Below, one piece after another: positions 1-64,000 of a stretch of 64,000 nucleotides of DNA. Source of the stretch: Siphlonurus alternatus (lineage: Eukaryota > Arthropoda > Insecta > Ephemeroptera > Siphlonuridae); contig OX463778.1 of assembly GCA_949825025.1 (NCBI GenBank), forward strand, positions 50,120,829 to 50,184,828, given 5' to 3'. Numbering within the stretch: the first letter of the stretch is position 1; each line of letters starts with the position of its first letter. Under the pieces are notes generated by a model. It was given only the letters and a program-made list of their open reading frames with translations. It was not told where the DNA came from and did no database searches. Position numbers and translations under genes: made by a program.

Positions 1-222
1 AAGAGTAGGCGGCGAAGCTGGGCTCAGAATGTGCAGACATGACTGGAACTTGCTATGGAAATATAAGAAAAAAAAATATTAATAATACTATAATAATGTA
101 GGTGATTAAAAAATAGCATTATTTTTCTTTTTTTAATGAAGTTATTAGAATATGCTCTACTGCATGGTATTGAAATTTTCACTTAATTTCATACTTGACT
201 TTTCATATCGTTAATTTTTTAG

Positions 223-444
223 GATTTAAGAGGATTTTGTACTTACTTGGTCGCGAAAGCAAAACAATGCAAACTGCAGCAAATCGAAGTCTTGAAAGAC
301 GGCGAACTACTTCAGATGCTTGCTATAGCAGTTCGCGGGTTCCACCAGGAAGGTATGATCCCCAACTTGGATGCAGCTCGAGTGGACACTGGCACAACCA
401 TCAGCTTATATACTCCCCGCAATGACACTTTTTTGACGATTTAA
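223..444 (+). CDS. Probable terminal coding exon of a gene entering from the left
   Basis: An acceptor (TTTTTTAG at about 215-222) is followed by an open frame of 73 codons from GAT at 223 to a TAA at 442-444. The translation (start DLRGFCTYLVAKAKQ, end TPRNDTFLTI) looks like ordinary globular protein: mixed residues, a Cys pair, and an amphipathic stretch around LQQIEVLKDGELLQML. Its base composition is more balanced than that of the flanks. The first 40 or so bases of the window are also GC-richer and may hold the end of the preceding exon, but I could not fix a donor. I do not recognise the protein. The reading as a last exon rests on the acceptor plus the uninterrupted frame. Confidence 0.5.
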   Translation, partial: DLRGFCTYLVAKAKQCKLQQIEVLKDGELLQMLAIAVRGFHQEGMIPNLDAARVDTGTTISLYTPRNDTFLTI

Positions 445-1960
445 CGTCGTTAGCTGTAGTTAATCCAATCTAGCTTTGCGAAGCTCAGCAGAAACCTTGC
501 AGTATAATATATCTAGGAATAAGAAAACTCTCTCGAGTACAGAAGTGTCAAATCAATATTATGGTAAATTAGAATAGCATTCCATCTTTAATTAATACAC
601 CAAGAAACTAATTACTTTTGCATACTTTTAAAAATTAACAAATATTTCGTTCAATATTAATAAAAATTAACACTTAAAAATTAAAAAAAAAACATTAAAA
701 GTTAATAACGATAGTAGAATTATTTTTTAAAATAAATATTTTCGATACATTTTATTTAATAACTTTTCTGTTTAAAATATTAGTTTGCTTAATAATTAAA
801 TTACGCACCATTGCGCAGTCATGCTATTAGTTTTGTTTTTAAGTAGCAATGTAAAAATAACTTTTTTATACCAATTTTGATATAAAACTGTCAGATAATA
901 TAATGCTTATACCAATAGCAGAATATGCTGTAATAAGCTAACATTGTAATAAAATAAGAAAAATATAAAAATTACGTATATTAAATAAAAAAAAGTAGGT
1001 ACTTTTAAATTGGATTTATTTTAATATATAAAAAATTTAGACATTTATTGTGTGTCTGAGTATTAAATTTGTGCACTAATAAAAAACTTGCTACTTTATT
1101 AGAAAGGGTTTATAACAAATCAACAAATGCTGTGAATTTAAAGATTTTGTAAATATTAGCATAACTTTCATAATATAATAGTGGTTGATTTATTTTGGTG
1201 AGTTAATATTATGATATTAATGCCAAATCTTATAAACGTATTTACGTTTTTACGACACCTCACGTAAAATTTTATGTTTTTTGCTTCATTTGGAAATTAT
1301 AACTGCATGGTGTCAGACATTTTTTATTCTAATTTGTTAAGTTATCGTAATATTAAATAGTAGAGCCAACAGATATAATTGCACTCGCATGTGTAAATTA
1401 TACATATTATTTAGATTCTTTTATTTTTTTTAAAAGTCTTATTAAACTCAATGTTGATCTTACAATTAGAAAAGTAGGAAAGAAACATCAAAATCTGATC
1501 AGAATTAAAGCAACGTTTTTTTTTCCGATTTGTGCACCTCGACTTTAAACATAAATTGATTTTGCAGCAGTATTCAGTACAGTCATTATATCTTCAATAT
1601 CTTCATGATACTGCCACGAGCCAATACACAGCAATTGGCGCTCACTCGAAATATACAAGAAAAATGAGTTGAAAAGTTGTTTATAATTTTTCATTGTATT
1701 TATTTTTCATGTGTGTTATCAATTGTATTACCAATTTTTTTTAATTTAATTCGTATTGTATAATATTAAATTTGTTCTATTTTATTGTGAAGAGGACAAA
1801 TTATAGAAAATTATGCTGTGTGTATATATACTATACATTATTGTTTATAGAAAAAATTATTTTAAAAGCTATCGCAAACTCTTGGTGCGATGAGAATTTT
1901 CCCGGCCAAGAATTGTACGAATGTACCAGAGCGTACTTGAGTAGTCTAATCAAGTTCGCT
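445..1960. other. AT-rich non-coding stretch
   Basis: Very AT-rich DNA with no convincing gene. A 255-base open frame at 1772-2026 ends inside a dispersed repeat (1967-2100). Its central part (about 1870-1965) is less AT-rich and reads CDENFPGQELYECTRAYL, so it could be a relic exon, but no splice context supports it. Confidence 0.5.
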
Positions 1961-1966
1961 CTGAAT

Positions 1967-2100
1967 GTACAGTCGTCACCTCGAAAAATTTCGTTTTGCG
2001 GCCTTGTAAATCACCAGGCTTCGTAAGAACAACACAGGAGATGGGGAGATTAACAAGGCTTCAAGGGGGAGTAAATTTTCCAAGGCATCCAGTGTACTTA
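1967..2100. repeat. Short palindromic dispersed repeat, copy 1 (family D)
   Basis: Imperfect inverted repeat: the left end (GTACAGTCGTCACCTCG, then AAAATTTC) is mirrored by the right end (AAATTTTCCAAGG, then CAGTGTAC). The centre carries a CTTGTAAATCACC / GGGGAGATTAACAAGG pair. Related copies lie at 41097-41229 and 54958-55080, with fragments near 42270 and 51041. The size (about 130 bp) and the palindromic form suggest a small non-autonomous DNA transposon. Confidence 0.6.
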
Positions 2101-4000
2101 CAATGTATAAATAATAAACTAAAATTTATCTAATGAATGGAAACTCTTATTTCATAAAATGTGGTAAGTATAAAATTGTAGTCAAATGGACAATTAGTTT
2201 TTAATTCTTTGTATTTTTTTATCAAATTAGACAACAGTATTTAATTAACTGGCTATAAGATTAAAATAATTACTAAGAAATCAGTACGGAATAAATAGTT
2301 GAAGGAAACCTTACATAGTACATACTTTAACTTTAAGTAATTTGCTTGTTAAAAAAAATGACGTGCATGCATGCAGCGAGCAAGTAACACGTATACTGTA
2401 AAATGTTTAATCCAATTACACACACACACCCATACATTGGAGAGAGAGAAAGCACGTGCTTCTTCCTGACAAGGCAGGCACGTGGTTTATTTGAGCAATG
2501 GCCAATCTTGATTTACCTCGAACAAAATATATTGCTTAAAACACAAACCACAATAGAGGCTTTAAGTCAGCTGATTTTACGGTGTTCCTACCATCTATCC
2601 AACCTTGAAAAAAAACTGGAAAATGCTTTTTTTGCCATGAAAATATTTTTTTAGAGAATAATAAGCTCTTGATTCACCATCAGAAGACTAATGGGAGGTA
2701 TAAGATGGTTTCAAATTAATATTTTTAATTGATGCTGAGAAAATATTCACTATTACTTTTTGATATTTTACATGACAAATATCCTACGTTTTTTAAAGAT
2801 ATTAAAAAAAATAATGATTTACACTCCTATTTTACAAGGCAATCTGAAAATTATTTTATCAAATATGTGAAAAAAAGGTGGTAAAAAAAAACAGCTGTGG
2901 AGTCAAATTGTTTAATTCTCTATATACTACCCGAAAGTGTAAAAAAAAAAAAAATCAAAAATTTATTGAAGAGAGCATATTTTTAAGAATATAAAGATTT
3001 ATTTATATTATAATGTATTTAAATGTTAAAAATGTATGACGTTTCTTCAAAATTTGTGTATTTTTACTATTTTATGCAAATATGGTACAAAATATATGTT
3101 TTAAAAATTTGTGAATAATATGTTGTTATTTTCGTATAATATATAAATATAACAAAGTGCTGTTTTGTCATAATATATACACAATAATTTCGATTAGCTA
3201 AAGTAAAAAACTACTTAATTTCATTTTCTAACATGCATGGTAGCTTATGAAGAACACTTTTTGCCAAGATAACACTTGAAACCTCTTAGACAAAAGAAAT
3301 TGTTAATGATGTTATTGCTGGTAGGGTTCACGTTACCCCTCCCCCTAAAATATGTAAACATGTAAAATATAAATATATTGGAATAAAAGTTACTGAAGAG
3401 TGATAGTAATTGACTCTTGACAGAGAACGAACTGGTGAAATAACTTGATAATAAAGAATTACATGAGAATCATGGAATTAATTAAAAAAAAAACTTTTTC
3501 ACAATCCGAAGCAGTTGCTCTGATAACGTTATCCTCGTGAGTTGGTAGTAGTTAAAAAGAGTAGTAATTAAAAAAACTGTGCAATTAATTAATGCTATAT
3601 GGAAAATATTTATGGTATATACCTTTAAACATTTGTAGCAGAATATTTGTTTTTATTATGAAAAAATATACAACTGTTTTGATAAAAATTCAAATATGAA
3701 TCTTATTGCAAAGCTGTAATGACAATTGATATATATTTTACGTTTTGCAGCATGTCAAAATATTACTAACATAAATTATTAATTTCAATTAAATTAAAAC
3801 AACGTACTAGTATTTCAAAATGCAATAAATTCAACGTAGTTATAAGTGCAATATGTTCATCTTTTAAATATTCATAAGACTTCTTTTTAGACAGTAATCT
3901 TCGTTATATCTCTTTTGACATGTATGCACTAATCACATTTAAACACTGAGAAAAGGTGTCACAAACGAGATTATAACTATATTGTCGCGGTAGAGCGTAC
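2101..4000. other. AT-rich non-coding stretch
   Basis: No gene recognised. It holds a short CA run and a GA run near 2420-2450, many A/T homopolymers, and no open frame with coding character. Confidence 0.5.
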
Positions 4001-4152
4001 TGAGCCAACAACAGCTTATGGTAGCTCCCTCATTTACACATCATGCTGTAGTGATCTGCGGTTAATGGCTAGAGACGTACGGCTGCAGTGTGTAACTGCT
4101 GAGGTCACGCTGCTGGTGTGAGGTGCCTCGGTTCAGCTCGAGGTAGTAGAAG

Positions 4153-4461
4153 ATGGGAGCCACACCACTGATGGTCGTGCTTGACGGCACTTTTAATTGT
4201 ATCAGGTAAAATACTTCTTGTTGTTTATGTTGGTACTTTTGTAATAAATTTCACTGAATAATTAAAATCATAGTACAACCTTCGTTGTGACTTTAATTTA
4301 AATATTCCTTCCTCCTCATTCTAGTTACGTTAACACAGGGATGCCCCATCCCGGCAAAACAGCAAGGACACCCTTCAGGTGACCGCGACATAGGAGGTCG
4401 CCGGTTATGACAAGCTTCAACGTAAAAATGCTGCAGCGCCGCATTCTGTCATCGCTCCATA
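4153..4461 (+). other. GC-rich patch with possible small exons
   Basis: Roughly 3990-4470 is clearly GC-richer than its surroundings. An ATG at 4153 opens 17 codons (starting MGATPLMVVLDG) ending at a donor-like CAG|GTAAAA near 4206. A second GC-rich block follows an acceptor-like CTAG at 4324 and continues the frame for about 18 codons to a TGA, or to a donor-like CAG|GTGACC. Together these could be exons of a small gene or of a non-coding transcript. I see no recognisable product, so this is only a candidate. Confidence 0.25.
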
Positions 4462-4756
4462 AGGTTTGTTAGGAGAAAAATCTTATTTATTTTTTCATTC
4501 AAATTCTACGGTGCACAAAATCTCGAATATTTTTTATGTCGTGTAAAGTGATCTTTCCCGTGGCTCATGAATTATTAATCTTGCCGTTTATAAGAACCGT
4601 CGGAAAAAATTAAAAACCAGGTACCGCTGGGTTAAAGGATAGGAAGCTTGATAGAACATGTCGTCGCGCGCAGTTCGCGCGCTAGATTTTCATTGGCTGA
4701 GAGAATTGTGTCGTCAATGTTAAAGCTTCTCAATCGACTTGAGTGAGGTGGAATTC

Positions 4757-5329
<573 letters not shown>

Positions 5330-5969
5330 TGACATTCCATAATAATATTTATTTTTTGAATGATATGACCAACTCAGTTTTATCGATCTCAAATGTGCAT
5401 TCTTCCAATTTTGTTATTGAAAATACATGTTCAGCGATGATTTGCAGCAATTTCAAATCTCAACCAGGAATTCATAAACATGACTATTAATAAGAAATAT
5501 AGCATTAATATTCTATCATGTTGATTATTTTTTATTGAGCTAACTAGACTCAAAATATTAACTGTATATTATAAACATTTAAAATTAAAAAGTAATTATC
5601 TCCTGATTTGAATAAATATGCATACAATTTTTTATTAACAAAGTTTCAACACATTTAAGTTTCTTACAGTATTTGTTTCCTGCATGTGCCTAATAGCAGC
5701 TTAAAATTTTCACCATACGGCAGAGGTTGAAAATTAAGTTATGGGATTATATTATATATGTGTGAGGTAAAAATAGAACTTACTTACTTAAAATACAACA
5801 ATGAAAATAAAATTGCTATTAATCTAATAATTATTTTTTTAATTTAATTAAAAATATAAAGTGCAAAAATTTATAAAAATTTATGACATTTGCCATAAAA
5901 TTAAAGTATGTAGTATTTTATATTTTATAACTGTTTCCCATCATGGTATTTCTGTTTCAGAACTACTGC

Positions 5970-6193
5970 TAATTGGTTTACGTACTTTTCGTGACTACGT
6001 CAGGTACTTAGGAAAAGTCACGCACCTCTGCCGGGGGTATATAAGGTGCATTGGTTGCTCAGACCATTCGAGCCGAGGCCAAGAGGGTGATAACTTCATA
6101 TTCCTGGCAGATCGCCTTTACCAAGCATCTTGAAGTAGTTCGTTGTTTCAACACTTCGATTTTCTTCAGATCTTGTGCTAATTTACAATCAAG
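5970..6193 (+). promoter_or_regulatory. Opsin 1 promoter and non-coding leader exon
   Basis: TATATAAG at 6038-6045 is followed by an initiator-like TCAGAC at 6059-6064, so transcription probably starts near 6061. A near match to the photoreceptor element RCSI (TAATYNRATTA) lies at 5970-5980 with one mismatch. The leader exon contains the two motifs shared with the other opsins, TGAAGTAGTTCG at 6131 and CGATTTTCTTCA at 6157, and ends at 6193 at an AAG|GTAAAT donor. The leader is spliced to the coding exon at 6280. Confidence 0.75.
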
Positions 6194-6287
6194 GTAAATA
6201 AATAAAAATATATAAAGTATAATTATACATTAATTAATTTCATTGCTGATTAAATCATTTAAAAATTTCTTCTCTTCAGTTCCAGAC

Positions 6288-8916
6288 ATGTCTGTAGTCT
6301 CCGAACCAAGCTTCAGCGCATTCTCCTCATGGGGTAGCGGAGGAGGTTCGTTTGGAGCCAACAAGACGGTAGTGGACACGGTCCTGCCGGAAATGATGCA
6401 CCTCATCGACCCTCACTGGTATCAGTTCCCTCCACTCAACCCCCTCTGGCACGGAATGCTGGGTTTCGTGATCGGGGTCATGGGCGTCGTTGCGATCTCG
6501 GGCAACGCCATGGTGGTCTACATCTTCTCGACCACCAAGTCGCTCCGCTCGCCGTCCAACCTTTTGGTGATGAATCTCGCCTTCTCTGACCTCTTCATGA
6601 TGATCTGCATGTCCCCTGCTATGGTTATTAACTGTTACTACGAGACCTGGGTCTTCGGTAAGTTATAAATATTTAAAATGAAAACTAATTCACTAAATAC
6701 ATATTATAAATATATTTTTATTAAAATGTGCAGTGTCTTCATAAACGAGTATTGTATTTGCATAGTGCATCTATGCAGCTCTCAATATATTCTACTCATT
6801 TACACTAACTTTACTATACTAGCAATTTTTAATTTTGCATCAGATATTTGTTGATGAATTTGAGTCATTGAAGAATGAGACAAAAAAAAAATCGGTGAGA
6901 TTCTTAATTAAAACAATTATTAATTAATAGTAAAATTAACAATATATAACTACATTAACATTTTTATTCTGTTGCAGTTTTAAAAATAACCTTTATTTAT
7001 ATTTTCTCGTATGATCATTTTTAATTTCTAATTTGACACAGTGACACTACCATTTGACAACCTTCATAATTTTTTTTATTGCAGAACTGAATAGAGGGTG
7101 CCAAATTATGCTGTCTGATTCCTTTCACATTTTTTTTTAAAGTCCAGGGACTATTTTTAAAAAAATTATTGACATTGCAGCTACACCCTCTGGAGGCGTT
7201 TAGGTCCTATCCATTTTAAAAGATCTAGGAAGGCAACAGAACTCACTAATTTTTAAAAATAGTCCCAGGACTCATATCTGGAACAATTCATAGTGGCATT
7301 ATTTTGTACCCTTTTTTGCAATAAAACTTTGTGATGCAAGTTGTCACTTGCAGGCCCCCTCATGTGCCAACTCTACGCGATGGCCGGCTCCCTGTTCGGA
7401 TGTCTCGACATCTGGACCATGACCTTCATCGCTCTTGACCGTTACAACGTTATTGTAAAGGTATGATGATTAGCTGTATCAACATAAAAGTTATAGATGT
7501 AAAATAGAAAGCTTGGAATCAATTCATGAAAGAGTAACCCAAAAAATATGTCCAACGCTGTTCGCGTCATGAAGTTACGCTGCCATTAACCGTGGCTAGT
7601 GAGAAATTCCTTAATTCGTAAATCACGTCCTGTAATAATTTTCTAAGTCAATTTTATTATTTTTTTTATAAAATTTAATTTCATTATTTTACTAAATTTA
7701 TTATATATTTTTGCTCCCATATCCTGACCTCAGTTTTTGGATATTGGTTAAAATTAAAATAATCTTCCCAATAATTATTTATGGACTCAATAATTAACCT
7801 CATAGCTAGTGATGTTAGGAATTTATAAGCATCTCCCAAAGAGTTCGTAGCAATTCATCCCAGAATCTACCAAGTTATTACCGAGGAAGATTGCTAATCT
7901 GAATTTTTCATCACAGGGAATGTCTGGCACGCCTCTTACCAGCAAATCCGCCATGATGCGCATTGCCTTCGTGTGGGCCCTCTCCACGGCCTGGACTGTG
8001 GCACCCTTGTTCGGATGGAACAGGTGACAATTTTTACTCTAGGATGTTAAGTTTGGATTATTAAAACCTCTGTACGTGTGTAGGTACGTGCCTGAGGGCA
8101 ACATGACCGCCTGCGGCACTGACTACCTCAACAAGGACATGCTGAGCCGCAGCTACCTCATCTGCTACTCGATCTTCGTGTACTTCATTCCTCTGGTTAC
8201 CATCATCTACGCATACTTCTACATCGTGCAGGCCGTGGCTGCTCACGAGAAGGGCATGCGAGAGCAGGCCAAGAAGATGAACGTGGCGTCTCTGCGCTCC
8301 GCTGAGAACCAGGCCACCAGCGCCGAGTGCAAGCTCGCCAAGGTATGTTACAATCTCTATTCTTTTCCAATCCTTATATTCACGTTCTCTTCTGCTCTCC
8401 AGGTCGCCATCGTCACCATCACTCTTTGGTTCTGTGCATGGACACCGTACCTGATCATCAACTACCACGGTATCTTCGATGGCTCCACCATCAGCCCTCT
8501 GGCCACCATCTGGTGCTCGCTGTTCGCCAAGCTCAGCACAGTGTACAACCCCATCGTCTACGGCATCAGGTAATAAATTATCAAATATAATGTAAGACAT
8601 TATAATACTAATTTTATTTTTTGTGCTTAGCAATAAACCACTTCAATCAAATGCTAAAATAAAATAATAAATTTAATAAAATTAATAAATTTTGTTTTTA
8701 ACTTTCTTTATCAATTTTTCATCTTTTTTGATAACTAAGAGAAATATTTAAATGAATATGACCGAATTCGTTATTAATATTCATGGTGTTGACAGCCACC
8801 CGAAGTACCGCGCGGCCCTGTACCAGCGCTTCCCCAGCCTGGCGTGCTCCGCTGAGGATGAGAACGACACTGTGTCCCAGGCCTCAGCTGTCAGTGCAGC
8901 CCCTGAGAAGGCGTAA
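6288..8916 (+). CDS. Long-wavelength-type opsin 1
   Basis: Seven-transmembrane visual pigment of the pancrustacean long-wavelength class: it binds retinal and activates a Gq-type G protein in photoreceptors. Coding exons: 6288-6657, 7354-7460, 7917-8023, 8084-8342, 8403-8569, 8796-8916, all GT-AG, giving 376 residues, the normal length. Visible hallmarks are an N-glycosylation site (NKT) before the first helix, the opsin [11 protein letters not shown] segment, DRYNVIVK after helix 3, [14 protein letters not shown] in the second extracellular loop, the retinal Schiff-base lysine in SLFAKLST, then NPIVY and a C-tail HPKYRAAL. The ATG follows a spliced leader. Exons are GC-rich and introns AT-rich. 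A MITE fills much of the second intron of the transcript. AATAAA is at 9080-9085. The AKLST residues replace the AKANA found in opsins 3 and 4. Confidence 0.95.
7054..7346. mobile_element. MITE family B-like, within an opsin 1 intron
   Basis: The ends TTTGACAACCTTCAT and ATGCAAGTTGTCA are imperfect inverted repeats. Inside is the core shared by all B elements: GCAGAACTGAATAGAGGGTG, CTGGAGGCGT, and the mirrored AGGACT and TTTGCAATAAAA. The element ends only 7 bases before the acceptor of the 7354 exon. Confidence 0.7.
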
Positions 8917-10780
8917 GAAGCTTGCCAGACATTTCAAGACCTGATGAAGCGTATACCTGTAGCCTTCTTCTCTTGTCATTCTGGATGAAGCACGTTTTTT
9001 TAACGACGACTGTATCAGCGATTCACCTTTTTCATATTCCACTACTAGCACCATTATTATTATTTTTTTTTAGAAATCCAATAAATCCATTGTATCAACT
9101 AAAAAAAGTTGCTCTTTTCTATATTAGTTCTCCTAATTAGTTGGTTTATTTTTGAAAGGTATATACTTTTGAAATGAAATAAGATTTATCTTTAGCTTTT
9201 GCTAAAAGATTAAATCAGTATTTCTAGTACACATTCGCTCTGTAAATTTGTGAAAACTAGCGTCTATATATATAACTATTATTAATCGAAATAATAATGT
9301 AAAATTTCAGATTATTTTATTAGATATTGCATTCTAAAATACTATATTTAGATCAGACACCCTGAAAATTAATTCACTATAATTATTACTAAAGTATTAT
9401 TTCTTACTGACAAAATAAGTGTATTTGCTCTTTGGTAATTAAAAATAAAACACGAACAAATATTATATTATAGCATGTCATAATATATATTAAAGCATAC
9501 ATATCACTGCAGCAGAGTGATTGTTCCATAGCAATCAGATCTTATTTACACAGAAAAATACCATCACGCATTTACACATTATAATAATAATTGTATTTTT
9601 ATTTTTCATGCTTAATAGTCATAATTATCATAACATATTATACGGGTTAAGCCAGCAGCATTATTACCTAAGTCCTAAGTCTAAGTCTAATCTACCTAAG
9701 TCTTGTTGTAACTGTTTTTTTTTTGTTTTGTTAAAATGACGTAACCCATGTTGTACTTGTATAACCAGTGGTTAAATAAAAGAATTGAATTGAAATTAAA
9801 TTGAATCCATGCTTAGTAAATATTAAATTCAAAGTATTGAATTCTCAATTTCAGAAAGTCTATCAGAAATAATTATGTCTTCAGTTTCATAAACAAATAA
9901 AACAAGTACAACAGCGTAATAGAATTTACTAATGTTGTATTATTTTATTATATAAAGAGTTGCATTATAGAAAACCTTTTAGCTGCTATAACAGTTACAT
10001 ATGGTGGTAATATTTTATTAACAGATACGCATGTGCCAGTGGGGAAGTATGAGAAGTTTTGTTATTGAATATAATACATATATTTCATACTTTCCAATCA
10101 GTACCTTGATACCAACAAGCTTTTCAGTATACAAAGTATATTAGATATAGTTATATTTTCTTTTCTTACAAATCGCAAGTAAAATTGCGTGCAATATGTC
10201 ACCTTGAGGATATGCAACTTGCTATGCACCTTAATGGAGAGGGTTGCATATGTTGCAGGGGCAAAATAAAGCTGAGGATCAGTATTGATGCTTGTTGAAG
10301 TTAGCACCAACCCTAACGGTGAGATGATAGTGCAAGGCGGACATTTATTAATTGTTGTCAGTCAATAAGTTGGTGAACACTTCTCACCCTTTATTATACC
10401 TTATTTATACTTGAAGATATCATCTTTATTAATTTTTCTAGTGAATTTTAAGTATGTCTAGCTTGCCTACTCTATGCAAGTGTAGAATCTATAGCTAGGG
10501 GTGGTCAGGAAAGGTCGGAAACTATATATATATATATATACACTTATATATTTAATTTCCTAAAGTGCCTGACAATGACAGCAACCCTTTAGATGTAAGG
10601 ACATAGAATATAGACTGCATGGAGTACGAGGTTAAGATACCAGGATAGGATAGGAGATTGCTGTTGATAAATAGTATAGTGTAATAAGTTGAACGAATTA
10701 TATAAAAATAAAATAAATATATTTTAATATGCATAATTAATGTATTGTTATAACAATAAAACTTTTTGTGTGTTGATTCA

Positions 10781-10782
<2 letters not shown>

Positions 10783-10850
<68 letters not shown>
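10783..10850. repeat. (TA)n microsatellite
   Basis: About 34 uninterrupted TA units. Confidence 0.95.
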
Positions 10851-10854
<4 letters not shown>

Positions 10855-11230
10855 CGCAATGTTGTGACTGAGTATATAGCAATAAAAAAGGTTTATGTTA
10901 GTAGCAAATTTTGACTGAATTTACAATTTATAATGGTTTTGTAGGTATCTTCTGTATTTGAGACACTACCCAATTCAGAATGCAAAAGAAATAAAGAAAT
11001 TTTAAACGATCTGAATTAATTTATTTATCAAAAACTTTTCATGCCAATCACTGTCTAGATTGATTTTGCTATTTATTGCTCACTTCGTACAAAATTGAAA
11101 ACTATACTAGGGAATGATGAAAAACGCTCTAAAAATAAATATTTAAAAAAATTGTTTATTTTGAAACATTTGCACTGTACAGTTAATTTTTCATTAAACC
11201 GCAAGAGTTTATAAAACTCCCGGTTTGGGT

Positions 11231-11412
11231 ATATAGTCATATTTTATAAAAATATGGTATTAAATTTAATCAGTAATTAAAAAACAAATTATGTTAGACA
11301 TATTTTATGAAGACAATATGGTATTACATAAATACATTTAATCAGTAATTAAAAAAAAATTAAGTTAGACATATTTTATGAAGACAATATGGTATTAAAT
11401 TTAATCAGTAAT
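11231..11412. repeat. About 70-bp tandem repeat, three diverged copies
   Basis: Each copy contains CATATTTTAT, then ATATGGTATTA, then TTTAATCAGTAATT. The middle copy has a small insertion. There is no coding potential. Confidence 0.7.
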
Positions 11413-12121
11413 TTAAAAGTAACAAGTAGAGATATTAATGAAACTAAAATACAAAAAGACGTAAACATTAGATAAAACAAAAAAGTGAAAGATGAACTGA
11501 ATAAATTATAAAATCAGTAGAGCGTTTTTGATGCTCAAACAGAATACAAAATTGTATCATACGTTGTATTATGATTGTACATTATTATTATTTGACTTGA
11601 TAATACGTCGAATGAAAAATAAAATATCAACATTATATCGATTTTTTTCGTTAAAATTATAGATTTTATTTAAATTATTCGAACAATTGGTTGTACAACA
11701 ACATGAATCATGTCAAATTCTAAAACTAACAATCATGTATGATAACTATTAACCTCTTAATTGAATATGAAATCAATATGATCATGTTTAATAACTAATG
11801 CGATGCTAGCTGGATATTATTAATATAAAGTGATTCATATATGAACAATATACATAATGATATAATATATTAAAGATTAGAATTCAGAAATATATAACTT
11901 AATTGATGTAAAGATTTAAAATTAAATTATTACTCTATTATATAATAAAAAATATTTAGTTGTAAATTAATTGTGATTAACTGATGAGATGAATTAGCAT
12001 ATTTTATATGCAGCTATAACTGTACATATAAAATATATAAATAATATTGTTACTTATCAAGATATTGCTATACTTCAAGAATACGATGTCAACAAAATAG
12101 AACAAAAATTAAAACAAAATA

Positions 12122-12395
12122 AGGGACATTCACAAAGTCTTTATAGGTCACATTTAGGGCACGTTATTTTGAGTCTTGAAAAATGGCGTCTAAAATCGAT
12201 CCTAAAATCAAACTTTAAAAATGTGGCCTTAAATCAAGCCTTTTAAAATTGTAGCAGATTCATAGGCTCAAATTAAGACTATTATACATTTTTTATACTC
12301 GATTTAAGGTAAGGCTTGATTTTAGGCTCAATTTTAGACACAATTTAAAAAAAAAAATGCTTCATAAATATGTCCCTAAGGCTTTGTGGATGCTC
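12122..12395. mobile_element. Palindromic MITE-like element
   Basis: Ends GGGACATTCACAAAG and CTTTGTGGATGCTC are inverted repeats. The inner arms repeat the theme (TCTAAAATCGATCCTAAAATCAA against TTGATTTTAGGCTCAATTTTAGA). There is no open frame. It differs in sequence from the A and B families. Confidence 0.6.
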
Positions 12396-12876
12396 TCATG
12401 AACAATCAAGACATAAATTTTAGATGAATGTTACACACCAATTGTTGCTTATTTAGACTAAATTTTTTTGATATAAACATTAATTATTCGCACATGCCTA
12501 TAATGAACAATCTTATTTGCTGACACACTTGCAAATAGGATATATTATTATGCAACCATGCTAACAAGCAGCTTGCTAAAGACATTGTCAAGAAGCCTTA
12601 CAATAATATTGAAAATGAAATATTCATTTCCTGTACAAAAAATTTAAGACTAATTTCACATTAATTTGGTGTCTTTAAATACTATTTTTTACTTATATTT
12701 GATGTTACAATGAGTAATGTACTACTAGCTGTTATCACTAAATATTTCATTGATACAACGTTCTTTACAATGTTTATTTAAAGAATGAAGGAAAGTACGC
12801 TGTCAACAATTTTTAAGAGTGTTGATAATTTGTATGGCTTCTTGTTGCGTGCCTTAAGATTTAAAAGTTAATTATT

Positions 12877-13085
12877 TAATTTAATTGTTGAACTTCTTGA
12901 CTCATTGGTGTTCTATTTAGGGGAAGTAACCAACACACACACACATACTTAGGGGGGTATATAAGGGTTTGGTGGCGACAACGTTCAGTCGAGCGGTGTC
13001 CAAGAGGGTAGTAACGTTCCTGACTGAAGTAGTTCGCTGTTCTCCACACCGATTTTCTTCAAGTCTCAACGTCAGACAAAAAAAG
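12877..13085 (+). promoter_or_regulatory. Opsin 2 promoter and leader exon
   Basis: TATATAAG at 12958-12965 with a perfect arthropod-type initiator TCAGTC at 12985-12990, so the start is probably at 12987. An RCSI-like match (TAATTTAATTG) lies at 12877-12887. The leader contains TGAAGTAGTTCG at 13025 and CGATTTTCTTCA at 13050 and ends at 13085 (AAAAG|GTGAGA). Confidence 0.75.
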
Positions 13086-13559
13086 GTGAGAGATATGTCA
13101 CTGTAAATTGTTAAATAATTAATTTCAATTAAAATATGGATATATGTTGCAGTATAATTTGAGATTAACACTTGGTACGTATGTATCTTTAAAAAAAATA
13201 TATATTTTTTAAAAGGATCTAGAAATCGAAATAGATTTTGAAATCACACATGTATAGAATGTACAGAAATCAAATTTATTTAGAATATTCTGCTATTGTG
13301 CTTTTTTTTTTTTAAATGTATTACCGTGTTAAAATTTTTAATTAAAATTCATTCATTATTAACGTTTATAAAATTATACGTAAATTTAAAATATTTTGAT
13401 AACAAATAAGAACTTTCACTTAAACTATATTTATTTATGAAACTATGTCAATGGTGAACTGAGGCAAACTTTGTAAGCTACATTACTGCAATAATTGTCA
13501 AAGAGTCTTTGAAATATTGCTTAAAATGAAGTGACTTAACCTTCTTCCTCTTTGCAGAA

Positions 13560-15397
13560 ATGTCTTCGTTCTCCGAGCCAAGCTTCAGTGCCCTCACAGG
13601 CAGCCGAAGCATCTATGGCAACCAGACCGTGGTGGATACGGTCCTACCGGAAATGTTGCACCTCATCGACCCTCACTGGTATCAGTTTCCTCCTCTCAAC
13701 CCTCTGTGGCACGGACTTCTTGGCTTCGTGATCGGAGTCATGGGCGTCATCGCCATTTGTGGCAACGCCATGGTCCTCTACATCTTCTCGACCACCAAGT
13801 CGCTCCGCTCGCCGTCCAACCTTTTGGTGATGAACCTCGCCTTCTCGGACTTCTTCATGATGATCTGCATGTCCCCTGCTATGGTGGTGAACTGCTACTA
13901 CGAGACCTGGGTCTTCGGTAAGATCTGAAAATTGATACAAATATTTAGACTACAGAAAGTTATGTAAATTTATGATACACCTCGAGCTAGCACGAACGTT
14001 TGTTGACCCTGAATTTAATTGGGGATGTTGGCACAAAGCCTTTAGAGGTATCATTCATTCTACTGATTGTGAGTGATATTCTTGTCATATTTAAATTTGA
14101 AAAACTGCATCTCTATGCATTGAAATTGCAGGAGAGAACTGTTAGTGTTCGAGCCATTTCAAGGTGTTTGTATACTAATTATGTCAATATATTGACGCTA
14201 TTTTCCGCTATTTCTTATAAACTATGCATAAATGTCATAAATTTCTTCGATAATTCGAAACAGTTATAACAATAACTATAGAAGAAATATAAATTAAATT
14301 ATACAACATTTAATTTTAGAATAAAATTAGAAATTTCCATGCAGAGTATACATTTATTTGACATTGATCTGTGCAGGCCCCCTGATGTGTGAGTTGTACG
14401 CTTTCTCCGGCTCGCTGTTTGGAGGCCTCGACATCTGGACCATGGTGCTCATTGCTCTGGACCGATACAACGTCATCGTGAAGGTAAGGTCCCTTTCAAT
14501 GCAGAGAAATGTTGAAGGTGACCTCTGCTCTTTTGTCTATAGGGAATGGCTGGCAAACCAATGACAAGCAAGAACGCCATGCTGCGTATTCTGGGAGTGT
14601 GGATCTTCACCCTTGGATGGACCATCGCACCCATGTTTGGATGGAACAGGTAATGGATAGACAATACCTCAGTGTTTAGATGTATTGATACTATGATAAT
14701 TTCAGGTACGTGCCTGAAGGCAACATGACCGCCTGCGGCACTGACTACCTCAACAAGGACATGCTGAGCCGCAGCTACCTCATCTGCTACTCGATCTTCG
14801 TGTACTTCATTCCTTTGGCCATCATCATCTACGCTTACTTCTTCATCGTGCAGGCCGTGGCTGCTCACGAGAAGGGCATGCGCGAGCAAGCCAAGAAGAT
14901 GAACGTGGCGTCTCTGCGCTCCGCTGAGAACCAGGCCACTAGCGCAGAGTGCAAGCTCGCCAAGGTACATTATTCCCTCTCCCCCCCTCCTCCCATCACT
15001 AAACTCACGCTTTGTTATCTTGTGTCCTCCAGGTCGCCATCGTCACCATCACCCTGTGGTTCTGCGCATGGACACCGTACCTGATCATCAACTACCACGG
15101 TATCTTCGATGGCTCCACCATCAGCCCTCTGGCCACCATCTGGTGCTCACTGTTTGCCAAGCTCAGCACATGTTACAACCCCATCGTCTATGGCATCAGG
15201 TACCTTATTGAACATGTCATTTTATTTTTAAACAATACAACTAACAATACTCTCTCCGCAGTCACCCGAAATACCGCGCTGCTCTGTACCAGCGGTTCCC
15301 CAGCCTTTCTTGCACCGCTGCACCCGAGGGAAACGACGACGTTTCTCAAAAGTCCGGAGCCACCAACGTCAGCAACGAGGAGAAGGTCTCAGCATAA
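13560..15397 (+). CDS. Long-wavelength-type opsin 2
   Basis: Same class and exon layout as opsin 1. Exons: 13560-13917, 14377-14483, 14543-14649, 14706-14964, 15033-15199, 15262-15397, giving 377 residues. The acceptor TTTGCAG lies two bases before the ATG. Visible: NQT glycosylation site, [33 protein letters not shown], Schiff-base lysine in [13 protein letters not shown], and a C-tail [17 protein letters not shown] with a Ser/Thr-rich end (typical kinase/arrestin region). Like opsin 1 it has no intron in the DPHW codon. The 14706-14964 and 15033-15199 exons are almost the same as in opsin 1 even at silent sites, while the 14543-14649 exon differs at many residues ([14 protein letters not shown]). 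AATAAA is at 15748-15753. Confidence 0.95.
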
Positions 15398-15754
15398 TTT
15401 ACATGGACGACCGATTGGTGCGCCACCTCCGCAAGGTCCTGGCTTCACTTTGTGGAGTTGGCGTCCACTTGATTTTTCTCTGGACAACGCAATGAATGTG
15501 TCTCCTCACCGCATCCCTTCAACCTCAAAGACTGGAAATGTCTCTTTGCTTTAGTGGCTTTAGTAGCTCTGCTACTCTGCTACAGAGTTCGAGTCGTAAC
15601 GCAAAGTGGATAGTGCATCAGGCTTTAAACTTGTATTAAATTGTTAGAACATATTCAACATACATTCAAGTAATACTTTAGTTCACTATTTTTAATTTAT
15701 TCAAATGTAAAGATCCTTTTCTATTGTACCAAGCATTAAAAAAAGCAAATAAAA

Positions 15755-17215
15755 ATCTCATAAAATTATTTTTCGTTAGTATTATTATTATTTTATTATT
15801 ATACACTTATATAAATTTTATAAGCAAGAATAAGAAAACTTTCACAAAATATTAGCCCAAATATCATTATATTTTATTAATTTCAGTATATAAAGTAACA
15901 ATTATTAATGTGAAACAAAAACAATTAATTTAAAATAACCTAATCTGCAAGCGACATCGAATCAGAAATGAGATACAATTCATAATATTAGGTTATGTAA
16001 AAGTAAATAAATATTGATGTATAACATGGGGATTGTGGGTGGGATTTGTCTCTTTATATTGATCGGACGTAGCGTGAGAAGCCTCACAAGGAGAGGGTGT
16101 GAGCTTACTGGGAAGCATTCCTTAGTCAAATAATGCAAACGCCGTAAGAAAGTCCTCCAAATTAGCGATAGTTAAGGCACCGTCTACTGTTTAAATCGAA
16201 GGGGCATGAGCATTCAAATGACTGAGTCACCGGTGAGCCTCCAGCAAAATTACAATCCCGGAAATATAAAGAATCATGCTAGAACAATGATGTATAATTA
16301 TAATCTTAGTGGCCCAATAGAGCATGAAAAATAATAAAATTCCAAAAAATGAAAGCTCACACACTACAAGTAAAAAATTTCATAGTTAAAAAATTGATTG
16401 CAGAAATAATGTGTTAATTTTTTAATTAAACATTAAACTGCATGCACAAATAATAATAATAATAATAATTACATGATAATTAGAGTAATAATTAAAATAT
16501 TGTATTTTTTCAGATTTTATAATTAGCATAAATTTGAAACTTTAAATCGATGAAAAAATAATGAAATATATGTTATTTTTTTTGCATTTATTTTAAAAAA
16601 ATAGAATTTTAATCAGAATTGATATGTTCTTTATTTGACTTTGACTAGATAATATTTTTATATAATATTGTTGTATTACGCTGCAATACCAAAATGAAAG
16701 TAAAGAATACTTTGCTCTTATCATAATATGCTGGCAACAATGAATGATAACAATTATACACCGTTCCCTCTAGTTCAGTATCACCTCAGCGATTACTGGC
16801 ACAGTAGAGGCGAGGCCATTATCCTTTCCCTCCCTTATCCCTACCCATTACCCCACCTCGAGCTCAAAAATCATAGGGATGTGTATCCCTCCCTATAAAG
16901 AAATAAAATAATATGACGTGAATTACCCACCACCGTGCCTTTTGTTATATAAAATTTTTTCATATATAATATTACATACTGCAGTATATTATCAATCAAT
17001 ATGCTTATTTGTGTAAAATATTATGTTCGTTATAAATTTATACAAGCAGCCTACACTTATTGTAATTTTTATTAAGCCTTGTGTAAATCAATCCTCTGCA
17101 CTTTAATCCTGACAGTAATATTGTCCGAACATTACACTGATGGGGCTGCAGCAAACTCGCAAAGTTTTCCGGCCGCTTAGCGCTTCTCATGCCGCTAGCT
17201 GAGAATTTATCGTTA
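15755..17215. other. Intergenic DNA downstream of opsin 2
   Basis: No gene recognised. A GC-richer patch at about 16025-16265 shows no open frame or known repeat. A SINE tail fragment lies at 16800-16912. Confidence 0.5.
16800..16912 (+). mobile_element. 5'-truncated SINE tail fragment
   Basis: TATCCTTTCCCTCCCTTATC, then CCATTACCCC, CTC, ATAGGGATGTGT and an A-rich end match the 3' part of the 5S-derived SINE at 39358-39710 (TCCTTTCCCTACCTTATGCC, CATATTACCCCG, TTAGGGGTGTT, poly-A). The 5S-like head is missing. Confidence 0.55.
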
Positions 17216-17813
17216 AGGGCATTGGGTGTAACACCGGTAGTTGGCAACACTGACGTATCTTCAGCATGTTAATTTTTTATCCTTGCTCCTCGGAGTAATT
17301 TTTATGCTAGAGCTAAGCTGATTGCTGTAGTATCAAGATAATTAGTAGCCCAAGTGCACAATTTGGCTAAATAAAGCCTGATTTAAAGAAAATTATTTTT
17401 TTTTTGAAAAATGCATGTAAATTTAAAAAATTACTAAAAAATACTTTTCTTTAAATCAGGCTTTATTTAGCCAAATTGTGCACTTGGGCTACTAATTATC
17501 TTGATACTACAACAATCCGAATCAACTTAGCTCTAGCATAAAAATTACTCCGAGGAGCAAGGATAAAAAATTAACATGGTGAAGATCAGGGGCGGATCCA
17601 GCCCGCGGCTTTGGGGGGGGGGGGCGGTGCCCTATCCCGCAATGTTAAATTTTGGAGTGGGAGGGGGGGCGATGGGTGGGGGGTGGTAATACCTTCAATG
17701 TATTTTGGGACCTTTGGGGGGGGGGGCGATCGCCCCCATCGCCCCCCCCCCCTTGGATCCGCGCCTGGTGAATCAATGTTGCCAACTACCGGTGCTACAC
17801 CCAATGCTCTTAA
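17216..17813. mobile_element. Nested palindromic elements
   Basis: Outer inverted repeats: GGGCATTGGGTGTAACACCG at 17217 is mirrored at about 17790-17811. Inside lies a long hairpin (17268-17575) whose arms (CCTTGCTCCTCGGAGTAATT and AAATAAAGCCTGATTTAAAG with their complements) match almost perfectly around a centre near 17410. Next to it is a third unit, 17588-17769, with ends CAGGGGCGGATCCAG and CTTGGATCCGCGCCTGG, typical of hAT-type MITEs. Its long G and C runs create spurious open frames. The nesting indicates at least two insertion events. Confidence 0.75.
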
Positions 17814-18249
17814 CATGCCCACCGTGTACGAAACATATTGCAGAAAATCCACCACTTCTCTCCGCTTTTAACATCGCTACATAGAATTATAATTTACACT
17901 TTTATGTTTCTAATATGTAATGTCTATTTATATAATTTTAATATACACATGAGGCTTTAAAACAAACTTTCTGATAAACAATTTAGTTTCAGGCATGCTT
18001 TCTATTAAATAAGGTCTGATCTTAGTGACTTTAAATATATTATGCAACGCTTTGTACGACTGACGTATATTGCAGTGAATATATTCACAGTAACGCAGTG
18101 TGAGTATACTGTTGCAAATATAACATGTCCGAATTTACATTTTTAATGGATACTCTATTATATAGTTAGCGCACACATGCAGACAAACATTTTAGAGGTT
18201 ATACAAGTGTAACTCAGTATATTATTAATTATCAGTAGATCCTTACAGT

Positions 18250-18974
18250 ATGGAGTATCGACCTCAATTTTTTTTAATTGCAGAAATGGATAGAGGGTGC
18301 AAAGTTATGCTACCCTGATTTTTTTTTTTCAGATTTTTTAAAGCCCGGGAAGTATTTTTAAAAAATTATTGAAAGTCCTTTTTGTGCCGTCACGAGAGGC
18401 GGTAAGTCTTATCTTTTTCTTAAGGTAGAGATAACGGCGGTCAGCTGTTCGACGTAATCCCCTTTGATTAACATGTAAACCTTAGCAAATTGACGAAAAT
18501 TCTGAAATTTTTTTGAGAGGCAGATATTAGTGCCTAAAAGCCATAGAAAAAGTTTCAAAAACATTTAACGAGCCGATTTTTTTAAATTAATTTTTTAGTT
18601 TGGCTCTCCATGGGAAAGCCCTATGCTGAAAATTAAAAAAAAAAAATAATTAAAAAAAATCAGCTCGTTAAATTGTTTTGAAATTTTTTCTATGGCTTTT
18701 AGGCACTAATATCTGCCTCTCAAAAATTTTCAGAATTTTTGTCAATTTGCTAAGGTTTACATGTTAATCAAAGGGGATTACGTCGAACAGCTGTTCGGCG
18801 TTATCTCTACCTTAAAGAGCGGCGTCTCGGGTATGACGTCACAAAGAGAACTTTCGATAATTTTTAAAAAAAATACTTCCCGGGCTATAAAAAATCTGAA
18901 AAAAATCAGGGTAGCATAACTTTGCACGCTCCATCCATTTCTGCAATAAAAAAATTTGAGGTTGATACTCCGTT
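18250..18974. mobile_element. MITE family A, long composite copy
   Basis: Ends ATGGAGTATCGACCTCAA and TTGAGGTTGATACTCCGT are inverted repeats. Between the usual A arms lies a second, nearly perfect palindrome of about 370 bases: GACGTAATCCCCTTTGATTA at about 18449 has its complement at about 18770, and TTAGTGCCTAAAAGCCATAG has its complement at about 18690. It is either a longer family member or a palindrome inserted in the centre of one. The open frame crossing its right end is not a gene. Confidence 0.75.
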
Positions 18975-20045
18975 GATGGCTATCAAAATGAGGCAATTTC
19001 ACTGCAAGAGTAGCAAGGTCTTATTCAATAAAGAAAATGACAAATGTACAACTGGATTAATTTTATATTGTGATAATTGTTAGATTTTTCAGTCCAGGGA
19101 GTGTTTCAGGGAGTTTTTTATGTCTATTTTCGGCAGTCAAAAAAAGTCCATCCTTTTTATAAAAGAGGTATGTTGAAAATAGAGAATTTTAATATTTTGC
19201 CTAAAATATAAATTAGCTTTTATTGCGGTGAGGTTTAGGCAAGCCCATTCTGACACTTGGTCTAAAATAATTCCCTCAATCAGAAATATTTTGAAACAAA
19301 TTACAGTAGCATTAAATGACTTTTAGTCTGAATTTATTTTTGCACTGAAAATAGGGGTTGCATACGGAGCAAGAGCAAAGCAACTTCAAGGCTATTTGGA
19401 TGCTGAACAAGTCAAGTTTTTTCAGAACGAGGTGATAAACTGAACACGCATTAATAATTGCTGAGTTCTGTATATAGGACTAAAATGTACGTACTCTATA
19501 TCATATATACCATATTTATATAGGGAGCTTTTTTAATCTGCTTTTTGCGTTCCTTTAATTTTCAAGTTCTTTTTTTTGTATCATCCCAGATAAGGGTCAA
19601 ATTACAACTTTTGGAACATCAATAAACTCTTTTGTTTACATTACAAAGTACGAACTTGCACTATATATGCACTCATATGTTCAGAGTAAATCATAAACTC
19701 ATAAATAGTGGGACATTGCTGTGTATATTCAAGGTGCAGTACTAATTTTGACTGCGTCTGTAATTAATACATTATTTCACACTAAAAAATTATGTGAATA
19801 TTGGCTTGAGAGGGTAAAACAGCCATTCTGCAATATGTACCACTTGTTTTGATAAAAAGACAATTGTACATAAAAAATTTTATTTTTTCCTTAAACTGAC
19901 TTCCTGTGGTAAATTGACCAATTAAGGACTATGAAAAGGTATGCATGGGATTTTTAAACAAAAACGAGAAAGCATTATAAAATACTATATTATAATGCTA
20001 TGACATGTACATTACAATTATAATAAAAGAAATCATTGTTAAAAA
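18975..20045. other. Intergenic AT-rich DNA
   Basis: No gene, RNA or clear repeat recognised between the composite MITE and the AAAT microsatellite. Confidence 0.5.
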
Positions 20046-20049
20046 ATAC

Positions 20050-20178
<129 letters not shown>

Positions 20179-21278
20179 GATAAAAAAAGAAGTGTACAGA
20201 ACTGAATACTTACGTATGTTTAGTAAAAACGCAAAATAATCATTAAAATAATATGAAATGAATAAAATTTAATAAAAATTAAACATAGTTAATAAAGTTT
20301 TCATTTGCTGTAAATTTTAACACTCGTACAAAACAAAGTAAGAAAAAAAAAAAGATAAACGCATGACTGTGTTCAATCACAATATATACAGAACTTTTTT
20401 ATTTCAACTTATTTATAGCCTAAGTTAAACCTTAAATTCCATCCATAAATTTCCAAAATCCGTTCATTATAATTCTTATCAATACCAGCACTTACCACTG
20501 CTTGCCCTGCAGACGTGCCAAGCTCCGAGGCGCAGACGTGCCACGAGACGCACGTCCGAGAGATGCGCGCGGTCCAACTGACGAGCTGAAAGTGACCGCA
20601 AAGTCTCAATTACTGTTATTGGGTAAGCACTTGCTAAAAGGATCACACGTTGCAATTGGATGAACGAATTTTAGTTTCCATCTAAAGACGCTAATAGGAA
20701 GACGTACAACTTTTTCTTGAAGATGCCGTGCGGTTACGAGTAAATGCATTTCATATATTTTTAACAGTACTTCAATTAAACTCGTATCTAAATTTGAAAA
20801 TTTCATATTAAATATAACTATAAAAATTTTAATAATAATTTTTAGACAGTAAATACATGAATTAACGCCTTGTTAGCATGCATCTTAATTCCTAGCCTGC
20901 GTGAACTCTTAATGCGCTTAGGCATAGAAGAAATTAGATTTAACACACCATGCAGTCTACGCTGTGTGTAACAAAACATCAACTTTAAGCATGCATAAAT
21001 ACTTGGAGAATGCAACCCTTACGAGGACACTATATACAGCGCACTTTTTTTTATTGTTCTAAAAAAATGCCTTTTCTAAACAATATTTTTATTTTCTGAT
21101 CTACAGAAAAATTCACAAATATTATTATAATTATTGTATCCTTGTATAATATATACATTCGATTTCAAAACACAGGTGGGCTATTTTAATTTAATTTTAA
21201 TACTATACCACAGGCGTAAAGTTGAAAGGTTTCAGACGTATGCCGACGGAAACCAAACTTTAAATCTAATTTAATTTA

Positions 21279-21460
21279 TAATTTGATTAAATTTTGGTTA
21301 TTCTCAGTGTGTCCTCGGATGTATATAAAGAGATGGAGGAGTACCAGACACCGAGCCACATCCGAGAGGTCTGCAGCCGACTGTGGTAGAACCTTTTCGA
21401 GCTTCTCAATACCCTGAAGTAGTTCTCGTTGTTGAACTGCAACGATTTTCTTAATCGTCA
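21279..21460 (+). pseudogene. Orphan duplicate of the opsin 3 promoter and leader
   Basis: From GTGTGTCCTCGG through TGTATATAAAG to the leader motif TGAAGTAGTT this stretch matches the opsin 3 promoter (23688-23836) at nearly every base. It keeps TATATAA at 21322-21328 and an RCSI match (TAATTTGATTA) at 21279-21289. After the leader the copies part: the second motif is damaged (CGATTTTCTTAA) and the AAAG|GTAAAG donor is gone. No opsin exon follows before opsin 3. I read it as the remnant of a tandem duplication. It may still start transcription. Confidence 0.75.
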
Positions 21461-21519
21461 AATCACACGCAGCATTATCATTATATTTAATAATAGAAAA
21501 ATTTAGCATATCTTTACAT

Positions 21520-22700
21520 TTGTATTTCCATCGAAGATTTTATTACGTGTGGTATGTGGTTATTTTCATTTTAAAAATGTAAATAAGCGTTTAGATAAAA
21601 ATTTAACAATAAAACTGAAGCGGATGAGCAAATAAAATACACTTACATTTTTTTTTTTTTTGGATCCCAAAAAGTGCATCTTTCTTATCTCAGCTATGCG
21701 TTTATCACGTAGCTTATGATGGATTGAAGACACGGTCAGTTTGTGAGAACAATGCTCCTCCACCTTTCTGTCCACAGGAGTCCTGAAATAAAAGCAAGGG
21801 CTCGGTCCTTGGAAATCTTCCCCAAGCCCTGGCTCGAAGGGAGTGGAGGCAAGAGTTTGTTTATGTAATTATATACATAGTAGAGGGTGAGGGGAGCGCT
21901 TTTACTTTAATATCCTATATATGACAAAAAACAACCCTTGGTGGCTGGCAATCTTGCACTTATAGCAACACTGGCTCCTCGTATATCAGTCGTATTAATT
22001 CCACAACGCAAATCCACAAGTCTCACTGTCTATTGGAACTGATGTTTCAGCAGGGGTAAAAAAAAAAAAAATGTAATTGACTTTGGATTTTCTTGTGTCA
22101 TATCATAAAATCATTAAAATCTAATAAAAACTAACATTAAAACATGTAAATAAATGTTTTAATATTTTTAAGCAATACGATTTAGGTACGAAAAGCCCAA
22201 TACTCAATATGAACAATCACCAAACGCCAGAAATAGCTACGTCGATTGTCAAACTGTTACACAATAAACTGGAATATAAATACAACAAAATAATATAATA
22301 TAAAAAAGAAATAAGTTCAGTGGAAAGATTTAGAAAAAATATTAAAGAAATATATACTTAAAATGTAATATAATAAATTTTTAAAACTGCAACACAAATA
22401 ATTATGTTATTAGAAATTATCTAAATCATACTTACAGAGTCGCGCAGCAATTACTTCAGACTCGGCATTTCTTAAAGTGAACCTGCAGCATCGTAACCCG
22501 CAGAAAATATAATGCTTACTGAAACAATTACATTGACGGTCTCGGTTATCCTTTACTTGGTTCTTGCTAAGTGGATCACATAAAGCAATTATGTTAATGT
22601 GAATAAACAAACGTAAGGAGACCTTCAAAGTGAAGTCATAAATAACACTTTACTATCAGCTTAGAAATGAACTCAAATATGCTTTGATAATTTACTTTGT
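21520..22700. other. Intergenic DNA, possible remnant of duplicated opsin 3 upstream region
   Basis: No gene recognised. The stretch at about 22556-22590 (CTTGCTAAGTGGATCACA) resembles 20633-20650 (CTTGCTAAAAGGATCACA), in keeping with a duplicated upstream segment that has diverged. Confidence 0.35.
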
Positions 22701-22714
22701 AAATTTAATTAACA

Positions 22715-23032
22715 ATGGAGTATCGACCTCAAAAATTTTTACAGTAGAAATGGATAGAGGATGAAAAGTTATGTTACTCTGATTTTTTTCAGATTTTTTA
22801 GGGACCGGGAAGTATTACTAAAAAGTTTTGGCGAGGTCGGGTTCGAATCCACGTCTCTTTTGGGTCCTATCTTTTATTAAGAGAGGCGGCAAGAGGCGGC
22901 ACTTTTTCTGCACTTTCAATAATTTTTAAAAAATAGTTGCCGGGCTCTAAAAAATCTGAAAAAAATCAGAGTAGCATAACTTTGCACCCTCTATTCATTT
23001 CTGCAATAAAAATATTGAGGTCGGTACTCCAT
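22715..23032. mobile_element. MITE family A copy with a tRNA-type B box
   Basis: Ends ATGGAGTATCGACCTCAA and TTGAGGTCGGTACTCCAT are inverted repeats, with the usual mirrored core (TCAGATTTTTTAGGG and its complement). In its left half, about 22835-22852 reads GGTCGGGTTCGAATCCAC, a perfect pol III B box flanked by a T-arm-like stem. Other copies lack it. Confidence 0.8.
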
Positions 23033-23644
23033 TGTTTTTAAATGATTGATATATTTGTTATTATAAATTATAATCTTATTATATATTGTGTGAGCTAGAT
23101 TATAGTTGTACAGAGAAAATTACTTGCGCTTAAATTAAAGTAGCCTGCATATATGCATGCACACACATCTTAAAACATGCCTATAACCTCTTAACTTCTT
23201 AATTCGTTTAAACACGTGACGTCAGATGAAATTTTGTCCTGCAGTATTTGCTAATCCTTTGTAGAACGCAATACTTGAGAGCTTAATATACTGCACTCGT
23301 ATAAGGACAATGTATAATTGAATTTGCGTGCATGCGTATATACAAACAGAAGCCTAAGATGCATCTTAAACTGTTAACAAGCTTAATTGCATCAATAATC
23401 TATATAGTAATTTCTGCACTTTAACAAAACTATTTCTATAAAAATACTCTATAGATTTACCATTAATAATTCCAAATTAATACAAATTTAAAATATCATG
23501 AAACATACCAATATTTTTGGTTAAGTCACAAAAGCATGTGTATTTTTCTTAATTTTACTGTCTAAGAAGATGGAAGGAATAAATTGTATGGTTTCAGATA
23601 GTGTGTCTTAAGACGGATGCAAATCTAGATCCAATTTTAATGTA

Positions 23645-23855
23645 TAATCAGATTATTAAATGTGCATGCAAAGAGTGGGAGTTCCCAGTGTGTCCTCGGG
23701 TGTATATAAAGGGATGGAGGAGAACCAGACACCGAGCCACATCCGAGAGGTCTGCAGCCGACTGTGGCAGAACGTCCTCGAGCTTCACAATACCCTGAAG
23801 TAGTTCGCTGTTGAACTGCAACGATTTTCTTCAGGACCTTGCTGTCAAATCAAAG
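23645..23855 (+). promoter_or_regulatory. Opsin 3 promoter and leader exon
   Basis: Perfect RCSI match TAATCAGATTA at 23645-23655, TATATAAA at 23703-23710, initiator-like CCAGAC around 23725-23730. The leader motifs are TGAAGTAGTTCG at 23796 and CGATTTTCTTCA at 23822. The donor is CAAAG|GTAAAG at 23855/23856. RCSI is the Pax6-class element required for photoreceptor expression of fly opsins, so eye expression is expected. Confidence 0.8.
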
Positions 23856-24537
23856 GTAAAGTCAATTGTTACAAGTTATTATATTATGAGTTTATGAGTA
23901 GAAAAAAAGTGATTATGAGTTATTCAACATAAATTAAAAAAAAAAAAAAAAATTATGACTCCCTTATTATTATTATTTTTTTTTTTTTTTTTTTCATTAT
24001 TTTATTTAATAGATTAAGTTTTGCCTATAATGGCTCATGTTCATGCAAGTTTCTAGGTTCCCAAGTTTCATTGTGACCATACATTTCACATTAAATTGGG
24101 AGGTTGTAAACAACGACAAATAATACGCACTAATGCCACAAATGGTTTGGTTTGTATGCAGCCAAATATTTTGCAAGCAGGCAAATGCAATGCATCCACA
24201 AATCTTTTAGTTATAAAGAAAGATTAACAATGTAATTGCTTTAACATAATCTTTTGTTCGCTGCGCAACTGTAAAATGTTCATACTTTCTACTCTTTCCA
24301 GTTTCATAAATTACTTTGAAAATAAGCTGTAATTAAATATATGTTAATTCAAAAAATTAAGCAAATAAATTAAAATTACTGCAATTAAGTGGGAAATCAT
24401 TGTACCTTTAATATGCTTTTAAGTATAAAATAATAAATATAGGTAAATGCTCAAAAATTTCATTCTTGAAAAAGATTAAAAAAAACAAGAAATAAAAAAA
24501 TAAACAGAAATAATGAAATGTTAAGATGTACTAATAC

Positions 24538-24541
<4 letters not shown>

Positions 24542-24576
<35 letters not shown>
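24542..24576. repeat. (TA)n microsatellite in the opsin 3 leader intron
   Basis: About 17 TA units roughly 50 bases before the acceptor. Confidence 0.9.
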
Positions 24577-24580
<4 letters not shown>

Positions 24581-24630
24581 TCATAACCACCATTTGCTTA
24601 TTGTACTGTATTCGTCCTTTTCAGTTACAG

Positions 24631-27198
24631 ATGTCTATACTTTCTGAGCCCAGCTTCGCCGCCTACACTTGGGGCAATGCTGGAAGTAACCAGACCGTGG
24701 TGGACAAGGTTCTGCCGGAAATGCTACACATGGTGGACCCCCACTGGTATGTAAAAACCATTATTATCTTGTAAAAATGTCATTTATTATAATGGGACGT
24801 GATTGACAGGTACCAGTTTCCTCCCATGAACCCTCTTTGGCACGGCCTTTTAGGCTTCGTCATTGGGGTTTTGGGTTTGATATCGGTGATGGGTAACGGC
24901 ATGGTGGTGCATATTTTCTCATCGACCAAGTCACTCCGGACCCCCTCGAACCTACTCGTGATGAATCTTGCCTTCACGGACTTCCTCATGATGGCATGCA
25001 TGGCTCCCCCCATGGTCATCAACTGCTACTATGAGACCTGGGTCTTCGGTACGTCTAGATTTTTGTTTTTTTATGAGAAATGTGTCATGTTTGAATCAAT
25101 ATAAAAAAAATACAAAATTATTTAGAGATATAAGTCGTTAAATATTTGGATATCTTATAATATTATTTGGATGTATTGTATAGGCAAAAAAAGAAAAATA
25201 TCTGTATAGTCTCCTCTACTTATCAAAAACGTCTTCCATTTAGGTCTATATTTCAATATTTTAACTGATGCGATTATTACAAGGTTTATCAAAATGTAAG
25301 GACAACTTGGAACTAGAAGATTTTAATTTGTTCTCAAATTAAATACGTCTTTTCTCTAGATAGTAGATAAGCAGGGTCAGCTTGGCTTAAAAAGCTATAA
25401 TATAATACGCAATTGCGTACTGAGTGGTCCCCTTTAGTCCCCAAACAAGAAGAGGACGGATAAAACGGAGGGCGGAGCATTTAACCCCCTTCCCTATCCT
25501 CTGCACTAATCGCTCCAATTGGTTCGCATCATATACCTGGCTTATTATATTAGTCTCCGATGTAAAGTATATTAATAAATAATAATAATTGAGCATCAGT
25601 GCAGGGAAAAAAAACGTGCAATAACCAAATGGGTAGCTTTAAAAATATATACCATTCACAAAAGTGTCCAGTCCCCGCCTCTCTCCTAAAAAAAGATATT
25701 TGTGTGTTAAGAAAAACAAACAGTAATTAATGTAATTTTACTTCTGACAGGACCCCTCATGTGCGAGGTGTATGGAATGCTCGGGTCACTGTACGGGTGT
25801 GGCTCCATCTGGACAATGACCATGATCGCCCTGGACCGCTACAGCGTCATCGTCAAGGTAACATTTTTAATTAAAATGAAAGATGACGCCACGTGATGTT
25901 AAATAAGAGAAAACATTTGTTGCACTTTAAATTTGTGAAGAGGGTAGCCACCTGCCAAAATCTTAAGTTCACGTGGATCATTCACACAGACCTAACGTGA
26001 TGTATGCCTCAGGGTATGTCTGGCACGCCTATGACCTCCAAGAACGCAATGTTGCGCATCCTCTTCGTGTGGGGCTACTCCACCATATGGACTTTGCCAC
26101 CGATGTTCGGATGGAACAGGTAAGACACTGCTCATGTAAAATAATAATAAACTACTATATGAATTGATTTATATGTCCAGGTACGTGCCTGAGGGCAACA
26201 TGACCGCCTGCGGCACTGACTACCTCAACAAGGAAATGCTGAGCCGCAGCTACCTGATAGTTTACGGTATCGCCTGCTACTTCCTTCCTTTGGCTATCAT
26301 CTGCTACTCTTACTTCTACATCGTGCAGGCCGTGGCTGCTCACGAGAAGGGCATGCGCGAGCAGGCCAAGAAGATGAACGTGGCGTCTCTGCGCTCTGCT
26401 GAGAACCAGGCCACCAGCGCAGAGTGCAAGCTTGCCAAGGTAAAAAGAACTTAACCACCTATCTGTTATAAGTCTTATAACATATTTTACAATATTGACA
26501 TCATTTTTAGATCGCCCTGATGACCATTGGTCTGTGGTTCGTGGCATGGACCCCATACCTGGTGATCAACGCGGCTGGAATCTTCAATGGCGCAGCAATC
26601 AGCCCTCTGGCCACCATCTGGTCTTCTCTGTTCGCCAAGGCTAACGCAGTCTACAACCCCATTGTCTACGGCATCAGGTTAGCACTGTAATAATTTCTAT
26701 ATGGTGTGCGTTATAAAATATTAAGACAATAATTTTAATGTCGTAAAATATGAGTTGCCTTGAAGAATTTATTCAAAATTTATACAGTAATAAAAATAAT
26801 AAGGCAATAACTGCCAATATATCTTAATTGGTACTATTTTATAGATTATTTTTTTCCTTTAATTGAAATTAATTAAAAAATTAATGCATGCTTTTATGGA
26901 TGACACTATTACTATTTAAGATAGAAAATTACAATTTAATATTTCTCATGATAATAATTTTGACTAATTTCGGTACATTTTAAATCTAAAGGTGAGTGGA
27001 CTACATAGATTAAGTCTTTTGAATTATATATTTGCCTGGTGCTCATTACAAACAATGTGTGCTTGTAGTCACCCGAAGTACCGCGCGGCCCTTTACCAGA
27101 AGTTCCCCAGCCTGTCTTGCACCACTGCCGAAGACAACGTGTCCAGCCACTCAGTGACGACGGAGTACACGGATAAAGCTTCTGCACCGACAGCATAG
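24631..27198 (+). CDS. Long-wavelength-type opsin 3
   Basis: Exons: 24631-24746, 24810-25048, 25751-25857, 26013-26119, 26181-26439, 26511-26677, 27069-27198, giving 374 residues. It differs from opsins 1 and 2 by an extra 63-base intron inside the Trp codon of DPHW, shared with opsin 4. Hallmarks: NQT glycosylation site, [26 protein letters not shown] (Ser where the others have Asn), [14 protein letters not shown], Schiff-base lysine in [31 protein letters not shown] tail. Its helix 6-7 region ([20 protein letters not shown]) is that of opsin 4, not of opsins 1/2. AATAAA is at 27379-27384. It converges on opsin 4. Confidence 0.95.
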
Positions 27199-27399
27199 CA
27201 CCTGGATGCCGCACCACCAGGTTCATCATGGCACCGACTCACTGACAAATTCTCATGATGGATTTCTCTGATGGACGTCTTGATTCATAAATTTCCCATT
27301 TATTCATTTAATTCCTGTTTCAATTTGAATTTTAAATTTTCATTTATGCGTTCAATGTATAAGTTATAAAATACCATCAATAAATCCCAGCATTTAAAA

Positions 27400-28600
27400 A
27401 ATTAAGGATGTTTATTTTATTCAATTTTTATTGTTCTGTTTTATAATTCGCAATATAAATAAAGTAATTAAGTTGGTGATTTTTCTCCACTAATATTAAA
27501 TTAAGAAGGGTTCTAAACAGTAAAATATTGCTATAAATAGTGTAAATATTATATCATAGCTAACATATTTTGCATTACAATTGTTTTGATTTATTATTAT
27601 AATATCGTATTTTTATCATCACAACGTTAATACTCAAAATTAAAGCTATTGGCGTCATAAAGTTAGTGCGCCCCCTAGTAGTAACTGCTGGAACTACGTG
27701 CGTACAGGATTGCTGCATATGATTAACATTGTAAAATCATGTAAATGCTCTATCAGTAGCCACAGCATAATTTTATAGAAATGACAACACCATAATTAGT
27801 TGTCAAACACTTTCGGACAAATATAAAAAAATATTTCAACTTCGTAAGTGATTTCTTTCCTATATATTTGATAATTTTTGTGATTCTCCCCATGCTATAG
27901 GTATTGCCGTATCCTCGATGCAAAGAGCAAAATTTGCAGACGTCAGCGCCATCTCTTGGTCCTTTATGTCCTCTATAGTTCAAATTATGTATAATTTTAA
28001 TTAATATATAACTGGTGTGCATTGTTGTATTGAATTAATGATTAATTTAGCAAAAATGTGGTGCGTTTAAATAACATGCAGAAGATCATCTAATTGTTAG
28101 TATATATATATATAGCATATTTCTTGAGCCTCTGTCGGTACATAGTGTATAAAATAAGTTTACGATTGACCTAAGTTACTACGAAACGAGTCAAAGGAAA
28201 TTTCTGTCAGACGGAATGGATGAAGTAAATTTTAAAATTTCGAGAATGATCTCAAACTTAATCGTTTATGGTTTGAGTGCAGATTCAAGGGGATGGTTTC
28301 CTCACAATAGCTACATTTCCGGTTTCGGTCCATAAGGCCAATGTTAAAATTTTACCTCGGTTTTCTCAAAACTTATCAGACAGATCCACTTTAAAATTTG
28401 CATGCCACCTAGCTATTGATGACGAATTCTAAGTTCTCTTCTAAAAGTTCTATTCAAGGGCAGGGCTCATTCCGAGATCTCAATCAACTGAAGTCAATCC
28501 TTACAGCATAATTACAAATTATATTTCTTAATTTTTTATGTAACTTTGAAATGCAGGAATTGGGAGTTTTAATATGAAATAAGATACCAAAATATAATGC
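27400..28600. other. Intergenic DNA between convergent opsins 3 and 4
   Basis: No gene recognised. Short GC-richer patches near 27655-27700 and 27900-27970 have no open frame of note. Confidence 0.5.
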
Positions 28601-28775
28601 TCTAAAAATTGTCCTTTATTAATAATAAAAATTCTGTAGTTAATATTGATTGTTATGGACGTCGAACTAAAAATGACGAAATAATATGAAGCGCGCGATA
28701 AGAAGTTTCTCCGGGACATTGCCAGGTCGTCATTGTTTGCTTGTTGGGAGAGGATGGTGCTGGGAGCTCGATCGT

Positions 28776-31065
28776 CTAGGCCGCGGGCGCCTTCTCCACC
28801 GTGGTAGTGGCTGAACACTGGGACGCAGTCTCGGACGCATTGCCGTCAGCATCACCACAGATCAGGAATGGCAGCCTCTCCTTGAGAGCTTGGCGGTACT
28901 TGGGGTGGCTGAGACAAAGAACAACGTTGGCAGTTACAAATTAAATTAATATTACTGGTTTAAATTATGATCAATTATTTAATTCAAGTGCTAACCTGAT
29001 GCCGTAGACAATGGGGTTGTAGACTGCGTTAGCCTTGGCAAACAGAGAAGACCAGATGGTGGCCAGAGGGCTGATGGATGCGCCGCTGAAGATTCCAGCC
29101 GCGTTGATCACCAGGTATGGGGTCCATGCCACGAACCACAACCCAATGGTCATCAGGGCAATCTAAAAAATGATGTCAATATTTTAAAATATGTTATAAT
29201 TTATAGTTATAAGACTTATAACAGATGGTAAAGTTCTTTTTAGTCTTTTCACCTTGGCGAGCTTGCACTCTGCGCTGGTGGCTTGGTTCTCAGCGGAGCG
29301 CAGAGACGCCACGTTCATCTTCTTGGCCTGCTCGCGCATGTTCTTCTCGTGAGCAGTTACGGCAGCCACGATGAACCAGTAAGAGTAGATGATGATGGCC
29401 AAAGGAAGGAAGTAACAGGCGATACCGTAAGCCATCAGGTAGCTGCGGCTCAGCATTTCCTTGTTGAGGTAGTCTGTGCCGCAGGCGGTCATGTTGCCCT
29501 CAGGCACGTACCTGAGACAAGCAGGATTTGAATTTCCATGCATTTAGCTTGAGAATACCAGCATTGTATTTACATTCTGCGTTATAGTCTTGTTCTGCTA
29601 AAACTTAATTGTCACATCACCAGGTAAATTAAAGTGCACAAATGTATTTTTCTTGCAAATGAGATTGTGTGTTACCTATTCCAGCCGAACAGCGGGAACA
29701 GAGTCCAGATGAGGGAGTACAGCCAGATGAAAAGGATGCGGAAGATGGCAGTCTTGATGGTTAGAGGAGTACCAGACAGTCCCTGCAATGACGTCACTGT
29801 GTCACTGGTGCTCTGAGTTACGTGATCCAGGGTCACTCACCTTTACGATGACGTTGTAACGGTCAAGAGCGATCATCACCATGGACCAGATGGACGCACA
29901 GCCAAACAGAGATCCAGCCATTCCGTACAGCTCACACATCAGAGGGCCTGAAAATTCGTGTTTTACCAAAATGTCAATAAATACTGAAATGTAGGCAACT
30001 TTTCATGCATATCACTAAGGCTGGTTGCATAAATTAAAAGTTTGCAGGAGTACAATGAAAATACCCAAGACTCGTATTATAAATACTGAAGTTTAGGCAA
30101 CTTTTCATGCATATTACTAAGGCTGGTTGCATAAAATAAAATTTTGCAGGCGTACAATGAATTTCCTCGCAAGACTCGTATTATAAATACTGAAGTCATG
30201 ATGTAAAACTTCAGTCTTTTTACATCATGACTGAGTTTAGTCATGAGTTTGTAAAAAGACTGAAGTTTTACATCATGACTGAGTTTAGGCAACTTTTCAT
30301 GCATATCACTAAGGCTGGTTGCATAAAATAAAAGTTTGCAGGCGGCGTACAAAGAATTTACTCACCAAATACCCAGGTCTCGTAGTAGCAGTTAACCACC
30401 ATAATGGGTGCCATTGCGATCATCATGAGGAAGTCCGAGAAGGCGAGGTTGAGCACCAGCAGGTTGGAGGGTGTGCGGAGCGACTTGGTAGTGGAGAATA
30501 TAAACACTACGATGCCGTTACCGCTCCATGCGATCACTCCCAGCACGAAGATCATGAAGCCGAGAATGCCGTGCCACAGAGGGTTCATGGGAGGAAATTG
30601 GTACCTATAGCATACGGGTATTAATGAGTGAACTCAAGATTGATTTAATATTGCATTCTCAAAACAATTTTTTTTTAATTTAAAATTTTTTAACATAATT
30701 TGAAATACTTTACTGAATGAATTTTTTTATTAAAACCTATTGATTAATGGCATATTATACTGTTCATCATAAAAAGTAAAAAAAAACAAGGATGATATTT
30801 AAGTTTAGATTTTGTTTCCAATTTTTGAAAAATTTGTTTGGGGGTATAATATTTCATCAAAAATTGACGCTCGAAGTATAGGAGGGAGCGAATCGTCTAC
30901 TCCATCAAGTATTTAATTGGTCCTTGTGGGGTTATACCAGTGAGGGTCGATGAGGTGCAGCATGTCTGCAGGAACCTTGTCCACGACAGTCAGGTTGCCG
31001 CCGCCGGTCGGCATGCCCCACTGCGCCGCTGCCTGGGGTTCCATCATTGCCATGCTTATGCTCAT
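28776..31065 (-). CDS. Long-wavelength-type opsin 4
   Basis: Reverse-strand exons in order: 31065-30938, 30604-30366, 29947-29841, 29782-29676, 29511-29253, 29162-28996, 28908-28776, giving 379 residues. It has the extra DPHW intron of opsin 3. Hallmarks: NLT glycosylation site, [42 protein letters not shown], Schiff-base lysine in [14 protein letters not shown]. The C-tail is the most divergent of the four ([18 protein letters not shown], then a Ser/Thr/Ala-rich end). The 29511-29253 exon remains close to the other genes at silent sites. The polyadenylation signal on this strand lies at 28620-28615. The inverted orientation sets it apart in the cluster. Confidence 0.95.
29977..30360. repeat. 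Tandem repeat and palindrome in an opsin 4 intron
   Basis: A unit of about 100 bases (TTAGGCAACTTTTCATGCAT, then CACTAAGGCTGGTTGCATAA, then TTTGCAGG) occurs three times. Between copies 2 and 3 an inverted repeat (GAAGTCATGATGTAAAACTT and its complement, about 30190-30290) interrupts the array. The last unit ends at the donor of the 30366-30604 exon. Confidence 0.8.
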
Positions 31066-31444
31066 CTGCAAGCAACAAATTTAGACAAATAAATTAAGAA
31101 AGTAAACCTTACTGTAGAAATCTTTCAGTCGAAAAAAGTGTGTGGTTGATTAACATTGAAAGCTTACTATGGAAAAGTGTTTTTGCATCATAACATACGT
31201 TTTAAAATCGTAAATTATTGTATTTAAATTTATTATTATACAATAGTCTTACTAAAAAATTTATATGGAAATGATAAGAGTAACTAAACATTTTTTTTTT
31301 GTATACTCACAATGTAATATTAATTAAAAAAAAAGTTACAAAATAAATTAAACAAAATGGAATTCTGAAGTTAAGCTTGTGCAAAATAAATTTTAAAATC
31401 TGTCTAGTAAAATGAAATAGTGAAATTTAAATTGAGTGACTCAC

Positions 31445-31690
31445 CTTGTGACTTGTGACCTGAAGGTATTGCAAAGCTGAAGAAAAACTCTCACGTAACC
31501 GTGTGTCTACTTCAGCTCGCTGCGGTCACGCTCCTGGTCTGGAGAGAGGAGTTGTAGTGCGAGAAACTCACTACCACTTTGACCAGCGCTCACACCTTTT
31601 ATACCGGCGAGCCGCAATCTTCGGGCTTCACATCTACATAATTGACTCGATTAAACCATAGCTTAATTAAGTTAGCTCGGGACCTGGCTC
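31445..31690 (-). promoter_or_regulatory. Opsin 4 promoter and leader exon (reverse strand)
   Basis: On the reverse strand TATAAAAG occupies 31603-31596. The leader then runs to a donor at 31445/31444 (ACAAG|GTGAGT). It carries CTGAAGTAG at 31516-31508 and TTTTTCTTCAG ending near 31477, the same two motifs at the same spacing as in opsins 1-3. An imperfect RCSI-like TAACTTAATTA lies upstream near 31680. Confidence 0.7.
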
Positions 31691-31699
31691 AAATAATTT

Positions 31700-33550
31700 A
31701 AGATATTGTGCAACTTTAAGTTTTCCTGTCTGTCGAATTCAATACGTTTATCATAATTCATATTTTTTTAATTTAATATAAAGAATCTGTGACCATATAA
31801 AATATAGGTTTTAATTGATTTAAGCATCTTAATTTAATTAATTGTATAATTGCATTTTGAATACTATTTTAATTGAAAACTTAGTAGTGCATTGCAATTT
31901 AATGCCAATTAGGATTAATTAGCATTAAAAGTAAATCCCAAGGCATTGCTTTATTCGAACGCAGTTAGCTAGTTTATCTAGAGCAGTGTTATCAGGTTAT
32001 CACCTAAAAACATTAATTATATAACAAAAAATATATATTTCAGGGATACAGTTACACACGGTTCAAGGAACATAAATGACATATTAATTAAATTTGAGAT
32101 GCAGCCTTTTTATCATTTATTATGCAGTGGGGAGGGTAACGAAGCCAATGGATTAACTATCCTCTACAGTTATACAATTATAATTATTTATAATAAATAA
32201 AATTGTCCGTATTCCTAACATGTTTGAGAAACATAGATAGTCTGAAATTATTCAAATTAAAACTGAAGAGTGTTTTAATTATAAGTGAAACAAAAAGTTT
32301 ATTCAGTAAAATATTTTCTTATTATTAAAATATCAGATAACATTCTTGTATAAGTTTTTATTGCAATGATGATGTACTATGTAATTTTCATGGTATATCT
32401 TTTTCCATATTAATTAATGCATTTTTGAAATAACCATCATTATTGTAGAGTTCTTTTGGTAAGGACACACAAAATTCAAAGCAAAGTCAGCTAGGTTGGG
32501 TTCACGAAGAGCTGAAGGTTAAATTAAGTCACTGTGACTAGTACCCTGCAACAGAATTCAGTTTAAAAAAAAAATAGTGATAGCCTCCTGTAATTAAGCT
32601 ATATATAGCAGCTTGCATTGCGTTAATTCTTACAAAATATAATAATGTTAAAAATTGAATTGTAATTGTTACATGCTCGATTTATTTCATTTACTGATCA
32701 TCTAGTAATGTTGTAAGCACCATTGCATCTGATTGCATGGTCGTCAATCGCATAAATTCAAGCCAATTAAACGCCCCATTGACTTCCGATACCCAACCCC
32801 TGCGTGTGGCGAAAGCTTCAATCGCTGACAGCTTGCCGTCAGTGCCATATATGCCGTCACAGAACATCCAGCACGTCTAGTGTTTCGATTAACGGAATTT
32901 CGGCCTTTGAATCAAAAGTTTGAAACGCATACTATTATACTCTGAATACAACAAAAATATATGTAGCTATTATTTTATCGAATCCAAAAAGTTAAATAGT
33001 TGCATTTCTCCGTATATGCATTGCACCAATGCCCGGACTCTATCTTATGAAGTGGGCATTAATTGCACATGCAAATACTTTTTATAATGTATTAAAGGTT
33101 TCATTAGTATAAATAAATTATTTTCTGTTTCACTTCACTCAAACCTATTAGAGAGGACAACTATATATATAGGACAATATCGATCGACCCTGATGCAGAT
33201 TTCAAAACTGATATTATTTTTTGTCCCCGACCCACCCTTACTGAAAATAGACACCCGTTAAAAAATAAAATGAAGCGAGATACGGAACAGTGTATATAAT
33301 ACCCGATTTTTTTTTCTGGATCCATGCCTGATATATAATTATTATTTAAAAAAAATAATAATAATGCTTAAAAAATCATTAAATTTAAGTTGGTTCCAAA
33401 AATATTTAAGAGATGGCGTAAGCATCTAAAAACATATCATCTGTTTAATAAATATTTATTTTAAAATTTCGATCGTGAATTCTGTGATAATAGTATCTAT
33501 TTTATTACGTGTATAAAAAAATCAGCGAGATAACAGAGTAGTGATAGGAT
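31700..33550. other. Intergenic DNA between opsin 4 and the kinase-like gene
   Basis: AT-rich, with no gene recognised. A GC-richer patch at about 32740-32890 lacks an open frame. Confidence 0.5.
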
Positions 33551-33560
33551 AATTAAATTA

Positions 33561-33600
33561 TATATAACACTGAGCATACAAACATTGTTCTGCAGTCTTA
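33561..33600 (+). promoter_or_regulatory. TATA promoter of the CHK-like gene
   Basis: TATATAAC at 33561-33568, with CAGTC at about 33592-33596, fitting a TATA box and initiator about 30 bases apart, 40-60 bases before the start codon. Confidence 0.5.
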
Positions 33601-33633
33601 ATTACATTCAATTTTAATATTAATACGAATAAG

Positions 33634-34926
33634 TTGAAAGCTGTGACCATGGCCAGTGAATTAACTTTAAAATCAATTTCGGCCCATTTTACTCTGGACA
33701 TTTTACAACAATCAGTTAATCAAATTTGCATCAAGAAAGGGACCAAAGCTTCTGATATTGTGGAACACGCCGTGAAATACGCCTCAAATAAAGGTGATGG
33801 ATACTTGGGTGTGGTTTACCGAATAAATGTGAAATTAGCTGATGGGCGAACTTTCAATATAATCGGTAAAGGAATGCCACCGAATTTAGTAAGGAGAAAG
33901 ACTTTCGAATGTGACACCTTTTTCGCCAAAGAAGTGTTATTTTATAATGAAATTTTACCAGTTTTCCGAGAGTTCGAATTGAAACAACGTGGTAACAAAG
34001 TATGTGAGGGGGATTCTTTATTGGCCTTGCCTGATTGCTACTATGCAATGTCAGATGGAGATAATGACTTTCTGGTAATGGAAGATTTAATAGAGGATGG
34101 TTTTCTTATGGTAGAGAGATCATCAGGACTTGATTTGGAACACACCCGTGCTCTTCTGAAAACTGTTGCACGTTACCATGCATTTTCATTTGCAATGAAA
34201 TTATTAGAACCTGAAAAGTTCAAACAAATTTCAGAAAATATTAAAGAACCAATATTTCATCCTGATCAAGAAAATAGACTCAGAAAATATTTTCATAATT
34301 TGGCCATGTTATTACATAGAGCAGTAAAGGATGAATTAAAAGGAACAGAATATTTGACAAAATATGAAAAATTTATTGATGAGAAAATTATTTTTAAAAA
34401 TTTAATAGCTACAGTTCAAGTAAAAGAACCAGCCGTGATTGGACATGGTGATTGTTGGGCTACAAACTTTATGTTTAAAAACATAAATTCAAAAGTACAT
34501 GCTAAAGCTATTGATTTCCAATTAGCACGCTATGGTTCACCAATGATAGATATATCGTTATTTGTATTCAGTTGTACTACAACGGAACAACGTGAGAACG
34601 CGGGGGGCATCAAGGAGATGCTGAAGATTTACTACAACGAGTTGACCACCGCTGTGACGTCACTCGGTGCTCCCCGGTGTGAGCTGAGCTGGGAGCAGTT
34701 ATGTCAGCACTGGTGCCAGGTTGGTGCTCACGGGTTCGGGTGTGCCATTGAGCTTGTGCCACTGTCTCTGGTGAACGAGGAAGATGTACAGGACCTAGAC
34801 CGAGTGGAGGGAGAAGAGGCCACTACGGTCGAGTCCCTCACTCAGTTCAGTGAAATTACCGACCTTGAAGGCAAGAAAAGGTTGGCGGATCTCATAAAGC
34901 TGGCTGTGGATGAGGGCATGTTTTAA
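33634..34926 (+). CDS. CHK/EcKinase-like (DUF1679-type) kinase
   Basis: Intronless gene of 430 codons. The fold is that of the aminoglycoside-phosphotransferase-like CHK family, expanded in arthropods, some members of which phosphorylate ecdysteroids. Visible motifs: an N-lobe core (YLGVVYRINVKLADGRTFN, then IIGKG with the likely ATP-site lysine), FLVMEDLIEDGF as the hinge, catalytic HGDCWATN near residue 270, and the metal-binding DFQLARYGSP near residue 295. The second ATG at 33649 (ACCATGG context, MASELTLKS) is the better start and would give 425 residues. The first 950 bases are AT-rich while the last 340 or so are GC-rich. Substrate unknown. It converges on S1. Confidence 0.85.
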   Translation: MKAVTMASELTLKSISAHFTLDILQQSVNQICIKKGTKASDIVEHAVKYASNKGDGYLGVVYRINVKLADGRTFNIIGKGMPPNLVRRKTFECDTFFAKEVLFYNEILPVFREFELKQRGNKVCEGDSLLALPDCYYAMSDGDNDFLVMEDLIEDGFLMVERSSGLDLEHTRALLKTVARYHAFSFAMKLLEPEKFKQISENIKEPIFHPDQENRLRKYFHNLAMLLHRAVKDELKGTEYLTKYEKFIDEKIIFKNLIATVQVKEPAVIGHGDCWATNFMFKNINSKVHAKAIDFQLARYGSPMIDISLFVFSCTTTEQRENAGGIKEMLKIYYNELTTAVTSLGAPRCELSWEQLCQHWCQVGAHGFGCAIELVPLSLVNEEDVQDLDRVEGEEATTVESLTQFSEITDLEGKKRLADLIKLAVDEGMF

Positions 34927-34929
34927 ATT

Positions 34930-35600
34930 TTAAATACGTGACATTTCACGTTTTAACAAGTTCTTGAGGGTACTCTTAATTTTATTTCCAATATTTTCTT
35001 TTTTATTGCTATTATATTTTTTATTTTTAATAGTTTTTATTATTATCGTGTGTAATTTAGAATGATGTGATTTTTGTAATATTGCAAAATCCATATAATA
35101 TTATATGGGATTCTTTGTTAAGTACCTTTTGCTTTGAACATATATAATAATATGCATATTATGACATTTATTTCCATTGTTTAAATTCAATCATGATTTG
35201 AAAATTATACTCTACGCTATTTGTAATATAATATGTATAACTTGGTGTTACCCGTGTTTATATTTTCATTATTTTAATTATTAAATATAAAGTAATGCAT
35301 ATAATTTTAAAAATTGTTCTATTTTGTACTATATGCGCTTATTATAATACAATATGTTTGACAATATTTAATTAATTAATTAAAAAAAAAAGGAACAAAA
35401 ATATACTTAAAATAAATATATTAAAGTGCTATAGATAAAGAATTTCAAATTTTCTATTAAAATATATTTTTTATTGCATTATATAGTAATATAACAAATG
35501 AAAAGTATGTATCAAGTATTAATATATATGTATATTGTATTATTTTATTAAATTTGACAAAAAATACATTTAATTTTCAAGCCATTGATAATTATTTTAA
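34930..35600. other. AT-rich intergenic DNA between the convergent CHK-like gene and S1
   Basis: Extremely AT-rich, with no gene or repeat recognised. Confidence 0.5.
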
Positions 35601-35705
35601 ATGAAATTTATTTAATATTAATTTCCAAAAATTATTGCTTTGTTCCCAAAAATTAATGAAATCAACTAATTAATTGTTCCAAATTTAATGACTATCATGG
35701 AATGT

Positions 35706-37601
35706 TCAAAAGCACCGTTCGTTCCTCACAACTCGGTTCCAGTACAGCGTGTTGTTAGGAGGAACATTTCCATTGTTGCGGCGGTGTGCCCAGCCACGAG
35801 CACATCGCCAGCATTTCCTCGTCTCGTCGCGAGAGCTCTGCCTCCTCTTGGACTGCTGACACGGACATGGGCCATTTCTTCGTGGACTCATTTTCATATT
35901 AGGAGGGTAGATGAACCTGAAACCGAATTTAGTGATTTTTATGAGAGCCCGCAGATCAAACGATGGATCAACCATTGCACGTAAAGGTTAGTTTCTTATC
36001 TCGTTTCGCTGATAATGACCTGTAGTAAAAATAGTATTCAATTTGTTTTGATCCGCAGGCTCTCATATACATCTTAGAAGATTGGAAAACTTAACTTCAG
36101 ATTAATATTTTTATAAGTCATTTTAAAATTTTTAGAAAAGGAAAAATAATTATTAGTGGATCGACAAGTGGAGTAGCAATATAAAATTCTTATAACGCAA
36201 AGAAAATTTTCTTAGATAAAAAAATACAGCAAATGAATTTAAAACAAACGAGATCTTATCTTTAAATTTTTATCTATGCCGTCTAATAGCACTATAATTT
36301 TTTATAGAATTGATTTATTTCAATTATACAATAATGTTGGGTTTGATACAGCAAATTAATTTTATAATATTATAGAATTTGATCATTTTAGTCAAAAAGT
36401 ATATAGAAGCAAAAATTAGTTTATTTATTTTAAAAATATAATCGTAATGTAAAGAAAAAAAATATCACTTATTTTTTTTTTTTTTAATATACATAAATTA
36501 ATATACGTAATTTTTACTGTAAAGTCTATATTGCATACACGATGCAATTTTGCATACAATTTTTCTATGCAAGACGTATCCTAGTCATTTTTTAATGGAT
36601 TTAATGTTTTCTTGTAAAGAAAAATTGTATATGCAATAACAAAATTTAAAAAATTAATTTTGTCGTAATACTGATTTTTTGGCATGTAAAACATTATGAA
36701 ATAATCACTAAATTTAAAAAAAATACCTTTTGATTGCTTTGCTCTTCCGATTTCTTTGTTTCAATCTAAATTTTCTCATCTTGCATTGACAGCTCTTTCT
36801 CATAGTGGAGCCTCTACTTCTATAATTCCTCTTTCTGTAAGGTTTCCTGGGACGTTTTGTATTGCGGTCCCTCCTGCACGAACAAGGAGATGGTCGGATG
36901 ACACGCAGGTGCAACCTCGCGGACTGCTGCGAGCCAGGTGACAGTTTGCTCAGCACGTGGGACAGAAAGTTGTTCTGGCGAAGCTGCCTGCCCATCGCTC
37001 CCTCCAGAGCTTCTCTGTCACCAGGAGTCCTCAGTACGGACTCGATGTTGGACTTCACAATCTTGGGAATGCGAGGCAATTCGTTCAGAAGTACAACGCC
37101 AGGCGATCGATCCTGAATTAAAGAATTGTCTCGAAAATGCATCGGTATTTTAAATCCTATTTTAATAATTTTACTTCTTGTATCTAAGCTGGGTCTTTTA
37201 TTTTTAGTGCTGTCAGCAATTATAGAATTCTGAAAAATGAAATCATAATTAGTAAATATTATACTATCCATTTCTGTTATATAATATTATTATATCAAAC
37301 CTGTTTCAAAGCAGCTGGCTCAGGGATATCAGTTACTGCTGGGGAGATAGAAGGGGGCGTGGCATCTTGGGTTTCTGATATGCTAGTGGTTTTGTTGTTA
37401 CCATTCAACCACGTGACTATTTCTTGCAACGCCTCCTCAATCGCCTATAAAAAAATTAGCTCTAATTATAACACAAATTTTACAATTATTTAAATTTAAT
37501 TTCAAAATAAAAGAAACAGATCTATTCTATATTAAAAGTGTAAGTGACTTCAGATCTAGAGTTACAATGGCACTGCAGTCATGCTTTAGAATTGAAAAAA
37601 G

Positions 37602-37639
<38 letters not shown>

Positions 37640-38020
37640 AAAATAATAAAATAGTTAAAACAAATATTCAAGAAATTTAACATTTCCCAAAATTTTCTAA
37701 ATTACTTTTTTCACGTTACTTTTAGATTCATTTAAAGTTCTTTGTAATGTTCTTTGTATTTTTTTTTTTTAAGTTTTACATTCCCTCTTCAATTACACTA
37801 ATACGCTAATACCCTGCAAATTAGTCTGCGATGCATTATAGTCTTATAGACTCTTCAAGTGACCCCCCCCCCCTTCCAACGTTGCAATGCAAAGCAGTAA
37901 GAAGCAGATGAAGGTATTTCTTACGTCGTTCCTCTGCGCGATCAGATTGACGGCGATGAGCAGTGTCACGAAGGAGAAGAGGCAGAGCAACGTCTTGGTC
38001 CAGAACATGGTGGCCTGCAT
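35706..38020 (-). CDS. S1: secreted modular basic protein, family not recognised
   Basis: Reverse-strand exons: 38020-37925, 37444-37301, 37229-36727, 35916-35706, giving 317 residues. Exon 1 is a signal peptide (TLLCLFSFVTLLIAVNL). Exon 2 (phases 0-0) begins AIEEALQEIVTWL, a short helix. Exon 3 (0-2) is a globular-looking stretch that turns strongly basic with CSC and CQC pairs; its donor (AAAAG|GTATTT) lies just before an in-frame stop, and I prefer splicing because the next exon fits. Exon 4 (2-end) has CPC and CWRC pairs and NGNVPPNNTLYW, matching the tail of S4. A leader exon may lie near 38634-38670, with donor ACAA|GTAAGT. No function can be assigned. Confidence 0.65.
37608..37637. repeat. 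Poly-A run in an S1 intron
   Basis: A run of about 30 A (+ strand) within an intron, adjacent to other A/T runs. Confidence 0.8.
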
Positions 38021-38719
38021 GGCCACGACCTACCACGCGAGGTGGTGACTACAAGCGTAACACTGCAGTGAACGTAGAAAAATACTGAAACAAAATTAGT
38101 ATCAAAATAAACTGAAACTGAGCTACGAGTTTTTGTTTCATCATGACTCAATAAATTATTTATTTAAACTCAAGATTCCATGATATTATTTTAAATATCA
38201 TTTCATCGGTGTCATCAATTCAATTTAGAAAATGTCACTAATTAACTGTACACTATATTCTATATTCATTCTTTCACATAAGGGCATTTAACATGAACAC
38301 AAATAATATAGTTCCATAATATATGCAGGTTTTTGATTAGATAATATAATTATTTTTCTAATTTGTTCTTAAAGTCTACAGTTATAATATTTGTACCATC
38401 AGCACATTGAATTGATCACACCACTGAAAACTAATTTCAACGTCAATCAATTTTTTATATGTATAAATACAAAAAATAAATACTGCAACTATGCTTTATT
38501 TTATTGCAAATTATATTAGATATTATTGTATGGTACTCAAGCTTTTTTGACTAAATTTTTTAATGCAAAATCATGCTGACAGGTCAACCTTACAATAATA
38601 ATAATTGATCCTCTATACTATAACAAGACTTACTTGTAAGTTGCTGAAATGCGTCTCGAAAGCGTTTCTTTGCAACAGATCTCGTGCGTGCGTTTAAATA
38701 TATTTCAGATGCAAGTATC

Positions 38720-39350
38720 GCGGGGACGTGCCCACCAGCCGGTCACGTAATGCACTTGGGCAATCGGTTGCAACAATGTGATGACACCCGGTCACTGTGC
38801 ACCATCAACAATAATCGATATGCATGTAGTGATTTAACTTGAATGATAATAGCTTGCTCCATATGAGATATGTGCAAAGATTATATACGTAGTTTGTTTA
38901 CGATAATTTAATGTTGCATATATATAGTATATAGTATATATATATAATCGTAGGATTATATATATATAAGATCATTTTTCGTTCTCTACTTTCCTAATAG
39001 CTCAGCTGATATTCTTTTATAATTATTTTTTCAGAAATTTGCATTTTATATTAATATACAGCACATAATTATATTTATTAAAACAAACTATAATTATAGA
39101 ATTCAAATTACGTTTTAGCTATTGAACAAAATCAATAATTAGGCAGTACCGCGTTGTTAAATTTTAAATTAAGGTTATTTGCTTATGAAAATACCATTAA
39201 ACCTCATCAATATTATTGTAAAACTTCAAAACACCATAACTTGTTAATGGATAGCACGTTTTTAAAATTTTCGAAAGTTTGCATGATACGCGTACTTTAC
39301 AATAATTTATTGTTGATAGAGTTAAAATAAGTTAAAGTAACGTAAAGGTA
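38720..39350. other. Intergenic DNA upstream of S1
   Basis: AT-rich, with a TATA-type dinucleotide stretch near 38920-38970. No gene recognised. Confidence 0.5.
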
Positions 39351-39357
39351 GGAAAGG

Positions 39358-39710
39358 TCGAGCGTGGCGCAGTGCATTGACCGGTTCTCGCGCGTTAGAT
39401 CACTGAAGTCAGGCTACGTCGCGCGTGGTTAGTATACTTGGATGGGTGTCCGTTTCAAGTAAAAAATTACACTGCTCCCTCCCTGTGGTAAATTCGTCTC
39501 GCTTTCCACCCAGGGCAGTGATGCACTTGTGTGTGGTTCCCCAGGCTTCGGACATTACTTTGGTCCATTGATAAAAAGTAGAGGTGTCCGTCCTGACTGA
39601 GGTTTCCTTTCCACGATCCTTTCCCTACCTTATGCCTGCCCATATTACCCCGCCGCAAGCTATAAGCTATTAGGGGTGTTCCTTAATTGTAAAAAAAAAA
39701 AAAAAAAAAA
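39358..39710 (+). mobile_element. 5S rRNA-derived SINE, copy 1
   Basis: The head (about 39364-39455) follows 5S rRNA: GACCGGTTCTCG, TTAGATCACTGAAGTCAG, then GTGGTTAGTATACTTGGATG covering the internal pol III promoter. The body is unrelated to 5S (about 39456-39690: TTTCCACCCAGG, GTGTGGTTCCCCAGGC, GTCCGTCCTGACTGAGG) and the element ends in 20 A. This is the layout of SINE3-class elements. Confidence 0.85.
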
Positions 39711-40516
39711 GTGGGTTGTTTAAAGCACGAAAATACAAGTTCATAATATTAATAAAAATATTACACAATATGTAACACTAATAAAATATAACAAGAAATA
39801 AACGTATATACAGCATATTATTGCAATTATCTTATTTCTTTATTTATCATAAAATTAAAGTACATTCTGTTTGAAAGTGTAAAAAATATTTACATTGATT
39901 AACAAATAACGAAAACAAAGATGTAATCAAATCACCTGCTTTAGTGAAAATTTAAAACAAAAAGTATTAAATATTGAACGTTTCTAGCTTTTTTTTTATT
40001 AATTTTTAACATTATCAGAGAGTTTGTATTGAATCTTAATGGACTATTATAAGATTGAGGATTATTTTTATATGTCTGATAGGTCGAAAAAAATATACAG
40101 GATTGGAAAAGCTCAACGTAAGTCCATGAACCGAAAGCGTCCTCAAATAAAGCAAGGATAGGCAGGCCCAAGACAGTGATTTTCATTGCAGTTTGCAAAT
40201 AAAACGGCTAGCTGCTTGTACCTGCCAGATTGAAATGTAGGTTAATTTCTGTGCAAAAATCTAATGTCTGAAGTAAGGTGTGTGGATAGGATAAAATTTA
40301 AAATGAGAGATGGTAACTGTTGATTTGACTTTATAATGAAAAACACTGCATATCATTGTCGAGTTCACATCTTAAATGTTTCTTTGCTCAAAAAGACGTT
40401 GTTTAAAATACTTAAGTTGATCATTCATATTTCTGATTACATCACCTGAAATCAGTTACAAAAATAAAAGGTAAGTATGCTGTATATCTTAAAATAATTG
40501 TTTAAACCTGACATTA

Positions 40517-42748
40517 TTACATACGGTGAAATGGGCCTGACGTCTTGAATTCTTGATTTCTGTAGCAAAGTTTCTTCAAATCCGGACATTGGTAGATAGG
40601 TATGTAATGGTGAGATCTGAAATATATAATGTGTATAAATAATGGGAGGTGTGGCGCAGTGCGCTTGACCGGGTCTCGTCAGATCACCGAAGTCAAGCAA
40701 CGCCGCGCGTGGTTAGTAGTTGGATGGGTGACCATTTTCAACAAAAACCACGTTTCCCACCCAGGGGTAAAACGTTGCGCTTTTCCACCTTGTGGTTCCC
40801 CTGGCTTTGGACCATTGCACTTCCGGTTCATTGACAAAAGCTGTAGCGTCCATCCTGGCTGAGGTTTTCACGTTTCCCTCAGCCGCAGGCAAATGCCGGG
40901 ATGGATTTGCAAGGCCGTGGCCGCCCTCGTTCCAGAAGAGCCCGCGAAACGCTCAAGTTAGGGTTTCGGAAGGTTCGGGGTTTCAAAGTAGTATGTAATT
41001 AGTAAATAGAAGTACCCAATAGGGTTTGATTAAAAACTAAAAAAAAAAATAAATAAATAAATAATATGTCTTCAGTTATCAAGTATTAATATAAAGTAGT
41101 CATCATCACCTCGCAAAATTTCCTACTTTGCCTTGTTAATCACCGTATCCTGTGTTATTCTTATGAGGCATGTGGGGATTAACAAGGTTGTAAAAGGAAA
41201 TTTTCTAAGGTGACGAGTGTATACTTATATTTAGTCTGAAAATTGTGTCATTTTATATGAGCCATGATAGGAGCGTATGAAGAACTGACATTACTGTATT
41301 AAAATTGTAAATCGACAACCTAATTAATATTTTTTTTTATTTAGAGAAATAAATAGTATAAAGGTTTTCAAATTATGGTACTCTGATTTATTTTAATCCA
41401 TATAATTATTTATTAAAAGTGCGGCCACGCCCCATGGAGAATTTTACACCCTATCCTTTTAATAAATTCATAAATCCGTTAAATTTGTATTTAGATTGGT
41501 ACAGTATGACAATTCCTAAAGGTTTAATATTTTTATTATTGAATAGATTTTTCAATGTTTATTTGCATTTGACCAAATAATTAAGTCGATACTCCGTTTT
41601 ATTAAAAATTACTTTTTTCTTGAAGTATATTAACATCAAAACAATAATAAAATTATGTTAATAACATATAGCATACGCTGCAGTTATAGTACACTCAATT
41701 CGAATAAAATTGTCCGATCCGGCTATACTTTAACATGGCCGGATCGGACACTTTTATCTGAATGAAGTGTACATAGGCCAGTACTAAATTCATAAATTAC
41801 CTTCTGTAAGGGTACTGCCTCTTCGCAACACCAGTTTTCTTGTCTAAATTTTCATCTGGCGACTGAGATAAGTTTTCCTGTGATGATTGAGAGTTGCTAC
41901 ATTTAGAACAAAAGTCGTGGGAACTAGAAACTTTTTCGTCGGTTGTCGAGCTTGATGTGTTGGGATCGGAGTTGTAGAGGTAGTAATATTCCTCGGACTG
42001 TTTGTGGTCTGAATTTCCGGCTTCTGATTGGTTGCTGGAGTCCTCCACAGAAGTCCAGGACTCAAACTGACCAGAGGCGGACTGTTTATGAAAGTCCTCA
42101 CCATAATCAAATTCGGGGTTGTAAAAGAATTTCCTTGATTTTTTTTTAACTTTATCCAATTCCAAATATTCTATTCTTTGTGTTATATTATTATTTGTAA
42201 TAATTGTCGTTGGACGTGGTGGTAGTTGCTGTAAAATGGTATAAAGCATACTGTTAGATTATCGTGCTAGAAATGTGCGCTCTTCGCCTTGGAAAATATC
42301 CCCACATGGCAATATAATACGCCATCATCATTGCACTCGTAATTTGCTATATTTTATTCATTTGACGACCCTTGCATTTGTTGAAGGTGAAATTGAAATG
42401 AGAAAATTTTGCATTAAAGATATACGTCATAAAGGTGAAGTTTGTTTTATAATGCTCTTTGATAACTCCACCCTACTATCTTTCTAGGTCTGTATGTATC
42501 AATTTTCTGATGCACTCGTAAACTCGTACAAAAATTTTGGTGTGACCCTGCCCATAAGTTTTGTATTGGAGAAGAAAGATCAAGTTTGTGACGTCAGACA
42601 AATGGCAAGCCGTACAAACTATAAAATTAGTGGGTGAGTAGCAAGCACTCGGGAGAATGTCTGTTGGAAGAACTAAGTTAATTACCTTATCGGTTGAAGA
42701 TGCCACGTGACAGAGGAAAAGGCACAACAATGCTTCATAATACAACAT
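40517..42748 (-). CDS. S2: secreted Ser/Asp/Glu-rich protein, family not recognised
   Basis: Reverse-strand exons: 42748-42686, 42228-41801, 40616-40517, giving 196 residues. Exon 1 is a signal peptide (MLYYEALLCLFLCHVASS). Exon 2 (phases 0-2) is polar, with QLPPRPTTIITNNN, a basic patch KVKKKSRKFF, a Ser/Glu/Tyr-rich middle and FCSKCSNSQ, comparable to KCTSCSANSK in S5. Its donor (AGAAG|GTAATT) lies one codon before an in-frame stop, so an unspliced end at 41797 (163 residues) is the alternative. The last exon (2-end) reads SHHYIPIYQCPDLKKLC and shares the PIY tail motif of S4 and S5. A SINE sits in the last intron. The 5' end has an acceptor (ACTTTCAG) before the ATG, implying a leader exon. 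Confidence 0.6.
40644..41064 (+). mobile_element. 5S rRNA-derived SINE, copy 2
   Basis: The 5S-like head is better preserved than in copy 1 (TCTCGTCAGATCACCGAAGT, CAAGCAACGCCGCGCG, TGGTTAGTAGTTGGATGGGT). The body shares TTTCCACCCAGG, TGTGGTTCCCC, TCCATCCTGGCTGAGG. The 3' part differs from copy 1 (a GC-rich block about 40885-40985) and the element ends in A-rich DNA with AAAT units. It lies antisense in the last intron of S2. Confidence 0.85.
41097..41229. repeat. Short palindromic dispersed repeat, copy 2 (family D)
   Basis: Left: CATCACCTCGCAAAATTTCC. Right: GGAAATTTTCTAAGGTGACG followed by AGTGTATAC. The centre has CCTTGTTAATCACCG and GGGGATTAACAAGG. Confidence 0.65.
41340..41600. mobile_element. 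Degenerate MITE of the A/B type
   Basis: It retains GAAATAAATAGTATAAAGG, TACTCTGATTTATTTT, GTGCGGCCACGCCCC and a right end AAGTCGATACTCCGTTTT, all diverged from the intact copies. Confidence 0.55.
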
Positions 42749-43316
42749 TGTTGTTTGATGTATCGTTCACGTGTGAAGCTGAAAGTAATATATTCATGTA
42801 TGTCAACAAATAATTCCTCACTTCATTAAATTAAGTACATAATGTAAACTTTGATAATAATAAAGAAAAATGAACTACAGAACTATTAAAATATGCTCGA
42901 ATTACTACCTGTTACAAATATAATAACTAAATTAAAGAAATTAGTCTGTTTATTCTTATTATACAGTACTGAATAAGTAATAATATTATTTACCACAAAT
43001 CTTACCTGTTGTTACATATAGTAAAATACATATTTAATAACTGACATTAATTTTTAGGTTTTCATTTCTAGGTTTATAACTTTTATAAGCAGCTCTATAG
43101 AAGCTTCTAAAACTGATTTTTAAGTGAAAATAATGGAATTTTAAGAAAATTATAACATCCATTCTATAAGTTGCGTTTTGTTCTGTATATAGGACTCTGT
43201 TAGTATCACCTGCCAGCTGTTATATTATGTAACATATTGAAAATATAATAAAAAAAAATAAAAAGTTTATATATAGGAAAAAATGGATTTGTAAAAAATA
43301 AAGAAAAGAAACTTAC

Positions 43317-43437
43317 ACTTTTTGTTTAACTTATCAATAAAGTCATTCAATGTGATCTTCTTATAATCAGGCCTGTTTGATAAATGGTGCTCAGATTTGT
43401 TTGATCGATCCATTTGATAAAGGATTAGTTTTGCCAT
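43317..43437 (-). other. Possible leader exon of S2 with an upstream frame
   Basis: On the reverse strand an ATG at 43437 opens 40 codons (start MAKLILYQMDRSNKS, end FIDKLNKK) up to a strong donor (AAAGT|GTAAGT). A TATATAG-type box lies about 120 bases upstream near 43556-43563. Joined to the acceptor before S2 the frame does not enter the S2 protein, so this is either a 5' leader carrying a short upstream frame or the first exon of a gene I cannot complete. Confidence 0.3.
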
Positions 43438-43564
43438 CACGAGCTAAGAAATATTTGAAAGTGAATCACCGAGACTTCTTACAAATCTTGTAATGTCGCA
43501 ACCAAAGGCGTGCAATAAAATGGAACTTTATGCAAGCCAAGCCTAGAACTATATACTATATAGA

Positions 43565-44340
43565 GTCGTTGTATGCAAGCTGTGGCATGTCTTCGGCCAC
43601 GCTGAAACAATTTTGTAAATTAAGAAATGTGTTTTGAGAGAGGTCACGCTCAAAATACAAACAACTTCCTCCTCTCAACTTGTAAAAAAAAAAGGATTAC
43701 AATTTTAAATTATAATATACTATTATGTAGCAATAGATTTGCGAGTGATATTCACTAAAACAATCGATGGGAGGAGGGGGAGGGTCGTTTTGAGATTGTT
43801 ATTTAAACCAACATAGTCTAATTTAATAAATAATTCATCGCTCATTTCACCATAAAATACTTTTATTTATGATTAAATTTTTATTTGCAGCATTCTTACA
43901 TTTACTAAATTTTCCCCTTTTCCACTTTTTTTTTTTTTGTTTTTTTTTTACCAAAACAGAAACTTTGTCCACATTAGAAAGCAAGATGCTAAAGTGTGTT
44001 TCACGAACAAAATTACCATCATCATGAATCAGCTTTTCTCTAATTCAATATTGAATTTTGTTATGAATTCGAAACCAAACTCATTTAATTTTCATCATCT
44101 TAAAAAATAATTTCAGTAATTATACATTGTCATACATTGGTGTTTACAATCGCAAGAGTTTGCAAAACATTTAATGACGGAACTAGTTGAAGACAATGCA
44201 TCACGCAATGTTATTTTTAATTGTGAATTTTTTACACTTTGTTGCGACAGTTAATGTTGCAAGAAAAATTATGTTCTCTGAATCATTAAATATTTCTATG
44301 ATAACGAAGCTCAATTGTAAAATTATCACGTTTTTAAAAA
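43565..44340. other. Intergenic DNA between divergent S2 and S3
   Basis: AT-rich, with homopolymer runs near 43925-43950. No gene recognised. Confidence 0.5.
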
Positions 44341-44349
44341 TGCATCCGG

Positions 44350-44429
44350 TATAAATGCATGTGCTCTTCGCCAAGCCGTGATCAGAGCTTTGTACAGCTT
44401 TGTGAGCTTTGTACAGCATAAATACTGCA
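44350..44429 (+). promoter_or_regulatory. Putative promoter and leader exon of S3
   Basis: TATAAAT at 44350-44356, an initiator-like TCAGAG about 32 bases on, and a donor CTGCA|GTGAGT at 44429. The coding exon is preceded by an acceptor (TTTTCTTTAG) near 44759. Plausible, but only motif-based. Confidence 0.4.
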
Positions 44430-44790
44430 GTGAGTATATGAATTAAAATTTTTATATAACATTTTTTTATTGATTCAATATACAGTCTGGTGAATTTATT
44501 TAGTAAAATTAAATATTTTTAAAGCGCAAAATTGTATCAAGGGGTATGAAATATTTCATGACGTCATTTTAAACCTTTGGCATCGATATAATTTCTTGTT
44601 TTAATAACAAAAGCCATGATTAAGCGTGGTATTCAATACATGAATGGTTACCAGCTTTTAAAGTAAACAAAAGGACGTATTTTCCATGCCTCTTACAACA
44701 GATTTCCAATCAGTCCGGTTATGAGGCCACCATAATGAATTGACGTCACGTTTTCTTTAGCTGCATTGATCGAAGTGACCGGACGCTGCG

Positions 44791-47550
44791 ATGTTGCGCC
44801 TCACGGTCCTGCTGTGCGCCCTGCTGTCATGTGTTTTAGCAAACAGAGTGTACAATAACGAGCAAGTGAGTATACACTTTCAATGTTAATTGATCAATTT
44901 AATTAAATTTATTCCATCCTTTTTGCTTATTAATTTCACATAAGATTGTAAATTTGTAATTTATTGTTGAGTAAATAATTTATTGTTACCACATTGCAGG
45001 AGTACGAAAATACGGCAGAAAAACATTACAAGAAAGAAATTTATTATCCACCTACCGAACAGAAATATCCTGAACAAAACTACCCTCAGTACGTACCGGA
45101 GCATCCCCAGTACCCTGAGCATCACAAATACCCTGAACATCCTCAGTACCCTGAGCATCACAAATACCCTGAACATAACCAGTACCCTGAGCATCACAAA
45201 TACCCTGAACATAACCAGTACCCTGAGCATCACAAATACCCTGAACATCACAAATACCCTGAACATCACCAGTACCCTGAACATCCCCAGTATCCTGAGC
45301 ATCACAAATACCCTGAACATCCCCAGTACGAAAAGCAGCCACATAACACCCCAGAGCTTCACTTGCACGAACATGAGCACGACCACGCCCACATACACGT
45401 GGCCGCTGACCATGGATATCATCGTGGACATTGCTATGGAGGAAACATGGTACAATGTTCCTACAGTTGTCACACAATATTGACATGAATTTAAATTGAA
45501 GAGTTAGTGTTTTATTAGTGTTTAAAATATAACATGTGACTTACTATTTATAAATTTGTGATTTTGTACGTAATTTTTAGCTTTTCCAAATAAATTATTA
45601 TCAAATATCGATAAATAAGTGTTGGAAAATCTAAATTATTTATACTGTAGTAAGCATTATTTAATTCTATCGTACGCGTCTTTGGTGTTAAGAATTTTAC
45701 CTGCTATTAAGAATGTACAATTTAAATTCTTTTACCTGCATAATATTATAAAAAATAATATTATTATTAAAATGTTATTAGTTTCAATTTTAAAGATTAT
45801 GTTGTTCAGCATGTCTTTAAGAACATTCACAATAGTATATCTGAATCATTAGCATTTTTGGGAAGTAATAACTTTTATGTATAAATTTGTAATAACTTCT
45901 ATAAAGAAAAATTATTTTATTTTATTGATATTTTGTAAATAATGTGTGTATTTTTTTACAGGGACTTGATCTTGCCATCACTAATCTTGCTATTGCAAAC
46001 CAAAAGCTGTCGCAGCATGCCAAATATATTCCTCAAATAATTAAAGAGGCTTGCAAGTGCTGTAAATCTAAAGAATGTAAGTGTGAGAAACAGAAAGAAT
46101 CCGAAGAGTCTTATTATCCTACACAAAAGCCTTATTACCCTACTCAAAAACCTACCCATAAGCCTTATTACCCTACTCCCAAGCCCTACTATCCTACCCA
46201 TAAGCCTTACTACCCTACTCCCAAGCCTTGCCACACCACCCCAAAGCCTTGCTACACCACCCCAAAGCCTTGCTACACCACCCCGAAGCCTTGCTCCAAG
46301 AAACCAAAGTCAAAGATTATCTACGTCTGCAAGAAATCCAAGATTTCTCAGGATTCAGATTCTGCCAGCTATGACTCAAGCGAATCTTATAACAATGTAC
46401 ACAAGTATCACAAGAAAACTGATCGTGTTTATAAAGGATATCATGGGTACTACAAAGTTAACAAAGGGTAAGGAATGCCATTAAATTTCGAAATTTTTAT
46501 CTACTAATTATGTATATTTATAACAATATATTGTATGATGTATAGAATGACAACATTTTATTTTGTTAATGCAATTAATAAATCAATTAATAGCTTTAAT
46601 AAAAAAAAAATCTTGAAAGAAAGGTTAATTTTTGTCACCTTTCTGTATATAACACTAGCTTTAGTAATTTCCCTGATGGTATGTAAATTTCTCGCAGGTC
46701 GCACCACCATTACCCGCTGTGCTACCTGAAGCTGCACCACCAGTCTGGGTCACAACATTACCCTCACCACGTGTCCTACAGCAGCTCGCCAGACTTCTAC
46801 AGTAAGTTCCTCAAGTGCTGGTGGTACCCATTACCTGTGATTGAGAACGGGTCTAGCTTCCAAAATTTATATTTTTTGTTATTCAAGCTCACAATGAGAT
46901 ATTAGAATGTAAAAATTTTAGTAGCTTAAATCGAAAGAAGGGGTAAAAATATGGCGCTATGAATTTTTTCAGATTTGTCTGACACCGGGAACCATTTTTA
47001 AAAAATTATTGAAAGTCTATTTTATGTCATTACGGGCGGCACTGCCCTTTTCTTTTTCTTAAGGAGTGCCGCCCGTGACGTCATCAAAATAGACTTTCAA
47101 TAATTTTTTAAAAACAATTCCCGGTCTCAGAAAAATCTGAAAAAATTCACAGTACCATATTTTTACCCCTTCTTTCGATTAAGCCACTAAAACTTTTATA
47201 TTCTAATATCTCATTGAGAATGAAATATTGAAAAAATATTTTTATATACCTGCTCAATTTTTTCTATTTTTTCTATGTATGCTTGTTTTACTCAATAAAG
47301 TAAAAGCAAATAAAATAAAAGTGAAATTATATTTATTTCATTCCAAACTTTATTGCTTTTAAACTTTTACATTTTTTTTTTTTTTTTGTGAATCTGAAGC
47401 ATATCTTTTATAATGGAACGATGGCTTATTTAAAAAAAATATTTTGAACTTTTAATTGTGTTTACAGAACAAGAGCGCCACCACATGGAGCAGCAGCTGT
47501 ACGCTCTGGGAGGTCGCTACCACCAGCAAACCAACAACGAAGACTACTAG
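44791..47550 (+). CDS. S3: secreted Tyr/Pro/His-rich repeat protein, family not recognised
   Basis: Exons: 44791-44865, 45000-45449, 45962-46467, 46698-46801, 47468-47550, giving 405 residues. Exon 1 is a signal peptide (MLRLTVLLCALLSCVLA). Exon 2 (0-0) holds about 17 KYPEH or QYPEH units, then a His-rich block (LHEHEHDHAHIHVAADHGYH). Exon 3 (0-2) starts with a predicted helix (LDLAITNLAIANQKLSQHAK), then CKCCKSKECKCEK, then KPYYPTP-type repeats and KPCYTTPK repeats. Exon 4 (2-1) is His/Tyr-rich. Exon 5 (1-end) carries LYALGGRYHQQ, like LYKLKGG in S6. The 45449 donor (ATG|GTACAA) is the least certain; without it the frame ends at 45488. Repeats suggest a structural, adhesive or metal-binding protein, which is inference only. 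Confidence 0.65.
46891..47217. mobile_element. Palindromic MITE in an S3 intron
   Basis: Nearly perfect inverted repeat: CAATGAGATATTAGAATGTA at the left is mirrored by TATTCTAATATCTCATTG at the right. Both arms contain the A/B core (TTTTTCAGATTTGTCTGACA, ATTATTGAAAGTCTATTTT) around a GC-richer centre with GACGTCA. Confidence 0.85.
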
Positions 47551-47576
47551 AACTGGTCCTTCAAAGTTGAGGTTAC

Positions 47577-48078
47577 TGATGTACTTCATAGTCTTTTCGA
47601 TATTATTTTGGAGACAAATAAATATGATATAAGATATTGAGAGTTGTGTTAATTGAATATAAACGTATGACATAATAATATAATATATGTAAATTAATTG
47701 TTGATGTACTTCATAGTCTTTTCGATATTATTTTGGAGACAAATAAATATGATATAAGATATTGAGAGTTGTGTTAATTGAATATAAACGTATGACATAA
47801 TAATATAATATATGTAAATTAATTGTTGATGTACTTCATAGTTTTTTCGATATTATTTTGGAGACAAATAAATATGATATAAGATATTGAGAGTTGTGTT
47901 AATTGAATATAAACGTATGACATAATAATATAATATATGTAAATTAATTGTTGATTTACTTCATTAGTCTTGTCGATATTATTTTGGAGACAAATAAATA
48001 TGATATATGATATTGAGAGTTGTGTTAATTGAATATAAACGTATGACATAATAATATAATATGTATGTAAATTAAATG
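47577..48078 (+). repeat. 125-bp tandem repeat, four copies, starting in the S3 3' UTR
   Basis: Units begin TGATGTACTTCAT at 47577, 47702, 47827 and 47952. Each carries ACAAATAAATATGA, that is, a polyadenylation signal. The first three differ at very few bases, the fourth at several, so the array is young. The first unit starts 27 bases after the S3 stop. Confidence 0.9.
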
Positions 48079-48248
48079 TCAATATAATTATGTTTGTCGA
48101 ACAGTTGTGCATAAAATAGAAAATGCCGTATTTATTGAAGCAAGGTATAGGCAAGTTCATTTTCATACACAATAAAGAAATTAAACATAATGGAATGCAA
48201 ACTCATTAATAATGAGATACTCATTATTATCTCATTATTAACTCATTA

Positions 48249-48283
48249 ATGCAATAAAAAAAAATTTGAGGTCGATACTCCAT
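48249..48283. mobile_element. Terminal fragment of a family A MITE
   Basis: TGCAATAAAA and TTTGAGGTCGATACTCCAT match the right end of family A. No left end is near. Confidence 0.6.
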
Positions 48284-48590
48284 TTCTCTAATAAAAACGA
48301 ACAATTAATGAAATTATTGCGTACAAATTTAATGAAAGCACAAGTTTCTTAAAAATTACTTTTTTTTTCTGATTCTACTTTTAAGTATGATTTTCAAAAA
48401 AATAAAACCAACTTAATTTTTTTCCACGTTTTATTAACATCTTATCATGTTACAACTGCATGTATCGTACAATTAGAGCAAGTAGGTAACGAAGTGCATT
48501 ATTTGAATGTAATACTTTCAATATTTTAAGACATTTTCATAACCTTAACAACGCACATGCAGCTTTAAAAACAAGTTAACATTGGTAACT

Positions 48591-50818
48591 TCAGTAGCGG
48601 CTGCCTCTATTGTTCGGGACTTCACCCAAGTAGATGGGAACGTTTCCATACGGCGATGAGTCTCCTAAAATTACGAGAATTGTACATTAATGATATCTTT
48701 TTAGTCAAAATCATTTATATTTTATTTATGTAAATATATTAGGAAGATTTTGTTTTAAGCTTATTATAAAGATTGTATATGAGTTAACGATTTAAAATTA
48801 ATGGTTTTCAATTATTTTATTAAGTAAAATAATTATCAATATTTTTATTACATCATAGGACAAAATTAAATATTTTAAATTGAAAATAAAATAGAAACAC
48901 AAAACATAACGATATTTACGCATTGCATGACACAAAATACTTACTTTGGTTTCCATTGTTTGTTGGTTTACATTTCTTGCATTTACATTTGCATTTACAT
49001 TTGTAATTTGTTGGTCTGGAAGTAGGTTTAGGAGTTGGTCTTCCGGTCGTAGGTCTGCTTGTTGGTTTGGGAGTTCTGCAATTGCAGGGCCTGTAAATGA
49101 TCATAAGTTATGAATTAAATTTAGTACGTTACAAAATATATAAATTAAAATGCTTTATGGCCGTTGTATATTACGCGCAATTCTGTTCTAGGTGTACAAA
49201 ATTCTAAGCATGTCAACATTAGTAAAATATATTGTATCCATAATATTGTACCAGGAAGTGATCCAATTTACTTACCTATTGTCATCATTGTTATTATTAT
49301 TAAAAACATTAGTATAATCATTTTCTTCTTGTGAGAAAAAATCTTGGTATGTCGCACTGTTAAATTTTGGCATTAGCGCTTTGATAAGGCAATTTTCAGC
49401 TGTTTTCTACGAAAATAAGAAGAAACCATATTAAAGTATCAATATTATAAGTTAAGGCATAATATGAGTCTAAAGACTTAGAATTTATATAATCAATAGA
49501 TAAAATTAAATCACATTTAAAATTGCTGTTTACTTTATATTAATTTTTTACCACAATATAAAATTTATGAAAATAAAATACCTCGACTTGTTTTCGTTCT
49601 GCATCACAATTTTTCTTTGGGAATACTTTGGGTGTTTTGATGGTGTATTCTGCAATAAGAAGAAAATTAAAATATTGTTTAATTATTTTTATTAGTAAGA
49701 CTTCTTCAGAAGCGAAACTAATAATAATAAATATTATTAAATATCGATACAAAAAGAATAAACTGGCAGTTCTTAAGTCAATAATACACGATACAAATTT
49801 CTCGTTTCAAGAAAACTTCAACTTAACTTGTGAGCGATTAATGCATGAAAATATCAATTACAATTTTTTAGAACGAAAACAAAAATCTATAATATTATTT
49901 TTTAATTGATCATAAATGTTTATATCACGATTTTATGTAATTTTTTTCTTCAAATCTTCATAAATATATACGTATTTTATCTCTATGCATGTATTAATAT
50001 TTACACTTTCAAGTAAATTTTAAAATATAAATATGCAAAATCTATAAATATATGGAACTGTAAATTCATTGTAACGTACATTAAATTGTCAAGTAATCAG
50101 AAAGGACTCGTCATAAGCATACATTTTCATAGTAAACCATACACAACTTACCCAACTTTTCTTCAGCATTATCTTCATCGTAATCCCCATCATTGTTGTA
50201 ATGTTCCTCGTTAATCTCGTGGTACTTCTCCTCCGCCACGTTTTCATCCTCGTGCACATCAGCCTCCTCGCCCGACGAACCATCTCCGTAGTCATCGTAT
50301 TCGTATCCTCCTTCGTCCTCGTCTTGTTGCAAGAACAGAAATAAATGCTATTCAACTGGTTTTAACGTGCAAATTTTCATGAAAGTTAAAGATTTGGGTA
50401 TTATTCTGCATGCTATACAGTTTAATACTTGAAGTCAAATTGTAAAATATTTCGATTCGGCTGTGAACATTACGACAGATTTTAAGATTTTGGTGTGAGA
50501 TAATCTACCCGTGAGGCTAGGCAACTTGTTTGGCATTTAAACGGAACGGGTTGCATAAATCAGGGGCCGTGGAGTTTCCAAGCTTTATACCATTGTTCCT
50601 TCCATTTAAAATACTAAAAAGTTGTCTATAACCTTTCTATGATTTGGTAGTCTTATAAATTTTATTGTTTGAGTCGAACATATTTACCGAATTTGACATT
50701 TTTAGTATTAATTATTAAAATTACCTTTATTGAATTTCTTGCTTGCTGCAAATGTCAGACTCGACAGCAGCAGTAAACACAACAGCAGGCACGGAGCGAT
50801 GGTCTCGTTTCGCCTCAT
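48591..50818 (-). CDS. S4: secreted acidic, Lys-Cys repeat protein, family not recognised
   Basis: Reverse-strand exons: 50818-50725, 50322-50152, 49649-49582, 49406-49276, 49090-48945, 48664-48591, giving 227 residues, all GT-AG and in frame. Exon 1 (94 bases) is a signal peptide (CLLLCLLLLSSLTFA). Exon 2 (1-1) is very acidic (GEEADVHEDENVAEEKYHE). Exon 3 (1-0) ends KKNCDAERKQVE, comparable with NYDAHQKELK in S5. Exon 4 (0-2) has LMPKFNSATYQDFFS, comparable with LLPKFEDLKYKQLFS in S5. Exon 5 (2-1) has TPKPTSRPTTGRPTPKPTSR then KCKCKCKCKKCK. Exon 6 has YGNVPIYLGEV and ends SRY. An acceptor before the ATG implies a leader exon. Confidence 0.75.
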
Positions 50819-50899
50819 TGTGGGTATTTACGAAACAGCTGAAACGGATACTTATATTTAGAGAGTTTACTTTACTTTACGGGCAATGACTGCTTGGTC

Positions 50900-51140
50900 C
50901 TTAGACCCGAAGTCAATACATCAATCAATTCAATTTAGAGAGTTTTATTTTAAGTTATTTATGAACTCGATCTTAACATTCTAATTGAAATTTATCTAAA
51001 TCAAGCGTTTCTCGCAACGTATCAAGGACTGAGACAGAATAATGTACACTCGTTGCAGTCGTTGCCTTGGAAAATTAATTGATAGTCTTCACTAATTGTA
51101 AGAATACCCTTAAATGCAGATCCCAGGAGATAACGGGCGC
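50900..51140. other. Upstream region of S4 with a family D fragment
   Basis: AATGTACACTCG then GTTGCCTTGGAAAATTAATT (about 51041-51080) matches the left part of family D. No promoter could be fixed. Confidence 0.4.
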
Positions 51141-51141
51141 A

Positions 51142-51471
51142 ATGGACAACATACATGACAATTTTTTATTGCAGAAATGAATAGAGGGTACCAAATTATG
51201 CTACTCTGAATTCTTTCAGATTTTTTTGAGACCCAGAACTATTTTTAAATAATTATTGAAAGTGCGGCCACGCCCCCTGGAGGCGTCAATAGGCGTCCAG
51301 TCTCTATCCTTTTTATTAAGGCTGCAGGGGTGCCAACTGAAATCACAAGACTTTCAATAATTATTTAAAAATAGTTCCGGGTTTCAAAAAAATCTGAAAA
51401 AATTCAGGGTATCATACTTTGGTACCATCTATTCATTTCTGCAATAACATTTTTTCATGTATGTTGTCCAT
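51142..51471. mobile_element. MITE family B copy
   Basis: Ends ATGGACAACATACATGA and its complement. Arms include GCAGAAATGAATAGAGGGTA and GACTTTCAATAATTATTT with mirror images. The centre carries GTGCGGCCACGCCCCCTGG. No coding capacity. Confidence 0.9.
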
Positions 51472-51594
51472 TCACGAAGCAGTTAGCCAGGTTTCTAACC
51501 ACGTTTAACTCTAGTGGTTTAACACGTGAAACAGGTATAGTTAAACGTGGTTAAGTTAAACGTGGTTAAAAACCTGGTTAACTGCTTCGTGAAT
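51470..51594. mobile_element. Short palindromic element abutting the B element
   Basis: ATTCACGAAGCAGTTAGCCA at the left is mirrored by TGGTTAACTGCTTCGTGAAT at the right, with inner arms CCACGTTTAAC and GTTAAACGTGG. A related element with the same ATTCACGAA end lies at 60749-60830. Confidence 0.75.
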
Positions 51595-51650
51595 CGCACC
51601 CAACAATTTTAGTCAAAATGCAGTAATGAACTAAAATATATATTATATAT

Positions 51651-51653
51651 ACA

Positions 51654-51732
<79 letters not shown>
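51651..51732. repeat. (TA)n microsatellite
   Basis: Roughly 40 TA units. The long Ile/Tyr open frame across it is spurious. Confidence 0.95.
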
Positions 51733-51737
<5 letters not shown>

Positions 51738-52280
51738 CCATATATAATAAAGAATACAAAAGTTCACGAACTGAAATGCTAACTTGATCGATTGCATGCA
51801 ATGCATGAAAATATTCTTAATTTTATAAAAATGCAAATAAGCTAAAAAAAAAAAACTTACTGGGAGTTTAAACTTAAACTGTTTCAACTATAAATTAATT
51901 TATTCTGAGCTCACCTTTAGTCAAAAAAGTTCAGATATCAGATACAAGACTGAACTTATACGATATCAAAATTGTAGAGCCTATATAATGATCCATTATC
52001 TTTCAAAACGTGTGCTTTTGAATAACATCATGTTTATTTGGATATTTTGAACCAATCATCTTTATCAAGGAAAAATAAATTATCTAATCTTTGTTATATA
52101 ATTACTCAAAGCTATACCTAACTATTTGAAGTCAGCGACATTAATAAATTATTACGTTCTCTTAACATCAACAATTTTATGTGCAATGTTATGAGTGAGG
52201 ATAGAGAGCATGATATTGCTGATGTAATTAAACAAATTTATGTAACAAAACAACATAATTATAATTACATGTTATTTATT

Positions 52281-52671
52281 AATAGACAATAATGGTTGCA
52301 TTTTTTTATTTCATAATTAGAAAATATACATCAAATGAAGCTTTCCTTTATTTTTTCAGATTTTTTGGAGTGCGGGAACTAATTTTAAAAAAATATTTAA
52401 AATGTCTGAATTTGGGTGGTACGCCTGATGGGACAACCGTGACGTCATCGACAGCCAATCACAGCAGCCGTGACATCATCAACAGCCAATCACAGCACGA
52501 AAAATGATGTCACGGTTGTCCCATCAGGTGTACCACCCAAATTCAGGTATTTTAAATATTTTTTTAAAATTAGTTCCCACACTCCAAAAAATCCGAAAAA
52601 ATTCAGAAAAGCATAATTTTAGGTATAGTTTCTAATTATGAAATAAAAAAATGCAACCATTATTGTCTATT
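52281..52671. mobile_element. Long perfect-armed palindromic MITE
   Basis: Ends AATAGACAATAATGGTTGCA and its exact complement. Arms stay nearly identical to the centre, where GTGACGTCATCGACAGCCAA repeats directly as GTGACATCATCAACAGCCAA. The arms share TTTTCAGATTTTTTGGAG and the complement with families A and B. Confidence 0.85.
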
Positions 52672-52915
52672 GTATTTACAAATTTGATAAGAATCTTACA
52701 GCATTTAACATAAATTTCAGAATTAACAATTAACTATCTTTAATTAATTTGACATAATTACAGCTTTATTATTTATTGTACAACGAAAAAATAAAAAAAA
52801 AATATTATAAATTGAAATTAAATTTCAGTGTTAAAATTTGTAATAATATTATATAAACAATGACATTATACAATAAATTCAACACTGACAACACTAAAAA
52901 GAATTGACGATCTAA

Positions 52916-54823
52916 TTAATATCGTCTCTTTCGAATATTTTCTTGGCAGCGCTTTCTCTTCTTGTTTATGGCAGTCATATAAATAGGAACTTTTTGAAGA
53001 ACACCATATTTTTCTGGAAAAGTTGAATATTATAATATTTTAAAACATAAAAGTTATATAATGTTGTTAATATCAAGTTAAAGTTAATGAAATAACAATA
53101 AGAAATAAAGTTGATGCAGAAAATATTTAATTATTATATTTAAAGAACAAAAGATGAAAATTTAATCATGGTTAAATATTGATAGCCTAGTTATCTTTTT
53201 TGGATAACTCTTTCGTTAATCACACTCGATGATGTGTCAATAAATTAAATACAGATACAAATAAAAGTCAACATATTTCGAATGATGAACTTACTATTCT
53301 TTAACGGACTTCTCAACTTTGTTTGCTTCGTGCATTTACATTTGCATTTACACATTTTCCTAGACACTGGAGTATTTGGTTTTGTTGCATCAAGCCTGGT
53401 CGGTCTGCAGTGTCAAATGGAAAATGTAATAAGTAAACATGTCACAATTCTAACTACACTTTTTAAACTTACCTTTCATTATTACTCGAGAATAATTGTT
53501 TGTATTTAAGATCCTCAAACTTTGGCAACAATGTATTTATAGGTCTACTTTCTGGTATTTCAGAACGTACAATTTTATTTCGAATTTTATTACGTCTTTT
53601 CTTATTTTTAGTTTTCTTAGCAGTCTTACACTTTCTTTGTATTTTTGGTAAGTGTGCGACAAAATCTAAATTAATATTAACTGTATTTTTACTCTTTTTA
53701 TTACGTATTGATGATTGCACTGATGAGCCTACGAGATTATCTTGATTATTTATGTACGGATCTTTTGGCTCGTTATTACGATCCTCATCATATATTGAGT
53801 TATCCAGCTGGTCTGTAGGACAAAGACAGTACCCGTGGTTCAGTGCTCCTAAATCTTTAGGCTCTAACTCGTCCACGCTATCTTCGGAAGAATCATCTTG
53901 ATTATCGTGGTCCACCAAATATTCTTCATTAGGACTCTCTTCGTCTTCTTCGGAATCGAATTGATTTTCACTATCAATATCCCGTGATTTCGAGTTCGCA
54001 CTACATGATGTGCATTTACTTGGAGAAATTTCTTGTAAAGCTTCAAACATGGAGTTTAAAGATTTTAATTGATCAGCTAAATTACTTATAATTTGTTCTT
54101 GATTCTGTAAATAAGCAGAACAAAATGATATGAGTGTAAAAATTCTGTTTCATGTGCAAGAATATTAAAACTTACTTTTAATTCCTTTTGGTGTGCGTCG
54201 TAATTTATTTGATCGTCTGAGACAGCGTTAACTGTAAGAGATATGTTGAAAATGTTCTTAGTTTGTATATATAACATATTTTTTTCAATAACTAAGGCCA
54301 AAAATCAAAGTTAAACTAACAACTCTATACCATAAAAATAGAACTACTTATTGAGCTGGTGGGGATCTACATTTATCAATATTATTGTATAATCATACTT
54401 TTAAAAATGCTATAATATTATTTTATTCTTTTACACATTAAAAATACCACACTTTTGATGTTGATAGTACACTCAAACTGTCTCATCGCCTCGAGATTAA
54501 ACAACTTGCTCACCACCAATCAGGAGGCCTGTTGCTCGCAGCTCTGATTTGCCACTGAACAAGTTGCTTATACCCTCATTACAAAATGATTCATGGAATT
54601 ATTTTAGCAATTAAAATATAAAATTTATATGAAAGTAAAACATTCTTGATTCTCAAATATCAAATTTACAGCTGTTGTTTTAATTAAGAGTGTCTTAATG
54701 ATCTTCTCCTTTCTATATTGATAACTCACTCTCGTCATCATTACGTGTCCCAGCTGGTCCCGTCAGCACGCTGCGCACCAAACACGTCAGTAAACAGCTG
54801 ATCACGTACCCACCTGGTCTCAT
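52916..54823 (-). CDS. S5: secreted acidic/basic modular protein, family not recognised
   Basis: Reverse-strand exons: 54823-54730, 54231-54176, 54104-53473, 53404-53295, 53013-52916, giving 329 residues. Exon 1 (94 bases, as in S4) is a signal-like peptide (YVISCLLTCLVRSVLT). Exon 2 (1-0) contains INYDAHQKELK. Exon 3 (0-2) starts with a helix (NLADQLKSLNSMFEALQEI) and KCTSC, then a long acidic stretch, then a basic tract (KCKTAKKTKNKKRRNKIRNK) and LLPKFEDLKYKQLF. Exon 4 (2-1) has TRLDATKPNTPVSRKMCKCK, the counterpart of exon 5 in S4. Exon 5 has YGVLQKVPIYM and ends RKRRY. An acceptor (CATTTCAG) before the ATG again implies a leader exon. Confidence 0.75.
54486..54572. repeat. Short palindromic repeat upstream of S5 exon 2
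   Basis: CGAGATTAAACAACTTGCTC and TGAACAAGTTGCTTATA form inverted ends. CGAGATTAAGCAACTTGTTG recurs at about 63916 and AGGCAACTTGTTTGG at about 50519. Confidence 0.45.
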
Positions 54824-54957
54824 ATCAAAACCTGCGTGCTACCTCGACACTGAAATGTAACATTATCTAAGAATTCTATGAGATTTATGTTGTAGTTTTT
54901 AGTAAAAAGTCAGTCATAGAGAGTGGGACTATTAGTACAGCGCAAATGCAATGTACA

Positions 54958-55080
54958 GTACACTCTTCGCCTTGGAAAATTTCCCATGCTTGCAACCGTG
55001 TTAATCATCATGCCCTGTGTTATTCTTACGAGGTATTAACAAGGCCGCAAAGATAAATATTCAGAAGCAACGTCTGTACC
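54958..55080. repeat. Short palindromic dispersed repeat, copy 3 (family D)
   Basis: GTACACTCTTCGCCTTGGAA and AATTTCCC at the left; AACAAGGCCGCAA and AACGTCTGTAC at the right; the centre reads CCTGTGTTATTCTTACGAGG. Confidence 0.65.
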
Positions 55081-55177
55081 TTTCATTTTGAGTATGACTG
55101 GTCAAATGGTAATCAATTGGTAATATATGTTAAGTGATTTTTTTCTACAGTGTTTCTACAAGAGAAATTGCAGGGTA

Positions 55178-55513
55178 ATGGACAACATACATGAAAAAAA
55201 ATTATTACAGAAATGAATAGAGGGTACCAAATTATGCTACTCTGAATTTTTTCAGATTTTTTTGAAACCCAGAACAATTTTTAAATAATCATTGAAAGTG
55301 CGGCCACGCCCCCTGGAGGTGTCAATATATAGGCGTTTGGTCTCTATCCTTTTTATTAAGAATTCAGGGGTGCCAACTGAAATTACAGGACTTTCAATAA
55401 TTATTTAAAAATAGTTCCGGGTCTCAAAAAAGTCTTAAAAAACTCAGAGTAGCATAATTTGGTATACCCTCTATTCATTTCTGCAATAAATTTTTTTCAT
55501 GTATGTTGTCCAT
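55178..55513. mobile_element. MITE family B copy
   Basis: Ends ATGGACAACATACATGA and the complement; same core as the copies at 51142 and 55849. Confidence 0.9.
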
Positions 55514-55848
55514 TGTTAAAAATAGCACATTAAAAATTATGGCATAAGTTTATTAAATTTATTATGTAAAAATTATCCTTTTAATTAAGTGTTTAAATTT
55601 ATACTACTTAAGAAATATTGAGCCATTTTAAATAAAATCGATACAGATAAAAAATTAATAAAAGAATTTGGCCTAAAGTATAATCAATGAATTATGCACA
55701 ATTAATTTTTATTAATTATATGTATTTTTCAATAAATTTATACACAATAAATAATATTTCACTATATCCTTGTATATATTGTTATAAATTTTTTTAATAT
55801 ATATATTTTAATATAGTTAGTTTATCATATACTAAATTATTTATAGTA

Positions 55849-56182
55849 ATGGACAACATACATGAAATAAATTTATTGCAGAAATGAATAGAGGGTACCA
55901 AATTATGCTACTCTGAATTTTTTTAGATTTTTTTGAGACCCAGAACTATTTTTAAATAATTATTGAAAATGCTGCTACGCCCCCTGGAGGCGTCAATATA
56001 TAGGCGTCCAGTCTCTATCCTTTTTATTAAGAATTCAGGAGTGCCAACTGAAATCACAGGACTTTCAATAATTATTTAAATATAGTTCCGGGTCTCAAAG
56101 AAATCTGAAAAAAATCAGAGTAGCATAATTTGGTACTCTCTATTCATTTCTGCAATAATTTTTTTTCATGTATGTTGTCCAT
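55849..56182. mobile_element. MITE family B copy
   Basis: Ends ATGGACAACATACATGA and the complement, only about 335 bases from the previous copy, with the same orientation of the asymmetric centre (GCCCCCTGGAGGCGTCAATA). Confidence 0.9.
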
Positions 56183-56189
56183 TCTATAA

Positions 56190-57200
56190 GTAAAAAAGTT
56201 CAAGTCTGAAAATTCAATATTTTAAATGCTGGCTATACTTTCCAATTTTTCCAGCCTTCAAATATTGAAAAAATATGAATCACGAAGAAAGATACCCACG
56301 TTCTTCACTAACCATGCACATATAGCGTTTAGTAAGTAAGCCTAATTCAATGACACTGATAAACGCGGGTCAATAGTGCAAAACCTGTTAATCTTTCTAT
56401 AATATTTATCACTTATTCCTGAATGCCCATATAAATGAATCTTTATTAATGTTTTGGTATATTATGTGTAATACCAGCTTCTCTAAATACTTACCAACAT
56501 AAAGGTAGATTTCCAGAAAAAAACTAAACTCATAACTTGGTTGACGTGACTTTATAAATAATCTGTAATCTTTGTAAACGTGCTCAAATGAAAGGCATTT
56601 AAATTTTATTTAAAAAAACTATAAAATGTGTGTAAAAAAAAAACGTTATTTCTGGATTTGACGCATAGAAACGCAATAAAAATATAAACAGTATGAAAAT
56701 GCATATTTTTATTACAAAATATATACAACTTTGCGTAAGAAAACGTGCATGATGGAAGAGTGACAGGGCAGAACTGTGTTTTGTTTATTAAATGATAAGG
56801 CATGCATGTAATTTTCCTTCTTGTGCACCATGAAACAACTTTAATTATAATTGTTACTATTTGTTACATAATTATAGTCCCTTCATTTTAAACAATCAGA
56901 AAACATTTTTTTGGAAAATCTACAAAATAAATCGAAACCAAAAAAAAAAGGCATCAGATGTTAATTGATTTGTTTCAATGATTTATTGTTTTTATTGTCT
57001 GTTTAACAATCACACCAGCTAATTTTAGACTTCACTGTACTATGACCAAATTACTGTGTGTATGATTTTTTTTAAACAATAACTAAGACCTGAATAAAAT
57101 AAAAGAAAAACGATAAGTCTTAATATATAATTAATTTTAAATACAAAGATATACGTATGTAATTCCACTAACAATAAGGACATATTTAATAATTAAACAT
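56190..57200. other. AT-rich intergenic DNA between S5 and S6
   Basis: No gene or repeat recognised. Confidence 0.5.
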
Positions 57201-57204
57201 TATT

Positions 57205-57450
57205 AAGTTAATGAAACACTTACATGAAATTTTTTTACTGCAAATATGAATAGAGGGTACACACCAAATTATGCTACTCCGAAATTCTTCAGATTTTTTT
57301 AAGGCTCCAGGGGTACCAACATAAATTAGAGAACTTCAATAATTATTTAAAAATAGTTCCGGGGCTTAAAAAAATCTGAAAAATTCAGAGTGGCATAATT
57401 TGATACACTCTTTTCATTTTTGCATTAAAAAATTTTCGTGTAAGTTAATT
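57205..57450. mobile_element. Short, internally deleted MITE family B copy
   Basis: ACTTACATGAAAT and TTTCGTGTAAGT ends. The core TGAATAGAGGGTA and AATAATTATTTAAAAATAGT are kept but the GC-rich centre is mostly missing. Confidence 0.7.
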
Positions 57451-57605
57451 AAAATGAATTGTTCTGCATTACATTTTGTTTTGTATCTTGCAACAGCTCC
57501 TAATTTGCATATAGACATTAGAGACTCAGATTTGCAAGTTTGAGGGAGGTGAGTGTAGACATTTTCTCTTGAACTCCATCCAGGCGTGTGCCGAAGAGTG
57601 CACTG

Positions 57606-58139
57606 TTAGTAACGCTTCCTGAATGGACAACGGCATTTCTTTTTTGCTCTCTTTTCAGGAACACCGCCCTTTAATTTGTATAAAGATACTCCCTTCTGCT
57701 TTTTCCCTGAAAATTAAAACAAACAATTTTTAGGTAAGTATTTTCATCAATTTAAATAAAAATTACCTATATAGTATATTTTCAAATAACTATGTCACTG
57801 ATGTTGTTGTTTGTACATCATACATGTACAACATCATATATGTTGTAAGTAACCTAAATATTCTTCTGTCAGATATTTCAAATTATTTTAGAGATAAATA
57901 TATAAAAAAAAAATTAACATGATGTTTCATGTAAAGAATTAAAAAAAAAAAACAAAAAAAAAAAAAACATGATATCCTGTTATAAGTTTGTAATTTTATT
58001 TTACGCCAAAATCACCTGTTAAGTTAAAACTCTCGTTTAATTTTTTTCAAATTTTATATATAATATATGAAGATGAAATATAGTAAGTTTTTCAACTTAC
58101 AGACATTGGCAGTATTTTATATAATTTTAAACTTCTACG

Positions 58140-58170
<31 letters not shown>

Positions 58171-60383
58171 TATAATACACTTATATAATATAATGAAAAA
58201 ATAATATTTTTACAGACAAGGTTTGTATTATCATTATTAATTGAATGGTTGTAAAACTATTTTCCAATCGAAGAATAAAAATAACTTGCATATTTTTATT
58301 ACTGTTTTGTTATGACTTTAATTGGGATCTTTTTCTTTATCCCCATTGTGAACTCAAACTATGAACGTACCACCTTTACGGTATTTACGACATTTGCGAC
58401 GCAGCACCATTCCTCCGTATTTGGATTTTACTCTGACGTCGTAACATTTCTTTATTGGCTTAGGTGGGGAACACGCTCTGAAAAAAAATGAAGCGTTTTA
58501 CAATAATGATGCAATGTGTATCTCACTCACAAGTCAGTTCTGTAATAGAGCAATTACAACTCAAGACAATCTTAACTTTTCATTAAGAAGATCTGACGAA
58601 TTTAGTAGCACATCAATAGATGTCAAATGTCTTTCAAAAAAATAATCAAAATAAATTACTTTCCAACACTCACCCAAAAAAGATGCAAGTTTCCACCTGT
58701 CAGTGCACTCGAATCCTCCCCCCTCCCTCTTTCCTTTCCTCCACACAGCAGACACTCTTAAACGAGGAAAATGGCTTCAGCTTTTATATTTTTTTCTTTC
58801 GTTTTATAACTAATGTTAAACATATTTGTGCACCAAAAAAATAGTCACCACCCTCAGCATTCCACCAGTTCAGCAGTTGACATTCAAAAAGCACGTCAAA
58901 TAAAATTAGGGCTTATGACGTCAAGAGCCATGATAGGTCAAGCACAACCAATCGTTTGTTTGAGACACAAGTAAGTTTGATATTATTTATAAAACGGTAA
59001 AAATATAAAAGCTAAAGCCGTTCCCCTCCTTTAAATAAGTTTTAACTCCGTGTTATTACCCAGAGTCGATTAGCACATCATGAACCTCATGACTGGCACC
59101 TTAAAACGCACTTTATATTAAAATTTCAGACACCGTTGACAGAGCCAAATTCCATAATGGACAACTTACATGAAATATTTTTACTGAAAAAAATGAATAG
59201 AGAGTTCATACCAAATTATGCTATTCTGAAATTTTTCAGATTTTTTTTTTTTTTTTTTTTAGTCCTGCAACTATTTTTAAAAATTTATTGAAAGTGCAGC
59301 CACGCCCCTGGAGGCGTCAATAGGCATTTTTGCCCTACCCTTTTAATTACGGATTCAGGGGTGCCAACTTAAATTACAGGACTTTCAATAATTTTTTTAA
59401 AAATAGTTCCGGGACTCAAAAAATCTGGAAAAAATTCAGAGTGGCATAATTTGATACCCTGTTTTCATTTTTGCAATAAAATTTTTCATGTATGTTGTCC
59501 ATTCATGAAGTTCGTAAAATACAAAGAAGGTTAAATTAAATATAATGAATAAACTGTGGGCGAGACCTCACCGTTGCACCTGGTCGTCGTGAGTTTGCGG
59601 CGGTTGGTCTGGTGCCTGATAGCCGTGCTCAAGGTCAGGTCGCTCCGTGAACTCATCCTCGTCAGTTTGAGGGAGGCCAGGTCGCTCCTTTGGGTCATCC
59701 TCGGAGTTCAAGCCACGACTATCTTTGCACTTACCTATTAACTTCTCTATATTGGATAAAATTGGAACTACATCTTTGAAGATATTTAGTAAGTGAGAGG
59801 TGTTTCGAGAATTCACCTGAAATTTAAAATGAGCAAATTTTAATCACTGTTTGGAACAAATTTTGATTACATATAGTTACATTACAATCAATTTTAATAT
59901 TAAATAACTTACACCATGCAAAGAGGGTATAGATCTGGTATAGAAAGTAAATCATGTGAAGACATGATGCACTTCGTATTACTTTGAACTTCTCTGAAGT
60001 CTATATAAGCTTTATTTACTTTGATTTTATAAACAATACAGTACAGCTATATCAAAAAATTAACTTTAAGATTAATACACCATTCAGGATAATAAAATTT
60101 ATTGTTTAATAATAAGATTTTTTTATGTTTTAAATAATATCCGAAATGCTCTCACCTGCAAAGCGTTGCTTATTTCTTCTAATTGGTCTTTGCAGCCGCA
60201 AAGCTCAAGTTGATCTCCACCAATTGTACCCTCTATTAAAAAAAAATAATAATAATATTAATAGATTATTAAAATAGTGGTCTTTTAAATGTATACTATA
60301 TGGGTTGTAGCACCGGTAGGTGGAAATACTATAACTATGTAATGTATCTTCAAAATAATAGGTTTCTTCGTAAATACAATATA

Positions 60384-60453
<70 letters not shown>

Positions 60454-60539
60454 TATGTGATAACTTTTTCAAAAGAGTTTGGAATTTGATTTTAAGAACA
60501 CATGTTACAAAGATGGTGTAAGCCAGAGTAAAATATTAT

Positions 60540-60618
<79 letters not shown>

Positions 60619-62966
60619 TAAATAAATAATCAGATCTTCCTTATGGTACTGGTACGATTAATTCATGAATCGATTGTGCATTTACGAACACACGTTTTTC
60701 TTTCATTATTACTTTCTTGTGCAACTTTTGGTCCTAGATAATGGGCGCGATTCACGAATATTAGCCTGGTGCTAACCGCGGTTAGTAAGAAAGCTGGATA
60801 ACTTTCTGGATAACTATTTCATGAATCGTCCCCATAATATATCCGATTGCACGAATGTCAATCTAAATAGTTGAGCTAGAGTACAACACACTTTTAGTAA
60901 GACCTAATTTGATAACCGTGTTTTTGTGTTATGCTGATTTTAAAATTGAAACAAACGAGTTTTTCAGTTAAGGCATTTCGCATACTAGAACAACAAAACA
61001 TTCATGCAATCAGAACTACTTACTCTTACAGTTAGTATAAAATTGGTAATATGCAAAGATCATGCATGAATCATGATTTTTTATTTTTATGATTTTATTT
61101 ATTTTTTATGTTATTACCTGTCACTATTTCGTCACCTCCGATTCCATCTGTTGAATGCTCTGTAGTAGTTAATTCTGGGGTTGTTGTCAGTTCTTCAGTC
61201 GTTATTTCTGGGGTTGTTGTTGTCATTTCTTCAGTTGTTATTTCTGGGGATGTTATTTCTTCAGTCGTTATTTCTGGGATTGTTGTTATTTCTTCAGTTG
61301 TTATTTCTGGGGGTTTTATTTCTTCAGTCGTTATTTCTGGGGTTGTTGTTATTTCTTCAGTCGTTATTTCTGGGGTTGTTGTTATTTCTTCAGTCGTTAT
61401 TTCTGGGGTTGTTGTTATTTCTTCAATCGTTATTTCTGGGATTGTTGTTATTTCTTCAGTTGTTATTTCTGGGGGTTTTATTTCTTCAGTCGTTATTTCT
61501 GGGGTTGTTGTTATTTCTTCAGTCGTTATTTCTGGGGTTGTTGTTATTTCTTCAGTCGTTATTTCTGGGTTTGCTGTTATTTCTTCAATCATTATTTCTG
61601 GGATTGTTGTTATTTCTTCAGTTGTTATTTCTGGGGATGCTATTTCTTCAGTCGTTATTTCTGGGGTTGTTGTCATTTCTTCAGTTGTTATTTCTGGGGA
61701 TGCTATTTCTTCATTCGTTATTTCTGGGGTTGTTGTTATTTCTTCAGTCGTTATTTCTGGGGTTGTTGTTATTTCTTCAATCGTTATTTCTGGGATTGTT
61801 GTTATTTCTTCAGTTGTTATTTCTGGGGATGCTATTTCTTCAGTCGTTATTTCTGGGGTTGTTGTCATTTCTTCAGTTGTTATTTCTGGGGATTCTATTT
61901 CTTCATTCGTTATTTCTGGGGTTGTTGTTATTTCTTCATTCGTTATTTCTGGGGTTTTTATTTCTTCAGTCGTTATTTCTGGGGTTGTTGTTATTTCTTC
62001 AATCGTTATTTCTGGGATTGTTGTTATTTCTTCAGTTGTTATTTCTGGGGATGTTGTTGCAAATTCTATGGTCGTTATTTCTGGGGTTGTTGTTGTCAGT
62101 TCTACAGTCGTTATTTCTGGGGTTGTTATTTCTTCAGTCGTTATTTCGGGGGTGGTTGTTGTCATTTCTTCAGTCGTTATTTCTGGGGTTGTTGTCAGTT
62201 CTACAGTCTTTATTTCTGGGGTTATTGTTATTTCTTCAGTCGTTATTTCTGGGGTTGTTATTTCTTCAGTCGTTATTTCGGGGGTGGTTGTTGTCATTTC
62301 TTCAGTCATTATTTCTGGGGTTATTGTCAGTTCTACAGTTGTACTTTCTGTGGGGGTTGTTTGCTCTAGTGCTATTGTTGATTTTTCTGGTGTCAATGTT
62401 TCCATCGATACTGTTTCTACAGGTGCTAAAGTTTCTTTTGTTGTTATTTCGTCAATTGCAATAATTTCTTGTGTACTTGCATCTGTTGAGGTGACAATCT
62501 TAAGGTCTTTGGTTTCGGTGTTCAAAAGACTAGGAGCGTCAGTTTCTGTTTGCAATGAAGTATTTAATTCTTCAGGTACAACAGTCGTAGAAGTGCCAGC
62601 TTCTATGTTACCCTGAGTGATCGATTCTCCGGGCTCACTTGTCACTGGATCACCAGCTACTGCTTGGGTATTGACAATAGTATTATTTGATTCTCCCGGT
62701 TGTTCAGTCGGTATAGCATCGGTTATTACAGGCGTTTTTGTTTCAGAATTTATTTCATCAACAGGAGGATTTTTTGCTTCACCTATAGTAACCAGGTTGT
62801 CTGCTATTTCAGGTTCATTATTTGGTGTAGCTTCAGTATTACCTGGACTGTCTGGTTGCATGGTTGGGGTACCATTCACTTCAAAAGTCGTGGTTTCAGC
62901 CAACGCCACATATTGCGGCAGCACAATACAAAATAAGAGCAATGGTATATAGCCCATCTTAATCAT
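57606..62966 (-). CDS. S6: secreted mucin-like Thr/Glu-rich repeat protein, family not recognised
   Basis: Reverse-strand exons: 62966-61118, 60232-60156, 59816-59572, 58477-58371, 57706-57606, giving 792 residues. Exon 1 (start-1) encodes a signal peptide (YIPLLLFCIVLPQYVALA), a Thr/Pro/Glu region, then about 40 copies of a 9-11 residue unit of the type TTPEITTEEI. Exon 2 (1-0) reads LELCGCKDQLEEISNALQ. Exon 3 (0-2) is a helix (HLLNIFKDVVPILSNIEKL), then Asp/Glu/Pro-rich. Exon 4 (2-1) is Cys/Lys/Arg-rich. Exon 5 has GVSLYKLKGGVP and ends CRCPFRKRY. The Thr-dense repeat is a likely O-glycosylation domain. An acceptor (TTTTTGCAG) near 63033 implies a leader exon. Low-copy, non-repeat exons anchor it to the S family. 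Confidence 0.75.
58141..58171. repeat. (TA)n microsatellite
   Basis: About 15 TA units in an S6 intron. Confidence 0.85.
59157..59502. mobile_element. MITE family B copy in an S6 intron
   Basis: Ends ATGGACAACTTACATGA and TCATGTATGTTGTCCAT; core TGAATAGAGAGTTC, GTGCAGCCACGCCCCTGGAG, GACTTTCAATAATTTTTTT. Confidence 0.9.
60388..60446. repeat. (TA)n microsatellite
   Basis: About 29 TA units in the first intron of S6; a second run follows at 60543-60616. Confidence 0.95.
60543..60616. repeat. (TA)n microsatellite
   Basis: About 37 TA units. Confidence 0.95.
60749..60830. mobile_element. Short palindromic element with ATTCACGAA ends
   Basis: ATTCACGAATATTAGCC at the left, TATTTCATGAATCG at the right, and CTAACCGCGGTTAG in the centre. 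Related in ends to the 51470 element. Confidence 0.5.
61150..62350 (-). repeat. Coding minisatellite in S6 exon 1
   Basis: Around 40 tandem units of 27, 30 or 33 bases. On the coding strand most contain CCAGAAATAACGACTGAAGA with one-base variants (ACGATTGAAGA, ACGAATGAAGA). Units with GCATCCCCA or ACAATCCCA recur in the same order, so larger blocks of four to six units were duplicated. All lengths keep the frame. Confidence 0.9.
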
Positions 62967-63039
62967 AATAGTTTTATTTTATTTCATTTATTATATATTA
63001 TGTTCTCAAGAATACAATTCTGACGGTGCTTTCTGCAAA

Positions 63040-64000
63040 AATGAACATTTTCACATTAGTAGTGTAATTTTGGTTTGTGTAAAGCGTTGGAATAAAAAAT
63101 AACACCAAGTTTGGAATTAGATGGAAGAGAGCCTAATGGCTTAAATTCCGCTCTCAATACGGACAATTTGATTTATCTTTAATTATACTTTTCTTTCAAA
63201 TTTTAATGTTTTGTCCGACTCCTGAAATTTAAAAGTATCCCTTGTTGAAAAATTTCATCTTCAATTCATCCTTTACACGTCTAAACCTATTTTTTTTTTT
63301 TTTTTATTTCTAAATCACACCTTATTTTCTCTTCGCTCAAAGTGAGGATGAAATGAAGACAATATTTTTAACATTTTATGCCCAAGAAGAGGAAAAAATA
63401 CATAATATCGTCTTTTTCCCTCTTTTTTTTTCCTCTCAAATGATGCAAAATGAGTGGACAAAAGACGAGAGGAGAGCTTAATAGTGAAGAAAATATGAAA
63501 TTATTGAAATTTATTTCAACTCGGTTATATTATACCTTATTAAATGTTCCATGTTTTTTATTTCGAAGCATAATAATACTATTATTAATAACAAGATTTT
63601 GCAATATCACAAAATATCTACTACAAACATAATTTCACAAATAAGGCAATATATTGAATGAAAATAACCATATTGCACCCATACTAACACAGTGTCTAAC
63701 GCAGCAGCCGATCCGAGTGTTGGTTATGATGTTATGATTACTGATTATGATGCAACTGCGTTTCATTATTAAAAAATACTTAATATAAAACAAGAATGTA
63801 GTCGCAAATAAATAAATTATATTAATTTGTATTGCCTGTTGTTAACAGTGTTGAAACGATAAAAAATACACTCAAGCCAAAATAATCTTCCTTCTAGCCA
63901 AATCATTACGTCACGAGATTAAGCAACTTGTTGGTAAGCTTAAAAATGAAGTAGATTGCATGTATCTTCGAAATTAATTTTACATATTTTAATATATTAA
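63040..64000. other. AT-rich DNA at the right edge, upstream of S6
   Basis: No gene recognised. An upstream leader exon or promoter of S6 should lie here but I could not fix it. The motif CGAGATTAAGCAACTTGTTG at about 63916 recurs near S5. Confidence 0.4.

Follow-up and report, generated by a model that had tools for sequence, protein, structure and literature searches.

A probable tandem family of diverged secreted-protein genes beside the opsins of a mayfly

Six secreted-protein genes, S1 to S6, can be modelled between positions 35706 and 62966 of the window, the 64,000-nucleotide stretch of Siphlonurus alternatus DNA analysed here (contig OX463778.1), which in the main confirms what a sequence-only reading had observed. 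The six are probably one tandem mayfly family of secreted, mostly disordered structural proteins. Their treatment as a single family is well supported, and the more specific view, of a common architecture in which little sequence has been kept, finds support in S3-S6 and is a reasonable one for S1 and S2.

Positions 1-35000 of the window form its opsin half, where a mayfly LWS opsin cluster adjoins the S genes, and a neighbouring gene is an EcKL, recognised by a Pfam model above its cut-off; both point to a mayfly as the source of the DNA. Within the S cluster, hydropathy and the gene models give all six genes a hydrophobic, signal-peptide-like N-terminus, and the six tail strings quoted earlier all lie in frame within predicted last exons, so that both of these claims stand. 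The non-coding leader also proposed for every gene is unproven, since an acceptor scoring above 1 is found 15-60 nt 5' of the ATG in two of the six genes, against 204 of 1000 background ATGs.

The fullest form of the shared plan is seen in S3-S6, whose gene models carry 3' intron phases 0-2-1. In S4 (minus strand) the signal peptide exon, modelled with hydropathy (50725..50818), ends in phase 1 and is followed by an additional, symmetric 1-1 exon that is highly acidic (50152..50322; its acceptor score is not above 0), a 1-0 exon 2 from the gene model (49582..49649), a 0-2 exon 3 with LMPKF...FFS (49276..49406) and a 2-1 exon 4 with PCNC..KCKCKCKCKKC (48945..49090), the last two backed by both chain scan and alignment; the modelled tail exon reads YGNVPIYLGEV..RY and a stop (48591..48664). 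S5, also on the minus strand, has a phase 1 signal peptide exon (54730..54823) that is the sole ATG-to-phase-1-donor candidate within 54240-57600; its hydropathy of 2.62 led to a weaker in-frame start, MLYIQ.. (1.41), being dropped. There follow a modelled 1-0 exon 2 (54176..54231), a 0-2 exon 3 with an amphipathic start, KCTSC, an acidic Ser patch, a basic patch and LLPKF..LFS (53473..54104), a 2-1 exon 4 with MCKCKCKC (53295..53404), these two again found by chain scan and alignment, and a modelled tail of KVPIYM..RKRRY and stop (52916..53013). In S6 (minus strand) exon 1 joins the signal peptide to a Thr/Glu-rich repeat of about 400 residues, of the TTPEITTEEI type, before ending in phase 1 (61118..62966, the ATG being at 62957 or, in frame, at 62966). 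Its modelled 1-0 exon 2 contains LELCGC (60156..60232), its 0-2 exon 3, from the chain scan and a structure model, a 30-residue modelled helix and then GKC (59572..59816), its 2-1 exon 4, from the chain scan, basic residues and Cys (58371..58477), and its modelled tail LYKLKGGVP..RKRY and stop (57606..57706).

S3 lies on the plus strand, where a phase 0 signal peptide exon (44791..44865; gene model and hydropathy) precedes a His/Tyr-rich exon of YPEH repeats (45000..45488, with AATAAA 101 nt past the stop). This exon stays open up to the stop at 45488 and contains weak donors only, which makes it doubtful that S3 is a single chain; it is probably an alternative last exon, such that S3 yields two products, S3a and S3b. 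The latter continues through a 0-2 exon 3 with an amphipathic start, CKCC and YYPTxKP repeats (45962..46467; chain scan and moment test), a His/Tyr-rich 2-1 exon 4 from the chain scan (46698..46801) and a modelled tail of LYALGGRY and stop (47468..47550).

S1 and S2, both on the minus strand, fit this plan more loosely, and the claim that one exon plan is common to all six must be narrowed to that extent. S1 has phases 0-0-2, with exon 4 and tail fused: its signal peptide exon (37925..38020, hydropathy 2.74) ends in phase 0 and leads to a 0-0 exon 2 with an amphipathic start and then P/S/T-rich sequence (37301..37444), a 0-2 exon 3 whose C-terminal part is basic with PCxC..CxC, like S4 exon 4 (36727..37229), and a last exon entered in phase 2 that holds PCPC..KCWRC and the tail GNVPPNNTLYW (35706..35916, stop at 35706). 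S2 has phases 0-2 and a separate 2-1 exon is missing: a phase 0 signal peptide exon (42686..42748; gene model and hydropathy), a Ser/Tyr/acidic 0-2 exon containing FCSKC (41801..42228) and a last exon entered in phase 2 with the tail HYIPIY (40517..40616), the latter two from the gene model. An open stretch upstream of S2 (43317-43438) lacked support and was excluded.

How far could such a plan arise by chance? A scan for chains of a 0-2 exon, a 2-1 exon and a short last exon, which took as inputs splice scores, open frames and length limits and did not use gene names, returned four loci in 35000-64000, exactly S3-S6, against a mean of 0.13 loci and a maximum of 1 in 60 block-wise dinucleotide shuffles, its thresholds having been chosen after the exons had been seen. 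When all 27 phase patterns were compared over the 35-64 kb part, 0-2-1 came first (four loci), followed by 1-2-1 (three loci, overlapping the same genes), while the opsin half gave 0-2-1 at two loci and 1-1-0 at four. The thresholds and the two chains in the opsin half are points in favour of reading the six as unrelated orphan genes lying side by side, their plan a matter of coincidence or selective reading, as is the level of pairwise alignment, which is mostly that of chance. Against it stand the single phase pattern at four separate loci, the clear homology of S4 and S5 and a tail motif, [ILV]P[ILV]Y, which is present in three of the six tails (any such 4-mer occurs in three tails in 53 of 20000 shuffles), and we consider the orphan reading highly improbable.

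At the level of residues the likeness is uneven. None of 1000 shuffles aligned as well as the S4 and S5 C-termini, 2 of 1000 did as well as S1 and S4, and 2 of 500 matched the alignment of exon 3 between S3 and S5. The LxPKF...FS motif reported for S4 and S5 proved real on alignment. Only 2 of 21 pairs fell below 1% of shuffles and 19 did not, and homology spanning all six members was not found in pairwise alignments against shuffles. From these comparisons homology appears good for S4-S5 and fair for S1-S4, with the remaining pairs mostly at chance. An alignment of all six proteins was too poor in quality for use as a search query. The CxC motif, noted by eye in S1, S3b, S4, S5 and S6 and lacking in S2 and S3a, is short enough to occur easily by chance.

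The searches made are in keeping with calling the family unrecognised. For S1-S6, Pfam gave no model at its cut-off (S6 being searched minus the repeat exon, S3 in its S3b form alone and S5 without its signal exon), and S5, likewise without its signal exon, had no match at E<=10 among 633 candidates from 5.8 billion protein sequences. Against the PDB, up to E 1, S5 had a single weak match, USE1 (E 3e-4, 23.8 bits, residues 15-184), which was set aside as putatively reflecting coiled-coil and acidic composition. Rfam matches were also rejected as far under the gathering score, those to MIR2619 lying within inverted-repeat elements and that to mir-1420 on a hairpin noticed by eye. No description of the family was found in the literature covered on the silk, egg adhesives and genomes of mayflies, most subscription journals falling outside it. 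In a large protein set S1 had one match, P0031, which comes from another genome, near or distant, and has the same residue as exon 3 at 128 of 167 aligned positions (77%); it also has an out-of-frame DNA-level match to exon 2. Exon 3 of S1 thus appears conserved in a second genome, and of the rapid evolution earlier proposed the part that holds is divergence between paralogues.

What, then, might these proteins do? Fundamental to the proposed answer is charge. In S1, S4, S5 and S6 an acidic N-terminal part gives way to a C-terminal part that is basic and Cys-rich, a polarity equalled in 0 of 2000 shuffles for each of S4, S5 and S6, 1 of 2000 for S1 and 45 of 2000 for S2; it is absent from S3b (1846 of 2000) and S3a (1051 of 2000). 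Net charge runs to +44 in S1 and -120 in S6, the latter probably O-glycosylated. The start of exon 3 has a high amphipathic moment in S3 (3 of 2000 shuffles), S5 (20) and S6 (29); S2 (717 of 2000) and S4 (1192 of 2000) lack an amphipathic start. The model of S6 exon 3 places a helix at residues 4-33, with block pLDDT of 73, 89 and 86 over residues 1-30, and the AlphaFold model of S1 exon 3 is poor (mean pLDDT 46). An acidic part before a basic CxC part, as in S4 and S5, would also suit precursors of cationic, Cys-rich defence peptides in which an acidic propiece neutralises the basic peptide; we regard this as very unlikely, given that cysteine spacing varies from gene to gene, that S6 carries its long Thr/Glu repeat and S3a is His/Tyr-rich, and that Pfam yielded no family at cut-off.

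Our preferred reading is that S1-S6 are charge-block secreted structural proteins that co-condense and are then held by disulphides; a water-setting glue, for instance an egg coat, would be the most plausible product. We put the chances of this proposal a little short of even. S1 and S6, of opposite net charge, would share secretory granules with the charge-block S4 and S5, undergo complex coacervation driven by charge and associate via their helices; after release, disulphides between CxC exons would lock them. The fillers (TEE, YPEH, YPTxKP, poly-acid) would require bulk composition only, and so would be free to change around a lasting exon frame, although the good conservation of S1 exon 3 in a second genome runs counter to free drift. 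The likeliest use would be a water-setting secretion, with a fibrous or adhesive egg coat as first choice, and mayfly egg coats are described as turning cohesive and adhesive in water (PMC7412187). Nothing links the S genes to eggs over gut, cuticle or Malpighian tubules; the adhesive or silk-like material of the sequence-only reading is still the best one, and both material and tissue are what we infer.

Two neighbouring readings keep the secreted character and change the material. Cuticle, gut-lining or other extracellular-matrix proteins would likewise be secreted, Cys-containing and of low complexity, and S2 and S3 are Tyr-rich; since neither a chitin-binding nor another matrix domain appeared at the Pfam cut-off (for S6 minus its repeat exon, and S3 in the S3b form), this is judged unlikely. 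Slightly less likely is the same family serving as nymphal silk or burrow lining, comparable to the Malpighian-duct silk described in polymitarcyid mayflies (PMC11073006): S3 and S6 are strongly repetitive, but the family's repeats are short and polar, and the relevant part of that source concerns silk in one family.

Known glues and silks offer further comparison. Sandcastle worm glue consists of polyacidic and polybasic proteins, and its cement proteins Pc1-Pc5, as far as that account describes them (PMC11277488), are like the S proteins in being secreted and polybasic, polyacidic or of mixed charge, a likeness at the level of sequence, and with an animal unrelated to mayflies. Of the oppositely charged or charge-block secreted proteins that characterise such a coacervate cement, examples are found in S1, S4, S5 and S6, and not in S3. 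The Drosophila glue genes share with the S genes secretion, clustering (Sgs3/7/8), fast repeat turnover, conserved C-termini and Cys-rich members, and a common origin of Sgs1, Sgs3, Sgs7 and Sgs8 has been argued from a shared phase 1 intron (PMC6352337). The S genes differ in having two to five introns, 3' phases 0-2-1 in S3-S6, a first intron of phase 0 or 1 that lies beyond the signal peptide, additional helix and tail exons, and a mayfly host. Lepidopteran sericins and silk mucins (Ser1, Muc1, P150) are likewise clustered and of low complexity, with CXCX or CXCXC near the C-terminus (PMC9745057), whereas the S group has charge blocks and is not Ser-rich. True orthology to sericins or Sgs genes, which the repeats and C-terminal CxC of some such genes might suggest (PMC9745057, PMC6352337), is disfavoured to the point of being barely credible: serine makes up 1.6-14.3% of the S proteins, with 14% reached only by S2, against 14-35% in Ser1-type sericins of two moths (PMC9745057), and no Sgs-type phase 1 intron splits the signal peptide, the corresponding introns being of phase 0 in S1-S3, of phase 1 past residue 31 in S4 and S5, and past the repeat exon in S6.

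A bolder extension of the charge-block glue reading, which we offer tentatively and think more doubtful than probable, is that this mayfly-lineage cluster beside the LWS opsins encodes a multi-component underwater glue. Coacervate adhesive would on this view have arisen here independently, with nothing but the exon-phase frame and the short tail passed down and the fillers swapped. The acidic 1-1 exon of S4, the repeat exon of S6 and the alternative YPEH exon of S3 would be such swapped fillers, and the origin would lie in a lineage that is among the most ancient of the winged insects. If true, it would provide a molecular handle on the underwater gluing of mayfly eggs (or burrows) and a clear case of homology surviving in intron phases once most sequence has gone, and it would show how exon insertion, together with duplication, can assemble the genes for a glue that works under water.

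The six modelled secreted-protein genes S1 to S6, at 35706-62966, form a family judged real and, as far as the searches made reach, unrecognised; it is of a known general kind and has an unusual exon-frame signature. The sequence-only reading had suggested a rapidly evolving secreted-material family; the family stands, with a putative material function. The window itself is animal DNA, with about 32% G+C, introns and repeats. Several opsin genes lie in pieces and in tandem at 6234-30624, in its first 31 kb, with a 7tm_1 match in 5/5 stretches tested, and we take these to be LWS opsins. Next to the cluster is an intronless gene (EcKL, 33643-34926) with a profile match to the ecdysteroid kinase-like family; among 30 proteins listed, its closest named relatives are mayfly proteins, at 50% and 47% identity from Cloeon dipterum and at 44% from Neocloeon triangulifer, and a metagenome protein reaches 57%. 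The tandem opsin pieces are consistent with the picture of the mayfly LWS cluster, for which four LWS opsins are reported in a single cluster in Cloeon, with the cluster found in Ephemera danica too (PMC7250882). The animal is therefore most likely a mayfly and, given a best named identity of 50%, probably not Cloeon dipterum or Neocloeon triangulifer.

The models were built from open frames and splice scores on both strands of 35-64 kb, each region being read in three frames and the scores coming from a simple self-made consensus untrained on this animal. They give products of 317 (S1), 196 (S2), 227 (S4), 329 (S5) and 789 (S6) amino acids, with S3 on the plus strand and the other five genes on the minus. 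The phase of the first intron divides the family, being 0 in S1, S2 and S3 and 1 in S4, S5 and S6. The five-exon plan is identical in S5 and S6, and S4 has this plan plus one extra symmetric 1-1 exon, mostly acidic, for which our splice scores gave no acceptor above 0. Searches running from an ATG to a phase 1 donor recovered the S5 signal-peptide exon as the sole candidate within 54240-57600 and that of S4 alone within 50330-53000, and found no candidate within 62990-63990. Upstream of S2, a minus-strand open stretch (43317-43438) has an ATG and a donor and no evident signal peptide.

S3 had first been modelled as one chain. Its signal-peptide and tail exons are kept, and the YPEH exon probably drops out of that chain, since it contains only weak donors and stays open until position 45488, where it reaches a stop that is followed 101 nt further on by AATAAA. 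For these reasons S3 is probably, as judged from sequence, one gene with two products, S3a (187 aa; signal peptide and YPEH) and S3b (255 aa; signal peptide, helix and tail). Four 125-bp tandem repeats (47577-48079) directly follow the S3 stop, with AATAAA spaced at about 125 nt, and possible poly(A) signals are therefore multiplied. Coding tandem repeats occur in S3a (45102-45329, 36 bp) and S6 (61164-62361, 33 bp), and their numbers may differ between individuals.

The exon-frame signature is the 0-2-1 chain, scanned for as three successive exons: one with acceptor phase 0 and donor phase 2 (120 nt or longer), one with phases 2-1 (90 nt or longer) and a last one of 50-130 nt. Across 29 kb the scan returned four loci, S3, S4, S5 and S6, against a mean of 0.13 and a maximum of 1 in 60 block-wise dinucleotide shuffles, a contrast made somewhat flattering by thresholds picked after the exons had been seen. 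When 27 phase patterns were compared in the S cluster half, 0-2-1 was the commonest, followed by 1-2-1 with three loci that overlap the S3-S6 genes; the opsin half (1-35000) gave 0-2-1 at two loci and 1-1-0 at four. The chain is complete in S3-S6 and incomplete in the S1 and S2 models. The S2 tail exon enters in phase 2. In S1 one Cys/basic stretch closes exon 3, and a second lies together with the tail in the last exon.

At the level of residues the evidence for homology is thin. Among 15 tail, 10 exon 4 and 15 exon 3 pairs, each tested with 500 shuffles, S4-S5 fell at or below 1% in all three classes (3, 3 and 5 of 500), as did S1 (exon 3 end)-S4 (0/500) and S3-S5 exon 3 (2/500), all raw per-pair values. 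C-terminal regions (21 pairs, 1000 shuffles) gave raw per-pair counts of 0 for S4-S5 and 2 for S1-S4, the remaining 19 not falling below 1%; for exon 3 starts (exon 2 in S1; 15 pairs, 2000 shuffles) the lowest raw counts were 22 (S1-S5), 34 (S3-S5) and 37 (S2-S3). Three tails, those of S2, S4 and S5, carry the motif [ILV]P[ILV]Y, and any such 4-mer in three tails arose in 53/20000 shuffles; an exact 4-mer common to two tails is frequent by chance (2022/20000). Four of six tails (S3, S4, S5, S6) end in Tyr.

Matches outside the window were sparse. S5 had none at E<=10 in a protein set containing mayfly proteins, and S1 had one, P0031, a 220-aa protein from a 1103-base contig, identical to S1 exon 3 at 128/167 aligned residues. 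On the 5' side P0031 aligns to an out-of-frame reading of S1 exon 2 (0/1000 shuffles equal), the match extending about two codons beyond the predicted donor before similarity becomes slight, and NYDFIFQ then matches immediately before the predicted exon 3 acceptor; P0031 therefore looks like a genomic contig translated through an intron. On the 3' side both frames end just past the predicted donor (KRYFF* in S1, KR at the P0031 terminus), so conservation can be read only as far as that donor. P0031 supports a coding status for S1 exon 3, without proving its splice sites.

Net formal charge is +44 in S1 and -120 in S6, with blocks of -28 and +39 in S5 (net +11) and of -22 and +15 in S4 (net -7). 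An acidic N-terminal and basic C-terminal polarity was equalled in 1 of 2000 shuffles for S1 and in 0 for each of S4, S5 and S6; it was moderate in S2 (45/2000) and not above shuffles in S3a or S3b. An amphipathic stretch opens exon 3 in S3, S5 and S6, where 3, 20 and 29 shuffles out of 2000, respectively, reached the observed value, and exon 2 in S1 (49/2000); none was found for exon 3 of S2 or S4 in the same test. AlphaFold modelled S6 exon 3 with a helix at residues 4-33 (pLDDT 73, 89 and 86 in the first three ten-residue blocks) and gave no usable model for S1 exon 3.

An inverted-repeat element, some 330-345 bases long and bounded by TGGACAACATACATGAAA, is present in four copies, all within the cluster (51143-51470, 55179-55512, 55850-56181, 59158-59501), which account for 8 of 9 matches; similar elements were seen by eye near 46950, 52300 and 57220. 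A 5S-rRNA-like sequence (40641-40762) narrowly exceeds the Rfam gathering threshold (40.4 versus 38), and what follows it apparently recurs, by eye, at 39355-39690; together they look like a 5S-derived SINE.

On paper the family operates like Drosophila glue, moth sericins and silk mucins, and sandcastle cement. The Drosophila study argues a common origin of glue genes from intron phase, the same reasoning as is applied here (PMC6352337); sericins and silk mucins are likewise clustered with C-terminal CxC motifs (PMC9745057); and the cement's polyacidic, polybasic and mixed-charge proteins can be likened to the S family (PMC11277488). However, the family misses a defining feature of the glue genes, and likewise of the sericins and silk mucins. 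An egg coat is the tentative first choice of material and silk the second. Published accounts describe fibrous coats of mayfly eggs that turn cohesive and adhesive in water after deposition, with chorionic adhesive material named in a title in the reference list (PMC7412187), egg attachment filaments that differ among species and are absent in some (PMC12284592), and Malpighian ducts as the source of silk in polymitarcyid nymphs (PMC11073006). The S proteins would be components of a secreted multi-component material, in which charge would drive their condensation, helices would mediate their association, and the CxC exons would lock the material through disulphides.
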